Source: Roseovarius halotolerans
Lineage (GTDB): Bacteria > Pseudomonadota > Alphaproteobacteria > Rhodobacterales > Rhodobacteraceae
Length of the DNA: 64,000 bases
Assembly: GCF_900172255.1 (NCBI RefSeq)
Contig: NZ_FWFU01000002.1
Span: 558,001-622,000, forward strand
Reading direction: 5' to 3'
A program made the position numbers and the translations under genes. The stretch's first letter is position 1; the number at the start of each line of letters is the position of its first letter. Shown here one piece after another: positions 1-64,000 of the stretch. A model generated the notes under the pieces. It was not told where the DNA came from. It made no database searches and saw only the letters and a list, made by a program, of their open reading frames with translations.

Positions 1-1
1 T

Positions 2-808
2 ATCATCATTGACGCAGCACCGCCGCCGACGGGGCGCGCATCGCTCAATGCACATGCCTCGACGCTGGCGTTCGAACTGACATCGGGACGGCGGCCCTTG
101 ATCGTGAATTGCGGGTCGGGGGTCAGTTTCGGGGCGCAATGGAGGCGCGCCGGGCGCGCCACGCCGTCGCATTCCACACTGGTTCTGGCGGGGCGCTCCA
201 GTGCACGGCTGGACCTTGGCGCGAAGCGCGAAGGCTGGCTGACCGATGCGCCGCGCAACGTGCCGGTCAAGGTCAGCAACGCACCGGACGGGCTGCGATT
301 CGAGGGGGGGCATGATGGCTACCTGCGCAGCCACGGCCTGACCCATGCCCGCACGCTGGACCTGACATTCGACGGGCGCGGGGTGGCGGGCGAGGACATG
401 CTCCTGACGCTGGGCGATGGCGACCGGCGCCGCTTCGACAGGGCGATGGATGCGGCTACCTTGCAGGGCATCCCCTTCGACATCCGTTTTCACCTGCACC
501 CGGATGTGGATGCCAGCCTCGACATGGGCGGCGCGGCGGTGTCGATGGCGCTCAAGAGCGGGGAAATCTGGGTGTTTCGCAGCGACGGGCGTGTGAGTTT
601 GTCGCTTGAACCCAGCGTCTACCTCGAAAAAAACCGGCTCAAGCCGCGTGCGACCAAACAAATCGTTCTATCCGGTCGCGTGATGGAGTATGCGACCCGC
701 ACAAGGTGGTCATTGGCCAAGGCACAGGATACGCCGATCGGCATCCGCGACCTGACACAGGACGAGATGGAGCCTTTGGCCGGTGACACCGAGACAGAAC
801 AGACCTGA
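2..808 (+). CDS. Heparinase II/III-like protein, C-terminal part (cut by left edge)
   Basis: An open frame runs from the first bases of the window to a TGA at 806-808. It has no start inside the window, so this is the C-terminal ~268 residues of a longer protein. Near the left edge it reads NAHASTLAFEL followed by LIVNCGSG, which I recognise from the heparinase II/III-like family, where the histidine segment lies in the C-terminal beta-sandwich. Family members cleave or bind acidic polysaccharides, but this subgroup next to purH in Rhodobacterales has no assigned substrate. A TTG at 98 is an internal in-frame codon, not a plausible start. It ends 27 bases before purH on the same strand and may share its transcript. 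Family assignment is fairly secure; substrate is unknown. Confidence 0.8.
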   Translation: MIIDAAPPPTGRASLNAHASTLAFELTSGRRPLIVNCGSGVSFGAQWRRAGRATPSHSTLVLAGRSSARLDLGAKREGWLTDAPRNVPVKVSNAPDGLRFEGGHDGYLRSHGLTHARTLDLTFDGRGVAGEDMLLTLGDGDRRRFDRAMDAATLQGIPFDIRFHLHPDVDASLDMGGAAVSMALKSGEIWVFRSDGRVSLSLEPSVYLEKNRLKPRATKQIVLSGRVMEYATRTRWSLAKAQDTPIGIRDLTQDEMEPLAGDTETEQT

Positions 809-835
809 ACCGACTGACCCGAGGATCCGCTGCCC

Positions 836-2425
836 ATGACCGATCTCGCCCCCGTGCGCCGAGCCCTTCTTTCCGTTTCCGACAAGACCGGACTGGTCGA
901 GCTGGGCCAGGCCCTGGCCGATCGCGGGGTCGAGTTGCTGTCGACCGGCGGCAGCGCCAAGGCGCTGCGCGATGCGGGGCTGGTGGTGAAGGATGTGGCG
1001 GATGTCACCGGCTTTCCCGAGATGATGGATGGGCGGGTCAAGACCCTGCATCCGGGCGTGCATGGCGGGTTGCTGGCGCTGCGCGACAACGATCAGCACA
1101 TGGCGGCGATGACCGCCCACGGGATCAAGCCGATCGACCTGCTGGTGGTCAATCTCTATCCCTTCGAGGAGACCGTCGCCAAGGGCGCCGATTACGCCAC
1201 CTGCATCGAGAATATCGACATCGGCGGCCCGGCAATGATCCGCGCGGCGGCCAAGAACCATGCGTTTGTCAACGTCGTCGTGGATGTCGAGGATTACCAG
1301 CCGTTGCTGGATGAACTGGCCGCGCATGACGGTCAGACCACATATGCCTTCCGCCAGCGGCTTGCGCTGACCGCCTATGCGCGCACCGGCGCCTATGATG
1401 CGGCGGTTTCTGGCTGGATGGCCGGAGCCCTCGACGAGCCCGCACCGCGCCGCCGCGCCGTGGCCGGCAAGCTGGCGCAAACCCTGCGCTATGGCGAGAA
1501 CCCGCATCAGAGCGCGGCCTTCTATGTGGATGGCACGAACCGCCCCGGCGTGGCCACGGCCACGCAGCACCAGGGCAAGGAACTAAGTTACAACAACATC
1601 AACGATACCGACGCTGCCTTCGAACTGGTCAGTGAGTTCCTGCCCAAGGATGGCCCGGCCTGCGCGATCATCAAGCATGCCAATCCCTGCGGGGTGGCGC
1701 GGGGCACGACCCTCAAGGAAGCCTATGCGCGCGCCTTCGATTGCGACCGGACCTCGGCCTTCGGCGGGATCGTCGCGCTGAACTCGACGCTGGATCGCGA
1801 GACCGCCGAGGAGATCTGCGAGATCTTTACCGAAGTGGTCATCGCCCCCGGTGCGCACCGGGAGGCCAAGGAGGTCTTTGCGCGCAAGAAGAACCTGCGC
1901 CTGCTGACCACCCCCGGCCTTGCCAATCCCGCCGAGTCGGGGCTGATGCTGCGGCAGGTGTCGGGCGGCTACCTGGTACAGGACAAGGATAACGGGCGAC
2001 TGGATGTCTCGGATCTGAAGGTCGTGACCAAGCGGGCGCCGAGCGACCAGGAACTGGCCGACCTGCTGTTTGCCTGGCGCGTCGCCAAGCATGTGAAGTC
2101 GAACGCCATCGTCTATGTCAAGGACGGCGCCACGGTGGGCGTCGGCGCCGGACAGATGAGCCGTGTCGACAGCTGCCGCATCGCCGCGCGCAAGGCCGAG
2201 GACATGGCCGCGACGCTGGGTCTCGATGCGCCGCTGACGCGCGGCAGCGTGGTAGCGTCGGATGCGTTCTTTCCCTTTGCCGACGGCTTGCTGACGGCAG
2301 CGGAGGCCGGGGCGACGGCAGTGATCCAGCCGGGCGGCTCGATGCGCGATGACGAGGTGATCGCCGCCGCCGATGACGCCGGGTTGGCGATGGTCGTGAC
2401 TGGCATGCGCCATTTCCGCCACTAG
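836..2425 (+). CDS. purH: Bifunctional AICAR formyltransferase / IMP cyclohydrolase
   Basis: This cytosolic enzyme catalyses the last two steps of de novo purine synthesis, formylating AICAR with 10-formyl-THF and then closing the ring to IMP. The N-terminal MGS-like cyclohydrolase domain shows STGGSAKAL near residue 35 and [17 protein letters not shown] shortly after. The C-terminal transformylase domain shows the catalytic Lys-His pair in IIKHANPCG near residue 279. The length of 529 residues matches the bacterial family. The ATG at 836 starts directly on the conserved N-terminus. lspA follows after 10 bases on the same strand, suggesting co-transcription. Confidence 0.97.
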
Positions 2426-2435
2426 GGGACAAGCA

Positions 2436-2909
2436 ATGCGATTGGTTTTCTGGGCGGGTCTGTGGACCCTGCTGCTGGATCAGGTGACGAAATACTGGAT
2501 CGTGCATGCACTGAACCTGCGCGAGCTGGCGTCGCTGGACGTGTTTCCGCCTTTCCTGAACCTGCGTATGGCGTGGAATTACGGGATCAATTTCGGGCTG
2601 ATGTCCTGGGCCAACCCGATCATGCGGTGGGTCCTGATCGCAGTTGCGCTGCTGATTTCCGCCCTTGTGCTGTGGTGGGTCCATCGCGATCAGGGCGGGC
2701 GCTGGCAGATGCTTTCCGCCGGCCTGCTGATCGGCGGGGCGCTTGGGAATGTGATCGATCGCGTCCTCTACGGGGCGGTTGCGGATTTCATCAACATGTC
2801 CTGTTGCGGGATCAACAATCCGTTTTCGTTCAATGTCGCGGATATCGCGGTTTTCGCCGGGGCGATCGGGCTGGTCCTGTTCAGCCCGCCTGCGAAAAAC
2901 GCCTCGTGA
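2436..2909 (+). CDS. lspA: Lipoprotein signal peptidase (signal peptidase II)
   Basis: This inner-membrane aspartyl protease removes signal peptides from diacylglyceryl-modified prolipoproteins. The 157-residue protein has the expected four hydrophobic segments. It carries the family motifs DQVTKYW near residue 15, NYGINFGL, GNVIDR near residue 104 and FNVADIAVFAG near residue 132; the aspartates of the last two form the catalytic pair. It lies 10 bases after purH and just upstream of a lipoprotein gene. The start ATG at 2436 fits the usual N-terminus, which leads into the first membrane segment. Confidence 0.96.
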   Translation: MRLVFWAGLWTLLLDQVTKYWIVHALNLRELASLDVFPPFLNLRMAWNYGINFGLMSWANPIMRWVLIAVALLISALVLWWVHRDQGGRWQMLSAGLLIGGALGNVIDRVLYGAVADFINMSCCGINNPFSFNVADIAVFAGAIGLVLFSPPAKNAS

Positions 2910-2961
2910 CCTTGGGCAAAGGATGCGATACATCTGTTCGCGAAACCGAAGGAGACGGGCG

Positions 2962-3486
2962 ATGAGCGTGCCGCGCGTGACAGTATTGATCCTCAGTCTT
3001 GGCCTTGCCGCCTGTGGCGGCCGGGGCGAGGATGTGACGCTGACCAATATCAAGCACACGGGCGAAGGCCCTGACGAGTTCACGGTTCTGCCGACCAGAC
3101 CCTTGCAGACGCCCGAAAGCTATTCGGCGCTGCCCGCGCCTGCGCCGGGTTCCGCGAACCTTGTCGACACCAATCCCAAGGCCGAAGGCGTCGCTGCGCT
3201 TGGCGGCAATCCCGCCGCGCTGACCGGAACCGCCCCTGCCGCCGCGGACAGCGGGCTCGTGCGCCATGCCGGACGTTACGGCGCGCAGCCGGGTATTCGC
3301 CAGACCCTGGCGCGAGAGGATGCCGAAACCCGCCGCAAGCATGGCCGGGTGAACATCCTGCGACTTGGGCCGGTCGACGACTACACCAACGCCTACAAGC
3401 GTCAGTGGCTTGACGCGGACAGCGAAGAGATGCGGATGCGCCGTGCCGGTGTCGAAACGCCGAGCGCCCCGCCGCCCAGCGACTGA
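2962..3486 (+). CDS. DUF3035 lipoprotein (BamF-like)
   Basis: A 174-residue predicted outer-membrane lipoprotein. A short signal peptide ends in the lipobox LGLAAC, so the mature protein would begin at Cys19. The rest is Pro/Ala-rich and low in hydrophobic residues, with a charged C-terminal part. It resembles the alphaproteobacterial DUF3035 family, which has been linked to the BAM outer-membrane assembly complex as BamF; that role is family knowledge, not visible here. The open frame extends upstream to 2779 inside lspA, but the ATG at 2962 is preceded by GGAGA and starts the signal peptide, so I use it. Confidence 0.8.
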   Translation: MSVPRVTVLILSLGLAACGGRGEDVTLTNIKHTGEGPDEFTVLPTRPLQTPESYSALPAPAPGSANLVDTNPKAEGVAALGGNPAALTGTAPAAADSGLVRHAGRYGAQPGIRQTLAREDAETRRKHGRVNILRLGPVDDYTNAYKRQWLDADSEEMRMRRAGVETPSAPPPSD

Positions 3487-3576
3487 GACGCATCACAACC
3501 CTGTCAGCGCGCTTGCATCGTGGCCTTGCCGACGTATGTTTTGGCGTGACAACCGCCGGAAATCTGGAGAGACGGG

Positions 3577-4911
3577 ATGCGTCAGTTCATCGCCTGTCTG
3601 ATCCTTGCCCTGGCTGCCGCCTTGCCGGCAGCCGCTGCAGAGGATCAGGTCACGACTTTCACGCTTGATAACGGGATGGATGTCGTGGTGATCGAGGATC
3701 ACCGCGCGCCGGTCGCCATGCACATGGTCTGGTATCGCGCCGGGGCCGCAGACGAGGCGCCGGGCGTCTCGGGTGTCGCGCATTTCCTCGAGCACCTGCT
3801 GTTCAAGGGCACCGAGACGATGGCGCCGGGGGAATTCTCGGCCGTGGTGGCGCGCAATGGCGGCTCGGACAACGCCTTTACCAGCTATGATTATACCGCC
3901 TATTTCCAGCGGGTCGCCGCCGACCGGCTTGGGCTGATGATGAAGATGGAAAGCGACCGGATGGTCAATCTGCGCCTCACCGAAGAGGACATCGCCGCAG
4001 AGCGGGACGTGATCCTGGAAGAACGCAACCAGCGGGTCGAGAACAACCCCGGCGCACTGTTTCGGGAACAGGCGAACGCGGCGCAGTATCTCAACCATCC
4101 CTATGGCACGCCCATCATCGGCTGGCGGCACGAAATGCGCACGCTCGACATGGAAAAGGCGCTGGATTTTTACAAGACCTACTACGCGCCCAACAACGCG
4201 ATCCTGATCGTAGCCGGAGACGTGCTGCCCGACGACGTGCGCGCGCTTGCCGAGGAGCACTACGGCAAGCTGCCCGCCAACCCCGACCTGCCCGAACGCG
4301 CCCGCCCGCAGGAACCCCGGCAGATGGCCGAGCGCAGGCTCGTTTTCGAGGACCCGCGCGTGGCTCAGCCCTATGTGATCCGCTCCTACCTTGCGCCCGA
4401 GCGCGACAGCGGCGCGCAGGAAAAGGCCGCAGCGCTGGACCTTCTGGCAGAAATCCTTGGTGGCGGAACCACCTCGCTGTTGGCCGAGAAGCTGCAATTC
4501 GAGACCCAACGGGCGGTCAGCACCTCGGCCTATTACGGCGCCACTTCGCTTGACGACACGACGTTCGGCCTTGCGGTGGTGCCTGCGCCCGGTGTCACTT
4601 TGCAACAGGCCGAGGAGGCCATGGACGAGGTCATCACGACCTTCCTCGAGGAGGGCGTGGACAGTGAACAGCTTGCTCGCATCAAGATGCAGGTGCGCGC
4701 CGCCGAAATTTATGCCCGCGACGATGTGGGCAGTCTGGCGAACCGATATGGCCGGGCATTGACGCAGGGCTTGACCGTCGAGGATGTGCAGGCATGGCCC
4801 GATATCCTTGAGGCCGTGACAGAGGAAGACATCATGACCGCCGCGAGGGAATTGTTCGAAAGCGACAATTCGGTAACCGGCTGGCTGACCGCACCGGAGG
4901 TGACCCAATGA
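3577..4911 (+). CDS. M16 family zinc metallopeptidase, catalytic member, exported
   Basis: A 444-residue protein with a clear signal peptide (residues 1-21, ending AAAA), so it acts in the periplasm. The inverted zinc-binding motif HFLEH is at residues 69-73, and the downstream glutamate-rich segment ILEERNQ near residue 146 supplies the third ligand. This marks it as the active subunit of an M16 (pitrilysin/processing-peptidase-like) pair. It overlaps the next gene by four bases (ATGA), so the two are translationally coupled and probably form a heterodimer. The GGAGAGACGGG just before the ATG supports the start. The substrate is unknown. Confidence 0.93.
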   Translation: MRQFIACLILALAAALPAAAAEDQVTTFTLDNGMDVVVIEDHRAPVAMHMVWYRAGAADEAPGVSGVAHFLEHLLFKGTETMAPGEFSAVVARNGGSDNAFTSYDYTAYFQRVAADRLGLMMKMESDRMVNLRLTEEDIAAERDVILEERNQRVENNPGALFREQANAAQYLNHPYGTPIIGWRHEMRTLDMEKALDFYKTYYAPNNAILIVAGDVLPDDVRALAEEHYGKLPANPDLPERARPQEPRQMAERRLVFEDPRVAQPYVIRSYLAPERDSGAQEKAAALDLLAEILGGGTTSLLAEKLQFETQRAVSTSAYYGATSLDDTTFGLAVVPAPGVTLQQAEEAMDEVITTFLEEGVDSEQLARIKMQVRAAEIYARDDVGSLANRYGRALTQGLTVEDVQAWPDILEAVTEEDIMTAARELFESDNSVTGWLTAPEVTQ

Positions 4912-6221
4912 TCCGTTACGTTCTGGCCCTTGTCGCCTGTGTGATTGCCCTGCCCGCGCTGGCCGAAGTGGAGATCGACGAGATCACCACGCCCGGCGGG
5001 ATAGATGCCTGGCTGGTGGAGGACCACACCAATCCTTTCGTTGCTCTGGAGCTGCGGTTTCGCGGTGGCGCATCGCTTGACCCCGAGGGGAAGCGCGGCG
5101 TGACCAACCTGATGGTCGGATTGCTGGAGGAAGGCGCGGGCGACATGGATTCGCGCGCCTTTGCGCGGGCCACCGAAGCGTTGGCGGCATCGTTCCGCTA
5201 TGACGTTTCGGACGATACGGTCAGCGTGTCAGCGCGATTCCTGACCGAGAACCGGGACGAGGCGGTGGCGCTCTTGCGCGCAAGCCTGGTCGATCCGGTC
5301 TTTGACCAGCCGTCGATTGACCGGGTACGTGAGCAAGTGAGTTCGGTGATCCGCTCGAACCAGACCGATCCGCGCAGGATCGCTGGCGAAACTCTCGATT
5401 CACTGGTTTACGGGGCGCATCCCTATGGCAGTTCGCTTAATGGCACGCTGGAAAGCATCGCCGGCCTGACGCGCGAGGATATCGTCGCAGCACATGACGC
5501 GGCACTGGCGCGGGACCGGCTTTATGTCAGCGCCGTGGGCGATATCACCGCCGAGGAACTGACCGCGCTTCTGGACGAGCTGCTGCTGGACCTGCCCGCT
5601 GAAGGCGCGCCCCTGCCCGGACGGGCCGACCTGAACCTGCCCGGCGGCGTCGAGGTGGTCGAGTTCGACACGCCCCAGTCGGTGGCCGGTTTCGCCCAAC
5701 CCGGCATCAAGCGCGAGGATCCCGATTTCTTTGCCGCCTATGTTCTCAATTACATCCTTGGCGGTGGATCGTTTGAAAGCCGCCTGATGGAAGAGGTGCG
5801 CGAGAAGCGTGGCTTGACCTATGGGGTCTATTCCTATCTCGCCGACCGCGATGGTGCGGAGATCTGGATGGGCAGCGTCTCTTCGGCCAATGAGAGGGTC
5901 GGCGAGGCGATCGACGTGATCCGCGCGGAATGGGCGAAGATCAGAGAACAGGGTGTGACCCCCGAAGAACTGCAGGATGCCAAGACCTATCTGACGGGAG
6001 CCTATCCGCTGCGGTTCGACGGCAATGCACCGATCGCGAATATCGCGGTCAACATGCAGATGGAGGACCTGCCCACGGATTACATCTCGAACCGGAACGA
6101 CATGGTGAATGCCGTGACGCTGGAGGATGTGAACCGTGTCGCCAGGGAGTTGCTGTCGCCCGACAAACTGACCTTCGTGGTGGTCGGAAAACCCGAAGGC
6201 GTCACATCGACGATCAACTGA
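4908..6221 (+). CDS. M16 family protein, non-catalytic partner, exported
   Basis: A 437-residue protein with signal peptide MIRYVLALVACVIALPALA. The M16 fold is recognisable, but the equivalent of the HxxEH zinc motif is absent (the region reads GVTNLMVGLLEEGAG). The C-terminal half keeps the REKRGLTYGVYSY segment near residue 298, which in family members holds the Arg/Tyr substrate-binding pair. This matches the inactive partner in two-gene M16 pairs, as in mitochondrial processing peptidase alpha/beta. Its ATG lies inside the stop of the preceding gene, so the two are made together. A hairpin follows at 6251. Confidence 0.92.
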   Translation: MIRYVLALVACVIALPALAEVEIDEITTPGGIDAWLVEDHTNPFVALELRFRGGASLDPEGKRGVTNLMVGLLEEGAGDMDSRAFARATEALAASFRYDVSDDTVSVSARFLTENRDEAVALLRASLVDPVFDQPSIDRVREQVSSVIRSNQTDPRRIAGETLDSLVYGAHPYGSSLNGTLESIAGLTREDIVAAHDAALARDRLYVSAVGDITAEELTALLDELLLDLPAEGAPLPGRADLNLPGGVEVVEFDTPQSVAGFAQPGIKREDPDFFAAYVLNYILGGGSFESRLMEEVREKRGLTYGVYSYLADRDGAEIWMGSVSSANERVGEAIDVIRAEWAKIREQGVTPEELQDAKTYLTGAYPLRFDGNAPIANIAVNMQMEDLPTDYISNRNDMVNAVTLEDVNRVARELLSPDKLTFVVVGKPEGVTSTIN

Positions 6222-6250
6222 GGGCGGCAACCCGCCTGTTGAAATGAAAT

Positions 6251-6280
6251 GGGCGGTGCTTGCATGCACCGCCCGGTTTC
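6251..6280 (+). terminator. Hairpin after the M16 pair
   Basis: A perfect 9-bp stem (GGGCGGTGC / GCACCGCCC) with a six-base loop lies 30 bases after the stop of the second M16 gene and is followed by a pyrimidine-rich GGTTTCTTTC. It sits between convergent genes, the M16 pair (+) and gyrB (-), and may stop transcription from both sides. The T-run is short. Confidence 0.65.
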
Positions 6281-6310
6281 TTTCAATGAGGCTGATCGCG
6301 TCGGCAGCGT

Positions 6311-8788
<2,478 letters not shown>

Positions 8789-8896
8789 TTACCCCAATAT
8801 TTTGTGGTTCGGCGGCGGCGTTCCGCAAGGGGCGCGGGCGCGGACCGGGGCGGGTGCAACCGGGCCGGTCGCATCCTGAAAAGAGGCTGCAAGCAC

Positions 8897-9517
8897 TCAG
8901 GTGAAGGCGATCACGACGCCGACCACAATCAGCAGCCAGCCCGACACGACATTGGTGCGCCGGATCGCATCGGGCGAGCTCATCACCCGGCGAATCCGGT
9001 CCACGAAAAACGCGAGGCTGAGGTTGCCCACCAAGGGCACCGCGAATGACAGGAACACGATGGCGGCGATGTCAGCCGGGGTGATGCGCGTGAGATCGAA
9101 AAAGCCCGGCAGGACGCCCATGTAGAACAGGATCGCCTTGGGATTGCCCAGGATCGCCGCCAGCCCGGCCATGAACCCCGCCCAGGTGCCCGGACGGGTC
9201 AGGCGGCTGTCAGCGGCGATGGACCGGTCGGCGTTGCGGATCAGGAGGACGCCCATGCCGACGAACATCAATACGGCAATGATCCTGAGTGCCAGCATGA
9301 AGCCGGAAAAGACCGACAGGATCCAAGTGACCCCGAGAATGGCGAGGAACGGCCAAAGCACATCGCCCACCACAACGCCAAGCGCCAGTGGCCAGGCGGC
9401 GTGAAAGCCGCCAGACATCGAGCGCGCCAGCATCGCGAGCCAAACCGGCCCCGGCGTCAGGAACAGCACCAGCAACGCGCCCGCGTAAAGCGCCAGATCG
9501 GAAAGCGACAGGGTCAT
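8897..9517 (-). CDS. LysE/RhtB-family amino acid exporter
   Basis: A 206-residue inner-membrane protein with about six hydrophobic segments. The N-terminus has the LysE-type signature LFLTPGPVWLAMLARSMSGG, and ILGNPKAILFYMGVLPGFF in the middle is also typical. Family members export amino acids or related solutes; the substrate cannot be read from the sequence. Its start overlaps the stop of the VOC gene by four bases, making it the last member of a coupled recF-VOC-lysE string. The intergenic DNA downstream holds the gyrB promoter. Confidence 0.9.
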   Translation of the reverse strand: MTLSLSDLALYAGALLVLFLTPGPVWLAMLARSMSGGFHAAWPLALGVVVGDVLWPFLAILGVTWILSVFSGFMLALRIIAVLMFVGMGVLLIRNADRSIAADSRLTRPGTWAGFMAGLAAILGNPKAILFYMGVLPGFFDLTRITPADIAAIVFLSFAVPLVGNLSLAFFVDRIRRVMSSPDAIRRTNVVSGWLLIVVGVVIAFT

Positions 9518-9945
9518 TCCTGCACCGGCAGCGTCAGCGATCCGTCCCCGCCGAGTGGCCAGAACGGGTTCATCGCCAATTCCCAGACGTGACCATCGGG
9601 GTCGGCGTAATAGCCGGAATACCCGCCCCAGAACACTTTTTCGGGGTATTTGAGCGGCGTCGCGCCCGCGTCCAGCGCCTGCGCGAATGCGGCGTCGACC
9701 TCGGCCTCGGTACTGAAATTCTGCGCCAGCGTGATCGCGCCCGTGCCCAGCGCGGCGTCGGGGCGGCCCTGATCGGCGGCGAGGGCCTCGAGCCCGAAAA
9801 GCCCCAGGACGAGCCCGTTCATCTGGTAGAAACTGACGCCTTCGGTTTCTTCGGCGGGGGTCCAGCCAAGCGCGCGGTAGAACGCACGCGCACGATCCAG
9901 ATCCCGAACGCCAAGGGTGATGAGCGTCACGCGCTGCGGTGTCAT
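9514..9945 (-). CDS. VOC (glyoxalase/bleomycin-resistance fold) protein
   Basis: A 143-residue cytosolic protein with the vicinal-oxygen-chelate pattern. It starts VTLITLGVRDLDRARAFYR, and the C-terminal half has GYYADPDGHVWELAMNP, where the glutamate is the expected metal ligand. The family includes glyoxalases, dioxygenases and resistance proteins, and the specific reaction cannot be told. It overlaps recF by four bases upstream and the LysE gene by four bases downstream, which is an unusual coupling for a DNA-repair gene. Confidence 0.9.
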   Translation of the reverse strand: MTPQRVTLITLGVRDLDRARAFYRALGWTPAEETEGVSFYQMNGLVLGLFGLEALAADQGRPDAALGTGAITLAQNFSTEAEVDAAFAQALDAGATPLKYPEKVFWGGYSGYYADPDGHVWELAMNPFWPLGGDGSLTLPVQE

Positions 9946-11054
9946 GGGCCGGGCCTTTCGTTGATCTGGCTGATGCCGTCGGTTTCCGTCACGTTCACAT
10001 TCTGCGCCCTGTCGCCCAGTTCAGCGAACAGTTCCGGCCCCGTACCCGTCATCCAGGCCTGAGCACCAAGCGCGCAGATTTCGTCATAGAGGGCCGCGCG
10101 GCGGGCGGCGTCAAGATGCGCGGCGACCTCGTCGAGCAACAAAAGCGGTGGCGCCCCGAAGTCGCGCGCCAGCGCGCGGGCATTGGCCAGAATCAGGGAC
10201 ACCAGAAGCGCCTTCTGCTCGCCGGTGGAGCAATCGCGCGCGGGCACGCCCTTGGCCGCGTAGACACCGTAGAGATCGGCGCGATGCGGCCCGACCAGAG
10301 TGCGCCCGGCCGCAAGGTCTCGAAAGCGGCTTTCGGCCAGCGCCTCGGCCAGGTCGGCGGGGGTGTCTGGAATCTCACCCTCGGTGGCGATCAGGTCCAG
10401 TTCAGCCACGGGAAAGGCGGTCTGGGCTTCGGCCTGCGCCGCACCAAGCTGCTCCAGCGCGTGAATCCGATTGGCGTGGATCGCCGCGCCATGTTCGGCC
10501 ATCTGCCGCTCCAGTGCGATATACCAATGCGGATCGCGCACCTGATCCTTGAGCAGCCGGTTCCGCTCGCGCATGGCCTTTTCATAGGCGAGTGATGCGT
10601 CGGCGTGATCGGGGCGAAAGCTCATCGTCATCCGGTCAAGAAACCTGCGGCGCCCGTCGGTGCCTTCGATCCAGAGCCGGTCCATCGCCGGGATCAGCCA
10701 CAGCACCCGCGCGATCCGTCCCAAAGCGGTCTGGGGGGCGGGTTTGCCGTCGATCCGGGTCTGGCGCGCGGCGCCCTCCTCGGACCAGATCTCGACCTCG
10801 TGCAGCTGGTGCAGCGACTGAAGCAACGCTGTCACCTTCCAGCCAAGGGATTCGGGGCGGCGGGCGATATCCTGCGCCGCCGCGCGCCGCAGTCCGCGCC
10901 CCGGCGACAGGAGAGACACGGCTTCGAGGATGTTGGTCTTGCCCGCGCCGTTGGGGCCGTGGATGGCCACCGGCCGGGCATCCAGATCCAGCCGCGCAGA
11001 TTTATGCGAGCGGACATGCGAGAGCGTAAGGCGGGACAGGAAAAGACCGGGCAT
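9942..11054 (-). CDS. recF: DNA replication/repair protein RecF
   Basis: RecF is an SMC-like ATPase that loads RecA at single-strand gaps with RecO and RecR. Walker A is GPNGAGKTN near residue 32. The C-terminal half has the ABC-type signature region CSTGEQKALLVSLILA followed by Walker B LLLLDEVAAHLD. The length is 370 residues from the ATG at 11054, which starts MPGLFLSRLTLSHVRSH and has GAAGGG upstream. The open frame extends to 11150, but those codons are not family-like. It is downstream of dnaN on the same strand, as in many bacteria. Confidence 0.95.
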   Translation of the reverse strand: MPGLFLSRLTLSHVRSHKSARLDLDARPVAIHGPNGAGKTNILEAVSLLSPGRGLRRAAAQDIARRPESLGWKVTALLQSLHQLHEVEIWSEEGAARQTRIDGKPAPQTALGRIARVLWLIPAMDRLWIEGTDGRRRFLDRMTMSFRPDHADASLAYEKAMRERNRLLKDQVRDPHWYIALERQMAEHGAAIHANRIHALEQLGAAQAEAQTAFPVAELDLIATEGEIPDTPADLAEALAESRFRDLAAGRTLVGPHRADLYGVYAAKGVPARDCSTGEQKALLVSLILANARALARDFGAPPLLLLDEVAAHLDAARRAALYDEICALGAQAWMTGTGPELFAELGDRAQNVNVTETDGISQINERPGP

Positions 11055-11124
11055 CAGGCGCCCTTCATCGTTCCGGAAATACTCTCGCCGAAGGCATCGG
11101 CGAAGCCGGTTTGAAACCCCGTCG

Positions 11125-12243
11125 TCACACCCGCATCGGCATGACGACATAGACGGCGCTGGTGTCGTTGCCTTCGCGCATCAGCGTCGGGTCGCCCGAG
11201 GAGTTGAACAGGAACACGGCGTTCTCGCGGTCCACCTGGCTGGCGATTTCGAGCAGGTACTTGGCGTTGAAGCCGATCTCGAGGCGCTCGTCGCCGTAGG
11301 CGACGGCCAGTTCCTCCTCGGCGGCGCCGCTGTCGGGCGCGTTGACCGACAGGATCAGGCGGTCTTCGTCGAGCGACAGCTTGACTGCGCGAGAGCGTTC
11401 GGAACTCACCGTCGCCACGCGGTCGACGGCCTGAGCGAATTCGGCTGCGTCCACTTCCATCTTGCGGGTGTTCCCCTGGGGAATGACGCGGGTGTAATCG
11501 GGGAAAGTGCCGTCGATCACCTTGGAGGTCAGCATGATATCGGGGGTGGCGAAACGCACCTTGGTTTCCGAGACCGAGACCGCGATCTTCATGTCGTCGT
11601 CATCCAGGAGCTTGCGCAGCTCGCCCACGGTCTTGCGCGGGACGATCACGCCGGGCATGTCCTCGGCGCCTTCGGGCAGGTCGGCGTCGATCCGGGCCAG
11701 CCGGTGGCCATCGGTGGCGACGCAGCGCAGCACCTTGCCGCCTTCCGACTCTGCGACATGCATGTAGACACCATTGAGGTAATAGCGGGTTTCCTCGGTG
11801 GAAATGGCGAATTTCGACTTGTCGAAGAGGCGGCGCAGAACCGGGGCCGGAGCACTGAAATTGCTGGAATATTCCGACGAGGCCATGACCGGGAAGTCTT
11901 CCTTGGGCAAGGTCGCGAGGTTGAAATGCGACCGCCCTGCCTCGACGGTGAGGCGGCCCGCGGTGCCGTCATCGCTGAGCGTCACAAGTGCGCCGTCGGG
12001 CAGCTTGCGCACGATCTCGTGCAGCATGACGGCGCTGACGGTGGTGGCACCGGCGCGCTCGACCTTGGCCGGGGCCTTGTCCACCACCTCGATATCGAGG
12101 TCGGTGGCGCGGAAATGAACCTCGTCACCTTCGGCCTCGATCAGGACATTGGCGAGGATCGGAATGGTGTTGCGCCGCTCCACCACAGATTGCGCCTGCG
12201 ACACGGCCTTGAGCAGCGTTCCGCGTTCGATGCTGAGTTTCAT
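11125..12243 (-). CDS. dnaN: DNA polymerase III beta sliding clamp
   Basis: The beta clamp is a dimeric ring that holds DNA polymerase III on the template. The 372-residue length is standard, and the N-terminus MKLSIERGTLLKAVSQAQSV and the motif RNTIPILANVLIEA are typical of the family. The C-terminal end reads YVVMPMRV, the usual clamp ending that helps form the partner-binding groove. It lies between dnaA and recF, all on the minus strand, in the classical order. Confidence 0.97.
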   Translation of the reverse strand: MKLSIERGTLLKAVSQAQSVVERRNTIPILANVLIEAEGDEVHFRATDLDIEVVDKAPAKVERAGATTVSAVMLHEIVRKLPDGALVTLSDDGTAGRLTVEAGRSHFNLATLPKEDFPVMASSEYSSNFSAPAPVLRRLFDKSKFAISTEETRYYLNGVYMHVAESEGGKVLRCVATDGHRLARIDADLPEGAEDMPGVIVPRKTVGELRKLLDDDDMKIAVSVSETKVRFATPDIMLTSKVIDGTFPDYTRVIPQGNTRKMEVDAAEFAQAVDRVATVSSERSRAVKLSLDEDRLILSVNAPDSGAAEEELAVAYGDERLEIGFNAKYLLEIASQVDRENAVFLFNSSGDPTLMREGNDTSAVYVVMPMRV

Positions 12244-12360
12244 GCCCTCGCTCCCGAATAGGTGCCGGCGTCGTGCCGGAGGGGCACGTTAGCAACTTCC
12301 CCTTTCGGCTCAAGCCTTTTGTTGTTGTTTTTCTGCGTTATTCATCTGGCCGTCAAGTGC

Positions 12361-12381
12361 GGCCCCGCACGAGGCGGGGCC
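12361..12381 (-). terminator. Hairpin between dnaA and dnaN
   Basis: A perfect 8-bp GC stem (GGCCCCGC / GCGGGGCC) with a five-base loop lies between the dnaA stop and the dnaN start. It has no T-run on either side, so it may be an attenuator or an RNA-processing/stability element rather than a simple terminator. Confidence 0.4.
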
Positions 12382-12407
12382 AAGGACGGCACGGCGCGCC
12401 GGAATGC

Positions 12408-13775
12408 TCAGCCTTCAAGCGTCCGGCGCAGGATTTCGAGATCTTCGGCGATCTGCGCATCCTGGGCGCGAAGCTCGTCGATGCGGCGCACACCATGCAT
12501 CACGGTGGTGTGGTCACGCCCCCCGAAACGACGGCCGATTTCGGGGAGGGAGCGGCTGGTCATCTGCTTGCACAAATACATCGCCACCTGACGCGGGCGC
12601 GCAAAGCTGCGCAGGCGCTTGGGGCCGATCATGTCGCTGAGGCGGATATTGTAGTGATCCGCCACCTGGCGTTGGATCTCCTCGACGCTGACCTTGCGTT
12701 CCGAAGCGCGCAGGATGTCGGCAAGGCAGTCCTGCGTCAGTTCCAGCGTGATCTCGTGGCCCACAAGCGAGGCAAAGGCGAACAGCCGGGTCAGCGCCCC
12801 TTCCAGGACGCGGACATTGGTGCTGATCCGGTGCGCCAGGAATTCAAGCACGCCATCCGACATCTGCAGGTCAGGATACTGGCGGGAATATTGCTCGCAT
12901 TTGGACTGGAGGATACCGAGGCGCAGTTCGTAGTCGGTCGGGTGCAGGTCCACGACCAGGCCGCATTGCAGGCGCGACTTGATGCGGTCCTCGAGATTCT
13001 CGATCTCGCCGGGGGCGCGATCGCCCGAGATGACGATCTGCTTGTTCTGATCAACGAGCGCATTGAAGGTGTGGAAGAATTCCTCCTGCGTGCTTTCCTT
13101 GCCGGCGATGAATTGAACGTCATCCACCATCAGCACGTCGACCGAGCGGAACATTTCCTTGAAATCCATCATCTTGCGGTCACGCAGCGCCTGCACGAAG
13201 CGATACATGAACTGCTCTGCCGACAGGTAGAGCACGCTCAGCTCCGGCTGGCGCGAGGTCAGCTCCCATGCGATCGCATGCATGAGGTGCGTCTTGCCCA
13301 GCCCGACACCGCCATAAAGAAAGAGCGGGTTGAAGGTGACCGGGCCGCCTTCGGCGACGCGCTTGGCAGCGGCATGGGCCAGCTCGTTGGGTTTGCCGAC
13401 GACGAAGGTGTCGAAGGTGAACCGCTCGTCCAGCGGTGCAGTGTTGAGGCGGATATCCGTTTCCGCCCCGTTGCCGGACGCGGCCCTTTGAGGGGCCGGG
13501 CCTGTCTTGGTGGCCGCGGGATCGCGCGCGGTGTTGGCCGCGGTCCGGAACTGGATCCGGCGAATTTCGGGCGCGATGGAATTCACCTGATAGAGGATCA
13601 GGTCGCCGAAATTCTGCGAGACGTAATTGCCAAGAAAGCTGGTCGGCACACTGAAGGTAGCGACGCCGTCCTTCACACCCGAGAGTTCAAGAGGCTCTAT
13701 CCAGTTCGTATAATTGTTCTTGCCGACTGTATTCAGAAGTCGCTGCTTGAGTTGGCCCCATTGTTCCTGCGTCAT
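12408..13775 (-). CDS. dnaA: Chromosomal replication initiator DnaA
   Basis: DnaA is the AAA+ initiator that binds DnaA boxes and opens the origin. The N-terminal domain begins MTQEQWGQLKQRLLNTVG. Walker A is GGVGLGKTH near residue 154, Walker B is VDDVQFIAG, and the C-terminal DNA-binding domain has RPRQVAMYLCKQMT and GGRDHTTVMHGVRRI. The length is 455 residues from the ATG at 13775, preceded by GGGGGAAGA. The frame runs on to 13961, but that extension is not DnaA-like and lacks a good ribosome-binding site. dnaN and recF follow on the same strand. Confidence 0.97.
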   Translation of the reverse strand: MTQEQWGQLKQRLLNTVGKNNYTNWIEPLELSGVKDGVATFSVPTSFLGNYVSQNFGDLILYQVNSIAPEIRRIQFRTAANTARDPAATKTGPAPQRAASGNGAETDIRLNTAPLDERFTFDTFVVGKPNELAHAAAKRVAEGGPVTFNPLFLYGGVGLGKTHLMHAIAWELTSRQPELSVLYLSAEQFMYRFVQALRDRKMMDFKEMFRSVDVLMVDDVQFIAGKESTQEEFFHTFNALVDQNKQIVISGDRAPGEIENLEDRIKSRLQCGLVVDLHPTDYELRLGILQSKCEQYSRQYPDLQMSDGVLEFLAHRISTNVRVLEGALTRLFAFASLVGHEITLELTQDCLADILRASERKVSVEEIQRQVADHYNIRLSDMIGPKRLRSFARPRQVAMYLCKQMTSRSLPEIGRRFGGRDHTTVMHGVRRIDELRAQDAQIAEDLEILRRTLEG

Positions 13776-14213
13776 TCTTCCCCCGTCTCGGAATCGGATC
13801 TTCCTGTCTGAACTCGTTACACGCTCAACCGGAGCGGGCGATCCGATCGCTGCAGGGATGAAGTAAGCACGGGCAAAGATCAACAAATCCGCTGCATGAA
13901 TACAGCAGTTGCCAAGCCCCTGCCCGGAGCCGAACTTCCAAAGGTCGCAACAGAATGTCAAACGCGGACTGTCCCCACATCACCGCGCCGTCATTGCATT
14001 TGCGTGCCGTCTTGTCGGACAAGATCACAGAGCGGTCATTGACCTAGATCAAGCAACCGCGAATGGCTGCCCGAACCTGTGCTACATGTCCCCCCAAGCG
14101 TGAATCGCTGGCTGAAGCTAGCAAGTTCACGCGCGCCACGGCAACCGAACTTCGCGCTTGACAGGATGTTTGCGCGAAAAGAATCCCTGCCCTCGTCAGG
14201 AAGGCCACAAACG
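13776..14213 (-). other. Intergenic region upstream of dnaA
   Basis: These 438 bases contain no convincing gene. They must hold the dnaA promoter. One weak candidate on the minus strand is TTGACA at 13961-13956, but no good -10 lies at the right distance. I looked for clusters of TTATNCACA-type DnaA boxes and found none, so I do not call an origin here. Confidence 0.5.
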
Positions 14214-14244
14214 CAAAAAGGCGCCGGACTGACCGGCGCCTTTT
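14214..14244 (-). terminator. Rho-independent terminator of rpsT
   Basis: A perfect 8-bp stem GGCGCCGG / CCGGCGCC (14220-14227 and 14233-14240) with a five-base loop is flanked by an A-run on the left and a T-run on the right. It is therefore bidirectional. It lies 25 bases after the rpsT stop. Confidence 0.88.
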
Positions 14245-14269
14245 GTATCAATGATTTAGCCCGAAAGCC

Positions 14270-14533
14270 TTAGCCGAGCGCTTTTACGCGGGCGGCGAGG
14301 CGGGAGATTTTGCGGGAGGCGGTGTTCTTATGGAAGACGCCTTTGGTGACGCCGCGCATCAGTTCGGGCTGGGCGGCGCGCAGGGCGGCCTGGGCTGCGT
14401 CCTTGTCGCCAGAGGCGAGGGCCTCTTCGACCTTGCGCAGATGGGTGCGGATCCGCGAACGGCGGGCCTTGTTGACGGCCAGACGGCTTTCGTTCTGGCG
14501 GGCGCGTTTCTTGGACTGGGGCGTATTTGCCAT
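14270..14533 (-). CDS. rpsT: 30S ribosomal protein S20
   Basis: A small basic protein of 87 residues that binds 16S rRNA in the 30S subunit. It begins [17 protein letters not shown] and contains the S20 segments [12 protein letters not shown] and [22 protein letters not shown]. Its position just upstream of dnaA is common in alphaproteobacteria. A weak upstream promoter candidate on the minus strand is TTTGCA (14684-14679), 17 bases, TATACG (14661-14656). A strong terminator follows the gene. Confidence 0.97.
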
Positions 14534-14720
14534 TTAAATCAGACCTCTATCAGGTTTGCGTTGTCTTGAATGCGGTGGAGCAAACCCGAACGGACGACGG
14601 ATCGACCGGAGGTGATTCTAGCCAGAGCGGGCTGCACACGCATGTATAGCGGGGGCGTATAGCCAAGTTTGGCGGTTTTGCAAAGCCGAAACTGGGCGGA
14701 ACGGTGCGATTCGACCCGGG

Positions 14721-14738
14721 GGCCTTGTTAACAAGGCC
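14721..14738. repeat. Perfect 18-bp palindrome
   Basis: GGCCTTGTTAACAAGGCC reads identically on both strands with no spacer, centred on GTTAAC. Such a gapless dyad could be an operator for a dimeric regulator or a cruciform. It lies 187 bases upstream of rpsT on that gene's side. No function is shown. Confidence 0.7.
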
Positions 14739-14758
14739 GAGAGGGCCGCGGCAATATG

Positions 14759-14791
14759 TCGGTATCGCGTCGGTATCGCATCGGTATCGGG
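14759..14791 (+). repeat. Three tandem 11-bp repeats
   Basis: Three adjacent copies of TCGGTATCGNN begin at 14759, 14770 and 14781; the first nine bases are identical and only the last two vary. The period of 11 is close to one helical turn, so a protein could bind all three on one face of the DNA. Confidence 0.75.
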
Positions 14792-14884
14792 GCCCGAAAC
14801 GGGCCGGTCAACGCGGCGCGCGGTGCTTGCAGGTACAAAAGCACCCGGATTTCGTACAAAATCCGCGCAGGCAGCGCCGGGGGG

Positions 14885-14945
14885 CCAGCCCCCCGGACCC
14901 CCCCCAGCCCCCCGGACCCCCCGAGGTATTTGAGGCCAGATGAAG
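14885..14945. repeat. C-rich Rhodobacteraceae-type intergenic repeat with a duplicated 19-mer
   Basis: A 19-base unit (CCAGC6GGAC6 pattern) is repeated perfectly head to tail at 14885-14903 and 14904-14922. It is followed by GAGGTATTTGAGGCCAGATGAAG. From memory, very similar C-rich blocks followed by GGTATTT and AGATGAAG are scattered through Rhodobacteraceae intergenic regions. I saw no second copy in this window. Confidence 0.6.
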
Positions 14946-14968
14946 GGCGGGCGGGCGGAGGAAAAGCG

Positions 14969-14996
14969 AAGGGCGCGCCGCGATGGGGCGCGCCCT
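14969..14996 (-). terminator. Hairpin after the enoyl-CoA hydratase gene
   Basis: An 11-bp stem AAGGGCGCGCC / GGCGCGCCCTT with a six-base loop lies 25 bases past the stop of the enoyl-CoA hydratase gene. On the minus strand it is followed by CGCTTTTCC, a short T-run. It is likely an intrinsic terminator. Confidence 0.7.
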
Positions 14997-15020
14997 TGAG
15001 AAGCCGGGTTCAGGCGGCGG

Positions 15021-15797
15021 TTACTTGTCGCGGAACTGGGGTTCGCGCTTTTCGATGAAGGCGGCCATGCCTTCGGCCTGGTCTTCGGTGGCGAAGAGCG
15101 AGTGGAACACGCGGCGCTCGAACAGCAGCCCCTCGCGCAGGGTGGTCTCGTAGGAACGGTTCACCGATTCCTTTACCGCCATCACGTTGATCATGGATTT
15201 CTCGGCGATCTTGTCGGCGGCCGAGCGCGCCTCCTCCATCAGCTTCTTGACGGGAACGACGCGGCTGACGAGACCGGAGCGTTCGGCCTCTTCGGCATCC
15301 ATGAAGCGGCCGGTGAGGTTCATGTCCATCGCCTTGGACTTGCCGATGAAGCGGGTCAGGCGCTGGCTGCCGCCAAGCCCGGCCATGACGCCGAGATTGA
15401 TCTCGGGCTGGCCGAATTTGGCAGTGTCCGAGGCGATGATGAAATCGCACATCATCGCCAGTTCGCAGCCGCCGCCCAGCGCATAGCCGGAGACGGCGGC
15501 GATGATCGGTTTGCGGACCCGCATGATCGCATCGCTTTCGGGACCGAAGAGATCTTCGGAGAACACGTCGACGAAGCTCTTGCCGCTCATCATCTTGATA
15601 TCGGCACCGGCTGCGAACGCCTTGTCGGAGCCGGTGAGGATGATGCAGCGCACCTTTTCATTCGCCTGCGCGTCCTTGAGCGCGGTGCACAGCTCGGTCA
15701 TGAGCTGGGCGTTGAGCGCATTCAGGGCATCGGGGCGATTGAGTTTGATGAGGGCGACGTGGTCTTCTATTTCGACGATGATCGTCTCATAGGCCAT
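15021..15797 (-). CDS. Enoyl-CoA hydratase (crotonase family)
   Basis: A 258-residue cytosolic enzyme of the crotonase superfamily, most like short-chain enoyl-CoA hydratase of fatty-acid beta-oxidation. The oxyanion-hole segments [11 protein letters not shown] and [16 protein letters not shown] are present. Both catalytic glutamates of true hydratases appear to be there (in GGCELAM and FGQPEINLG). The C-terminus ends REPQFRDK, common in this family. It lies 65 bases downstream of mutM on the same strand and ends before a strong hairpin. Substrate chain length cannot be told. Confidence 0.93.
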
Positions 15798-15862
15798 GAA
15801 ATCTGCTTTCGCTTGTTTCTGTCAGAACGGATTCATTACCACTGTCTGCGCGCGGATCAACC

Positions 15863-16714
15863 TCATCTTTGGCAGGAGGCGCAGTAGAAGCTGGATCGCC
15901 CTGATTGCACGATCCGCCGGATGGTGCCGTTGCAGCCCGCGCTGCGGCAGGGTTGGCCCTCGCGGTCGTAAACGTCGAAGCGATGTTGAAAATAACCAAG
16001 TTCCCCGTCTGCCTGACGAAAATCGCGCAGGGAGGACCCGCCTGCCTCGATGGCATCCAGGAGAACGTCACGGATGATTGTCACCAGCCCCCCGGCGCGT
16101 TGGCGCGACAGATTGCCCGCGCGCCGGTTCGGGGAAATACGCGCACGGTAAAGCGTTTCGCAGACATAGATATTGCCGAGGCCCGCAACGATTCGCTGGT
16201 CGAGCAGCGCCGACTTGACCGGCGTCTTGCGCCCCGCCAGCGCATCGGCGAGGTAGGTTTCGTCAAAGCTGTTGCCCAGTGGCTCGGGCCCGAGTTTCAC
16301 CAGCAACGGGTGGGCGTCCGCGGTGGCGGTCTCCATCAGGTCCATCGCCCCGAAGCGGCGCGGATCGTTGAAGGTGACGCGCGCGCCATTATCCATGTCG
16401 AAGACGACGTGATCGTGTTTCTGCGCCGCGGGATGGTCGTGCTGAAAGACCCCGAGCGGGTCGCCCGAAACGGTCATGCGCCCCGACATGCCAAGGTGAA
16501 TGAGCAGGGTTTCACCGGATGCGAGATCGGCGAGGATGTATTTCGAGCGCCGCCGCAGCGCGATGACCCGCTGCCCGGCAAGGCGCGCGGCCATGTTTTC
16601 GGGAAAGGGCCAGCGCAGGTCGGGGCGATTGACCTCTGCGTGTGCGATCACGCTGCCTTCCATCGCGGGAAGAAGGCCGCGGCGAACTGTCTCGACCTCG
16701 GGGAGTTCGGGCAT
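15863..16714 (-). CDS. mutM: Formamidopyrimidine-DNA glycosylase
   Basis: A base-excision repair enzyme that removes 8-oxoguanine and nicks the abasic site. The protein starts [14 protein letters not shown], and the processed N-terminal proline (Pro2) is the catalytic nucleophile, followed by Glu3. This fixes the start at 16714, although the frame stays open to 16903. The C-terminal zinc finger is intact, with CRSAGC and CASC pairs. The length is 283 residues. It is divergent from ubiE across 98 bases, so the two promoters lie there. Confidence 0.96.
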
Positions 16715-16812
16715 CGGTACGATCCTGTGACGAATGGGGCGCATTGTATCCGCCCCCATGCGCCCTATAAGAAGGGCGTCAACACATAACGGCAAGGCCC
16801 CGGTGGCGGAAC

Positions 16813-17556
16813 ATGAACGAGAAAACCACCCATTTCGGATTTCAGAGCGTGCCGGAGGCGGAGAAGGCCGGGCGCGTGCAGGGCGTGTTCGGGTCGGTCG
16901 CATCGAAATACGATGTGATGAACGACGCGATGTCGCTGGGCATCCACCGCATCTGGAAAGACGCGATGATGGATTGGCTGGCGCCGCGTCCCGGCCAGCG
17001 CCTGCTCGATGTGGCGGGGGGCACGGGCGATATCGCGTTCCGGTTCCTCAAGCGTGCGGGGCATGGTCATGCCACGGTGCTGGACCTGACCGAACCGATG
17101 CTGATCGAGGGGCGCAAGCGCGCCGAGGCGGCGGCGATGGCGGACAGCCTTGACTGGCTGGTGGGCGACGCGATGGCCCTGCCCTTCGCGGATAACAGTT
17201 TCGATGTCTACACGATCAGTTTCGGCATCCGCAACGTGACGCGCCCGCAAGAGGCCCTGAACGAGGCGTTCCGGGTGCTGCGCCCTGGCGGGCGCCTGAT
17301 GGTGCTGGAATTCAGCCAGATTCCCAATGACCTGATGCAATGGGCCTATGACCTTTATTCGTTCAACATCATTCCGCGGCTTGGGAAGGCGATCGCGAAT
17401 GACCGCGAGAGTTATCAATACCTGGTGGAATCGATCCGCCGCTTTCCCGATCAGGAAACCTTCCTGGGCATGATCCGGGAGGCCGGGTTCGGGAATGCGA
17501 AATACAGAAATCTGAGCATGGGCATCGCCTGTCTTCATTCGGGCTGGAAGATCTGA
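16813..17556 (+). CDS. ubiE: Demethylmenaquinone/2-polyprenyl-6-methoxy-benzoquinol C-methyltransferase
   Basis: A SAM-dependent C-methyltransferase of ubiquinone biosynthesis, 247 residues. The SAM-binding motif I is [15 protein letters not shown]. The UbiE signatures [22 protein letters not shown] at the N-terminus and SFGIRNV plus [15 protein letters not shown] later are clear. It ends immediately before the ubiB start with no gap, so the two are an operon and probably coupled. Divergent from mutM. Confidence 0.97.
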
Positions 17557-19089
17557 ATGCGGGGGCCACACAATATTCTGCGCCTGATCCGCACGGGCGC
17601 CACGCTGGAGCGCACCGGCGCGATGGCGGTGGTGATGGATGCGTTCGATGCGCCGCGCCTGGTCAGGATGACGATGCGGTTCCTCGCATGGCCGTTCCAG
17701 TGGCTGGGCTATCGCGGCGATCCGGCGATGCCGCCCGCGACACGGGCGCTGACGGCGCTGGGGCCGGCCTATATCAAGTTCGGGCAGATCCTGTCGACGC
17801 GGCCGGATCTTGTGGGGGACGACCTGGCGACGCAGCTGCGCGTGTTGCAGGACAAGCTGCCGCCCTTCCCGGTGGCCGTGGCCAAGGCATCGGTCGCCGC
17901 GCAGCTGGGGCGCCCGGTGGAAGAGGTGTTCGACGATTTCAGCGCGCCGGTGGCGGCGGCCTCGATCGCGCAGGTGCATCGCGCCAGGCTGCGCGAGGGC
18001 GGCGAGGAAGTGGCCGTGAAGGTGCTGCGCCCCGGGATCGAGCGGGCCTTTCGCAAGGATATCGACGCCTTCTATTTCGCGGCCCGGACGATCGAGTTCC
18101 TGTCGCCGGGATCGCGGCGGTTGAGGCCGACCGATGTGATCGCCCATTTCGAGGGCGTGGTGATGGGCGAGCTCGATCTGCGGCTGGAGGCATCATCGGC
18201 CAGCGAGTTCACCGCCAATACCGCTGGCGACGAGGGGTTCGCCCTGCCTCGGGTGAACTGGCCGCTTTCGGGGCGGCGGGTGATGACGATGGGCTGGGCC
18301 GATGGCGTGCCGCTGGGCGACAACGCGGCGCTGGATGCGGCCGGGCATGACCGCGCGCAGCTGGCCGAGCGGGTGTTGCAGCTGTTCCTGAAACATGCGC
18401 TGCGTGACGGGTATTTCCATGCCGACATGCATCAGGGCAACCTGAAGGTGGCGCCGTCGGGGGATATCATTGCCTATGATTTCGGGATCATGGGGCATAT
18501 CGACGAATATACCCGCAAGGTTTACGCCGAGATTCTCTATGGGTTCATCAAGCGCAATTACCGGCGCGTGGCGGAGGTGCATTTCGAGGCGGGTTACGTG
18601 CCTGCCGACCGGGATGTGGACGAGTTCGCGCGGGCGCTGCGCGCCGTGGGGGAGCCGATCTTCGGGATGGATGCCTCGCATATGTCGATCGGCAACCTGC
18701 TGAGCTATCTCTTCGAGGTGACAGAGCGTTTCGGTATGGAGACCCGCACCGAGCTGATCCTGTTGCAGCGCACGATGGTCGTGGTCGAGGGGGTGGCGCG
18801 GTCGCTTGATCCGCAGATCAACGTGTGGCAGGCGGCGCGGCCGGTGGTCGAGGATTACATCCGCAAGAATATCGGGCCGCGCGCGGCGATGCGCGACCTG
18901 CAGAAGACGCTGGCGGTGTTGACGCGATACGGGCCGCGATTGCCGGCGATCGTGGAGAACGCGCTGATCCGGCAGTCGATGCCGGTGGAGACAGCGCCGC
19001 GCGGTCAGCGCGGGGCGGGCGCGCTTTGGGCGCTGGGCGGCGGCCTGGCGGGGGCAGCGGCGACAGTGGCGGTGTTCTGGCTGGTCTGA
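17557..19089 (+). CDS. ubiB: Ubiquinone biosynthesis atypical kinase/ATPase UbiB
   Basis: A 510-residue membrane-anchored protein-kinase-like protein needed for ubiquinone synthesis. It has the family's KxGQ motif (YIKFGQILSTRPDL near residue 70) and the alanine-rich loop AAASIAQVHRA. Downstream are AVKVLRPGI, FHADMHQGN and IAYDFGIMG, the last equivalent to the kinase DFG. The C-terminus ends in a hydrophobic segment (ALGGGLAGAAATVAVFWLV) that likely anchors it in the inner membrane. Its ATG follows the ubiE stop directly. The start begins with Arg-Gly and has no separate ribosome-binding site, consistent with coupling. Confidence 0.96.
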   Translation: MRGPHNILRLIRTGATLERTGAMAVVMDAFDAPRLVRMTMRFLAWPFQWLGYRGDPAMPPATRALTALGPAYIKFGQILSTRPDLVGDDLATQLRVLQDKLPPFPVAVAKASVAAQLGRPVEEVFDDFSAPVAAASIAQVHRARLREGGEEVAVKVLRPGIERAFRKDIDAFYFAARTIEFLSPGSRRLRPTDVIAHFEGVVMGELDLRLEASSASEFTANTAGDEGFALPRVNWPLSGRRVMTMGWADGVPLGDNAALDAAGHDRAQLAERVLQLFLKHALRDGYFHADMHQGNLKVAPSGDIIAYDFGIMGHIDEYTRKVYAEILYGFIKRNYRRVAEVHFEAGYVPADRDVDEFARALRAVGEPIFGMDASHMSIGNLLSYLFEVTERFGMETRTELILLQRTMVVVEGVARSLDPQINVWQAARPVVEDYIRKNIGPRAAMRDLQKTLAVLTRYGPRLPAIVENALIRQSMPVETAPRGQRGAGALWALGGGLAGAAATVAVFWLV

Positions 19090-19122
19090 TGCCGCGCGAC
19101 GAGTCGGACCGGGTTTCGCGTG

Positions 19123-20004
19123 TCAGGCGCGAGACAGCGCGGTGAGGGCGGCCTGCTCGAGATCGGCGGCGGCGCGGGCATCGGGATCGCCGCTTTCATG
19201 GCGCCAGAGGCAATAGGCCAGCATCCGCCAGTGATACCAGGGCGCAAGGCGCCGGTAGCGCGCGATCATCTCGGGGTCACGGTAGCTGGCAAGGAACGCG
19301 GCACGCTCGGGCGCGTCCAGCGCTGCGCCACGGTAACTGAGCTGCATGGCGGGCGAGAGGAACAGCGCGATATCCTCGCAAGGGTCGCCGATGGCGGGGC
19401 ATTGCCAGTCGATCAGCCGCGCGCCGGTTTCGTCGACCACGATATTGGCGGGCACCGGATCGCCATGCAGAAGCGCCGCGCGGCCAAGGGCGGGCACCTC
19501 CTGGCGCGGCCTGAGGGCCTCGGCAGCGCGGGCGGCGTGAGACTTGCAGCGCGCGAGGATCGCCTCGGTCTGTTCCGAGAGGGCCAGGCTGCCATCCGGG
19601 GCGTTGCGCAGGCCCGGTGGCGGCGCAATCGCATGGAGACGCTTGAGCGTGGCGGCGGCCAGGTAGGCGCCGCGAACCCAGGGAGCGCCGGGAAGGTGAG
19701 CGTAGACCAGGCAGATCCCTGCCGGGGTTTCGCCGAAATAGAGGGGATGCGGCGCGATGCCGTGGCCCGAAAGGTGGCGCAGCAGGCGTAGTTCCACCGC
19801 CGGATCGTTGGGAAACAGAGGGTTGGGCGCGGCGCGGGTGTAGAGCTTGACGACGGCAGCGGCGCCCGAAGGCGGCGAAACCAGCCAGAGACGGTTGGTG
19901 CGCCCGCCCGCAAGCGGCGTCCATGCGCAACCCTCGGGCAGCACGCCCGCATCCGCCAGCGTCTGGGCCAGCGGTTCGGGCGGAAGAATGTCTGCTGCGG
20001 TCAT
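19123..20004 (-). CDS. Aminoglycoside/choline-kinase-like phosphotransferase
   Basis: A 293-residue predicted small-molecule kinase. The APH/choline-kinase signatures are present: the catalytic LLHGDPVPANIVVD near residue 190 and the metal-binding LIDWQCPAIGDPCEDIA about 20 residues later. The natural substrate cannot be deduced; choline, thiamine or a sugar are possible. The frame extends to a TTG at 20016, but the ATG at 20004 is the better start. Neighbours (ubiB, flgD) give no functional hint, and it faces ubiB convergently. Confidence 0.85.
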   Translation of the reverse strand: MTAADILPPEPLAQTLADAGVLPEGCAWTPLAGGRTNRLWLVSPPSGAAAVVKLYTRAAPNPLFPNDPAVELRLLRHLSGHGIAPHPLYFGETPAGICLVYAHLPGAPWVRGAYLAAATLKRLHAIAPPPGLRNAPDGSLALSEQTEAILARCKSHAARAAEALRPRQEVPALGRAALLHGDPVPANIVVDETGARLIDWQCPAIGDPCEDIALFLSPAMQLSYRGAALDAPERAAFLASYRDPEMIARYRRLAPWYHWRMLAYCLWRHESGDPDARAAADLEQAALTALSRA

Positions 20005-20078
20005 GAACGGGGCCAAACCTGCGATGCGTCGGCGAATCGCCGGACGCTAGGCCAGCGCGGCAGGCGAAACAAGGGCGC

Positions 20079-20759
20079 TCATCCCTCGGGGGCGCGCAGA
20101 CCCAGGATTTCGCCTGAAGGCACCTCCTCGCCGCCCGCAAAAACCAGTGTGATGCGGTCGCCATCGTTGCGCGCCTCGACGATGCGGCCGTGCAGTTCGG
20201 CGGCTCGCGCGCCCAGAAGGTCGCCGGCGCGATAAGATTCGAGCGCGATGTCGTAGCGCCCGGCGGGCAACGGCGCGCCGGTGTCGCCGACCCCGGCCCA
20301 AAGCACCGGCCCGGTTTCAGCGGCCGCATCGAGGCGTTGCACCACGTTGCCCCCGGTATCGCGCACGACGATCTGAGCGGAGTCGGCCAGCGGATCGGCG
20401 CGCAGGGTCAGGGTCAGGGGTGCGCCGTCGAACTGCACCGGGGTCGCGGCGCGCGCCTCCATCCCGACCCAGCCAGCCAACTGCGACATGCCCAAGGCCC
20501 CGACCCGCGCGCCGAGCGACTCCAGAAGGTCATTGGTGCGCACCTGTTGTTCGACTGTCGAGAAGGCCGCCAGCTGAACGGCGAAATCCGCGGATTCGAC
20601 CGGGTTGAGCGGGTCCTGGTTGCGCATCTGCGCGGTCAGCATCTTGAGAAAGGTTTCAAAATCCGAGCTGAGCACGGGCTTTTCAGCGGATTTCGACGAA
20701 GCGGCATTGGCCACGGATTGCGCCGGGTTGGGCGCTGTTGATGAGGTGGATTCTATCAT
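20079..20759 (-). CDS. flgD: Flagellar hook assembly protein (hook cap) FlgD
   Basis: FlgD forms the temporary cap on which the flagellar hook is built; it is exported by the flagellar type III system. The N-terminal hallmark FLKMLTAQMRNQDPLNPVES (residues ~37-56) followed by FAVQLAAFSTVEQQV is exact for the family. The C-terminal half is the FlgD Ig-like/tudor-like region. It has 226 residues and starts 12 bases after fliK ends, so both are one transcript. Confidence 0.95.
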   Translation of the reverse strand: MIESTSSTAPNPAQSVANAASSKSAEKPVLSSDFETFLKMLTAQMRNQDPLNPVESADFAVQLAAFSTVEQQVRTNDLLESLGARVGALGMSQLAGWVGMEARAATPVQFDGAPLTLTLRADPLADSAQIVVRDTGGNVVQRLDAAAETGPVLWAGVGDTGAPLPAGRYDIALESYRAGDLLGARAAELHGRIVEARNDGDRITLVFAGGEEVPSGEILGLRAPEG

Positions 20760-20771
20760 GTTCTTGCCTTT

Positions 20772-22238
20772 TCAGAGCCTGATATCGACGCGATCCGCAG
20801 CGATCCACAGCGCGGTGGGTGCAGCCGCGGGCGCGGCATCGGGCGGGGGTGAATCCTCGGGCGTGGTTGCGGCATCGGGATGGCCGGTGCCGCCGCCCGC
20901 CTGATCGGGGCTGCGCCCGAACGAGAACGCGGTATTGCCGAAACCGAGATTGCGGAAGTCCTGTGCCAGCATGTCGACATGACGGCGCATGAGATCGAGC
21001 GTCTCGGGCCGCTCGGCGATGACGGTGACGGTCATCGCGCCCTCGCCCGGCGTCATGCTTATGCGCACGCGGCCAAGCTCGGCGGGATTCAAGGTGAGGT
21101 CGATGGCCTGTTCACCGCCCCCGCCACCGATGGGCGTTGCGACGCCGCCGGGCAGCGGATTGGCGCGCTGCACAGCGGCACCGATCTGCGTTGCGATATG
21201 GCGCGGAAGATCGGGAGAATGGCGGATATCGACATTGGCATGAAGCGAGGCGATCCCATCGTCAGACGGGCGAAGAGGGCCATTCCGGGCTGTATCAGAG
21301 ACGATTCTGATCGGTTCATCCAGATCGGCCAGAGCTGGCCTGTCTGAAAGGCCGCCGATGGGAGGGGACGGAACCGCAACGCCCGCGCCATGCAAGACGG
21401 GCGCATCGGCCAAACCGGTTCGCCTGTGCTGCGGCACGGGCGCGGGCGGGTCATGCGCGACGACCGTTGGGGGCGCGACGGACGCGGGCTCGGGCGGTGC
21501 GGGGGCGCGGAATGCGCTGCGCACCTCGGACGGCGCTTGTGGCGCGGGCTGTGCCGGCGGCGCGGGCTGTGCCGGTTGCGCCTGGGACGGGCCGGGCGCG
21601 GGCGGCTCTGCCACGGGATACGGGGCCTGCCGGGGCGGCTGCGCAGGCAAGGCGGCGCGCGCAACCCGATCGGCTGGCGGAGCCGCCACAGCGCCGGGCG
21701 GGTCCACGCCGTTCACCGCTGCGGGCTGTTGGCGCGCATCGGCCAGGGCCGCGACGGGAGGCGCTGGCGCGAAACCGGGGCCGTTGCGAGGCGCGGCATC
21801 GGGTCTGAGCGGGGGCTGATCCACGGGTTCAGCCGGGTCACCGGCCATTTGCGGCATGATGGGGGGCGCATGCTGCGCCTCTGGGGCGGGGATGGCGGGC
21901 GGATACGCCGGAGCGGCCGTTTGCACGGGCCGGGCGGCGTGGGGTGCGTCGGGCTGCGGCGCATCAGATGCCGGCGCTTCGTCGAACGGATGTGCGGCCC
22001 CGGTCATGGTGTCCTGAGGCGGCGATTCGGGTGGGGTGTCGGGCGGCGTTTCGTCGTTTGGCTGGGCTTCGGTGGCGATGCCCTCTTGCGCCTGCGCCAG
22101 GGTGGCCACCTGAAGCGCTTCAAGCACGGCCTGAAAGCTGAACGCGGGCGCGCCATCGGATGCGAGGCTGTCATTGGCGGGCAGCCCCGGGGTCATGTCG
22201 GGCACCGGCAGGGGCGCACCCGTTTTCGCAAGCATCAT
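20772..22238 (-). CDS. fliK: Flagellar hook-length control protein FliK
   Basis: A 488-residue molecular ruler that sets hook length and switches export specificity. The long middle (about residues 60-330) is Pro/Ala/Gln-rich and low complexity, as expected for FliK. The C-terminal domain is recognisable from IDLTLNPAELGRVRISMTP and LMRRHVDMLAQDFRNLGFG. The start at 22238 has GGAGAAGCCG upstream. It is followed by flgD and diverges from the rod-binding gene. The C-rich composition of the middle generates several spurious frames. Confidence 0.9.
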   Translation of the reverse strand: MMLAKTGAPLPVPDMTPGLPANDSLASDGAPAFSFQAVLEALQVATLAQAQEGIATEAQPNDETPPDTPPESPPQDTMTGAAHPFDEAPASDAPQPDAPHAARPVQTAAPAYPPAIPAPEAQHAPPIMPQMAGDPAEPVDQPPLRPDAAPRNGPGFAPAPPVAALADARQQPAAVNGVDPPGAVAAPPADRVARAALPAQPPRQAPYPVAEPPAPGPSQAQPAQPAPPAQPAPQAPSEVRSAFRAPAPPEPASVAPPTVVAHDPPAPVPQHRRTGLADAPVLHGAGVAVPSPPIGGLSDRPALADLDEPIRIVSDTARNGPLRPSDDGIASLHANVDIRHSPDLPRHIATQIGAAVQRANPLPGGVATPIGGGGGEQAIDLTLNPAELGRVRISMTPGEGAMTVTVIAERPETLDLMRRHVDMLAQDFRNLGFGNTAFSFGRSPDQAGGGTGHPDAATTPEDSPPPDAAPAAAPTALWIAADRVDIRL

Positions 22239-22351
22239 CGGCTTCTCCGGCGATCATTCCAATCTTGTGGAAAGATGCCCGAGGCTGGTTACTGCTTCTT
22301 TACCAAAATGCCGTCCAATGAGGATCTCTATCTTCAATTCAAGGTGAAACA

Positions 22352-22651
22352 GTGACGGATTCTTTACCAATCGGCTCTTACGCTGGCCCACGGCAGGCGC
22401 CACTGGCGGCTATGGCGGCTATGGCGGCGCGCGACGCGGCAGAGCGGCTCGAGGCGACTTTCCTCGCCGAAATGCTGAAATCCGCCGGTTTCGGCGAACA
22501 GAGCAACAGCTTTTCGGGCGGCGCGGGCGAAGACCAGTTCGCCTCGTTTCACAGGCAGGCCATCGCCGAGCGGATGGCGGCAAGCGGCGGAATCGGCCTG
22601 GCCGAGGCGTTCTATCGCGCAATGACGGAGACATATGATGACGCAGGATGA
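22352..22651 (+). CDS. Rod-binding protein (FlgJ N-domain/CheL-like)
   Basis: A 99-residue protein matching the stand-alone rod-binding domain of FlgJ, found as CheL-like proteins in alphaproteobacteria. It contains LEATFLAEMLKSAGFGEQSNSFSGGAGEDQFASF, of which the EATFLAEMLKSAG stretch is diagnostic. It would help polymerise the flagellar rod and lacks the muramidase domain of enteric FlgJ. The start is a GTG at 22352 with AAGGTGA upstream. It overlaps the next gene by 14 bases. Confidence 0.85.
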   Translation: MTDSLPIGSYAGPRQAPLAAMAAMAARDAAERLEATFLAEMLKSAGFGEQSNSFSGGAGEDQFASFHRQAIAERMAASGGIGLAEAFYRAMTETYDDAG

Positions 22652-22997
22652 GATGCAGAAACTGATCGACCGGCTGGACAAGCTGCTTGAGACCGAGCGC
22701 ACGGCGCTGCTGGCAGGCGATCTGGAGGCCATCGGCGCGCTGCTGGCGCAAAAGGAGCAGCTGATCGACAGGTTCAACGCGCTCGAAGGTGCGCGCGAGC
22801 CCGATCTTGCCGGACTGCAAGGCAAGGTGGAGCGCAATCAGGTGCTGCTGGATGGCGCGCTTGAGGGCATCCGCCGCGTGGCCAACCGGATGGCGGCGAT
22901 CCGCCAGGTGAGACGCTCGCTTGCAACCTATGACGAGACCGGAAAGCGCCACACAATCGACGGCACCGTGCTGCGCAAGGTCGAGAAGCGGGCCTGA
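22638..22997 (+). CDS. FlgN-like flagellar export chaperone
   Basis: A 119-residue, almost fully helical, highly charged protein (LIDRLDKLLETERTALLAGD, then LLAQKEQLIDRF). This is the pattern of FlgN-type chaperones for the hook-filament junction proteins FlgK and FlgL. Two ATGs occur at 22635 and 22638; the second has GGAG seven bases upstream and is preferred. It overlaps the rod-binding gene. It is the last intact flagellar gene in the window; no flgK or flgL follows. Confidence 0.75.
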   Translation: MTQDEMQKLIDRLDKLLETERTALLAGDLEAIGALLAQKEQLIDRFNALEGAREPDLAGLQGKVERNQVLLDGALEGIRRVANRMAAIRQVRRSLATYDETGKRHTIDGTVLRKVEKRA

Positions 22998-23487
22998 GAT
23001 ATTTGTCTCTAATTCACCCCAACTCGGTCTTTCGGTTTAGGAGTGGGTTAGGATTTTCAGACGATGCTGGCAGGGCATTCGCAAGCGGATGGCGCGGGGG
23101 CGGAAGAAAGACCACCACCCGCAAGCGCCAGAACTGGGCCTGTACCGCGCCTTGAGGGGGCGGATCTTGAAACCGGTGCAAAAGCACCAAAGGCTAAAGG
23201 AACATGCTATAGCAACCTTCCAGGCACCACCATGATGGCCCCCGCCGGCGACGATCTTTTTCCGTTTGATGATAACTGGCGCGGCGTTTTCACCCGGCGC
23301 GCTCATCCTACCACCTTTCAACTCACCCGAGGAAAGGTCTATCAGAGAAGAGATTACCGAACCTTTGACGTTTAAACTTGAAACGATAGAGTTTCGCACG
23401 CTTGGGTCGGTCATTATTCACTTGCGCAAGCTCTTCGGGGCGGGCTAGCACTCTCTCGGCTGCCCGGCTGATCCAAGGATATTCGAC
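22998..23487. other. Junction region between flagellar genes and the methyltransferase
   Basis: This 490-base stretch holds no intact gene I recognise. Its centre has a motB 5' remnant on the minus strand (separate entry). Between flgN and the remnant, a plus-strand frame with GC-rich third positions is open from about 23040 to the TGA near 23233 (peptide containing IRKRMARGRKK and ELGLYRALRGRILKP), but it lacks a good start and I cannot name it. A small hairpin GGTGC-AAAA-GCACC is at 23175-23188. The right part must contain the methyltransferase promoter. Confidence 0.5.
23211..23306 (-). pseudogene. motB: motB 5' remnant (first ~32 codons)
   Basis: On the minus strand the ATG at 23306 is preceded by AGGTGGTAGG, a good ribosome-binding site. 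It encodes MSAPGENAAPVIIKRKK followed by IVAGGGHHGGAWKVA, which is the conserved cytoplasmic N-terminus of the flagellar stator protein MotB. In intact MotB the next residues are YADFVTAMMAFFLLMW, the membrane segment with the proton-carrying Asp. Here the sequence diverges abruptly after codon 32 and continues with unrelated residues to a stop at 23037. So only the start of motB is left, and no functional stator subunit can be made from this copy. Confidence 0.8.
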
Positions 23488-24288
23488 GTGTCTGAGAAAA
23501 GGACTTCCCTCGTGCAACGACTGCGACGCATCCTGCCTCGCGTTCTGGGAGGTACACGAGGCACGAGATACGCGCCACGCGGCATCGATGAATATGCGTT
23601 CAACGGGCCGAGCGTGCTTGACGATATCACAAGTAAATACAGCTATGATGGCGACCTTCTGAAGATCTATTCAGAGCACTCCGGGCATCTGGTTCACAAA
23701 TGGCACCACTATATTCCGATCTATGACCGCTATTTCGGCCCTTTCCGCGGACGCGCCCCAAAGATGCTGGAAATCGGCGTATCCAAGGGCGGTTCGCTTG
23801 CCATCTGGCGCAAGTTCCTTGGCCCTGACGCGATCATCTACGGGATCGATATCGACGAGGATTGCCGCCGGTATGACGGTATCGATGGCCAGGTCCGTAT
23901 CGGGTCGCAGGACGATCCGGCATTTCTCAGGTCGGTGATCGAAGAGATGGGCGGCGTCGATATCATCCTGGATGACGGCAGTCACCGGATGGACGATATC
24001 AAAGCCTCGCTCGAGACCCTGTTTCCGCTTCTCAACAACAATGGCGTCTACATGATCGAGGATCTTCATACCGCCTATTGGACAGGGTTCGGTGGCGGCC
24101 TGAAGGCAGAATCGAACTTCTTCACCTATGTCCGTGGCCTGGTGGATGACATGCATCATTGGTATCATGAAAGCGATATGCAGCGCCCCGAGATCGCCGG
24201 CTCCTGCGCCTCGATCCATATCTACGATTCGATCGTGGTGCTGGAAAAATCGGCGCAGCACCCTCCAGTGCATTCGACTGTCTCCTGA
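23488..24288 (+). CDS. Class I SAM-dependent methyltransferase (macrocin O-MT/cephalosporin hydroxylase-like)
   Basis: A 266-residue predicted methyltransferase. Motif I is MLEIGVSKGGSLAIW near residue 93, followed by YGIDIDEDC, and a metal-binding type segment IILDDGSHRMDDI near residue 157. This is the pattern of small-molecule or sugar O-methyltransferases related to MycE, macrocin methyltransferase and CmcI. The start is GTG at 23488 with AAGGA nine bases upstream; no ATG fits better. It lies between the broken flagellar region and tRNA-Thr, with no operon partner. The substrate is unknown; a surface glycan is possible but unsupported by neighbours. Confidence 0.8.
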   Translation: MSEKRTSLVQRLRRILPRVLGGTRGTRYAPRGIDEYAFNGPSVLDDITSKYSYDGDLLKIYSEHSGHLVHKWHHYIPIYDRYFGPFRGRAPKMLEIGVSKGGSLAIWRKFLGPDAIIYGIDIDEDCRRYDGIDGQVRIGSQDDPAFLRSVIEEMGGVDIILDDGSHRMDDIKASLETLFPLLNNNGVYMIEDLHTAYWTGFGGGLKAESNFFTYVRGLVDDMHHWYHESDMQRPEIAGSCASIHIYDSIVVLEKSAQHPPVHSTVS

Positions 24289-24339
24289 GCGGAGCGAGGC
24301 GACTGTGGCGCAAGCCTGATAAATGATCGCTGAAAGTCG

Positions 24340-24415
24340 TGGTGCCGGTGATAGGACTCGAACCTACGACCCCATCATTACGAATGACGTGCTCTACCAG
24401 CTGAGCTACACCGGC
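24340..24415 (-). tRNA. tRNA-Thr (anticodon CGT)
   Basis: On the minus strand a 76-base cloverleaf can be folded. The acceptor stem is GCCGGTG / CACCGGC, followed by an encoded ACCA. The D-arm is AGCTCAGCTGGTAGAGC, the anticodon loop TTCGTAA has anticodon CGT at 24382-24380, and the T-arm contains GGTTCGAGTCC. CGT reads ACG (Thr). It lies 45 bases downstream of hemY on the same strand; CTATAG just upstream may be its own -10. Confidence 0.96.
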
Positions 24416-24460
24416 CCCGTGACGCGGGCCTATAGCACCGCCCCACCCAAGGGGAAAGAC

Positions 24461-25966
24461 CTATTTTTCGGTTGCTTCCCGCTCGGGGTCAGTGCCGTTT
24501 TCCGCAACTGGCGTGGCGTCGAGGATGTTATCGTCATCCGGGTCCGCGCCAGGGTCCTCGATGTCGTGATCCTCGCGCCGATCCTCGAGCGCGCCGACAA
24601 TCAGCGGCAGCATCTCGATACCGGTCGAGGTGGACATGGCGGATGACGGCGGGCTTGTCCATGAGAGCGTGTCGAAGGAATGACAGTTCTCGCAGGCCGG
24701 CACCCATTCGGCGTGAATGTGATGGCAGTTCTCACATACCCATTGCGGTCCGCGCGGCGCCGACAGGGCGCGCGCCAGCCAGCCCTTGACGACCGCATCC
24801 GACGAACCTTCGCCACGTTCGACCGCCGCCATGATGGTGAGGGCGCGGGCGTCCGGGTCATTTTCAACCATGTCGCCCAGCGCACGACGGGCACCGGGAA
24901 AGTCCTCGGCCGCCAGATGCAGCTCGGCTTCGAGCAGACGCGTCTCGCGGTGATCCGGGTGCAGCTTGAGCAGCTTGCCAAAGCGCTTGAGCCGTTGCTC
25001 GGGGGTTTCATCCGGCTCGAGCTCGGCAAAGGCCGCAGCCAGATCGGGATGAGGCTGAGCCTCCCACGCCTTCGTGATGACGCGGATCGCATGGCGCTTG
25101 GCGCCCTGTTCGATGTAGCCGCGCGCGGCCATCGTAGCGGCGGGGATCAGATCGGGTGACTTGCGGTTCGCCTCGATCGCCGCCTCGCGGGCTTCGATAT
25201 CGTTGCCCTCGTCCAGTACGCCGCGCGCCTCGGACAGGGCCAGAACGGCATCGCGCCGCTTGTGCACGTCGCGCGGCAAGGCGCCGTATTTCAATTTGGC
25301 ATTGAGGGTTTCGCGCGCACCCTTCCAGTCTTCCTGCCGTGCCTGAAGTTGCAGCAGCGTATCCTGAACCTCTTGATGGCGTGGCTTGAGCGCAAAGGCG
25401 GTCTGTGCCAGCCGCAAGGCGGTCTGGGTATCGCCAGCCAGAAGCTTCTGTTTCATGAGGCCGCGCACCCCGACAAACCGCGTGCGGTCATCCTTGAGAA
25501 GCGTTTTGTAGACCTTTTCGGCACGCTTGTGGTCACCCGCCATTTCAGCGGCCTGCGCAGTGATCAGATTGGTAAGCTCAGGCTTGCGCAGGTATTTCTC
25601 GGCCTTGTTGGCCTTGGACATGGCCTGCTCGCCCTCGCCCGACGCGAGCGCCATCATGCCCTCGGTCAGGGCGCGGTAGCCTTTCTCCTGTCGGTTGCGG
25701 TCGAAATAGCGGGAAATCGCGGTCTCGTCGCCATTGATGAACTTCAGCAAGGCGATCACGAAGGCCGCGAGTTTCAAGAACAGCCAGATCGCGATCACCA
25801 GAAGAACCAGCGCGATCACCGCCTTGAGCGGCGTCAGGTTGAACTCCTGTCCTGCCATGACGATCCGGACGCCGCCCTCCATCTCGAGCAGGTGGGCCGC
25901 TCCGAACGCCGCCGCCGCAACAAGGGCGATGAAAACAACTATCTTGGTGATCGACCAAAGCATCAT
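24461..25966 (-). CDS. hemY: HemY-type TPR membrane protein with a C-terminal zinc ribbon
   Basis: A 501-residue inner-membrane protein. Two hydrophobic segments at residues ~5-25 and ~45-72 form the HemY N-terminal domain. A long helical TPR-like region follows. Near residues 407-426 is a rubredoxin-like zinc ribbon with CENC and CENC pairs about 15 residues apart; the C-terminus is acidic. HemY_N proteins sit beside hemD in many proteobacteria, hence the name, but their biochemical role is unclear. The architecture of membrane anchor, TPRs and zinc ribbon also recalls LapB/YciM. It is the last gene of the hemD-mitofilin-hemY operon. Confidence 0.85.
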   Translation of the reverse strand: MMLWSITKIVVFIALVAAAAFGAAHLLEMEGGVRIVMAGQEFNLTPLKAVIALVLLVIAIWLFLKLAAFVIALLKFINGDETAISRYFDRNRQEKGYRALTEGMMALASGEGEQAMSKANKAEKYLRKPELTNLITAQAAEMAGDHKRAEKVYKTLLKDDRTRFVGVRGLMKQKLLAGDTQTALRLAQTAFALKPRHQEVQDTLLQLQARQEDWKGARETLNAKLKYGALPRDVHKRRDAVLALSEARGVLDEGNDIEAREAAIEANRKSPDLIPAATMAARGYIEQGAKRHAIRVITKAWEAQPHPDLAAAFAELEPDETPEQRLKRFGKLLKLHPDHRETRLLEAELHLAAEDFPGARRALGDMVENDPDARALTIMAAVERGEGSSDAVVKGWLARALSAPRGPQWVCENCHHIHAEWVPACENCHSFDTLSWTSPPSSAMSTSTGIEMLPLIVGALEDRREDHDIEDPGADPDDDNILDATPVAENGTDPEREATEK

Positions 25967-25982
25967 GCGTGCCCTTTCGGTT

Positions 25983-27275
25983 TCAATTCATATCCTGGGC
26001 GAGCGCCTCGGCAGCGGCTACGGCTTCGAGGCGGCGCGTGGCATCCTCTGACCAGGCTTTCAGCTCGGCGCGGCCCTCTTCGGGCAGTGTTTCGATCTCG
26101 GCCAGTGCGTCTTTCAAGCGACCTTCGCGGGCGGCGGCCTCGGCGCGCGACAGGATGGCATCCGGGTCATCCCCTTCACGCGGTTCGAGCGAGCGCGCAC
26201 CAAGCTGCGTGCGCAAAAAGCTCCCGAAACCACTAGCGCCCTCATCTGTGGCCTGGCGCGAGGCGGCCAATGCCCGGCGTGCCGCGTCCGGGAACCGGTC
26301 TTGCAGCCGTGCCAGCGAGACCACGCCATCCTGCGCGACCTTGGTCAGCGCATCGGGCACGGCGATGCCGGCGGCGTCTAGGTCGGCAAGAGCCGCGTCA
26401 AAGCCCGTCCCGGCATCAAGTGCGGTCTGAACCCGTGTCAATGCAGCCCGCTGCATCGCGTCCTGGGCGGTCTGCTCGGCGTTCTGTTCCATGGTGCGGG
26501 CATCTTCGACCATGCTTGCGATCTCGTCGCCTTGTTGCGCGAGAGAGTCGCGCAGGGCGTTCAGTTCGGATTGAAACTCCGCTGCGATGGCTTGCGAGTC
26601 GCCTGCGCCTGCGGGCCGGCTTTCGACGTCGTCGAGCCGGGCCTCCATATCGTCGAGCCGCATCAAGACGTCATCCACGCGTTGCGACATCGTGTCAATC
26701 GCCGCCGCCTGTCCCGCCTGGGACTCTTCCAGCCCGCTGAGGTCGGGACCTTCGCTCAATGCATCGAACCGCCCCTGAAGCTCTTCGATCTGTGCGGATT
26801 GCGCATCAAGCCGCTGGGTCACTGCCTGTTCCGCGCCGTCATCCGTCATGGCCGAAAAGGGCCAGTCGCCCGACAGGTACTGCGCCACGCCAAAGCCTAT
26901 AACTGCAGCAACGACACCGCCCATGAATGTCAGAACGAAGCCACCCTTTTGAACGATGACCTGCTCCACAGGGACAGGTTGCGATGCAACGGGCAGCTCA
27001 TCTGACGGATCGACATCATGTGCTGCTTCGGTGTTGTCCGGTTTCTCGGAGCCAGAGAGGGGTTCATGCGAGTCCGCAACAGTGTCCTTCGGCTCTGGAT
27101 CGGAATCAGAGGCACTGCCCGGCCCGGTTGCCTGATCGCCATTGTCCCGGCTATCGCGTTTGGTATTGAGCTCGGACTCCGGCTGAGTTGTCTCTGCGGA
27201 ATCCGCAGTCGTCGGATCGCTTGCCGCTTCGGTGACATCGTCCGATTTGCTGTCAGAGCTCTTCTTTTCAGTCAC
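25983..27275 (-). CDS. Mitofilin (Mic60)-like inner-membrane protein
   Basis: A 430-residue protein with an acidic, Ser/Thr/Asp-rich N-terminal tail (about 100 residues), one transmembrane helix (GGFVLTFMGGVVAAVIGFGVAQYL, residues ~110-133), a long coiled-coil region (residues ~145-270) and a conserved alpha-helical C-terminus. This is the architecture of alphaproteobacterial mitofilin/Mic60 homologues, which shape inner membranes in mitochondria and some purple bacteria. It lies between hemD and hemY, as is typical. A TTG at 27281 is also possible, but the GTG at 27275 is better spaced from AAGGGTGG. Confidence 0.82.
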   Translation of the reverse strand: MTEKKSSDSKSDDVTEAASDPTTADSAETTQPESELNTKRDSRDNGDQATGPGSASDSDPEPKDTVADSHEPLSGSEKPDNTEAAHDVDPSDELPVASQPVPVEQVIVQKGGFVLTFMGGVVAAVIGFGVAQYLSGDWPFSAMTDDGAEQAVTQRLDAQSAQIEELQGRFDALSEGPDLSGLEESQAGQAAAIDTMSQRVDDVLMRLDDMEARLDDVESRPAGAGDSQAIAAEFQSELNALRDSLAQQGDEIASMVEDARTMEQNAEQTAQDAMQRAALTRVQTALDAGTGFDAALADLDAAGIAVPDALTKVAQDGVVSLARLQDRFPDAARRALAASRQATDEGASGFGSFLRTQLGARSLEPREGDDPDAILSRAEAAAREGRLKDALAEIETLPEEGRAELKAWSEDATRRLEAVAAAEALAQDMN

Positions 27276-27324
27276 GCTCAACCACCCTTTCGAATCCTGT
27301 CACCTCGGCGCATACCCGATGACC

Positions 27325-28056
27325 TTACTTTGCCGCGTTTCGACCCTCAAGCCGCTTGGCCGCGTCCAATAGCCTCTTTGTCGCTTCAAGCATCGCCTCT
27401 GCACAAGGATCATGCGCAATCTCGATAGCCGCGACGCGGCAATCCGGCACCTCCTGAGCGGCGTTATCGCTGATCGCGGCAACCAGAAGCGGGGCGTCAC
27501 CGCGCGCTTGGTCAAAGAACAGTCGCGCGCTGCGCGGCGAGAAAAGTGGCACCACTACCGGCGCATTCCCGTCCAGAACGGCAAGGGCCTCATCCGTCAG
27601 CGCCGCGGGAGCCTGACGGTATATCACGGCTTCATCAGTCTCTAATCCAGCCGAACTCAGCGCCCCCGAGATGTTTCTTGCGGCATGGGTTCCGCGCAGA
27701 TGCAGGCAGGGCTGCCCGACCTTGGTGGCCAGCATACGCGCGATCAGGTCCGGCGCATCACCGCCACATGCGGTCACGTCGATCCCTGCCGCGCGCGCGG
27801 CGGCCGCCGTGGCTCCGCCGACGCCAAACGCGGGCAGATCGCAACGGCCGCGTTTGGCCACATAAGCCTCGACCCCGTGGCGAGAGGTGAAGATCAGAGT
27901 GCGGTATCGCGTGAGATCCGGTAGCGCGCCGCACTGTTCTATCCGCATGACAGGCGAAAGAACGATGGAGAGGTCCGCGCCCAGCTCAGCCCTCAGCCGG
28001 TCCGCGAAGTCGGCACCCCCGTGACCGGGCCGGGTGATCAGGATCGTTGGCGACAT
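27325..28056 (-). CDS. hemD: Uroporphyrinogen-III synthase
   Basis: A cytosolic enzyme that cyclises hydroxymethylbilane to uroporphyrinogen III in haem synthesis. The 243-residue protein starts MSPTILITRPGHGGADFADRL, contains TLIFTSRHGVEA near residue 65, and has PVVVPLFSPRSARLFFD in the second domain. The family is poorly conserved, but this pattern and the downstream mitofilin-like/hemY neighbours support the call. The frame remains open to 28113; the ATG at 28056 begins the conserved domain. It diverges from tsaD across 71 bases. Confidence 0.88.
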   Translation of the reverse strand: MSPTILITRPGHGGADFADRLRAELGADLSIVLSPVMRIEQCGALPDLTRYRTLIFTSRHGVEAYVAKRGRCDLPAFGVGGATAAAARAAGIDVTACGGDAPDLIARMLATKVGQPCLHLRGTHAARNISGALSSAGLETDEAVIYRQAPAALTDEALAVLDGNAPVVVPLFSPRSARLFFDQARGDAPLLVAAISDNAAQEVPDCRVAAIEIAHDPCAEAMLEATKRLLDAAKRLEGRNAAK

Positions 28057-28127
28057 GATCTGTCCACAGTTGTTTGCTTGTTCATCCGGTGTTACCTGCC
28101 AGTGAACCAACACGCAACGGGCGGCCC

Positions 28128-29222
28128 ATGCGCACCAGCCTTACCATTCTCGGCCTTGAAAGCAGCTGCGACGATACGGCAGCGGCCGTTCTGCGCATTG
28201 AGGGAGACGCGCCAACGATCCTGTCCTCGATCGTTCACGGGCAAAATGATCTGCATGCTGCCTATGGCGGTATCGTGCCTGAGATTGCAGCGCGCGCCCA
28301 TGCAGAGAAGCTCGATATCTGCGTGAAAGCGGCTCTGAACAAGGCGAACACGCCCCTTTCAAAGATTGACGCCGTTGCAGTCACCGCAGGGCCGGGGCTG
28401 ATTGGCGGCGTGCTTTCGGGCGTCATGTGCGCCAAGGGCATCGCGGCGGGCGCAGGATTGCCGTTGATCGGAGTGAACCATCTTGCCGGCCACGCATTGA
28501 CGCCGCGCCTGACCGATGGAATTGCCTATCCCTATCTCATGCTGCTGGCTTCGGGCGGGCATTGCCAGTTTCTGATCGTGCGCGGCTGCGAGGATTTCAA
28601 CCGTCTTGGCGGCACGATCGACGATGCGCCCGGCGAAGCTTTCGACAAGACAGCGCGCCTTCTGGGATTGCCGCAACCCGGCGGCCCCTCTGTCGAGCGC
28701 GAGGCCATGCAGGGCGATCCAGCGCGGTTCCGGTTTCCAAGGCCGCTTCTGGACCGGCCCGGATGCGACATGTCCTTTTCCGGGCTCAAGACGGCACTGT
28801 TGCGGGCACGTGACGACCTGATCGCAGCGCAAGGTGGCCTCACGCACCAGGACCGCGCGGATCTGTGCGCCGGGTTTCAGGCCGCTGTGGCCGATGTGCT
28901 GGCCGAGAAAACCCGCCGCGCGCTTGAGACATATCTTGGCGAAGCGCCCCCTGTGCCAGCTTTTGCCGTGGCTGGAGGTGTTGCGGCGAATTCCGCCATT
29001 CGTACCGTGTTGCAGACAGCCGCCGACGCTGCGCAGACCGCATTCGTCGCACCGCCGCTGGCCCTGTGCACCGACAATGCGGCCATGATCGCCTATGCCG
29101 GAGCCGAGCTTTTGCGGGCAGGACAATGCGATGACATGACACTCGCCGCCCGTCCGAGATGGCCTCTTGACCGCTCCGGCCCGGCGCTTCTGGGTGGCGG
29201 AAAGAAAGGGGCCAAGGCATGA
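28128..29222 (+). CDS. tsaD: tRNA N6-threonylcarbamoyladenosine transferase TsaD
   Basis: TsaD transfers the threonylcarbamoyl group from TC-AMP to A37 of ANN-decoding tRNAs, with TsaB and TsaE. The 364-residue protein starts [16 protein letters not shown]. The metal-binding histidines are His118 and His122 in VNHLAGHA, and [12 protein letters not shown] and [13 protein letters not shown] are present. The ATG at 28128 is chosen over earlier frame positions because it directly precedes the conserved N-terminus. It overlaps gpsA by four bases. Confidence 0.96.
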
Positions 29223-30178
29223 TCACGATCTTCGGCGCAGGTGCGTTTGGCACAGCTCTCGCCATATCCTTGTCGCGCAACGGTCCCGTCACGCTTTTGG
29301 CACGCGACCCTGACCACGTCGCCGAGATGCGTGCGACCCGACAGAATGCGCGCCGCCTGCCCGGCGTCGAGTTGCCCGATAATATCGCGATTTCGGCTGA
29401 ATTAGAGCCTGTTTCAAAGGGTCAGATCGCCCTGTTATCCGTGCCAATGCAACGTCTTCGGGGCGCGCTTGAAACGCATGGGGATGCCCTGTCGCAAGGT
29501 CATCTTGTGGCCTGCTGCAAGGGGATGGAGTTGGCGACCGGCCTCGGACCGACTCGCATCATTGACGAAATGCTGCCCGGCACGACGACGGCGATCCTGA
29601 CCGGACCGTCCTTTGCAGCCGATATTGCGCGAGGCCTGCCCACCGCGCTGACGCTGGCCTGCACAGATGACAAGGTCGGCGAAGCGCTTCAGAGCGCGCT
29701 CAGCACCGCGAATTTGCGGCTCTATCGCACCACCGATACCAGCGGCGCGGAACTGGGCGGAGCGCTCAAGAACGTCATGGCTATCGGGACCGGTGTGGTC
29801 ATGGGTGCGGGGCTTGGCGAAAGTGCGCGCGCGGCGCTGATGACGCGCGGCTTTGCCGAAATGTCACGAATGGCGGCAGCTGTCGGGGCGCGTCCCGAGA
29901 CGTTGTCGGGCCTCTCGGGCTTTGGCGATCTTGTCCTGACCTGCACCTCGGAACAGTCCCGGAATACACGTTTCGGGGTGAGTTTGGGTCGAAATGAGCG
30001 TTTCGATCCCAACGTGACCGTAGAAGGGGCCGCCACCGCGCGCGCCGTCGTCGCGCGTGCTGCCGATCTGGGCATAGACATGCCGGTCACCCGCGCGATC
30101 ACGGCCCTGATCAACGGTGAATTGCAGGTTGAGCAGGCGATGGATATGCTTTTGTCACGCCCATTGAAGGAAGAATGA
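29219..30178 (+). CDS. gpsA: NAD(P)-dependent glycerol-3-phosphate dehydrogenase
   Basis: This enzyme makes sn-glycerol-3-phosphate for phospholipid synthesis from dihydroxyacetone phosphate. The Rossmann motif [10 protein letters not shown] is at residues ~6-15. The catalytic region includes [16 protein letters not shown] with the conserved lysine, and [18 protein letters not shown] is family-diagnostic. The length is 319 residues. The gene is coupled by ATGA overlaps to tsaD upstream and the YCII gene downstream. Confidence 0.96.
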
Positions 30179-30447
30179 TGCTGATTGCCCTGATTGCCCG
30201 AGACAAGCCCGGTGCCCTGCAAACCCGCCTCGGCAACCGAGATGCACATCTGGCCTATATCAAGGAAACCGGGATTGTCGCCCAGGCCGGCCCGCTGTTG
30301 GACGATGCGGGAAACATGGCGGGGTCGCTGGTGATCCTAGATGTCGCCGACATGGCGCAGGCGCAGGACTGGGCCGAAAATGACCCCTATGCCAAGGCCG
30401 GGTTGTTCGTGTCGGTCGAGCTGATCGAATGGAAGAAGGTGATCTGA
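30175..30447 (+). CDS. YCII-family protein
   Basis: A 90-residue protein with the YCII fold pattern: it starts [13 protein letters not shown], contains [10 protein letters not shown] and [19 protein letters not shown], and ends in [19 protein letters not shown]. Family members are small, likely enzymatic or ligand-binding proteins with a conserved His/Asp pair; their function is mostly unknown. It overlaps gpsA by four bases and ends three bases before the EVE-domain gene, so all four genes from tsaD form one operon. Confidence 0.88.
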
Positions 30448-30450
30448 GGG

Positions 30451-30870
30451 ATGCGCTATTGGCTGTTTAAATCCGAACCCTCCACCTGGAGCTGGGACGA
30501 TCAGGTCGCCAAGGGCGACGCCGGTGAGGAATGGGACGGCGTGCGCAACTACCAGGCGCGCAATTTCATGCGCGAGATGGAAATCGGTGATCGCGGGTTC
30601 TTTTACCACAGCCAAAAAGAAAAAGCCGTGGTCGGTATCGTCGAGGTCATCGCCGAGGCCCATCCAGATAGCACCACCGACGATGACCGCTGGGAATGCG
30701 TCGACATCAAGGCGATTGCGCCGGTGCGGACTCCGGTCACACTGGAGATGATCAAGGCCGACTCGCGGCTTTCCGAGATGGTGCTGGTAAAAAGCTCTCG
30801 TCTGTCGGTGCAGCCGGTCAGCGAGACCGAGTGGGGCATTGTCTGCGAGATGGCGGGGATTGACGACTGA
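30451..30870 (+). CDS. EVE-domain protein
   Basis: A 139-residue protein consisting of one EVE domain (PUA-like fold). It starts MRYWLFKSEPSTWSWDDQ and has WDGVRNYQARNFMREM, where the aromatic cage residues lie, and FFYHSQKEKAVVGIVEV. EVE domains bind modified bases in DNA or RNA; the specific ligand is unknown. It is the last gene of the tsaD-gpsA-YCII-EVE operon. A weak inverted repeat (ACGGAGG/CCTCCGT, 30883-30917, 21-base loop) follows. Confidence 0.9.
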   Translation: MRYWLFKSEPSTWSWDDQVAKGDAGEEWDGVRNYQARNFMREMEIGDRGFFYHSQKEKAVVGIVEVIAEAHPDSTTDDDRWECVDIKAIAPVRTPVTLEMIKADSRLSEMVLVKSSRLSVQPVSETEWGIVCEMAGIDD

Positions 30871-31046
30871 ACCACAATAAAAACGGAGGATGCCAGCGAT
30901 TTGCCGACACCCTCCGTCACCCCACGTGCTCCCTTGGCACCACACGTGTAACTGGAAAAGGTCTCGGCCTACTGGCCTGTTGCGATGACATTAGCGTGTC
31001 GCGCGCCCGGAGCCAAACCCGGAATATCTAGAATACCCTTCAAATG

Positions 31047-31073
31047 AAAAACGCCCGCCGTTCAAGGCGGGCG
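31047..31073 (-). terminator. Rho-independent terminator of the DUF2853 gene
   Basis: An 8-bp stem CGCCCGCC / GGCGGGCG with a six-base loop. On the minus strand it is followed by TTTTTCATTT, giving a proper T-run. It lies 24 bases past the stop of the DUF2853 gene. Confidence 0.85.
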
Positions 31074-31096
31074 CCGCTCCATTGCTTGCGGGGATG

Positions 31097-31438
31097 TCAG
31101 CCGTAAACAGCCTCTTTCCCGAAATGCTTGGTCAGCATGTAATACACCACGGCGCGGTACTTGTTGCGCTCCGAGCGCCCATAGGTGTCCATCGCCTGAT
31201 TGATCGCGTCCATCAGCTGCGGTCCATCCGCGAGACCCAGCTTCTTGACGAGGAAGTTGTCCTTGACGGTTTCCAGTTCGCCTGGCTGACTTGCTGCCAC
31301 AGTCGACGCATCCGCATTGTAGATCGCGGGGCCGCATCCGATAGTCACCTTCGTCAGAAGGCCCATATCCGGTTCCATGCCACACTTGTTGCGCAGATCG
31401 TCGGCGTATTGCGCAATCAGGTCGTCACGCTTTCCCAT
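31097..31438 (-). CDS. DUF2853 family protein
   Basis: A 113-residue soluble protein starting MGKRDDLIAQYADDLRNKCG. It contains LLTKVTIGCGPAIYNADAS and NKYRAVVYYMLTKHFGKE, which I recognise as DUF2853, a helical family of unknown function common in marine alphaproteobacteria. The open frame goes much further upstream, but the ATG at 31438 is followed by the conserved start and preceded by GGGAGAGACAGT. It is a single-gene unit with its own terminator. Confidence 0.85.
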   Translation of the reverse strand: MGKRDDLIAQYADDLRNKCGMEPDMGLLTKVTIGCGPAIYNADASTVAASQPGELETVKDNFLVKKLGLADGPQLMDAINQAMDTYGRSERNKYRAVVYYMLTKHFGKEAVYG

Positions 31439-31580
31439 ACTGTCTCTCCCACCAGTCCGGCCAGTTTGCCGGATATCCGTGTTGATACCACAGCCCCATT
31501 TCGGCGCCATTTTCAATGGTAGCGGCTGTTTCCCGGTCAACAAAGGGAAAACTTCACCCGCGCTCCCCTGCCGCAGGCGC

Positions 31581-31612
31581 ATAAGAAAAAGACCCCGACA
31601 CTGCTGTCGGGG
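31581..31612 (-). terminator. Rho-independent terminator of ahcY
   Basis: A perfect 8-bp stem CCCCGACA / TGTCGGGG with a four-base loop. On the minus strand it is followed by TCTTTTTCTTAT. It lies 38 bases after the ahcY stop. Confidence 0.9.
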
Positions 31613-31650
31613 CCTTGTTGTGCGATTTCTGACGAGACGCGGCATGTCGC

Positions 31651-33045
31651 TCAGTAGCGGTAATGCTCGGGCTTGAACGGGCCATCGGGTTTCACGCCGA
31701 TATAGTCGGCCTGATCGGCGCTCAGTTCGGTCAGCTTGACGCCGATGCGGTCGAGATGCAGACGCGCGACCTTTTCGTCGAGATGCTTGGGCAGAATGTA
31801 GACCTCGTTCTCGTATTGGTCGCCGCGTTGCCACAGCTCAATCTGCGCCAGAACCTGATTGGTGAAGGACGCCGACATCACGAAACTGGGGTGCCCCGTC
31901 GCGTTCCCGAGGTTCAGCAGACGGCCTTCGGACAACAGGATCAACCGATTGCCCGAGGGCATCTCGATCATGTCCACCTGATCCTTGATGTTGGTCCATT
32001 TGTGGTTCTTGAGATGCGCAACCTGTATCTCGTTGTCGAAATGGCCGATATTTCCGACAATCGCCATGTCCTTCATCTCGCGCATATGCTCGATGCGGAT
32101 GACATCCTTGTTGCCGGTGGTTGTGATGAAGATGTCGGCGCTCGCGATTTCGTCCTCAAGCCGCGTCACCTCGAACCCGTCCATCGCGGCCTGAAGCGCG
32201 CATATCGGGTCGACTTCGGTCACCTTGACACGCGCACCAGCGCCGCGCAGCGATGCCGCGCTGCCTTTGCCCACGTCGCCATAACCGCAAACCACGGCGA
32301 CCTTGCCGGCCATCATCGTGTCGGTGGCGCGGCGGATACCATCGACCAGCGATTCCTTGCAGCCATATTTATTGTCGAATTTCGACTTGGTCACGCTGTC
32401 ATTCACGTTGATCGCGGGGAACGGCAGATGACCTTTTTCCATCATCTTGTAGAGACGATGCACGCCAGTCGTGGTTTCTTCGGACACGCCCTGGATCATG
32501 TGACGCTGACGCGTGAACCAGCCGGGGCTTTCGGCCATGCGCTTGCGGATCTGCGCGAACAGCGCTTCTTCCTCTTCGCTGGTCGGAGTGGCAATCAGGT
32601 CTTCCTCGCCCTCTTCGACGCGGGCACCGATCAGAACATAGAGCGTGGCATCGCCGCCATCGTCCAGGATCATGTTCGCGCCACCTTCTTCGAACATGAA
32701 GATGCGGTCGCAGTAATCCCAATATTCCTCGAGCGTCTCGCCCTTGATGGCGAAGACCGGCGTGCCGCCCGCAGCGATCGCAGCAGCGGCATGATCCTGT
32801 GTCGAGAAGATGTTGCAGCTGGCCCAGCGGACCTGCGCGCCCAGCGCCGCAAGCGTCTCAATCAGAACAGCGGTCTGGATGGTCATGTGCAACGAGCCGG
32901 CGATGCGGGCGCCTTTAAGCGGCTGGCTTTGGCCATATTCCTCGCGAAGCGCCATCAGGCCGGGCATCTCGGTTTCCGCGATATCAAGCTCCTTGCGCCC
33001 ATACTCGGCCAGGTTGATATCCTTGATGATATAGTCCTTTGCCAT
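31651..33045 (-). CDS. ahcY: S-adenosylhomocysteine hydrolase
   Basis: Hydrolyses S-adenosylhomocysteine to adenosine and homocysteine, removing the inhibitor of SAM-dependent methyltransferases. The 464-residue protein begins [20 protein letters not shown]. It has the NAD-binding segment [29 protein letters not shown], and the typical C-terminus [10 protein letters not shown]. It carries the ~40-residue insertion ([16 protein letters not shown]) seen in many proteobacterial enzymes. The start ATG at 33045 has AAGGAGCC eight bases upstream; the frame extends to 33096 without support. Confidence 0.97.
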
Positions 33046-33151
33046 CAGCGTGGCTCCTTGCAAATCTACACGTTGAGGTGCAGATAGCACTGACACCCGA
33101 CTTAGGCAACGCCACCTCCTGTTTCATCACGCCAAGGACGATTTGAAGACC

Positions 33152-33745
33152 ATGAAACAGCCTCGCGCATGGCAGAAGATGCTTTCAGGCCGTCGGCTCG
33201 ATCTGCTTGATCCGACCCCTGTGGACATCGAGATCGAGGACATTGCCCACGGCCTTGCCTTTGTCGCGCGCTGGAACGGGCAGACACTGGGTGACTATGC
33301 CTATTCGGTGGCCGAGCATTCCCTGCTGGTGGAACGGCTGTACACTCGGCTGAACCCGTCTGCGCCTGCAAAATGGAAACTGGCCGCATTGCTGCACGAT
33401 GCGCCGGAATACGTGATCGGAGACATGATCTCACCAGTGAAATCCGCGGTCGGGCCGGGCTACGACGAATTGGACAAACGGCTATGCGCGGCGATCCATA
33501 TCCGTTTCGGCCTGCCCGCGACGATCCCGGCGCAGGTCAAGAAACAGATCAAGAATGCAGATCGGATCAGCGCGTGGATGGAAGCCGTGCGGATTGCCGG
33601 CTTTACCGAGGCCGAGGCCAACCGCTTTTTCGGCAAGCCCGACACGGCGATGATGGAAGGGCTCGCGATTTTGCTGCGTCCACCGATGGAGGCGCGCGCC
33701 GACTACACCGCCCGCCACCACGAGCTGCTGTCCGAAATGGGCTGA
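33152..33745 (+). CDS. HD-domain phosphohydrolase (YfbR-like)
   Basis: A 197-residue protein with an HD metal-dependent phosphohydrolase domain. The metal ligands are seen in VAEHSLLVERL (H), LAALLHDAPEYVIGD (HD) and a later KNADRISAWME (D). It is like the YfbR 5'-deoxynucleotidase group, so a nucleotide substrate is likely but not proven. The start is ambiguous: TTG at 33143 has AAGGA five bases upstream, while ATG at 33152 has GAAGA close by; I chose ATG. It faces the phosphatase gene convergently with a 15-base gap. Confidence 0.83.
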   Translation: MKQPRAWQKMLSGRRLDLLDPTPVDIEIEDIAHGLAFVARWNGQTLGDYAYSVAEHSLLVERLYTRLNPSAPAKWKLAALLHDAPEYVIGDMISPVKSAVGPGYDELDKRLCAAIHIRFGLPATIPAQVKKQIKNADRISAWMEAVRIAGFTEAEANRFFGKPDTAMMEGLAILLRPPMEARADYTARHHELLSEMG

Positions 33746-33760
33746 GGCCGCTCCACTCGC

Positions 33761-34507
33761 TCAGGTTGAAACGAAGCGCACGAAGCCGGGTTCGATGATC
33801 GCGGCGGTCAGGTGGCCGGTGTGACAGGCCCCGGTGTCTATACCGATCCTGCCGTCCTTCATCTCGGGCTTGTCCCTGATGAAATGTCCATGCACCATCC
33901 ACAGTCCGTCCTGCCTGGGTGTGCTGAATATCTTGGGGTGGCCCCACAATAGACCATGGCCACGATGAGGCTCGATTGGCCGGGTCGGATCACCCCCGGC
34001 ATGGCTGGTCACGACATTGCCGTTTTGCCAGATCAACGGACGCTCATCGATCCACTCGAGCAAGGCCAGCCCGGCACGGTCACGAAGGCGGTCACGGGTC
34101 TCGGCAGGCGAGCCGCTGTCTGGATCGAGACCGAAGCTGCGCAATGTCGCGCTACCGCCGTTCCGGGTCCAGAGCGGCCATTTGGCGCCCGGCATATCCA
34201 GGAACTCCAGCATCATCGCCTCGTGGTTGCCCATGAGGCAGACCACCTCGCGCGCGCCATCCTGCTCAAGCGTCATCAGCTTTCGCAGAACGCCGGCGCT
34301 GTCAGGACCACGGTCGACATAGTCGCCAAGAAAGACCAGCGGCAGCTTGGGCGCCTCGCTCTCCAGCATGACAAGCAGCGCCTCCAGAAGATCCAGACGG
34401 CCATGAATGTCGCCAACGGCGACAAATGGCCGATCGGGAGTGATCGGAGCGACAAAACGTGGTTTGCGTGGGTCAAAGCGGTTGATGAGAGCGCGAAATC
34501 GGGCCAT
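33761..34507 (-). CDS. PPP-family serine/threonine (bis-5'-nucleosyl) phosphatase
   Basis: A 248-residue metallophosphoesterase with the complete PPP signature: GDIHGRLDLL near residue 33, GDYVDRGPDS near residue 61, and LMGNHEAMML near residue 91. Downstream histidines occur in SHAGGDPTRP and VHGHF. It could act on phosphoproteins or on dinucleoside polyphosphates such as Ap4A; the sequence does not decide. Single gene, divergent from the type I secretion operon. Confidence 0.9.
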   Translation of the reverse strand: MARFRALINRFDPRKPRFVAPITPDRPFVAVGDIHGRLDLLEALLVMLESEAPKLPLVFLGDYVDRGPDSAGVLRKLMTLEQDGAREVVCLMGNHEAMMLEFLDMPGAKWPLWTRNGGSATLRSFGLDPDSGSPAETRDRLRDRAGLALLEWIDERPLIWQNGNVVTSHAGGDPTRPIEPHRGHGLLWGHPKIFSTPRQDGLWMVHGHFIRDKPEMKDGRIGIDTGACHTGHLTAAIIEPGFVRFVST

Positions 34508-34667
34508 TGCACAACCATTAAGCCGTTCGTGCTCGTGGGCAAGGGGTAACGATGCGTCCGGCGGCGCGAAAAGCTGAGAGATGCAGTTGATCCTGAATTG
34601 GAAACATGCGCCGAAAAAGCGTATAAGACTCGTGTAACTGTTTCGATTTAAGTTCCATCTAGTATTC

Positions 34668-34683
34668 TGGTTTCATAAAACCA
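34668..34683. promoter_or_regulatory. Operator-like inverted repeat upstream of the type I secretion operon
   Basis: TGGTTT and AAACCA flank a four-base spacer, forming a perfect 6-bp inverted repeat 25 bases before the ATPase start at 34709. The surrounding 200 bases are AT-rich for this genome. It could be a regulator site or part of the 5' leader. Confidence 0.35.
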
Positions 34684-34708
34684 AATAGTCACAGGCGTCG
34701 GGACAATC

Positions 34709-36448
34709 ATGTCAAGTGTCGAAAGACCGGGTATTCAGGAGTTGCGCGCCGCGCGTGGCAAGGGGCGTGTCTTATTTTTCTGGGCCTTCGTGTTTTCGAT
34801 TTTCGTCAACCTCCTGATGCTGACCGGTCCACTCTACATGCTGCAGGTCTATGACCGGGTGCTTGCCTCGAAATCGGTCGAGACCCTCGTGGCCCTCTCG
34901 CTTCTGGTAACCATGCTTTACGCGCTGATGGCTGTGCTGGATTATGCCCGCGGGCGCGTCATGGCACGGATCGGAGCACGGTTCCAAAGCGTGCTGGATG
35001 CGCGCCTTTTCAACGCGACACTGCAGCGCTCCAAGAACCCGCACGACCGCCCCGTCTGTAACGCCGCGCTTCGTGATCTCGACTCGCTTCAGAACCTGTT
35101 CGTTTCGCCCGTGCTGCTGGCGATCATGGACATGCCATGGACGCCGATCTTCATCGCCGCGATTTTTATCTTTCACCCGGTGCTGGGCTGGGTTTCGGTT
35201 GCAGGGGGGCTGATCATCGTCGTGCTGGCGCTTCTGAACCAGACCGTGACGGCGCATCGCGTGCGCATCTCCCAGATCGCGACGCAGCGGGCGCATTCGT
35301 TTGCCGAACACGCCCAAGAGGCCAGCGAAGTCGCGCTGAGCCAAGGGCTGGGTGACAGCCTGGAAAGCCGCTACAAAAGGTTACGGAACCTCGCACTGAA
35401 GCAAACCATGCGCGCCAACGACTGGACCGGGGTCTTTACCTCGATGACCAAGGCGTTTCGGCTCTTCCTGCAATCCGCGATCCTTGGGCTTGGTGCCTAT
35501 TTCGTGCTCCTGGGCGAGCTGACGCCGGGGTCGATGATCGCCGGCTCGATCCTGCTTGGGCGGGCGCTGGCCCCGGTCGAGCAGGCAATGAGCAACTGGC
35601 CCGTGTTGCAACGTGCGCGCGCCGGCTGGAAGACGCTTGAGAAGTTCCTTGCCTCCGTGCCGTTTCAGGAAGAGCGCACCGAGCTTCCGGTGCCCGAGGC
35701 GCGTCTGCGCGTTTCGGGGCTCACCATCGTGCCTCCGGCTTCGAAACGGCCCACGGTGCGGAATGTCAACTTCGTTCTCGAGCCGGGTCAGGCTCTTGGC
35801 GTGATCGGCAAGAGCGGCTCGGGCAAGTCGACGCTGGCGCGGGTGCTCTCCGGGTATTGGCCGCCGGCTGCCGGTGAGGTGCGTCTGGGCGGAGCCACCC
35901 TTGATCAGTACGATCCGATGCATCTGGGCGCGCATATCGGCTACCTGCCGCAGACCGTCAGCCTGTTCGGTGGCACCATCGCAGAGAATATCCGCCGCAT
36001 GGCACTCGAACCTGATTCCAAGGGCGTCGTGGCAGCGGCCAAACAAGCCAACGCGCATGACATGATCATGCAACTACCCAGCGGCTATGACACCTATCTC
36101 GACGGCAACGAGAACATGCTTTCGGGAGGACAGCGCCAACGGATCGCATTGGCACGTGCACTTTATGGCGAACCCGTGCTGCTGATCCTGGACGAGCCCA
36201 ACTCGATGCTGGATGCGGAAGGCTCGGATGCGCTGAACCAGACGGTGAAAAGTTTCAAGGAAAAGAACAAATCGGTGATCGTGATGACCCACCGGCCCAC
36301 CGCAATCGCCGAATGCGATCTGCTGATGGTGTTGGACAAGGGCAACGTGCTGGCCTTTGGGCCGCGCGACGATGTTCTTGAGAAAACCGTGATGGACCCG
36401 CGCAAGCCGCGCCTTGCAACCGCGGCGCCCGGCAAGGTGGCGATGTGA
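34709..36448 (+). CDS. Type I secretion ABC transporter ATPase/permease (PrtD/PrsD type)
   Basis: A 579-residue inner-membrane exporter with a fused permease and ATPase. About six hydrophobic segments fill residues 20-290. The ATPase domain has Walker A GKSGSGKST near residue 367, the signature LSGGQRQRIALARAL near residue 470 and Walker B VLLILDEPNS. It lacks an N-terminal C39-like domain, as in PrtD/PrsD transporters for RTX-type proteins. It overlaps the HlyD gene by four bases. In rhizobia such systems export EPS-modifying glycanases, and its place beside EPS genes fits that by analogy. Confidence 0.92.
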   Translation: MSSVERPGIQELRAARGKGRVLFFWAFVFSIFVNLLMLTGPLYMLQVYDRVLASKSVETLVALSLLVTMLYALMAVLDYARGRVMARIGARFQSVLDARLFNATLQRSKNPHDRPVCNAALRDLDSLQNLFVSPVLLAIMDMPWTPIFIAAIFIFHPVLGWVSVAGGLIIVVLALLNQTVTAHRVRISQIATQRAHSFAEHAQEASEVALSQGLGDSLESRYKRLRNLALKQTMRANDWTGVFTSMTKAFRLFLQSAILGLGAYFVLLGELTPGSMIAGSILLGRALAPVEQAMSNWPVLQRARAGWKTLEKFLASVPFQEERTELPVPEARLRVSGLTIVPPASKRPTVRNVNFVLEPGQALGVIGKSGSGKSTLARVLSGYWPPAAGEVRLGGATLDQYDPMHLGAHIGYLPQTVSLFGGTIAENIRRMALEPDSKGVVAAAKQANAHDMIMQLPSGYDTYLDGNENMLSGGQRQRIALARALYGEPVLLILDEPNSMLDAEGSDALNQTVKSFKEKNKSVIVMTHRPTAIAECDLLMVLDKGNVLAFGPRDDVLEKTVMDPRKPRLATAAPGKVAM

Positions 36449-37758
36449 CCGAAACCCCTGACGAGAAAGAGCCCAACTGGAGCGGCACCGTGCCACTGAT
36501 GGCAGGGTTCATGGCTATGATCGCGCTGGTTGGCGGTCTCGGTTTCTGGTCGGTGCGCGCCGAGCTCTCCGGTGCCGTGGTTGCGCCGGGCCAAGTCACT
36601 GTCGAATCCAACCGGCAGGTCATCCAGCACCCCGAAGGCGGTGTCGTCGGCGATATCCTTGTGAAGGACAGTGACCGCATCGAAAAGGGCGATGTCCTGA
36701 TCCGGCTCGACGGCCGGCGCCAACGCAATGAGCTGAGCATCATCGAAGGCCAGATGCGGGAATTGTCGGTGCGCAAATCACGCCTTCAGAGTGAGCGTGA
36801 CGATCTGGAAGTGATCGAATTCGACCCCGATCTGGTCGCCGCTGCCGCAGATGCCCCTGAGATCGCCCGCCTCATGCAGGGCGAGCGAACACTGTTTCAG
36901 TCACGCAAGGAATCCTTGTCTCAGGAGGTCGGCCTTCTGAACGAACAGAACCTGCAGATCGAGAACCGGATCGGCGGGCTGAAAGCCCAGCTCGATGCAC
37001 TCAACGAGCAGGTGGCGTTGGTTCAGACCGACCTGGAATCCGAGCGCGATCTTCTGACCCAGAACCTCACCCGCGCGGCGCGGGTCAGTGACCTGATGCG
37101 CGAACTGGCGGGACTGAAAGGTCAGGTCGGGCGGATCGAGGCGGAAATGGCCGAACTGCGGGGTCAGAAGGCAAGCAACGGCATCGCCCTGTTGCAGCTG
37201 AAAACGCAACGCCGCGAGAACGCCGTCTCTCAACTGCGAGACCTCGAGTTTCGCGAGATCGAGTTGATCGCGCGGCGCAACAGCCTGCGCGACACGATCT
37301 CGAGGCTCGATATCCGCGCGCCCGTGGATGGCATCGTCTACGGCCTCCAGGTCTTCGCGGTTCAATCCGTCGTGCAGGCCGCGCAGCCTTTGATGTATAT
37401 CGTTCCCCAAGATCAGCCGCTCGTCGTGTCCGCCCGCGTCGATACGATCAATATCGACGAGGTCTATGCCGGTCAGGAGGCCTCGCTTCAGTTCTCGGCC
37501 TTCGATCAGCGCAAGATCCCGGAACTTAAAGGCAAGGTGCAGCGCATCTCGGCCGATGCCTTGCAGGATCAGGCGACCGGGCAGCCCTATTACTCGGTCG
37601 AGATCCTGCCCGACAGCGATGAGATCGCGAAATTGCAGGGCCACAGCCTGCTGCCGGGGATGCCAGTGCAATCCTTCATCCAGACCGGCGCACGCTCGCC
37701 GCTGGTCTACATGATCGAGCCGATGGCAGGGTTTTTCAGCCGCGCGTTCCGAGAATAG
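36445..37758 (+). CDS. HlyD-family type I secretion membrane-fusion protein
   Basis: A 437-residue periplasmic adaptor. One transmembrane helix lies near residues 13-35 (PLMAGFMAMIALVGGLGFW), followed by a barrel-sandwich half (VVAPGQVTVESNRQVIQHPEGG), a long coiled-coil hairpin (residues ~95-275) and the second half with RAPVDGIVYGLQVF. It links the ATPase to the outer-membrane channel. The GTG start at 36445 overlaps the ATPase stop. No RTX substrate gene lies next to it. Confidence 0.92.
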   Translation: MTETPDEKEPNWSGTVPLMAGFMAMIALVGGLGFWSVRAELSGAVVAPGQVTVESNRQVIQHPEGGVVGDILVKDSDRIEKGDVLIRLDGRRQRNELSIIEGQMRELSVRKSRLQSERDDLEVIEFDPDLVAAAADAPEIARLMQGERTLFQSRKESLSQEVGLLNEQNLQIENRIGGLKAQLDALNEQVALVQTDLESERDLLTQNLTRAARVSDLMRELAGLKGQVGRIEAEMAELRGQKASNGIALLQLKTQRRENAVSQLRDLEFREIELIARRNSLRDTISRLDIRAPVDGIVYGLQVFAVQSVVQAAQPLMYIVPQDQPLVVSARVDTINIDEVYAGQEASLQFSAFDQRKIPELKGKVQRISADALQDQATGQPYYSVEILPDSDEIAKLQGHSLLPGMPVQSFIQTGARSPLVYMIEPMAGFFSRAFRE

Positions 37759-37929
37759 CCGGACAACGGGCTGACGCATAATCGCAACAGTCGGCCCGAA
37801 CCTGTGGCGCACTTCAGCGACAGTGGAAAAATTAGCCGGATTCTGATAAGGTCGGACCTAAGGGCTGTTAATGACACGTGAAAACACGTGCGAGACTAGG
37901 CCCGCGAGGCAGAGAACGAGCATATTTCA

Positions 37930-39333
37930 ATGCGTATTTTCCTAAGCGTTTGCGCGGGACTTTTTTTGTCGGCCTGCACGGTCGGCCCGCAGTACAAGCA
38001 TCCGGAAATGGAGCTTCCCGACCGCTATTCACTATTGGCGCCGGTCAGCAAGGCCAGCAGAAGCGATCTTCATTGGTGGCGCGATTTCAACGACCCGGTT
38101 CTCAACCAGCTGATTGGCGCGGGAACGCAAGGCAACCTGAGCGTCGCTGAAGCGCGTGAGCGGGTCGAGGAAGCCGAAGCATTGGTGCGGCGTGACAGCG
38201 TCACTCCCAGCGGCGACGGCACAGTGTCCGGGCGACGCAACAGCAATGGGGCGAATACCGGTTCGGTTGAACTGGAGGCCGAAATCGGGCTCGCGGGGCG
38301 GACTCAGTGGGCAAGCCGCGCCGCCAGACAGCGCCTTGACGCGGCACGGCTGGGCGAGGGCGAGGCCCTCCGCCTGCTCTTGTCCGAGCTGAGTAAGACC
38401 TATGTGCAGATGCGTTTCCTTCAGCGCAGCTACCAGACGCGCCAGCAGGATCTGGCATCGAGGCAACGGACCCTGCGCGACCTTCGTACGCAACTTGATG
38501 CCGGTGCGGCGACGCAGCTAGACGTGCTGCGCGCTCGGGCGTTGGTGTCAGAGACCCAGACCGAGATGCCTGGCACTCAGGCCGAGATCATCCAGCAGCG
38601 CAACCGCATTTCGACACTTCTGGGCCAACCCGTCGGACAGCTCGGCATCGACCTAGGGTACAAGGGAGGGCAGCCCCTTCCCGTGGTCGGCGGCGATCTT
38701 GGCGTACCCGCTGACCTGTTGCGCGCACGGCCCGACATTCGCATCGCCGAGAGGCGCTATGCCGCTGCGGTCTCGGATATGGGCGTGGCGCAGGCGTCGC
38801 GTTATCCGAGCCTGACCCTGAGCGGTCTTGTCACCGCGCCGCTCAGTGGCGGCGCCTGGAACGAGAGCCTGCTCGCCGGGCTGACCGTGCCGGTATTTTC
38901 GCAGCCCGCTCTTGCGGCTTCGGCCGATGCTGCGGAATCTCGTGCAAGGCAGGCCTATCTGCAATGGCGTAAATCTGTGCTCGACGCAGTAGAGGAGGTC
39001 GAGACGGCCTTGGCAGCACTGCAGGCCGCGCGGCAAGCCGTCGGTTCCGCACGCGAACTGGTGAGCCTCAACGAACGTTCGCTGGATCTTTCCCGGCGCT
39101 TGATCGTCGAAGGCGGAGACGCCACTGTTCTCGACGTGATCGATCGCGAGCGCTCGCTTTCCGCAGCCCGCTTCACTCTGGCGCGCACGATACGTGATCT
39201 GGCAATGGCCTATATCGACCTGCGGGTCGCGCTCGGCATCGGGCATGACGCTGTGATCGACGATACGGGCCTTGTCACCCGCGACGACATCGCACGCGCG
39301 GCGGGGGGGCTGATCGCGTCCCTACAGGAATAG
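37930..39333 (+). CDS. NodT/OprM-type outer-membrane efflux lipoprotein
   Basis: A 467-residue TolC-superfamily channel. A signal peptide ends in lipobox FLSAC (Cys16), followed by TVGPQYKHPEMELPD, which is typical of NodT/OprM outer-membrane lipoproteins normally paired with RND pumps. Two TolC-like halves are visible, the second around LRARPDIRIAERRYAAAVSDMG. It follows the HlyD gene by 171 bases on the same strand. It probably supplies the outer-membrane channel of this type I system, although plain TolC would be more usual. Confidence 0.88.
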   Translation: MRIFLSVCAGLFLSACTVGPQYKHPEMELPDRYSLLAPVSKASRSDLHWWRDFNDPVLNQLIGAGTQGNLSVAEARERVEEAEALVRRDSVTPSGDGTVSGRRNSNGANTGSVELEAEIGLAGRTQWASRAARQRLDAARLGEGEALRLLLSELSKTYVQMRFLQRSYQTRQQDLASRQRTLRDLRTQLDAGAATQLDVLRARALVSETQTEMPGTQAEIIQQRNRISTLLGQPVGQLGIDLGYKGGQPLPVVGGDLGVPADLLRARPDIRIAERRYAAAVSDMGVAQASRYPSLTLSGLVTAPLSGGAWNESLLAGLTVPVFSQPALAASADAAESRARQAYLQWRKSVLDAVEEVETALAALQAARQAVGSARELVSLNERSLDLSRRLIVEGGDATVLDVIDRERSLSAARFTLARTIRDLAMAYIDLRVALGIGHDAVIDDTGLVTRDDIARAAGGLIASLQE

Positions 39334-39334
39334 C

Positions 39335-39353
39335 GCGGCGCAGTCTTCGCCGC
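39335..39353. terminator. Hairpin between the convergent NodT-type and rhomboid genes
   Basis: GCGGCG and CGCCGC flank a seven-base loop within the 21-base gap between the two stop codons. There is no T-run, so termination is uncertain. Confidence 0.4.
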
Positions 39354-39354
39354 T

Positions 39355-40020
39355 CTAACCGCCGCGAGGGTGGTCCGTTTCGCGCGGTTCCATCGGCAGC
39401 GCCATTACGGCACCGGCCAGGAAGCCGCCCAGATGGGTCTCCCATGCGACTGCTCCACCGGTGCCGACATACATCAGAACATTGAGCACCGTCAGAATAC
39501 CCAGCGGCCAGGCGATTGTTGCCGTTGCCCGCATCCAGCCAGGACGTTGGCGAAGGATCAAGCGGCTGTTCCAGACGATCAGCGCTCCGGCCAGCCCGAA
39601 GAGTGCGCCCGATGCACCCACCATCGGACGAAATCCGCTCGCTGCCAGGAAGGCAAAAGCAGCGCCCCCCAAGATGGTCGCCCCCACATAGATCGCCAGG
39701 AACCGCCGTTGCCCGACATAGTTGATCACCGCACCGCCAAGCGACACCATCGTGATCATATTGACGATCAGATGCATCAGGCCGCCATGCAGAAAAGCGT
39801 AGGAAAGGAACATCAGCCAGGGCTGCGCGCCGAAGTTCGGACGCCACCCCGACAGCAAGCCGGGCCAGAACGCCCCGAACTGATAGGCCAGCGCGCGCCA
39901 TCGCGGCGCGCCCCAAAGCCCATGATCCGCCCCTTGCAGCACCAGTTCGATACAGACACAGGGCAGGATCAACAGCACAAGCGCCAATGGCCAGCGGCCT
40001 ATATGAGACAGACTGCGCAT
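39355..40020 (-). CDS. Rhomboid family intramembrane serine protease
   Basis: A 221-residue inner-membrane protein with six or seven hydrophobic helices. The rhomboid features are AFLHGGLMHLIVNM, the catalytic serine motif MVGASGALFGLAG, and the catalytic histidine in WETHLGGFLAG. Substrates are unknown. ATG at 40020 is preferred over a GTG at 40023. It is not the GlyGly-CTERM-processing rhombosortase type by context; it simply neighbours the type I system and the EPS genes. Confidence 0.9.
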   Translation of the reverse strand: MRSLSHIGRWPLALVLLILPCVCIELVLQGADHGLWGAPRWRALAYQFGAFWPGLLSGWRPNFGAQPWLMFLSYAFLHGGLMHLIVNMITMVSLGGAVINYVGQRRFLAIYVGATILGGAAFAFLAASGFRPMVGASGALFGLAGALIVWNSRLILRQRPGWMRATATIAWPLGILTVLNVLMYVGTGGAVAWETHLGGFLAGAVMALPMEPRETDHPRGG

Positions 40021-40107
40021 CACGCCACTCGATACACAGGTCGCAAACGCGAAGACAAGCTGCTTGGCCGCATTATCCAGATGCCCGAATGGCGCAGGGC
40101 GCGCGTG

Positions 40108-41502
40108 TCACTGGAACAGTGTGAAGTCACGCCCGATACGCACGAACACCGAGGTCGAGTCCGACGTTCCGACGAGATCCTCGTCGCGGACGCGATAGGC
40201 GATCCCGGTCCTGAGCGACCAATCGGGCGTCAAAGCGTAATTGTAACTTGCGGTCAGATCTGTGCGCCGGGTGTCGTTCGACGTTGCCTCGTCTTCGGAC
40301 AGGCCGAAGGATGCATCGAAAGCAAGGCTTGAAAGGGTATTGATCTGATAAACATAGCCAAACGCCGCGGTGGTCGTGATGCGTTCGTCATCGTCTTCAT
40401 TGACCGAGACGTCGCGGTTCGCGCTCAATGTGATCCGACCCGTAGGCAGCTCATGCTGCCAGTTGATGCCGCCGATCAGCTTTGGATCTCCGCTTTCCTT
40501 CTGGGTGGCCCCGATGTTGAAGCTCAGCGAACCCAGGGGCAAGTCCAGCGCGCGCCCGAAACGCAAGAAGTTACGCGCGCCATTCTGGTCGCGCGTAGTC
40601 CGATAAGACACGTTGAGCGTCCCGTTTGGCATGGCGAGGCCATAGATCAGGCGACCGGTCAGACCGTCTTCCTTGCTGATGATGCCAAACTCTTCCTCCT
40701 CGGTCTGACTATATCCGATCGCGGCCTCGATTGTGGCGCGCTCCGACAATTCATGGGCGATGCCAATCTCGACTATATCGGTGTCACGCTCTGTATCGGC
40801 CGGATCATCGGACTCATAATGGCTGAAATCGTACCCCACGAATGCGGTCGAAACAGGCGACAGGCGCAACCGGGATTCGATCCCATACGCATATCGGAAC
40901 GAGTCGTCATTGGTGGCCCCCGCGCCATCCGAATAGGTGATGCCGCTCACGCTGGCATCAAAGACAAATCCGAGGGGCGCGTCGATCCCGGTTTCGAACT
41001 GAGTGCTAAAACTGTAGTTCTGCCGGGTGCCTGTGTTTCGCCGATCCTCGAAATTAGTGGGCAACACGATCACGCCGGTTTCATCGGCAAAGCTGGATAG
41101 CGGCTCGAAGAACGCGGCATCGGTTTCCCTGTAGCTGCCGGTCATCGACAGCCGCGAGTTTGCGCCCTCTCGTCCATAGGACAGGCTCACGCTCGGCTCC
41201 ACAAAACCGGTGCCGATATCGCTATTGCTGGGTAATTCTCCGAACCGCAACTTACCGGCAAGGCCAAGGGAAAGGGACTGAGTGCTGGTTTCCGACAGAA
41301 GACCCAGGGACAGCGTGGTCGTCGACAGCGCGGTCGCACCCTCCTCGGGGTTCTCGAGCGCAAGGTTGTCACCGGCCTCGATTTCCTGCTCGACGCCCAG
41401 GATCACGCGCATGCCGGTCGCGCCATCCTGCGCGACCGCCGGCACGACAGCACAGGCAAGCCCGCCTGATACCATGGCCTGGACTAATCTCGTCTTGTTC
41501 AA
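40108..41502 (-). CDS. Outer-membrane beta-barrel protein of the exopolysaccharide locus
   Basis: A 464-residue exported protein. The signal peptide MNKTRLVQAMVSGGLACAVV ends PAVAQ. The rest is alternating-residue beta strands (for example RLSMTGSYRETDAAFF, FGYVYQINTLSSLAFDASFG) and ends in RIGRDFTLF-Q, compatible with an outer-membrane barrel. It resembles the barrel proteins that accompany PEP-CTERM/exosortase EPS loci. The start is most likely the TTG at 41502, with GAGGGGGC upstream and the signal peptide immediately after; the frame is open to another TTG at 41532. It follows the Wza-like gene by 22 bases. Confidence 0.78.
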   Translation of the reverse strand: MNKTRLVQAMVSGGLACAVVPAVAQDGATGMRVILGVEQEIEAGDNLALENPEEGATALSTTTLSLGLLSETSTQSLSLGLAGKLRFGELPSNSDIGTGFVEPSVSLSYGREGANSRLSMTGSYRETDAAFFEPLSSFADETGVIVLPTNFEDRRNTGTRQNYSFSTQFETGIDAPLGFVFDASVSGITYSDGAGATNDDSFRYAYGIESRLRLSPVSTAFVGYDFSHYESDDPADTERDTDIVEIGIAHELSERATIEAAIGYSQTEEEEFGIISKEDGLTGRLIYGLAMPNGTLNVSYRTTRDQNGARNFLRFGRALDLPLGSLSFNIGATQKESGDPKLIGGINWQHELPTGRITLSANRDVSVNEDDDERITTTAAFGYVYQINTLSSLAFDASFGLSEDEATSNDTRRTDLTASYNYALTPDWSLRTGIAYRVRDEDLVGTSDSTSVFVRIGRDFTLFQ

Positions 41503-41524
41503 AACTGCCCCCTCGAAAACAGGG

Positions 41525-42139
41525 TTATTCAAAAAGTCGTCTTTGCGGCACGATGATCACGTCCCCCGAAGAGAGGATGGTCGTGCCGATGCTGGTCTTG
41601 CCTTGAAGAATTGCGTCGTAGTTGACGTTGTAAATCCGCTCGGTGCGCGACTTGTCCGTGCGGCGCAACTGAATGCGTTTCGTGGCGGCGAATTTCGAGA
41701 ACCCGCCAACTGCGGCCAGTGCCTGCAACAGGGTGGTTCCCTGCTCCAGCTTGACGGCGCCGGGGCTGGCAACTTCGCCCAGAACGTAGATCGTGTCTGT
41801 CGGGGGCGCCGCGGCAGCGCGCGATGCCCGGGGGGCCGCGAGGCTACTCAGGGTCACGAAGACCGTCGGCTCAGCCGCGAAATTCGGAGCCAGCTTGCTG
41901 CTGACTTCGCTGCGAACCTGTTCGATGGTGCGACCGCCTGCCGTGACGCTTCCTGCCAGCGGCAGAGAGATGCGCCCATCAGGCAGCACGAGTGTATCGC
42001 GGTTGATGCTGGAATCCTCAAGCACCTCGACGCGCACGACATCGCCAGGTTTGATTCGATAGCTATCCTGAGCGTTTGCGGAATGGCCCATCAGCGGTGT
42101 GACGAGCAGAGCGGCGAGGAGGGTGATAATGCGTTTCAT
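41525..42139 (-). CDS. Polysaccharide export protein (Wza/poly_export + SLBB)
   Basis: A 204-residue exported protein with signal peptide MKRIITLLAALLVTPLMGHS, cleaved near ANA. It has a poly_export domain (YRIKPGDVVRVEVLED, LPDGRISLPLAGSV) and one SLBB-like segment (IYVLGEVASPGAVKLEQGTTLLQAL), ending ILSSGDVIIVPQRRLFE. It lacks a lipobox cysteine and is shorter than enteric Wza, so it is a compact version that may need the neighbouring beta-barrel to cross the outer membrane. It is the first gene of a two-gene operon with that barrel. Confidence 0.9.
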   Translation of the reverse strand: MKRIITLLAALLVTPLMGHSANAQDSYRIKPGDVVRVEVLEDSSINRDTLVLPDGRISLPLAGSVTAGGRTIEQVRSEVSSKLAPNFAAEPTVFVTLSSLAAPRASRAAAAPPTDTIYVLGEVASPGAVKLEQGTTLLQALAAVGGFSKFAATKRIQLRRTDKSRTERIYNVNYDAILQGKTSIGTTILSSGDVIIVPQRRLFE

Positions 42140-42453
42140 GCCGGGCTCTCGAATTTAATGACGTTGAATTAGCGTTACTGAAAACTACGCTCCAAAAGCC
42201 GGTTTCGGAAGGGAATTCTCGGATTCCGCCAAGAAATCAAGCAAACGGTACGGAAGCCGTGCCACCAATGCAACAAGCAGCGCTCGTGGTCTCTCTGTTG
42301 CCACATTTGAGGCGGATTAACGCAATGTTCACCTTTTTTGTGCCCCTTTTCGGCCAAAGATCGGTAAGATTCGTCTGTTCAAACTGGGTGTGACGCGTCA
42401 TATCGCAACGCGCGATCAACAGATTGCAACCGAACCGCAAGGGACTCGCATTG
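42140..42453. other. Intergenic region upstream of the Wza-like gene
   Basis: These 314 bases lie between the divergent Wza-like gene and a small membrane-protein gene. They are relatively AT-rich, have no gene I can support, and must contain the promoter of the Wza-barrel operon. I see no clear sigma-70 or sigma-54 elements. Confidence 0.5.
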
Positions 42454-42678
42454 ATGCTCGCCTTCATCCTGATAGCAGCAGCCACTGGAATGCTCGCATC
42501 GATCGCGGCATTGCTCGCAGGGTCGTCGGTCTGGGCCGCGCTGGCGCTCTATGTCGGCGCGGGGATGGGCGCGCTGCTTCTGGTGTTGCTGCGGGCCTTC
42601 ATATGCGATGTGCTTCAAGAGTTTGGGTTGACCGGCAAAAATGCAGGAACGAAGCCCAAGACAAACCACAGCGTTTGA
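42454..42678 (+). CDS. Small hydrophobic membrane protein
   Basis: A 74-residue open frame with two predicted membrane helices (MLAFILIAAATGMLASIAALLAG and WAALALYVGAGMGALLLVLL) and a short polar C-terminal tail. I do not recognise a family. ATG at 42454 has AAGGGA about ten bases upstream; the frame extends to TTG 42424. It stands alone between the Wza-like and VPLPA-CTERM genes, so a role in the polymer system is only suggested by position. Confidence 0.5.
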   Translation: MLAFILIAAATGMLASIAALLAGSSVWAALALYVGAGMGALLLVLLRAFICDVLQEFGLTGKNAGTKPKTNHSV

Positions 42679-43023
42679 TCTCAATCTCCAAACTGACATA
42701 GCCACAAGCGCAAACCGGACTTGCGAATCAGGCTCGTTTTTATGAGCCGCATGCATTTATGTATGTTCGGGTTGTGAACATTTCTCATATTTGAGATCAA
42801 ATATGGCCTTATTGGAAACAATATTGGGCCATCGCGACGCGCTTCCCGAGTGCTGGACTGTCGACTTGGCTGATTTCTCTGCAGACAGTCAGCGATTCAC
42901 GATTATGGCAATTAGAAGGCTTTTTTTTGAACGCCGATTGATGTAAATTTCTTTATGGAGCTGGGCCGTCGAGAAACCCTCTGGGGGGAGTTCGTCACCA
43001 GTTTATGGATATAGGAGATTGAA
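42679..43023 (+). other. AT-rich leader region of the VPLPA-CTERM gene
   Basis: These 345 bases contain no gene. They are clearly more AT-rich than the flanks and include a 20-bp dyad (separate entry). A weak sigma-54-like pair GG-N10-GC lies at 42907-42920 (TGGCA ... GGCT). The ribosome-binding site AGGAGA precedes the ATG at 43024. The length suggests a regulated promoter. Confidence 0.5.
42786..42805. promoter_or_regulatory. 20-bp operator-like dyad upstream of the VPLPA-CTERM gene
   Basis: CATATTTGA and TCAAATATG form a perfect 9-bp inverted repeat with a two-base spacer, 219 bases upstream of the ATG of the VPLPA-CTERM gene. The size and AT-rich composition fit a site for a dimeric transcription factor. 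The regulator is unknown. Confidence 0.55.
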
Positions 43024-43677
43024 ATGAAATTTAGAGTTGCAATTAGCGCAGCTATCGCATCGGTCATGATGGTTTCGGCCGCTGCAGCTGCATCACTCTC
43101 GATTAGCGGGGGAACGTCGTTCGTCCTGGGAAGCGGAAGTGATCCGCATGATCCGACTTATGGGGATCCAAGCATCGCACCCAGCGTCGGAAACGGCGAT
43201 TCCGTTCTCGCATTTGGCGACGGCTTCACGAATTTCGACGGAAGCAACGGGCTCAGTTTGAGCGAAAATTCCATCATCCAGGTCACTTTCCTGGGCAAGG
43301 AGGCGAACGCGACCAACGTCGCCATGAACTATGGCACGGGTTCCATCTCCAACAATGATCTCGCCGGCAGCTTCTTCCGCACGAATGATGATCCTGACTG
43401 GGTCGCACTGGTCTTTGAAACCTTCGACAAGAACGGAGGCAGCCTGGGCACGATCGAGAACAACACCGCAGGTCAGACCTACGCCGGCCTTTCCATGGCA
43501 TTCTTCCAGGAAGATTCGAAGAACGTCATCGCCTTCTTCGGCGACGGTCGCGGCGACACGGATTTCGACGACATGGTCGTTCGGATTTCGATCGTTCCGC
43601 TGCCGGCAGGTGGTGTTCTTCTGCTGACCGCGCTTGGTGGGTTCGCCGTCGCGCGCCGCAAGAAGAAAGCAGCCTGA
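43024..43677 (+). CDS. VPLPA-CTERM sorting-domain protein, exported
   Basis: A 217-residue secreted protein. The signal peptide ends near SAAAAA (residue ~23). A Gly/Asn/Ser/Asp-rich beta-type body follows (FVLGSGSDPHDP, FGDGRGDTDFDD). The C-terminus has the three-part sorting signal: VPLPAGG at residues ~192-198, a hydrophobic helix (VLLLTALGGFAVA) and a basic end (RRKKKAA). This is the VPLPA-CTERM signal recognised in Rhodobacteraceae by exosortase XrtD-type enzymes, so the protein is probably cleaved and released or attached to the cell surface. A good AGGAGA precedes the start and a strong terminator follows, so it is a single-gene unit. Confidence 0.88.
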   Translation: MKFRVAISAAIASVMMVSAAAAASLSISGGTSFVLGSGSDPHDPTYGDPSIAPSVGNGDSVLAFGDGFTNFDGSNGLSLSENSIIQVTFLGKEANATNVAMNYGTGSISNNDLAGSFFRTNDDPDWVALVFETFDKNGGSLGTIENNTAGQTYAGLSMAFFQEDSKNVIAFFGDGRGDTDFDDMVVRISIVPLPAGGVLLLTALGGFAVARRKKKAA

Positions 43678-43709
43678 ACCGGAAACCACCGGTTTGATTG
43701 AACGCATTT

Positions 43710-43738
43710 GGGGGGCCTTTCGGCCCCCCTTTATTTTG
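43710..43738 (+). terminator. Rho-independent terminator of the VPLPA-CTERM gene
   Basis: GGGGGCC and GGCCCCC with a four-base TTTC loop, followed by CTTTATTTTG. It lies 33 bases after the stop and is a textbook intrinsic terminator. Confidence 0.92.
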
Positions 43739-43984
43739 TCTTACGGAATTGATGGCGCGGCCGCGCCAACCAAGGGAACAGATCCGAAGGGGCACACCCA
43801 TCTTGACTGAGCGGCAGCTTTCCATGTCACACGATGGGCGACCTGACTCTGCAAGTGCGCGCGAAAGACTAAGCGCTTTCAGCAGGAACGACGGAAGAGA
43901 TCGGAACCCGCAGACCTGTTCGCGCGCGGAAGCGCCGTGGTCACTGGTCGCTGTTTATCCTGGTGTTTACCCGAAGCGCAGCGA

Positions 43985-46435
43985 TCATTCAGCAGAGCCC
44001 GAGCTTCCCTCGCCATTCTGAATGGTCTTCAGCAACTCACGGGCCTCTTGGATCTGCGGCAGCGGGTTGTCACCTGACAGTTCGATCGCCTTTTGCAAGG
44101 TCGCCCGGGCGTCTTCCGGACGATCAAGCTCCAGATAGGTGCGGCCCAGGTGATACTGCACGAGCGGATCCGTGGGCAGACCTTCGGCCGCCGGTTCCAG
44201 ATGCGTAAGCGCCTCGTTCAAGTCACCCCTGCGGAAGGCGATCCAACCATAGGTATCCTGCAATGGCGGCACTTCGATTCCACGAAGACGACGTGCGACA
44301 GCATAGGCGCGTTCAAGGCTTTCATCGTCGTTGCGGTGAGTGCTGATCAAGCTGGCAAGATTGTTGGCAACGATCATGTTGTTGCTGTTTTCCTCGTAAA
44401 GCGCCTCATAGATCGCGATGGCGCCCTCGAAATCGCGGTCCTGCTCCAGCAGCTCGGCCTTGAGCATACGGACATTGAACGCCTCGGGGGCCCGCTCGAT
44501 CTGTTCGTCCAAGATCGCGCGCGCATCATCCAGTCGATCCTCGGCGCGGAGAAGCGTATATAGCGATCGAATAGCCGCATCATTACCCGGATACTCATCC
44601 AGCAACGCGCGATAAATCGTTTCGGCCTCGCCGCGTTCATCCGAAATAACGTGTAGTCCGGCGCGCAAGAAGCGCAAGGCGGGATCATCGGGCGACTCGG
44701 CAAGCTTCTCTTCCAACGTCTCAATCGCCGCATCGGTGTTACCTGCACGCAGCTGGGTCTGAACCAGTGCCGTAATCGCCTTGGCATCTCCTGATGTTTC
44801 GGACAGTTCTTCCAGGAAAGCGACCGTATCGTCCAGCCGGTCCTGCTGGAGCATCATCTCGGCCTCGAGACCATTGGCGGCCGCCGTCGCCTCGGCTGTT
44901 TCAAACGAGCGGAGCTTCCAGATGACGCGCTGCGCCTCGTTCCACTCCTGGTTCCGGATGTGAAGCGTTCCGCTCGCCTGAAGCAGTTCGAGATTGTCAG
45001 GCGACTTGTTGAGCGCCTCTGTCAGAAGCGCACTGGCCGCCTCGTTCCGATTTTCGGCAGAAAGAAACCGGGCATAGCGAAGGGATTCCTCGGGCGCCCC
45101 TTCGGAAAGTTCGACAGCAAGCGCATATCTTTCACCAGCCAGGGATCTGTCGCCCGCCCGTTCGTGGGCGCGCGCCATCAAGGTCATGACCTCAGGGTCG
45201 CGGGGTGCTTGTGAAAGGGCAGTGCGCAGATCGATGATCGCCGCGCCGGGTTTGTCCTCTTCGATCAGCCAATTCGCGCGCGCCTTGAGCGCCTGCACGT
45301 TGCTGGGGTCGTCTGCGAGAATCTCTTCCACCCGGGCGCGGGCGCCAACATGGTTGCCGGTTGCAGCCAACATCTGTGCCAGCACAAATTTCGCTCTGTT
45401 GCTGTCACCGGTCGCTTCCTCGATCCCGTCCAACAGCTCTTCAAGCGTCGCGATCGCCTCGTCGCGCTTGCCGTCGTCGAAATCCATGGATGCGAGAACG
45501 GCGATATAGGTGGTCGGATCTTCTTCGCTTTCGATCAAGTTCTCCAGCTCGTCGCGCGCGGCGTCATTCCCCTTTGTGCGACGCAGGAATTGCACGACGG
45601 CTAGCTTCGCGCCGTCTTCGGCGTCGGGCCGCTGTGCGAGTTCACGCAGGAATCGCTCGGCACCCTCCATGTCACCCCGTTTGATATACCAGGTGATCAG
45701 CATCCGGCGGGCTTCTTCATCGTCGGGGAAGGCCTCGACCATCTTTTCGAGGGTTTCCCCGACCGCATCCATATCGCCAGCCTGCACATTCGCGCTCAGC
45801 TTGATCCGGTGCAGTTCGTAGCTTTCGGGTCGCTGGTCGAGGCCCTCGTCTATAACGGGAAGCGCTTCTTCGATCTTGCCGCTGTTGGCCAGGTAATCAA
45901 TGACAACCATCCGGGCGATGAAATTGTCCGGCGCTTCATCAAGCCGGTTACGCGCGTCCTCTGCGGCGTCGGCGCGGGCGTCGGCATTCTCGCTGCGGGT
46001 CGCATCGCCATAAGCCAAGGCGGTTTCGATCACCTTCACCCGCGGGTCATCGGGCGCCAATTTGATCGCGGCGTCGCCATGGCGGCGGGCCTCTTCCCAG
46101 TTGCGACCGTTGATGGCCATCTCAGCCAGTGCAATCCTGGCTTCGACCGTGTCGGGATACTGTTCTACCACACGCAGGAACTGACCATAGGCCTCGGAGG
46201 GATTCCCCCGCTCCATCTGGGTCCGCGCATAGGCCATGCGCGCATCCTTGTGCTGCGGATCAAGCTTGAAGACATTGCGGAATTCGACAAAGGCGCGACT
46301 GAAGTCACCTTCGGAAAGAAGTTCCATTGCCGTTTCAAAATGCCGCTGCGCGCGCTCTTCCGAGGTCTCGCACCCGGAAAGCACGAGCGCGGATGTCAAT
46401 ACAAGGGCTGTCAATGTAGCGGAACGTCGACGCAT
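43985..46435 (-). CDS. TPR-repeat lipoprotein of the exopolysaccharide system (PrsT-like)
   Basis: An 816-residue predicted lipoprotein. The signal peptide MRRRSATLTALVLTSALVLS ends at the lipobox LSGC. Nearly the whole protein is tetratricopeptide repeats, for example GDFSRAFVEFRNVFKLDPQH, DLNEALTHLEPAAEGLPTDP and RPEDARATLQKAIELSGDNP. This is the size and design of PrsT-type proteins found in PEP-CTERM/exosortase EPS loci, thought to be periplasmic scaffolds. The ATG at 46435 is preferred over earlier in-frame starts (46447, 46453), because GGAA lies upstream and the signal peptide begins there. It is downstream of the sugar transferase on the same strand. Confidence 0.85.
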   Translation of the reverse strand: MRRRSATLTALVLTSALVLSGCETSEERAQRHFETAMELLSEGDFSRAFVEFRNVFKLDPQHKDARMAYARTQMERGNPSEAYGQFLRVVEQYPDTVEARIALAEMAINGRNWEEARRHGDAAIKLAPDDPRVKVIETALAYGDATRSENADARADAAEDARNRLDEAPDNFIARMVVIDYLANSGKIEEALPVIDEGLDQRPESYELHRIKLSANVQAGDMDAVGETLEKMVEAFPDDEEARRMLITWYIKRGDMEGAERFLRELAQRPDAEDGAKLAVVQFLRRTKGNDAARDELENLIESEEDPTTYIAVLASMDFDDGKRDEAIATLEELLDGIEEATGDSNRAKFVLAQMLAATGNHVGARARVEEILADDPSNVQALKARANWLIEEDKPGAAIIDLRTALSQAPRDPEVMTLMARAHERAGDRSLAGERYALAVELSEGAPEESLRYARFLSAENRNEAASALLTEALNKSPDNLELLQASGTLHIRNQEWNEAQRVIWKLRSFETAEATAAANGLEAEMMLQQDRLDDTVAFLEELSETSGDAKAITALVQTQLRAGNTDAAIETLEEKLAESPDDPALRFLRAGLHVISDERGEAETIYRALLDEYPGNDAAIRSLYTLLRAEDRLDDARAILDEQIERAPEAFNVRMLKAELLEQDRDFEGAIAIYEALYEENSNNMIVANNLASLISTHRNDDESLERAYAVARRLRGIEVPPLQDTYGWIAFRRGDLNEALTHLEPAAEGLPTDPLVQYHLGRTYLELDRPEDARATLQKAIELSGDNPLPQIQEARELLKTIQNGEGSSGSAE

Positions 46436-46564
46436 TGGGGGTTCCATGTTCAAAAGTGTTTTCTGGTTACTGCCAACTCAAATTGGCATTTTCGAGGCGT
46501 AGAACAGGATAAGGCCGCCCACGACGGTTTCGCAAGCGGCCCTCCGGCTTTCGCCAGGAGATTG

Positions 46565-47257
46565 TCAGCATCCGGTCCCACGCAACACCACCGCTACGGT
46601 CGATGCGAGGACCGACATATCGGTACCAAGGCTTACATCCTCGAAGTAGCGGTCGTCGAAGTCAGCGCGCGCCGCGAACGTGGACTGGTTGCGGTCCGAA
46701 ATCTGCCAGTAGCCGGTAATACCCGGTCGCATGGCGTAATAGGCAACCCCGGGATAAAGGGCCTTCTGGTCGGGCATCATCGGGCGCGGCCCCACCAGGC
46801 TCATATCACCGACAAATACGTTCCACAGCTGCGGCAACTCGTCCAAGGAAGTCTTCCGCAGGAGGCGCCCAAGGCGCGTTACACGGGGGTCTTCGGTCAG
46901 CTTTTGCTTATGATCCCACTCGGCACGGGCCTCGGCATCGGCTTCGAGATGCGCGTTGAGCCGCGCATCGGCATCATGCACCATGCTGCGCAGCTTCCAC
47001 ATGTAGAACAGGCGTCCATCTTTGCCGATCCGCGCCTGCTTGTAGAACGGGTTCCGACCATCCAGCGAAATTGCCAGAGCCAGAATTGCAACAAAGGGAA
47101 CGACAATCGGAGCCGCCGCAATGACGAACGCAATATCGAGAGCGCTTTTCAGAAATCGACGATAGAGATTGGATTGGCCTTTTTGAGAGCCGGCAATGCG
47201 AGGGCGAATTCTGATAACGCTCAGATCCGTGGAAAAGTTCTTTTCCTGAATAGTCAT
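46565..47257 (-). CDS. Priming sugar-phosphate transferase (bacterial sugar transferase)
   Basis: A 230-residue membrane enzyme that moves a sugar-1-phosphate from UDP-sugar to undecaprenyl phosphate, the first step of polymer repeat-unit assembly. A single hydrophobic hairpin ([23 protein letters not shown]) is followed by [41 protein letters not shown] and [14 protein letters not shown], all diagnostic. It lacks the long N-terminal membrane region of WbaP and so is an ExoY-like short form. The start ATG at 47257 has GAGGAA upstream. Confidence 0.93.
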
Positions 47258-47785
47258 AACAATACGCTTCCTCAAAATAGCTTCGGACCTCAAACGCGAT
47301 CCTTGGCGAAAGGTTCAATAGCCTGCTCGAACTAGAAATTTTTGCTCGGGGGGCAGACAGACCGAGAATTAAATATTTGAAAACGGGGCAGCACTCGTGA
47401 ATGAACACAGGCTAGCACCCGAGGAAGAGTCGCGCAAAGGATTAACGGAGAAATACGTCCTCAAGGCTGAGTATTGCACCCGCCCTGACAACTTCAAGTG
47501 TATTATTGTTCAACACTTGTGACAAATACTAGCATGAGCGGGGATTGTGTCGCGAATGTGGCAAGTTGCGAACATCAATATGGCCAAATTCAGGCGCGCA
47601 GATCCGAATCATGTCAGTATTTCCACGAACCAACCGCATGCGTCCCCGACGGCGACATGAAATCACCGCAGAGCCGGCCTTTTGTGGACAAAGCGGTGAT
47701 CTAGGAGTTGAATGGGAATTTGTAAGTTTTCTGGTCTGCCCCAGTGGCTTGGCCGAAGTTGTTTTATTCAGTTTAAAGGATCGCC
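47258..47785. other. Divergent intergenic region between sugar transferase and AAA ATPase genes
   Basis: This 528-base region has no gene I can support. It is AT-richer than its flanks. An inverted repeat CAAGTGT-N11-ACACTTG lies at 47495-47519. It must carry the promoters of the leftward sugar-transferase/TPR genes and of the rightward ATPase/chain-length/kinase operon, so it is the likely control point of polymer export. Confidence 0.5.
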
Positions 47786-48985
47786 ATGTACAGCGACGGC
47801 ACTTCGACACGACAGATTGGCAAACCTTTGGTAGAGGCGGGGTCGCGCATCAGCGTGCGCATCAAGGAACGCGTCATGGCTCTGAAGGAAGGCAGGCGCC
47901 CTCCGGCCCAGACGCAGCCTCAAACGCAAGCCCGGACGCCACATTCGGACGTTGCACTCCTGTTTCGAAGTGTCCGCAAGGCTTGCAACGGTACTCTGCG
48001 CAATGCCGACTCGCGACGCCGCAACAACCTTGCGATGTCCAAAGCCCCGATTGACCGTGGCGTATCGGATCAAGACGGGTTCAAATCGGTGGATGGAACA
48101 GGTGATTCAAGTTACATGAGCGACATGAACGGCGCGCTAAATATTTACACAAGTCATTTTGGCCTCACGGCCCGTCCCTTTACCCTCGTGCCGGACCCTG
48201 ACTTTCTTTTCTGGTCGGCGGCGCATACACGCGCCTACACAATGCTTGAATATGGCACGCTTACGGGGTCTCCAATCACACTGATCACTGGCGAGGTTGG
48301 TGCCGGCAAGACCACGCTCCTGCACAAGTTTCTCAAGGGGATCGGCGACGATGTGAAAATCGGACTCGTGTCCAATGCCAGTGGCTCTCGCGGCGAGTTG
48401 CTGCGCTGGGTGCTGATGGCGCTGGATCAGCCGGCTGACAGGAACGCCACCTATGTTGATCTGTTCGATGCCTTCCAGCGATATCTGATCGAAGAATACG
48501 CGCAAGGCCATCGGGTGATCCTGATCATCGACGAGGCCCAGAACCTGAGCATCGAGTCCCTTGAAGAACTCAGGATGTTCACCAACATTAATTCCAACAA
48601 GGACGAGTTGCTTCAACTGGTGCTGGTCGGACAGCCCGAGCTGCGCGACACGATCCGCCGACCCGACCTCAAGCAGTTCGCACAGAGAATCGCCGCCAGT
48701 TTTCATCTGAACGCGATGAACGAGAAAACCGTTATCTCCTATATCGCGCACAGGCTGCGCGTCGCAGGGGCAAGCCGAAATCTTTTTGCCGAAGCCGCCT
48801 GCAAGCTTATTCACCAGCAAAGCGGCGGTGTGCCGCGTCTGGTTAACCAACTCTGCGACCTTTCAATGGTTTATGCCTTTACCAAGGATCAGAAGACGGT
48901 AACTCTGGCAACCGTCCAGGAAGTTCTTGATGATGGCACTTTTTTTGCGGCCGGTTCCATTTCTGACAATGACGAGAGGGCTTGA
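47786..48985 (+). CDS. ExeA-like AAA ATPase of the exopolysaccharide/exosortase type
   Basis: A 399-residue protein. From residue ~118 it reads NIYTSHFGLTARPFTLVPDPDFLFW, the typical start of the XrtA-associated/ExeA-like ATPase family. Walker A is GEVGAGKTT near residue 169 and Walker B is ILIIDEAQNL near residue 245, with the sensor region GGVPRLVNQLCDLSM. Residues 1-110 are an unusual polar extension. The ATG at 47786 has AAAGGA upstream, so I keep it, but translation could begin at the ATG at 48116 (MSDMNGALN). Such ATPases accompany chain-length regulators and EPS kinases; their exact task is unknown. Confidence 0.85.
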   Translation: MYSDGTSTRQIGKPLVEAGSRISVRIKERVMALKEGRRPPAQTQPQTQARTPHSDVALLFRSVRKACNGTLRNADSRRRNNLAMSKAPIDRGVSDQDGFKSVDGTGDSSYMSDMNGALNIYTSHFGLTARPFTLVPDPDFLFWSAAHTRAYTMLEYGTLTGSPITLITGEVGAGKTTLLHKFLKGIGDDVKIGLVSNASGSRGELLRWVLMALDQPADRNATYVDLFDAFQRYLIEEYAQGHRVILIIDEAQNLSIESLEELRMFTNINSNKDELLQLVLVGQPELRDTIRRPDLKQFAQRIAASFHLNAMNEKTVISYIAHRLRVAGASRNLFAEAACKLIHQQSGGVPRLVNQLCDLSMVYAFTKDQKTVTLATVQEVLDDGTFFAAGSISDNDERA

Positions 48986-50544
48986 TGCTCCCTGATTTCA
49001 AATTCATGTTTTCGCTCTTTTTGCGACGGCTTCATTATTTCCTGATCGTTGCACTGGCTGTCGCCGCCGTCGGCTTGACCGTGGCCTACACGCTGCCGCC
49101 CAGCTACAGCGCCCGCGCGACACTCTTGGTCGAGTCTCCGCAGATTCCCGATGACATGGCCGAGTCCACAGTCCGAGCCGGAACCGACGAAGTCTTGCAG
49201 ATCATTGCCCAGCGCATCCAGACTCGTGCCAAAATGCTGGAGATGGCGCGCGAGTTCGATGTCTATAGCGATCGCCCGAATATCAGCGCTGATGACATCG
49301 TTAACGATATGCGAAGCCGTATCGGAATCGATCTGCCAAGGCGGCGCGATGCGGCCTCGTTCGTTTACGTGTCTTTTAGATCGGATTCCGGCCGAATGTC
49401 TGCCGAGGTCACCAACGAACTGGTGACTCGTATTCTCGACGAGAACCGGCGTCTGAGGACGTCGGTCACCGGCCAGACGCTCGAATTCTTCAAGCAGGAA
49501 GTTGCCCGGCTGGATCGGGAAATGTCCGTTCAAGGCGCCAAGATTCTCGAATTCAAGAGGAATAATCAGGGGGCTCTGCCTGACAGCCTTGATTTCAGAC
49601 GCAGTCGTCAGGCGTCGGTGCAGGAACGCGTGCTGCAAATGGAGCGTGAACTTTCGGCACTGCGCGATCGTCGCGCCCGGCTGACCGACCTTTATGAGCG
49701 CACCGGAGAGGTGGTAACAGACGCCGAGGACCTGACACCCGAAGAATCCCGCCTTCAGGAGCTCAGAAACCAGCTTGCGTCGGCCCTGGTGCTCTATTCG
49801 GACCAGAACCCGCGGGTCAAAGCGCTGCGCGCGCAGGCCGAAGCGGCCGAAAAGATCGTGATGGAACAGCGTCGCCGGAAAGGCGAGGGAACCGAGGCTC
49901 TCTCAGCCTATGAAATTCAGCTGGCCGATCTCGACGCCCAGATGGAGTATATCCTGGAGGAGAAGGCCTCGCTGGTCGAGGAACTGACTGCGCTTGAGAA
50001 GTCCATCGACGAGACGCCGGAAAACGCCATCGCCCTCGGCACGCTGGAGCGCGATTACGAGAACCTCCAGGTGCAATACCAACAGGCCACACGCGATCTT
50101 GCTGCAGCCCGCACCGGTGACCAGATCGAGGCGCAGTCGCGCGGCCAACGGATCGCCGTCGTCGAGCAGGCGACGGTTCCGCGAGCACCCACCAGTCCGC
50201 CGCGCAAGAAAATCGCTGCGGCGGGCGTCGCAGGTGGTATCGGTCTCGGCGCGGCCTTCGTAGTCCTGATAGAGATGCTGAACCGTTCCATCCGCCGCCC
50301 GGCGGATCTGACGAACCGGCTGGGTATCACGCCCTTCGTGTCGATCCCCTACATTCGCACACGGCGTCAGGCGTTAACCCGGCGAAGCATCATCATTACC
50401 GCATTGATCTTCGTCACGGTGGGGATCCCCGTTGGGCTCTACCTCGTTCATTTGTTGTATTTGCCGATGGATCTTCTGATCGAGAAAGGCCTCGAGAAAA
50501 CCGGCCTTTCAGACATCGTCGAGCAGATCCGAAGCGCATTCTAG
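48985..50544 (+). CDS. Chain-length determinant protein (Wzz/GumC family)
   Basis: A 519-residue inner-membrane polysaccharide co-polymerase. The N-terminal helix (YFLIVALAVAAVGLTVAYTLP) and the C-terminal helices (AAAGVAGGIGLGAAFVVLIEML and IIITALIFVTVGIPVGLYL) flank a long periplasmic coiled-coil region (residues ~170-400). The proline-rich segment VPRAPTSPPRKK before the last helices is typical. It has no cytoplasmic kinase domain; that is supplied by the next gene. ATG at 48985 touches the stop of the AAA ATPase gene, so the genes are coupled. Confidence 0.92.
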   Translation: MLPDFKFMFSLFLRRLHYFLIVALAVAAVGLTVAYTLPPSYSARATLLVESPQIPDDMAESTVRAGTDEVLQIIAQRIQTRAKMLEMAREFDVYSDRPNISADDIVNDMRSRIGIDLPRRRDAASFVYVSFRSDSGRMSAEVTNELVTRILDENRRLRTSVTGQTLEFFKQEVARLDREMSVQGAKILEFKRNNQGALPDSLDFRRSRQASVQERVLQMERELSALRDRRARLTDLYERTGEVVTDAEDLTPEESRLQELRNQLASALVLYSDQNPRVKALRAQAEAAEKIVMEQRRRKGEGTEALSAYEIQLADLDAQMEYILEEKASLVEELTALEKSIDETPENAIALGTLERDYENLQVQYQQATRDLAAARTGDQIEAQSRGQRIAVVEQATVPRAPTSPPRKKIAAAGVAGGIGLGAAFVVLIEMLNRSIRRPADLTNRLGITPFVSIPYIRTRRQALTRRSIIITALIFVTVGIPVGLYLVHLLYLPMDLLIEKGLEKTGLSDIVEQIRSAF

Positions 50545-50560
50545 GCAAGGTAAGAACCCA

Positions 50561-51427
50561 ATGGAACGTATTCAGGCAGCGTTGAAGAAAGCTCGCGAGA
50601 GCCGTGGAGAGCAGGGTCGCGAACGACCGGATGCACAGGTCAAGCCGCGTAGCGAAAACAAGAGCAACGACACTCTGATCCTTCACGAGGATATGGCTCT
50701 TGGTGATCGCGATGAAATCTGGAAGGCGGTGCAACCGTTCCAGCCTTCTGACCGCCTCCTGAACCGCAATCGCATAATCAGTCACCGCTCCTGCCCAGAA
50801 AGCGTGCCCTATGACGTGATGCGCACCAAGCTGCTGCAAAAGATGCGCAGCAAGAACTGGACACGTATCGCGATCACTTCGCCAACGGCGGGTGCGGGCA
50901 AGACGATGACATGCATCAATCTGGCATTCAGCCTTTCGCGGCAAAGCGACGTTCATTCGATGTTGCTCGAGCTCGACATGCGCCGCCCCAGCATGGCGCG
51001 AATGCTGGGTTTGACAGACTCGTGTCAACTCGCCCGCGCCCTTGCCGGCGATGAAGCGCCCGAGAAACACATGCGCCGTTATGGCAAGAACCTGATTTTC
51101 GGCGCCAATCGCGCCCCTGAACGCAACCCGGCCGAGCTCCTGCAAGGCTCACGCTCCGCTCATGTGGTGGACGAGATCGAAGCGCAGTTCAGGCCGGATA
51201 TCATGATCTTCGACACACCGCCGCTCTTTGCGGGCGACGACACGATGGCGTTTCTTGACCAGGTGGACTGCGCGCTGTTGATCGCAGAGGCTGAAAAATC
51301 CACGATCGAGGATATCGACAAATGCGAACAGGAACTGGCCGCGCGCACGAATGTTCTGGGCGTTGTCCTCAATAAATGCCGTTACCTGAGCCGACACGAG
51401 GAATATGGCAAGGAATACGGGTATTGA
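50561..51427 (+). CDS. Polysaccharide tyrosine autokinase (CpsD/CapB-type BY-kinase)
   Basis: A 288-residue cytoplasmic P-loop kinase that partners the chain-length protein. Walker A is TAGAGKTM near residue 109, Walker A' is LLLELDMRRPS near residue 134 and Walker B is IMIFDTPPLF near residue 214. The C-terminus carries a tyrosine cluster (YLSRHEEYGKEYGY), the usual autophosphorylation sites. N-terminal helix MERIQAALKKARESR is also typical of the XrtA-associated version. It starts 16 bases after the Wzz gene ends, closing the three-gene operon. Confidence 0.92.
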   Translation: MERIQAALKKARESRGEQGRERPDAQVKPRSENKSNDTLILHEDMALGDRDEIWKAVQPFQPSDRLLNRNRIISHRSCPESVPYDVMRTKLLQKMRSKNWTRIAITSPTAGAGKTMTCINLAFSLSRQSDVHSMLLELDMRRPSMARMLGLTDSCQLARALAGDEAPEKHMRRYGKNLIFGANRAPERNPAELLQGSRSAHVVDEIEAQFRPDIMIFDTPPLFAGDDTMAFLDQVDCALLIAEAEKSTIEDIDKCEQELAARTNVLGVVLNKCRYLSRHEEYGKEYGY

Positions 51428-51570
51428 GTTATCTGCATCGCGCCACCGGACGACCCCACGGCGTGCAGCGCGCGCAAACCATGATCATATCTAACTGACA
51501 TGGCATGAACATCTCTGATCAGTCGGACGTATCGGCAGGAGGGCGAGGCACTGTCTTCGGTCACCCTATT

Positions 51571-52638
51571 TCAATGCTCCTCCAGGCAGGCAGCGAATAT
51601 GCGTGCGCTGTCTTTCCAGGAATAGGACTCAACCGCGTTCGCGGCATTCTGCGACATGGTTTTCCAGACATCAGGTGCTGCGGATAGCACTCTGACCAAG
51701 CGGTCCGCCAAGGCTTCGACATCGTCGATATCGACAACATAACCGTTGAAGCCATCTCTTATTGCATCAGGGGCGCAGCCGGTGCGCGTGGCGACGACCG
51801 GGCAACCGCAGGCCATCGCCTCGAGCACCGGAAGGCCGAATCCTTCTGAACTACTGCCAAAAAGATAAACATCGCTGGCAGCATAGATCCGCGGGATATC
51901 TGTCTGTGGTGGCGATTTGTGATAGGTCGCATATCCGGGCAGCGGCAGCCGTTCGAGGGGGTCGATGGTGCCGAAAGCCAAAAGCGAAAGTTCGGGCAGA
52001 CGTTTCTTGACGATATCGAGAGCCTTGAGGCTGATATCCATGCCTTTGAAGAGTTTGCCGGAATACATCAGGCTGACGGTCGGTACACTTCGTTTGTCGT
52101 GCGGGTGGAATACGAATTGTTCGTGATCCACAGCATTGGGCACAACAGGCACATCGCCCTCGCCATACTCGGACCTCATGACATCCCGCAGCCAGTTTGA
52201 GACGACGATCTTCCTGAGTGGCAGTCGATAGGAAGCTGCACCAAGCTCGGAATAGAGAGGATTGTGGATCTCGTGGTGCTGCACGAAATAGAATTTCCGG
52301 CCCTTTGCCGCGGACAGGTTTGCGACCATGTAGGCGGTGGTCCAGAAAGTCGCGATCACCACGTCACCGTCAGGCACATCGTCATCGGTGATCCGTTCAG
52401 TATTCGGAGTAAGATGCAGCCGCGCCTTCATGTTATCGAAATGGCTTTTCTCCGGGCGGGGTTGTGGCCTCTGGCCTTTCAGGAATCGCTTGAGCGCCTG
52501 CTTTCGGCTGACATGGGGATGAGGCTGTGCCACGATCGTCACGTCATGACCCATCTCTGTCAGCAGGTCGGCATAGATCGCGATCACGCGGTTGCCGCCG
52601 GAAAGGTTAGGAGGGGTGCAGATGAACGTGATCTTCAC
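51571..52638 (-). CDS. Glycosyltransferase family 4
   Basis: A 355-residue GT-B glycosyltransferase. It starts MKITFICTPPNLSGGNRVI and has the donor-site region LFGSSSEGFGLPVLEAMACGCPVVAT with the conserved EGFGLPVLE motif. It probably adds one sugar of the polymer repeat unit on the cytoplasmic face. GTG start at 52638 overlaps the upstream gene's stop by four bases. It is the last gene of a minus-strand operon of two GTs and two oxidoreductases, and faces the kinase gene convergently. Confidence 0.9.
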   Translation of the reverse strand: MKITFICTPPNLSGGNRVIAIYADLLTEMGHDVTIVAQPHPHVSRKQALKRFLKGQRPQPRPEKSHFDNMKARLHLTPNTERITDDDVPDGDVVIATFWTTAYMVANLSAAKGRKFYFVQHHEIHNPLYSELGAASYRLPLRKIVVSNWLRDVMRSEYGEGDVPVVPNAVDHEQFVFHPHDKRSVPTVSLMYSGKLFKGMDISLKALDIVKKRLPELSLLAFGTIDPLERLPLPGYATYHKSPPQTDIPRIYAASDVYLFGSSSEGFGLPVLEAMACGCPVVATRTGCAPDAIRDGFNGYVVDIDDVEALADRLVRVLSAAPDVWKTMSQNAANAVESYSWKDSARIFAACLEEH

Positions 52639-53897
52639 TGTACGGGTTCCTTTCGGGCATCAAGACAGTCCGGCGAAGGCTTTCCATTTGCGGCACCTCC
52701 TTCGGTCGCGTTGAAAAGCGCCCTGAGCTGTCGGGCGTTCTTGTTGACATCGTGCCGTGCTTCGACCCGGCGGCAGCCTTCGGCGCCCTTCCGGGCAAGG
52801 GATTCAGGTGGGGTTTCGAAAGCGCTGTCCATCGCCGCCGCAATGTCGTCGACCGATCCGGCAGGAATGATCCAGCCGCAGGAATCGTCCACCAATTCGG
52901 GAATGCCCGCGATGTAGGTCGATATTACGGGCCGGGCCAGCGCGAGCGCCTCCATGATGACCACGGGCAGCCCTTCTGCGAAGCTGGGGAGCAGAAGCGC
53001 GCGGGCGGCTTCGAGTTGGCGGCGCACCTCGGCATTGTCGCGCCAGCCGAGCAGCGTGATATTATCCTGAAGACCGTGCCTGGCAATGGCGGCTTCGATT
53101 GCGCCGCGCGTCTCGCCATCGCCAATCAGGACGATGCGGAGATCGGGGTGGCGCACGACCACCTGCGCAGCTGCCTCGACGATCAGCGTCTGGGCCTTTT
53201 GCGGGCATAGCCGCCCGACCGTGACGAAGGGGGCCTCTGCATCGAAGGGCGCGTTACTGGGCGCGAATTCTGACGGGTCGATGCCGCAGCGGACGATCTC
53301 GATCTTGTCCCAGTGCGCCATGCCCGCGGCGCGGGCCAGCTGCACCCGGCAAAATTCCGATATCGCGACAACAAAGCGTGCCTCACTGACCTTGAGTGCC
53401 AGCGAGGAGCGGCCCCAATCGACGAACTCGTCCGGGCCGTGAGCGGTGAAGCTGTATCCGGGTCCACCAAGCCGGTGGCACAGCATGGCGACGGCGGCGG
53501 AATTGGTTGAGAAATGCGTGTGCAGATGGGTGATCCCGTCCCGTATCGCACGCCGTTTGAGGGAAACGGCCTCGAGCAGGTAGGCGACATGCGGCACGAA
53601 CCCGCCCCCCGCATTGCGCCAGAGTTGCCACCAGCCTTGAAGCGCGCGCCAGAGCCCCTTGGGATTGGCCAGGGTCTCGGCGGCGAAATCCGCCAGCAAG
53701 GCGGGCAGGCGACCGACCAGGAGATAGAATGTCTTGTGCTGCTCGGCCTTGTCCTGATCGTCGACCAGTGGCTCAGACCAGGGCCGGATCGCATATCGCG
53801 CGATGCTGACCCCGGTGGCTTCAAGCGCGTGAATCTCGCGCCGGATGAAGGTCGTGCTGGTCATTGGGTAGGCGTTCATCAGGTATCCGATCCGCAT
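52635..53897 (-). CDS. Glycosyltransferase family 4 (colanic acid/EPS type)
   Basis: A 420-residue GT-B enzyme. It begins MRIGYLMNAYPMTSTTFIRREI, a start typical of EPS/colanic-acid transferases. It also has LHTHFSTNSAAVAML, a phosphate-binding segment VGRLCPQKAQTLIVEA and the donor motif PSFAEGLPVVIMEALALARPVI. It is coupled to the next GT by four bases and starts only four bases after the oxidoreductase stop. Sugar specificity is unknown. Confidence 0.9.
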   Translation of the reverse strand: MRIGYLMNAYPMTSTTFIRREIHALEATGVSIARYAIRPWSEPLVDDQDKAEQHKTFYLLVGRLPALLADFAAETLANPKGLWRALQGWWQLWRNAGGGFVPHVAYLLEAVSLKRRAIRDGITHLHTHFSTNSAAVAMLCHRLGGPGYSFTAHGPDEFVDWGRSSLALKVSEARFVVAISEFCRVQLARAAGMAHWDKIEIVRCGIDPSEFAPSNAPFDAEAPFVTVGRLCPQKAQTLIVEAAAQVVVRHPDLRIVLIGDGETRGAIEAAIARHGLQDNITLLGWRDNAEVRRQLEAARALLLPSFAEGLPVVIMEALALARPVISTYIAGIPELVDDSCGWIIPAGSVDDIAAAMDSAFETPPESLARKGAEGCRRVEARHDVNKNARQLRALFNATEGGAANGKPSPDCLDARKEPVQ

Positions 53898-53901
53898 GTC
53901 T

Positions 53902-54966
53902 CTACCCCTCCACGGTCCGGCCGCGGGCCTGTTGCAGGATCTCGAGCGTGCTGACCGACAGATCGAGCGGGATGAGACCGCTTTCGCGCTGCCCGCCCCG
54001 GATCAGCTCGACGAAATGCGTCAGAACAGGCAGATAGGGATCTGCCCCGTAGCCAAGAAACCGGCCCGCAGACATATCGCGCTTGCGCTTGATTTTCCTG
54101 GCGCGGGGCCATGCACGGATCCGGTCCGTCAGTCCGACCTGCGCGCCGGGCCGGGCCTCTGTCTCCGCTGCGGGGAGCATCTGCGATGCGGTCAGGACTT
54201 CGGCACCGACCACAGGCGCGCCAAGACCCAGATGGCCATGGGTGCAGGCCAGCGAGGCGGTATTCGACATCAGGGCATTGAGCGCGACAGCGACATGCGA
54301 GACCGCACCGGATTGATGGTGCAGGCGAAGGTCGGCCATCACGTCGACACCCCGGTCATTTCTTTGCGCGTTGCAGTCCACATCTGTCACCGGCCCGAGC
54401 AGATTCAGCGCCAGCGCCACGCCATAGACCGCGCGGTCAAGGATCACACCGCCGTCATCGGGGTCGAACAACGAAGCGTGGTTTTCGGGCTGCACAGGGT
54501 AGCCGAAATCGAAATGCAGGTGAACAGGGCTGCCATAGGCACCTCCCGCCAACTGATCGCGCAACGCGAGGTAGGCGGGCAGCGCGAGGCACCAGAGGTT
54601 TTCCATCACGAGGCAATCGCTTTCGCGTGCCGCCTCGGCAAGCGTGCGCGCTTGGTCGGCGGTCAGGGCAAGCGGTTTCTCGACGAGCACCGGCTTTCGG
54701 GCCTTTACCGATTGTAGCGCAGCAGCGGCATGGTCGCGGGTGCGTCCGGCGACATAGACCGCATCGACCTGCTCGTTCTGCACCATGTCGGTAAGATTGC
54801 CCGTCGCTTCGGCGACACCGCACTGATCGGCAAACCAGCGCGCGCGCGCTCCATCGCCCGAGGCGATGGCCGTCACGGTGACGTCGGGATCATGCTTAAG
54901 CGCCCGGAGCATCCGTGCCGCCATGCGCCCGGTCCCAGCAATGCCCAATCTGATCGGTTGTGTCAT
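53902..54966 (-). CDS. Gfo/Idh/MocA-family oxidoreductase (first)
   Basis: A 354-residue NAD(P)-dependent sugar dehydrogenase-like protein. The Rossmann motif is LGIAGTGRMAARML and the family motif is PVLVEKPLALTADQA near residue 95, with the conserved EKP. It likely oxidises or reduces a nucleotide sugar for the polymer. It follows the second Gfo/Idh/MocA gene by one base, and the two share limited similarity outside the N-terminal domain, so they are not a recent duplication. Confidence 0.9.
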   Translation of the reverse strand: MTQPIRLGIAGTGRMAARMLRALKHDPDVTVTAIASGDGARARWFADQCGVAEATGNLTDMVQNEQVDAVYVAGRTRDHAAAALQSVKARKPVLVEKPLALTADQARTLAEAARESDCLVMENLWCLALPAYLALRDQLAGGAYGSPVHLHFDFGYPVQPENHASLFDPDDGGVILDRAVYGVALALNLLGPVTDVDCNAQRNDRGVDVMADLRLHHQSGAVSHVAVALNALMSNTASLACTHGHLGLGAPVVGAEVLTASQMLPAAETEARPGAQVGLTDRIRAWPRARKIKRKRDMSAGRFLGYGADPYLPVLTHFVELIRGGQRESGLIPLDLSVSTLEILQQARGRTVEG

Positions 54967-54967
54967 C

Positions 54968-56122
54968 TCAGGCCCCCTTCAAGTTCTGCGCCCAGGGCAT
55001 TGGCGCAACAGGATCACAACGTGTCTGCATGGTCTGCGCGCCCGTTGTTTCGCCTGCGTTCTGGATGGCAAGCGTCACTTCGGTCAGGTGCAAGGCCAAG
55101 TCGGCGGAGATGCGTGAGGGCCGTCCGGCAGCCAGGGCATCGGCCATTTCAGAGATACCCAGCATGAAGTTCATCGACGCCGCGCCCCAGCGGCCCACCT
55201 TGGGATGGGTTTCACCAGACAACCGCAGACGTCGCGCGACCGGGGCATTCACAAGCCGTCGGCGCAGTGTGAAGCGGCGGCGGAACCGGACTTTGGCAGC
55301 GTTGTTCCAGGCCTCGTCCAATTCGATCACGCCCTTGTCGCCGATGATGCGCAGCCCGTGCCCATGCGGTGCGATGATCGAGCAGGTCAGCCGCGCAACG
55401 ACCCCGCAATCGAAAAACAGCGTCGCCACCGAGAGATCGGGCGCGGGATCGTCCACCGGCAATTGATCCGCCACCAGCGAGGCCGAGGCCGCCACTACCG
55501 TCCGCACCGACCCGAAGATCGCGATAAGCCAGGTCAGGTAATACCCTGCGTGTTCCAGCGTGCAGCCGACATTGAACTCGTCTCCGGCAGGCCAGGGCGC
55601 GCCGCTCTCGCTCAGCCATTTGGTATAGGGCGCCTGCGGGATGAAATCGTCGTCGAGCTCCGCATATATCAGGCGAACCTTGCCCGCCACCTTGGCCCGA
55701 ACCGCCGCCGCGACCGTCTGCGCCGCTTCGCCAAGGAAACTGCATGGCGCCGAGGCCAGCATTAGCCCCTTCCGCGCTGCCAGCGCATGGAGCGTCTGCG
55801 CATCCTCGAGCCTCATGGCCAGTGGCTTTTCGGAATAGACGTGACAGCCTGATTCAAGCGCCAACGTGCTGATTTCGAAATGCGCGGAAGGGTTCGTGAG
55901 GTTGAGAACGATCCCGCCGGGGCCGAGCGCATCCAGCAGGTCGTTGCGACCCGTGAAGGCGGCCACCTTCCAATAGGCGCAGAAGGCCGAAAGCCTGTCG
56001 CTGCGCAAGTCATGCGCGCCGATCAGGTCTATTCCCTCGAGCGTGGCCAGAGAGCGCATGTAGAGATCCGCCACGAAGCCGGTGCCGATGATGCCGATCC
56101 TGATCATGCGGTTGTTCTGCAC
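54968..56122 (-). CDS. Gfo/Idh/MocA-family oxidoreductase (second)
   Basis: A 384-residue protein with Rossmann motif IGIIGTGFVADLYM and the EKP motif HVYSEKPLAMRLEDA near residue 100. It resembles sugar dehydrogenases for surface-glycan precursors. The start is uncertain: GTG at 56122 has AAGG five bases upstream, while ATG at 56107 overlaps by four bases the stop of a small upstream open frame (56104-56415). It is first in the minus-strand operon. Confidence 0.88.
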   Translation of the reverse strand: MQNNRMIRIGIIGTGFVADLYMRSLATLEGIDLIGAHDLRSDRLSAFCAYWKVAAFTGRNDLLDALGPGGIVLNLTNPSAHFEISTLALESGCHVYSEKPLAMRLEDAQTLHALAARKGLMLASAPCSFLGEAAQTVAAAVRAKVAGKVRLIYAELDDDFIPQAPYTKWLSESGAPWPAGDEFNVGCTLEHAGYYLTWLIAIFGSVRTVVAASASLVADQLPVDDPAPDLSVATLFFDCGVVARLTCSIIAPHGHGLRIIGDKGVIELDEAWNNAAKVRFRRRFTLRRRLVNAPVARRLRLSGETHPKVGRWGAASMNFMLGISEMADALAAGRPSRISADLALHLTEVTLAIQNAGETTGAQTMQTRCDPVAPMPWAQNLKGA

Positions 56123-56369
56123 AGGGGCCTTGTAAGGACTGTGGCCGCAATGGGGAAATTCACGCCGTCGAAAAACAATGTGTAACCTTCGGGTCTATCG
56201 TCCTGAAATATGACCGTCTGTGTAAACCAGCCTTGCGGATGCGTCCAACATTTCAGAAGTGGCGGCAGGCCGGCGCACGGCCGGGGGCCGAAGTTATCGA
56301 CAAGGCGGCATCCAAACAGGTAACGGTATGCAGCACCGGCGTTGCGCCCGGATGAGGACCAGAAGCCAG

Positions 56370-57242
56370 ATGACAGCGCGGACGACGACAACGGAGGGGA
56401 CAGAGGCGCGGGCACCGCAGCTTTCTGTCGTTATCGCTGCGCGCAACGAGGAAGACTATATCGGGGCATGCCTGCAATCTCTTCTCGATCAGGACGAGGC
56501 GGCAGGGCGGATTGAGGTAATCCTGGCCGCGAATGCCTGCACCGATGATACGGTGGGCGTTGCCGCATCCTTTGCCCCGGCCATCGAGGCGCGCGGCTGG
56601 AGCCTGCAGATCCTCGACGTGCCCGCACCCGGCAAGGTGAAGGCGCTCAACGCGGGTGACAGTGCGGCCACGGGTGAGGTGTTGGTGTTCCTCGACGCCG
56701 ATATCCGGCTTGACCCTCAAATGCTGGGTCAGTTGCGTGCCGCGCTGGCAGGGGATGCACCGCGCTATGCCACGGGGACGCTGCGGGTCGCACCGGCGCG
56801 GACATGGGTCACGCGCCAGTATGCGCGGCTTTGGCAGGCATTGCCCTTTGTCCAGGGCGGCGCCGTGGGGGCGGGGCTTTTCGCGGTGAACCATAGCGGC
56901 CGCAGACGTTGGGGCGCATTTCCGGAAATCATATCGGACGATACCTTCGTGCGGCTCCAGTTCACGCCCGATGAGCGCGTCGAGGTCCCGGCGTGCTATC
57001 ACTGGCCGATGGTGGAAGGGTTTCGCAGGCTTGTGCGCGTGCGACGCCGGCAGGATGATGGGGTCAAAGAGATTCACCGCCTTTATCCCGACCTGCCCGC
57101 CCGCGAGGGCAAGGCACCATTGGGCCGCGCCGATATTCTTGGACTATTGGCAAGAATGCCCCTGGCCTTCATGGTCTATGCATCGGTTCATCTCGCCGTC
57201 CGCCTGCGCAAATCCCGCAGCGATTGGGCGCGCGGGCGATAG
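56370..57242 (+). CDS. Glycosyltransferase family 2
   Basis: A 290-residue GT-A glycosyltransferase. The N-terminal motif is LSVVIAARNEEDYIGACL, the DxD-type site is LVFLDADIRLD near residue 110, and the acceptor-side region includes QGGAVGAGLFAVN. A hydrophobic stretch near the C-terminus (LLARMPLAFMVYASVHLAV) may anchor it. ATG at 56370 with GAGGACC upstream is preferred over the longer frame from 56259. Divergent from the oxidoreductase operon; the sulfotransferase gene follows after 61 bases. Confidence 0.88.
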   Translation: MTARTTTTEGTEARAPQLSVVIAARNEEDYIGACLQSLLDQDEAAGRIEVILAANACTDDTVGVAASFAPAIEARGWSLQILDVPAPGKVKALNAGDSAATGEVLVFLDADIRLDPQMLGQLRAALAGDAPRYATGTLRVAPARTWVTRQYARLWQALPFVQGGAVGAGLFAVNHSGRRRWGAFPEIISDDTFVRLQFTPDERVEVPACYHWPMVEGFRRLVRVRRRQDDGVKEIHRLYPDLPAREGKAPLGRADILGLLARMPLAFMVYASVHLAVRLRKSRSDWARGR

Positions 57243-57303
57243 GAGGAGCTGGAGGCACACACGAGAGCTGCTTACGATCAAACAAGATAATGAAAGTCAT
57301 TCC

Positions 57304-58020
57304 ATGCCACTCGTCACTTCCCCAATGGGTCACATTTTCTTCGCGCATGTTCCAAAAACCGGCGGCACAAGCATCGAGGATTACCTGATAAAGCGGTTCG
57401 GCGGGATTAGCCTTCTGGAAGACGCCGGGACGCGCGACACGGCCTTTCAGCGCGACGTGATACAGCCAGTGCAACATTTGACAGCACGCGAACTGAACTT
57501 ATTGCTGCCCCCCGATATCCACTATTGTTTTGCGATCGTAAGAGACCCGGTGGAACGCATCGTCAGCGAATATCGGTTCCAGTCCGGCATATCGAAAGCG
57601 AGCAGCCTTGGGTTTTCGACCTGGCTCAGGCTGGTCTTTTCAGCGGCAAGGCGTGACCCGCGCGTCTATGACAATCATATTCGACCGCAAAGTGATCTTG
57701 TTCCCGAAGCGGCGGAGGTCTTTTATTTCGAAAACGGATTTCAGCCAGTGCTCCAACGCATCGACGAACTATTTGGAACAACGGACTCCGAAGCCGAAAT
57801 TCGGCATCTTCTGAAGCAACCAAAGCCCAGGCCGCGCCTGTTCCGTCAGGACTTGGACCTAGTGCATGAGTTCTACGCCGAGGATTACAGGCGCTTTGGA
57901 TACGACAGACCAGCCTTGGACGGCACGTCGCATGACAGATACGCTGCCCTACGCGCAATCCTGGCGGCGCCAATGGCAAGGGTGCTGCTCGCTCGGCAAC
58001 GCCGCAGATGGCTGCGCTAG
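57304..58020 (+). CDS. Sulfotransferase family 2-like protein
   Basis: A 238-residue protein with the 5'-PAPS-binding motif HVPKTGGTSIEDYL near residue 15 and the 3'-phosphate motif VRDPVERIVSEYRF near residue 80. This is the pattern of carbohydrate sulfotransferases of the PF03567 type, so it likely sulfates a sugar of the polymer. ATG at 57304 is in the same open frame as an unrelated upstream stretch; MPLVTSPMGHIFFAHV is the sensible start. Confidence 0.85.
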   Translation: MPLVTSPMGHIFFAHVPKTGGTSIEDYLIKRFGGISLLEDAGTRDTAFQRDVIQPVQHLTARELNLLLPPDIHYCFAIVRDPVERIVSEYRFQSGISKASSLGFSTWLRLVFSAARRDPRVYDNHIRPQSDLVPEAAEVFYFENGFQPVLQRIDELFGTTDSEAEIRHLLKQPKPRPRLFRQDLDLVHEFYAEDYRRFGYDRPALDGTSHDRYAALRAILAAPMARVLLARQRRRWLR

Positions 58021-58021
58021 G

Positions 58022-59038
58022 CTAAGGCAGGCGTGCTTCGTATTCGGCACTCTTTTCGGTGAAATATGAAACCCAGCCCGACAGCGCGTGTTTCTCTCTC
58101 GCGCGCGCCGAAGCGCGCGCTCCGAGATCGCGCATCGCTGCGCTATTATGCGACAAGCCTTGCACAGCAGCGATCATCGCCGCTGTGTCACCTGCAGGAA
58201 CCAGATGAGCGTTCACCCCATCTTCGACATAGTCGCTTACACCAAGTGAATCCGTGATGACCATTGCGCGACCAAGCAACATCGACCCGACAATAGTGAT
58301 ATGCCCGCAGGTGGTCTTGTCACTCCGCAGCGGAATCACCACGCCCGCGCTGTCCTGAACGATGCGCCAGGTTTGTCGTGCAGGCAGATTGGTGAAAACT
58401 TTGACGTTCTGAGGGAAATTGATGCCCCGGATACTATGCGGCCTTGCGACGACGACCATTGCAACGTCGGGAAGCGCACGCATCGCCTCAGCAAGCAACC
58501 TGTAGTCACGCCCCTCTCCACCGATGGAACACAGGTAGGAGTCTGGACCGCTCACAGGATTTTCCGGACCAGGCTGTGGTGCTTCCATCGCCCAGTGAAG
58601 AAAACGAAAGCGCTCAGGTTGGAATCCGAAATATTCAGAATAGAGACTGCGTTCATATTGCGAGAAGACTATAAACTCGTCGATTCCTGCCAGCATGGAC
58701 CGCAGCCGCCTGAAATCCATCTTGACCGGCATATCAGTGAAGTTGAAGGCAAACGCGATCTGCGGAACCTGCGGGCAGAACCGCTTGCGAAAGAGGTTGG
58801 TTGCCGCACTCATGCGCGGGAGGTGTGAGACCAGAACCGAGCGCTCTTCCCGCGCCGCACATCTTGCTGATTGGTAGGCTGCGCGCCATCGCGCTAGATT
58901 GGGCTTCCTGACGATCCGCTCCATGCTTGTCCGTGGGCGACCTACATGGAATTCCCAACTGATCGAGCGGTCTAGGCAAAAAGGCTGAAGAAAGGTCCAA
59001 TCTTGACTGACAAGATCGGCTGAGTTGATGAAATGCAA
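58022..59038 (-). CDS. Glycosyltransferase (GT4-like)
   Basis: A 338-residue GT-B-type transferase without a strong signature. The C-terminal half contains VVIPLRSDKTTCGHITIVGSMLLGRAMVITDS and DYVEDGVNAHLVPAGDT, as in GT4 enzymes, while the usual EGFG motif is replaced by KTTCGHIT. The start is a TTG at 59038 with GGAG eight bases upstream. It faces the sulfotransferase gene convergently with no gap. Confidence 0.78.
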   Translation of the reverse strand: MHFINSADLVSQDWTFLQPFCLDRSISWEFHVGRPRTSMERIVRKPNLARWRAAYQSARCAAREERSVLVSHLPRMSAATNLFRKRFCPQVPQIAFAFNFTDMPVKMDFRRLRSMLAGIDEFIVFSQYERSLYSEYFGFQPERFRFLHWAMEAPQPGPENPVSGPDSYLCSIGGEGRDYRLLAEAMRALPDVAMVVVARPHSIRGINFPQNVKVFTNLPARQTWRIVQDSAGVVIPLRSDKTTCGHITIVGSMLLGRAMVITDSLGVSDYVEDGVNAHLVPAGDTAAMIAAVQGLSHNSAAMRDLGARASARAREKHALSGWVSYFTEKSAEYEARLP

Positions 59039-59092
59039 CCTTTGACTCCAATCTATTGATCCGACTCAAGCGTCGTTCTTCGGGATTCGTTT

Positions 59093-60070
59093 TCACTTAT
59101 ACTCGATCAACCCGCGTCGGCGGCCCAGAAGGCGGCCGCGCCAGTATGAAAGGGCGCCGAGCGCCTCGGGGAATTTCCCGAGAACCAGAAAAAGGGCACG
59201 CTCCCAGGCGGTTCGGTCAAGGCCCTCGCGGATGGCCAGGCGCAGGATCTGTGCGGGATAGATCAGCACCGCCAGAAGCGCGACAGGGCCAAGCGCAATT
59301 GCTGCGATGAGGATCGCCGCTGGCAGAACCGCGCCCCAAGCCAGCGCCTTGCGCGTTTCCCGCCTCCAATGTCCTGTAGGCCCGGCGCCATGCATTGCCG
59401 CGCCTTCGGCAAAGGCATGTCCGGCGCGGCGCGTGCGTTTCCACCATTGGCCGAAACGTGACATCGCCGCATCGTGCAGCGTCATTTCATGATCCAGCCG
59501 CCAGATCCGCCAGCCACGCCCGCGCAGCCGTACGCAGAGATCGGGTTCTTCCCCGGCGATCAGCCCCGGATTGAATCCATCTACCTCCTGCAGGGCGCTC
59601 ACACGCATCAGTGCATCCCCTCCGCAGGCACCGGATTCGCCGATCGGCGTGTCCCATTCCCAATCGCAGAGGCGGTTATAGACGGACGCCTCCGGGAAGC
59701 GTTCGCGCCTGCGCCCGAACGCAACTGCCACATCATCGGCGCTTATCAGGAAGGCATGTGCCGTCTCGATCCAGCCTTCACGAAGCTCACAATCACCGTC
59801 GATGAACTGCACATGATCCACATGCGTCAGCGCCAGCAGCGCCTCCAGCCCGGCATTGCGGGCGCGCGCCGCGGTAAAGGGCGTATCGAGATCCAGTTCA
59901 ATCACCGTGACGCCGCGCGCGCGGGCCGCATCGACGCTGCCGTCGCTTGATCCTGAATCGACGTAGACCACATGCGCTACACGCCCGAGCACCGAGTCGA
60001 GGCAACGGATCAATCGCGCGCCTTCATTGCGGCCGATGACGACCGCGCCGATATGCGGATCAGCGGACAT
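59093..60070 (-). CDS. Glycosyltransferase family 2 (membrane-associated)
   Basis: A 325-residue GT-A enzyme. It begins IGAVVIGRNEGARLIRCL, has VVYVDSGSSDGSVD and the FIDGDCELREGW site, and ends with a C-terminal hydrophobic region (WGAVLPAAILIAAIALGPVALLAVLIYP). It resembles succinoglycan-type transferases. It overlaps the upstream sulfotransferase gene by 11 bases. Confidence 0.9.
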   Translation of the reverse strand: MSADPHIGAVVIGRNEGARLIRCLDSVLGRVAHVVYVDSGSSDGSVDAARARGVTVIELDLDTPFTAARARNAGLEALLALTHVDHVQFIDGDCELREGWIETAHAFLISADDVAVAFGRRRERFPEASVYNRLCDWEWDTPIGESGACGGDALMRVSALQEVDGFNPGLIAGEEPDLCVRLRGRGWRIWRLDHEMTLHDAAMSRFGQWWKRTRRAGHAFAEGAAMHGAGPTGHWRRETRKALAWGAVLPAAILIAAIALGPVALLAVLIYPAQILRLAIREGLDRTAWERALFLVLGKFPEALGALSYWRGRLLGRRRGLIEYK

Positions 60071-60911
60071 CGGTCACGAAAGGATAGCTGGCGCACAGGT
60101 CGTCGCGTTCTGGAAATATCTTGCGCAGCTCAACGTAATCCTGAGCAAAACGCTGCTCCAGACCGGCGCGTAATGCGGCGGAAAGTTCGGGCCGTTCATG
60201 CATCTGGCGTGCCGCCTTGATCCGGTCGCGCAGGGCCTGGGGGATCAGCGCGCGGCGCAACCGGGTGGCTACGGGGTTGTCGAAGATCAGCTTATGCATG
60301 GGAAAGCGCCTGATGCGTTCGGCCGAGGCGTTGACCTGCGCGCTTTCCTCGCGCCATTGGGCAGTGCCGCCATATCCCAGAAATTCACAAACCTGTTCCA
60401 GCGTAGCCTGCGGAGCCTGCTTCATCTTCTCGAGGCTGAGGATCAGCAGGTTGGCCTTGCCGAATTGTTTCACATAGGGCGCGATCTGCATCGCGTAGCA
60501 GCTATAGTCAATCAGCGCATCGTGCTGTGCGAAGGCCTTGTCGATATCTCCCGACATCACGCCCATCGACCATTCGTGAATGTAATGCGAGACCGCCCGT
60601 GCGACCGGGTCGCGGATCAGGTAGATCAGCTTTGGCGACTCCAGCATCTCAGACATCCGCGCCAGCGTGTGGGGATGGGTCGGCAGCTTGGCATAATGCG
60701 TGCTGGCCTCGCCCTTGATGTCCCCATCTGCGGCATCAGCGAAGAGCGCCTCATACCAACCCTGACCGCGCGCAAAGACCGCGTCGTCGGAAAAGAAATT
60801 CGGCTCCTTCGGATCGGTCATGAAGATGCCGGGTTGCAGGCCAAGCTGCGCGGCGAGAGTGCTGGTGCCACATTTCATTGCGCCGATGATGATGAAATCG
60901 GGTCCGGCCAT
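60060..60911 (-). CDS. Sulfotransferase (PAPS-dependent)
   Basis: A 283-residue sulfotransferase with the 5'-PSB motif IIGAMKCGTSTLAAQL at residues ~7-22 and the 3'-PB motif LIRDPVARAVSHYIHEW near residue 98. It also has the KEPNFFSDD segment common to heparan-type N- and O-sulfotransferases. It is the second sulfotransferase in this locus and is of a different subfamily. It lies three bases downstream of a GT2 gene and overlaps the next GT2, so it works with them. Confidence 0.9.
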   Translation of the reverse strand: MAGPDFIIIGAMKCGTSTLAAQLGLQPGIFMTDPKEPNFFSDDAVFARGQGWYEALFADAADGDIKGEASTHYAKLPTHPHTLARMSEMLESPKLIYLIRDPVARAVSHYIHEWSMGVMSGDIDKAFAQHDALIDYSCYAMQIAPYVKQFGKANLLILSLEKMKQAPQATLEQVCEFLGYGGTAQWREESAQVNASAERIRRFPMHKLIFDNPVATRLRRALIPQALRDRIKAARQMHERPELSAALRAGLEQRFAQDYVELRKIFPERDDLCASYPFVTDVR

Positions 60912-60914
60912 GGC

Positions 60915-61904
60915 TCAGCTCTCCCGCGCATGCCGGTCGCCGAGGGGCGACAGGATGTTGGTCCAGATATCGCGCGCTTCGCCCGCGTTGCTGGGTGGAA
61001 CCTCCTTGCCAGCAAGAACCCTCAGCCGTGCGATCAAGCGCCCCAGAAGCCATGCGGCATTCGCCCGCAAAGGGCCAAGCGGCCCGTAAAGCTGGCGAAA
61101 CAGGCGGGTGCGAGAGGCGTAGTAATAGGCAGGCAGACGTTTGCGACCGCTTGCAAGGGCCTTGAGCGGACCGCTGCCACCCCGGAAATGGACGACGCGT
61201 GCCTCCGGCACATAGGCGATCCGCCAGTCAGCGCGCCGCGCACGCCAGCAATACTCGACGTCCTCGAAATAGAGAAAATAACCTTCGTCCATCGGACCGA
61301 CCTGTCGGATCATCCTGTCGCGCAGCAGGATGCAGGCGAAGCTGGCCCAGTCGATCTGGTCGCTTCGGGGCGGCATGGTGAGCGACACTTCGCGCGATGC
61401 GAGAACCCGGCTGACGGGGCCACTTCGCGCACCGCGTATCAGCTCGCTTGCGGGTGAGGGGAAGCGAAAGCAACTGACCTGCTGCTCGCCATCGTCATAT
61501 TCGATACAAGGCGCCAGGAACCCCGCATCAGGGTTGGCATCGGCGGTGTTCAGGATCGTCTCAAGAAAGCCGGGCCGCACGACCGTATCGGAATTGAGCA
61601 CAAGGTAGAATTCCGCCTCGCGCGCTCCGATACCCTGATTGTGCCCGCCCGAGAAGCCGGAGTTCGTATCGGATCGGATCAGGCTGACCGGTGTATCGGC
61701 TGGCAGGCTGGCGATCCAGGCGGCGATCTCCTCGGCCGATCCGTCGCCCGACAGGTTGTCGACGACGACCACATGCGCATCGATACCGCCGATATCATCC
61801 AGCACCGAGCGGACGCAGCAAATGGTCATCTCTGCCGTCCGATAATTGATGATCGAGACAACGAGCTTGTGTGATGGCGAAGAGGAAATGCCAGTCTCCG
61901 TCAC
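60915..61904 (-). CDS. Glycosyltransferase family 2 (rhamnosyltransferase-like)
   Basis: A 329-residue GT-A transferase of the rhamnosyl/galactofuranosyl type. It has VSIINYRTAEMTICCVRSV, VVVVDNLSGDGS, NSGFSGGHNQGI and LVLNSDTVVRPGF, and the later MDEGYFLYFEDVEYCWRAR with the ED acceptor pair. The start is a GTG at 61904 with a weak ribosome-binding site. It is first of a three-gene minus-strand set with the sulfotransferase and another GT2, and diverges from the polymerase gene. Confidence 0.92.
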   Translation of the reverse strand: MTETGISSSPSHKLVVSIINYRTAEMTICCVRSVLDDIGGIDAHVVVVDNLSGDGSAEEIAAWIASLPADTPVSLIRSDTNSGFSGGHNQGIGAREAEFYLVLNSDTVVRPGFLETILNTADANPDAGFLAPCIEYDDGEQQVSCFRFPSPASELIRGARSGPVSRVLASREVSLTMPPRSDQIDWASFACILLRDRMIRQVGPMDEGYFLYFEDVEYCWRARRADWRIAYVPEARVVHFRGGSGPLKALASGRKRLPAYYYASRTRLFRQLYGPLGPLRANAAWLLGRLIARLRVLAGKEVPPSNAGEARDIWTNILSPLGDRHARES

Positions 61905-62168
61905 GTCAGGGTCCGGTTCAGAAATTCATGCGCGCAAAAAATGCCGGTTCATCCGGGACTATAGGTAGGCGGCACCGGTTTCGTAAAGGCCTGCAACATT
62001 TCGAGAAACAATCGGGCAGGGCAAATCCGAATTGTTGGCCGGAAACGTATGCCAACCTGGCATATCACCAATCCGGATGTTTCGCGCGCGGCCGAAACCT
62101 CGTATGAATGGAACAGAAGCCAATTTCAGGCCGACCGCAGTTCCGCGACGAGAAACGAATAGACACAT

Positions 62169-63725
62169 ATGCCATCGAATTTCGCCTATCTTGCCCTGTT
62201 TCTCTGGCCCGTTGTCGTCTTCATCCTGTTCACGAAGCGTCCCGTGAACGAGGCGCTCGCCTGGTCGATCATCGCAGGTTACATGCTGCTGCCCGAGATC
62301 ACCGCATTTGACCTGCCGGTGCTGCCGGCATGGGGGAAGCAGCTGGTGCCAAGCCTGTTCGCGGCGATCATGTGCTATACGATGCTACAGATGCACAAGG
62401 CGCATGCCGCAGGTCCAGCTGTGGCGCGCGCGCCTGCTCAGCGACGTGACGTGCAAAGGACATTCTCGATAGACGACTTCACCGTGCAACGCGGGCGTGT
62501 TCTGTTTTGGGTGTTGCTGCTTTTGCTGTTCGGATCGCCATTCATTACGGCAATCACAAACCGCGAACCGGTTTCGGAGGGGTTCCGCTTCATATCGGGG
62601 ATGCGCATTTATGACAGCTTCTCGATGAACCTTGATCTGCTTGTGTCCTTGTTACCGTTCTTTCTGGCGCGCCGCTTCCTGGCAAGCCCGGAAAGCCATG
62701 TGACCCTGCTGAAGGTTCTGGCGCTTGCCTGCCTGGCGTATTCCCTGCTGGCACTGTGGGAAGTGCGCATGAGTCCGCGGCTGAACCGCGAGATCTACGG
62801 GTTCTTCGGCCATAGCTGGTCGCAGCATGTCCGCTATGGTGGGTATCGACCGATCCTTTTCCTGAACCACGGGATCTGGGTGGCCATCCTGTTCACGCTT
62901 GGCGTGCTGGCCTCGGCTGCACTTTGGCGTGATCAACTCAGGCACGGGTCTGCGGGGAAATGGCTCTTGGCCTCGCTCTGGCTCTTGGGGGTGCTGATTT
63001 TGTGTAAATCCGTCGGCGCCATCGCCATCGCGTTTCTGCTTTTGCCCATGTTGCTGTTCTTCGGGGCGCGCATGCAGCTTATGAGCGCCGCCCTGATCGC
63101 GGCTACGGTGATGACCTATCCGATCCTGCGTGGTGCCGATCTTGTCCCGACCGACCGAATTCATTCATTTTTCTCGAAAATAGACACCGACAGGGCGAGC
63201 ACCCTGCAGTACAGATTCAATGCCGAGGATCTGCTGCTTGAGCGGGCGAACCAGAAGCCACTTGCGGGCTGGGGAAGTTGGGGCAGAAACCGCGTCAGCA
63301 ATGACTCGGGACGAGATGCCGCCGCGACGGATGGTTATTGGGTGATCGTGATCGGCGTTTACGGTTGGCTGGGCTATATCGCGCAGTTCGGCTTGCTTGC
63401 GGCGGCGCCAGTTCTTCTGGCGTTCAACAAGAGCCGTCTGAACCTATCTCCGGCGACAGTGGGATTGACGGTTGTTCTCGCGGCTGCGCTGATCGATCTT
63501 ATTCCGAATGCCACAACCTCACCAGTGGTCTGGCTTTTGGCTGGCGCGCTGATGGGGCGCTATCAGACCGCTGTCGCAGGAGCGAAAGCGCTAAACCCGC
63601 AGGCTGCGCGCGCCGGTACCGAACCGCGTCGCAGCAGCGCGGCGCCACAAGAGGTTCCCGCCATGAAGCCAGAGCGCGAAGCACCGCGATACCCGGCGCA
63701 TGTGCGGCGTCCGAGGGAAGGATGA
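62169..63725 (+). CDS. O-antigen polymerase/ligase-like membrane protein
   Basis: A 518-residue inner-membrane protein with about ten hydrophobic helices, beginning FAYLALFLWPVVVFILF. The large periplasmic loop (about residues 330-395) contains STLQYRFNAEDLLLERANQKPLAGWGSWGRNR, the pattern of Wzy/O-antigen ligase-like proteins just before the last helices. It would polymerise repeat units or ligate them to an acceptor. The C-terminal ~50 residues are polar. A single ATG at 62169 fits the first helix. Confidence 0.82.
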   Translation: MPSNFAYLALFLWPVVVFILFTKRPVNEALAWSIIAGYMLLPEITAFDLPVLPAWGKQLVPSLFAAIMCYTMLQMHKAHAAGPAVARAPAQRRDVQRTFSIDDFTVQRGRVLFWVLLLLLFGSPFITAITNREPVSEGFRFISGMRIYDSFSMNLDLLVSLLPFFLARRFLASPESHVTLLKVLALACLAYSLLALWEVRMSPRLNREIYGFFGHSWSQHVRYGGYRPILFLNHGIWVAILFTLGVLASAALWRDQLRHGSAGKWLLASLWLLGVLILCKSVGAIAIAFLLLPMLLFFGARMQLMSAALIAATVMTYPILRGADLVPTDRIHSFFSKIDTDRASTLQYRFNAEDLLLERANQKPLAGWGSWGRNRVSNDSGRDAAATDGYWVIVIGVYGWLGYIAQFGLLAAAPVLLAFNKSRLNLSPATVGLTVVLAAALIDLIPNATTSPVVWLLAGALMGRYQTAVAGAKALNPQAARAGTEPRRSSAAPQEVPAMKPEREAPRYPAHVRRPREG

Positions 63726-63732
63726 ACCCAGC

Positions 63733-64000
63733 GTGAAGCAGATTTCCGGGAAGGTCACGGTCGACCCTTACGATTGCCCCGAGGATCGCCTGATCACGGC
63801 GCGTTCGCATCTTGTCGATCGCTTCGTGCCGGATTGCGAGCGCATCACGCTTCCGGCAAAGCGCGTGGGCGGCGGATCGGTCTCTTTCGAAAAGAAGGCG
63901 TTGGTGGCGCAGCCGCCCAATCGCGCGAAGCGCCGCTTTCTCTCGTTTGGTCCCGCCACGGTAAAGCAACGGCGCACAGAGAAGACCTTCATCGATTTTC
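63733..64000 (+). CDS. Unrecognised gene, 5' part (cut by right edge)
   Basis: A GTG at 63733 opens a frame with no stop to the end of the window (at least 89 residues). It begins MKQISGKVTVDPYDCPEDRL and contains LVDRFVPDCERITLPAKR. I do not recognise the family. It starts seven bases after the polymerase stop with GAAGGA upstream, so it is probably in the same operon. No signal peptide or membrane segment is seen in the visible part. Confidence 0.55.
   Translation, partial: MKQISGKVTVDPYDCPEDRLITARSHLVDRFVPDCERITLPAKRVGGGSVSFEKKALVAQPPNRAKRRFLSFGPATVKQRRTEKTFIDF

Follow-up and report, generated by a model that had tools for sequence, protein, structure and literature searches.

An XrtD/VPLPA-CTERM polysaccharide locus of Roseovarius halotolerans with its exosortase gene set apart

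The window, the whole 64,000-nucleotide stretch of the Roseovarius halotolerans genome analysed here, carries an exosortase-style polysaccharide locus and a protein with a VPLPA-CTERM tail, the sorting signal of the exosortase XrtD, as the first-pass annotation had recognised. No exosortase match (TIGR02602, PF09721) is found within it. Is the enzyme encoded elsewhere, or do the accessory genes belong to a polymer system whose exosortase is gone or has been exchanged for another? The annotation had offered both options. A literature search returned no paper joining VPLPA-CTERM with an exosortase, nor an exosortase with Roseovarius; publications containing XrtD or VPLPA were, among the matches listed, off-subject by title.

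Gene content and position of the exosortase

The genes named in the first-pass annotation (ATPase, Wzz, BY-kinase, TPR, Wza-like, barrel, priming transferase and VPLPA-CTERM protein) are all present, as judged by profile matches. The features, in window coordinates and with scores in bits, are:

39355..40023, minus strand: rhomboid intramembrane serine protease (PF01694 87.8; GASG serine and THLGG histidine motifs)
40108..41532, minus: outer-membrane beta-barrel protein (PF13609 Porin_4 40.6; TIGR03016, PEP-CTERM-associated outer-membrane protein, 24.9 vs 90.85)
41525..42139, minus: Wza-like polysaccharide export protein (PF02563 70.2; TIGR03027 113.4 vs 180)
43024..43677, plus: 217-residue secreted VPLPA-CTERM protein, putative substrate (TIGR03370 40.3 vs cut-off 25.35)
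43594..43668 (C8:601594-601668), plus: its VPLPA-CTERM sorting signal (motif, membrane helix, basic tail), residues 191-215
43985..46453, minus: PrsT-like TPR lipoprotein, 822 residues (TIGR02917 289.9 vs 312.2)
46565..47293, minus: priming sugar-phosphate transferase, catalytic domain only (TIGR03022 263.6 vs 403; TIGR03013 136.6 vs 393.35)
48125..48985, plus: ExeA-like AAA ATPase (alternative start; open frame from 47786; TIGR03015 258.1 vs 324.5)
48982..50544, plus: Wzz/GumC chain-length determinant (TIGR03007 190.7 vs 278.85)
50561..51427, plus: separate BY-kinase (TIGR03018 96.3 vs 230.65)
51571..52638, minus: GT4 glycosyltransferase (PF00534)
52635..53897, minus: GT4 glycosyltransferase, EpsE-like (NF041876 209 vs 400)
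53902..54966, minus: GFO/IDH/MocA oxidoreductase (PF01408)
54968..56122, minus: GFO/IDH/MocA oxidoreductase (PF01408)
56971..58020, plus: sulfotransferase, true start probably downstream (PF03567 48.8)
58022..59038, minus: glycosyltransferase (PF13692 33)
59093..60070, minus: GT2 glycosyltransferase (PF00535)
60060..60911, minus: sulfotransferase (PF00685 66.7)
60915..61904, minus: GT2 glycosyltransferase (PF00535)
62169..63725, plus: hydrophobic protein, possible Wzy-type polymerase from the look of its sequence (no match in Pfam or NCBIfam)
63700..64000, plus: GT61 glycosyltransferase, continuing beyond the edge (PF04577, match on L008:700-1755)

The gene for the 217-residue protein stands between the TPR and Wza genes. 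The rhomboid gene, 84 bases after the barrel gene, sits exactly where the region described in the first-pass annotation begins and was unmentioned there.

In the whole genome, TIGR02602 and PF09721 have one matching place each, and both are the same gene, outside the window. Situated 14.7 kb past the right edge (G000:C8:636713-638179, G000 being the window genome), its intact open frame encodes a full-length XrtD with a fused EpsI domain, scoring 657.6-657.7 bits against a cut-off of 400. It lies at the far end of the glycosyltransferase cluster that it shares with the window genes, 29.8 kb from the ATPase gene. Residues Cys197, Arg242 and His263, which we take to be the catalytic trio of exosortases, are invariant in all 73 XrtD sequences. 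The absence of an exosortase from the window is thus an edge effect, and the first of the two options, an enzyme encoded elsewhere, is the one that stands.

Conservation of the locus and rival readings

We surveyed 150 Rhodobacteraceae genomes, counting XrtD as present above 400 bits (582 at the lowest, 151.7 for the score after that) and the ATPase from 240 bits upwards (at best 26.6 in the genome after that), each line falling in a clean gap; the line for the rhomboid, 90 bits or more, falls in a gap that is not clean (next 74.5). The accessory ATPase occurs in 35 of the 36 XrtD genomes, in association counts that ignore kinship. The two genes share a contig in 27 of these 35, with a median gap of 6.3 kb, the window genome's being the largest. 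The comparison of locus order proposed in the first-pass annotation, run here on Rhodobacteraceae, gave as the commonest order BY-kinase-Wzz-ATPase followed by priming transferase-TPR-Wza-barrel-XrtD-rhomboid, with XrtD between barrel and rhomboid. The entire order from BY-kinase to XrtD is contained within one fetched stretch in 13 of 46 locus-bearing genomes, and the rhomboid comes next in eight of the 13.

The window therefore carries a polysaccharide locus of the XrtD/VPLPA-CTERM kind in which the XrtD gene has changed place, and an apparent orphan becomes an ordinary XrtD locus. Very probably it holds most of an exopolysaccharide locus of this kind, joining polymer export to XrtD sorting of VPLPA tails. 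A polymer system with a lost or exchanged exosortase, served by these accessory proteins, would suit the exosortase-free window and those relatives, 11 of the 46 locus-bearing genomes, that show no XrtD; for this genome it is refuted by the intact XrtD past the edge and is hardly credible. A standard XrtA/PEP-CTERM locus is suggested by the accessory proteins, since XrtA-system models are the best NCBIfam matches of the ATPase, Wzz, TPR, Wza, BY-kinase and barrel proteins. All six nevertheless score below the curated cut-offs, as does the priming transferase on TIGR03013, so their roles are transferred by resemblance from XrtA systems. The genome's one exosortase fits XrtD and not XrtA (141.8 bits against a cut-off of 208), and the only ATPase in the 150 genomes to pass the XrtA cut-off belongs to a genome that has XrtA (G049, 308.9 bits against 208). 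Low accessory scores had been anticipated as a point against an exosortase link, and an xrtA gene beyond the right edge as the mark of a standard locus; the scores are indeed low, yet these models are the best matches, and the gene beyond the edge is that of XrtD. An XrtA locus is almost certainly not what we see.

A plain exopolysaccharide locus, with the VPLPA protein there by accident and the polymer unrelated to sorting, would accommodate the distance between XrtD and ATPase here, their location on different contigs in eight of 35 genomes, and the eight VPLPA genomes with neither gene. It also agrees with the finding that four of the five VPLPA-CTERM proteins over cut-off in the window genome are encoded outside the locus. 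Against it, the ATPase is present in 45 of 53 VPLPA-positive genomes and in two of the remaining 97, and a VPLPA protein is syntenic at this position in eight of 80 named loci, all eight from genomes that possess XrtD. We consider accidental neighbourhood very unlikely, and the link proposed earlier between polymer export and the 217-residue protein appears to hold.

For the XrtD/VPLPA-CTERM locus, a working order can be proposed. The membrane priming transferase and the glycosyltransferases would build a repeat unit, possibly sulfated, which the possible Wzy would polymerise. Wzz, the BY-kinase and the ExeA-like ATPase may set chain length and drive export, with the TPR lipoprotein, Wza and the outer-membrane barrel carrying the polymer out. 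XrtD would recognise the VPLPA-CTERM tails, that of the 217-residue protein included, cut them with its Cys/Arg/His active site and hand the protein to the surface or matrix, where the exported polymer may be its partner.

The locus rhomboid, and relatives without XrtD

XrtD is absent from 18 of the 53 VPLPA genomes. Among the 11 locus-bearing genomes without it, nine retain 1-20 VPLPA-CTERM proteins. Seven of the 11 are fragmented into 140-460 contigs (G032, G056, G072, G080, G082, G140 and G141), and XrtD occurs on plasmids (25 records); it may be absent through missing assembly. G115, G097, G135 and G128 are firmer cases. A locus tree of 44 of 47 genomes (G049, G095 and G143 were left out, each having at most one of the four proteins) requires eight XrtD changes when fragmented genomes are scored as XrtD-absent, against a mean of 10.0 for shuffled labels, 42 of 500 shuffles being as low. 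The four firmer genomes alone occupy three or four separate places. Some relatives seem to have lost XrtD. Sorting can therefore be separated from export of the polymer: in the window genome XrtD lies outside the accessory operon, and some relatives retain the locus with no XrtD found. The VPLPA tails examined were 20 from seven XrtD-less genomes and 20 from XrtD genomes, drawn from the best-scoring matches listed, which biases the sample towards good tails.

Several replacements were considered and rejected. The protein search is blunt for distant exosortases, having missed the XrtE of G128 and G065, and the PF09721 profile is the better test; it matches in three of the 18 XrtD-less VPLPA genomes, namely XrtA in G049 and XrtE in G128 and G065, the latter serving VPEID-CTERM, going by the model name. 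In L052, L053, L055, L064 and L065, 46-103 bases separate the barrel match from the rhomboid match, leaving no replacement gene between them. Hydropathy listing of L050, L051, L052, L053 and L055 gave three unassigned open frames with at least seven hydrophobic stretches, one of them (L050:17538-19031) directly after the barrel; Pfam assigns the three to a TctA transporter, a metal P-type ATPase and an EamA transporter. Myxosortase-type proteases match in 23 of 30 genomes, none over cut-off and with no link to XrtD absence (10 of 13 XrtD-less VPLPA genomes of the main set, five of seven XrtD genomes, eight of 10 others). Two of these other genomes, G012 and G050, have one VPLPA protein each.

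The rhomboid is kept in the locus in eight of the 11 XrtD-less genomes, and its role as an XrtD substitute is speculative. In relatives with repeated XrtD loss, another enzyme of the locus, the rhomboid being the leading candidate, might continue to sort VPLPA-CTERM proteins, which we judge unlikely; if true, exosortase and rhomboid would be interchangeable or cooperating cutters of one sorting tag, both coupled to a single polymer exporter. The serine motif GASG, which in G115 reads GSSG, and the histidine are present in the window rhomboid and in 26 other locus rows. VPLPA proteins are more numerous in those XrtD genomes that carry a locus-type rhomboid (median 9, n=24, versus 2, n=12, p 0.020; under another grouping 8, n=27, versus 2, n=9, p 0.025; both post hoc and uncorrected). 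Against such a role, rhomboid presence at the 90-bit line is not raised upon XrtD loss (9 of 11 versus 27 of 35), and the eight VPLPA genomes lacking both XrtD and ATPase have no rhomboid of at least 90 bits. A further point against it is that the rhombosortase model scores another rhomboid of the window genome equally high. In a weakly supported rhomboid tree, G046, G076, G123, G143, G092, G117 and the window genome's second rhomboid form a cluster separate from the bulk of the locus rows, so the 40 rhomboids counted probably include some paralogues.

Comparison with known systems

The locus rhomboid resembles the protease of the rhombosortase/GlyGly-CTERM system (TIGR03902; PMC3237569) in its serine and histidine motifs and in its best NCBIfam match, TIGR03902, at 34.2 bits where the cut-off is 84. 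As a second rhomboid of this genome, encoded away from the locus, reaches 34.4 bits, this match says little.

The XrtA/PEP-CTERM locus (TIGR03015, TIGR03007, TIGR02917, TIGR03027, TIGR03018, TIGR03016) has the same accessory protein set; the window differs in its sub-cut-off scores and in an exosortase and sorting signal of the XrtD type. The set catalogued for XrtA thus has a sub-cut-off XrtD counterpart across Rhodobacteraceae. With the XrtD/VPLPA-CTERM system (TIGR04152, TIGR03370) the genome shares an XrtD with fused EpsI and VPLPA-CTERM proteins, all over cut-off, while its XrtD is about 30 kb from the ATPase and that of 13 relatives adjoins the barrel gene.

Plasmid pTB2 of Roseobacter denitrificans OCh 114 has the gene order of the window from ATPase to rhomboid, VPLPA proteins, and an XrtD likewise apart from the operon. 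Within about 22 kb, as annotated by others, it encodes an ATPase, a sugar transferase, a TPR protein, an exporter, a hypothetical protein at the place of the barrel, a rhomboid, two VPLPA proteins and XrtD. Plasmid p1 of Jannaschia sp. CCS1 encodes a VPLPA protein, glycosyltransferases and a sulfotransferase in the neighbourhood of XrtD. Both are plasmids with a RepA gene; the contig that carries the window is 821 kb long.

Exosortase and accessory genes of the window genome

The first-pass annotation saw a VPLPA-CTERM protein beside an exopolysaccharide locus lacking an exosortase, and the first of its two alternatives, that the enzyme is encoded elsewhere, is borne out by genome-wide searches with TIGR02602, PF09721 and TIGR04152, which find one exosortase, XrtD, outside the window. 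The exosortase model TIGR02602 has a single match in the genome, at C8:637460-638170(-) on the contig of the window, with 114.1 bits, and PF09721 likewise has only one; the XrtD model TIGR04152 scores the same gene at 657.7 bits (cut-off 400). The gene is located 14.7 kb past the right edge of the window, on the overlapping stretch L008:

L008:15704-17305 (-), XrtD open reading frame, 533 amino acids, with exosortase and EpsI (DUF3485) domains

Every one of 73 XrtD sequences has C197, R242 and H263, and five VPLPA-CTERM proteins of the genome score over the cut-off. The system at the window edge is an ordinary one. Directly upstream of XrtD, L008:17567-18142(-) encodes a secreted protein of 191 residues with a VPLPA-like tail; TIGR03370 reports no match to it, and it is possibly a sixth substrate. 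The interval from the window edge to XrtD contains further glycosyltransferases (GT61, WecG, GT4), an ABC transporter, an acetyltransferase, an AMP-ligase-like protein, a large G8/PA14 protein and a 537-residue protein (L008:5361-6974(+)). The latter has no Pfam or NCBIfam match; its relatives, 43–53% identical, occur in or near several loci with and without XrtD (stretches L050, L051, L058, L061, L114 and L120).

The genes named in the first-pass annotation are present where it placed them, with the start of the ExeA-like ATPase probably at 48125. Their expected kinship to XrtA accessory proteins holds in part: for six of them the best NCBIfam match is an XrtA-system model, but all six fall below the cut-offs (ATPase, 258.1 bits against 324.5; Wzz, 190.7 against 278.85; TPR protein, 289.9 against 312.2; Wza, 113.4 against 180; BY-kinase, 96.3 against 230.65; barrel, 24.9 against 90.85). 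Among 150 family genomes, only G049 has an ATPase over the XrtA-model cut-off, and it carries XrtA (308.9 bits, cut-off 208); the XrtD-linked ATPases are thus a group near to, but separate from, those of XrtA systems. G049 (L097), with XrtA and ATPase over cut-off, is the sole genuine XrtA system encountered in the survey, yet its genome has two VPLPA-CTERM matches.

The first base of the earlier finding is the edge of a gene it left unmentioned:

39355-40023 (-), rhomboid protease

Adjoining the locus, window 34709-39333(+) encodes a type I secretion set (ABC protein, HlyD family protein and outer-membrane efflux protein); relatives of the ABC and HlyD proteins also flank loci L056 and L062.

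Co-occurrence and gene order in the family

In the 150 genomes, XrtD over cut-off is present in 36, the ATPase (at least 240 bits) in 47, VPLPA-CTERM proteins in 53 and the rhomboid (at least 90 bits) in 40. XrtD is accompanied by the ATPase in 35/36 genomes and by VPLPA-CTERM in 35/36, while VPLPA genomes have XrtD in 35/53 cases and the ATPase in 45/53. One genome, G113, encodes a full XrtD (L098, 637.7 bits) with neither an ATPase nor a VPLPA-CTERM match. Of the 35 genomes with both XrtD and ATPase, 27 carry them on the same contig, with a median gap of 6.3 kb by match coordinates; the largest, 29.8 kb, is that of the window genome. The rhomboid is found in 36/47 ATPase genomes versus 4/103 others, and the window rhomboid belongs to the locus. 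Exact tests of co-occurrence in the survey treat these related genomes as independent.

Stretches around the ATPase were fetched from all 46 locus-bearing genomes, the window's included, and from G049; contig ends truncate many of them. In 13, BY-kinase, Wzz and ATPase have one orientation and priming transferase, TPR, Wza, barrel and XrtD the opposite one, the rhomboid following XrtD in eight of these. Among the variants are loci with XrtD next to the ATPase (L068, L086, L091) and loci whose Wza and barrel genes are on the opposite side (L051, L053, L067). XrtD and rhomboid are same-strand neighbours, 38–612 bases apart, in 12 loci. In the window, XrtD has moved away and the rhomboid lies 84 bases after the barrel, an adjacency shared with G114 (XrtD 4.9 kb further on), G073 (XrtD 17.6 kb away), and G043 and G127 (XrtD on a different contig).

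There are at least 515 relatives, and within the best 80 named loci of these Roseovarius sp. EGI FJ00037 comes closest (ATPase 94% identical). In eight of the 80 (Roseovarius, Lutimaribacter, Actibacterium), the position that the 217-residue VPLPA-CTERM protein has in the window, between the TPR and Wza genes, is taken by a relative of it, and all eight genomes have XrtD. XrtD exceeds its cut-off in 19 of the 22 genomes queried for this.

VPLPA-CTERM proteins without XrtD

Relatives without XrtD are of greater interest than the system of the window. No XrtD was found in 11 of the 46 genomes that bear the locus (G032, G056, G072, G080, G082, G097, G115, G128, G135, G140, G141), seven of them fragmented assemblies. 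Searching 19 XrtD-less genomes, these 11 included, with the window genome's XrtD at E up to 10 yielded only a single hit at chance level (G032, E 0.28), against E-159 or better in both controls. PF09721 finds a single gene in the 11, the XrtE of G128, and no XrtD. On a 44-genome tree from ATPase, Wzz, priming transferase and TPR proteins, XrtD presence requires eight changes (mean 10.0 with shuffled labels). The four firmer cases (G115, G097, G135, G128) occupy three or four places, G128 being sister to the window genome.

Two of the 11 have no VPLPA-CTERM proteins and the other nine retain 1, 3, 7, 8, 9, 9, 10, 14 and 20, numbers not clearly below those of the 35 genomes that have both XrtD and the ATPase (1–24; p 0.60). 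The 20 tails inspected, from seven genomes without XrtD, have a normal appearance. XrtD-less loci in genomes with 3–20 such proteins are L050 (G115), L051 (G097), L052 (G135), L053 (G128), L055 (G072), L064 (G141) and L065 (G140). The rhomboid is present in nine of the 11, in eight inside the fetched stretch, and in five loci barrel and rhomboid adjoin with the XrtD slot empty.

On a plain reading, XrtD would cut the VPLPA tails and the locus would export the polymer. Because the rhomboid often accompanies the locus, a part in maturing surface proteins is suggested, and it could take over VPLPA processing where XrtD is absent. Against such a replacement stand eight VPLPA genomes without XrtD, ATPase and locus-type rhomboid (G121, G028, G065, G012, G021, G050, G071, G120), with 18 VPLPA proteins in G121 and 12 each in G028 and G065. 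For these, the alternatives are a third enzyme, tails that serve only as anchors, or an XrtD on a replicon absent from the assembly. Tails in G121, G028 and G071 (L124-L128, L140, L143) are normal, and the XrtD protein search of these three genomes found no candidate sorting enzyme. XrtE (exosortase E/protease, VPEID-CTERM) occurs with VPLPA-CTERM proteins and without XrtD in G128 and G065 (L122:3670-5376, L270:1204-2796).

Plasmid loci and sulfation

XrtD relatives are found on 25 plasmid records and ATPase relatives on 27, both together on 23. An XrtD-like match in three pieces on a 24 kb Bacillus velezensis plasmid record (NZ_CP061940.1, hit H25) seems likely to be contamination or mislabelling.

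On Roseobacter denitrificans pTB2 the gene order of the window is kept for ATPase, sugar transferase, TPR, exporter and rhomboid, with a hypothetical protein in the barrel's place; XrtD is 11 kb from the rhomboid, pTB2 also encodes two VPLPA proteins, and beside its locus lies a sulfate adenylyltransferase/APS kinase. On Jannaschia p1, a VPLPA protein, glycosyltransferases and a sulfotransferase are near XrtD. Two sulfotransferases (56971-58020 and 60060-60911) lie among the window glycosyltransferases and, together with the sulfur genes of pTB2 and Jannaschia p1, this gene content suggests that the exported polymer may be sulfated.
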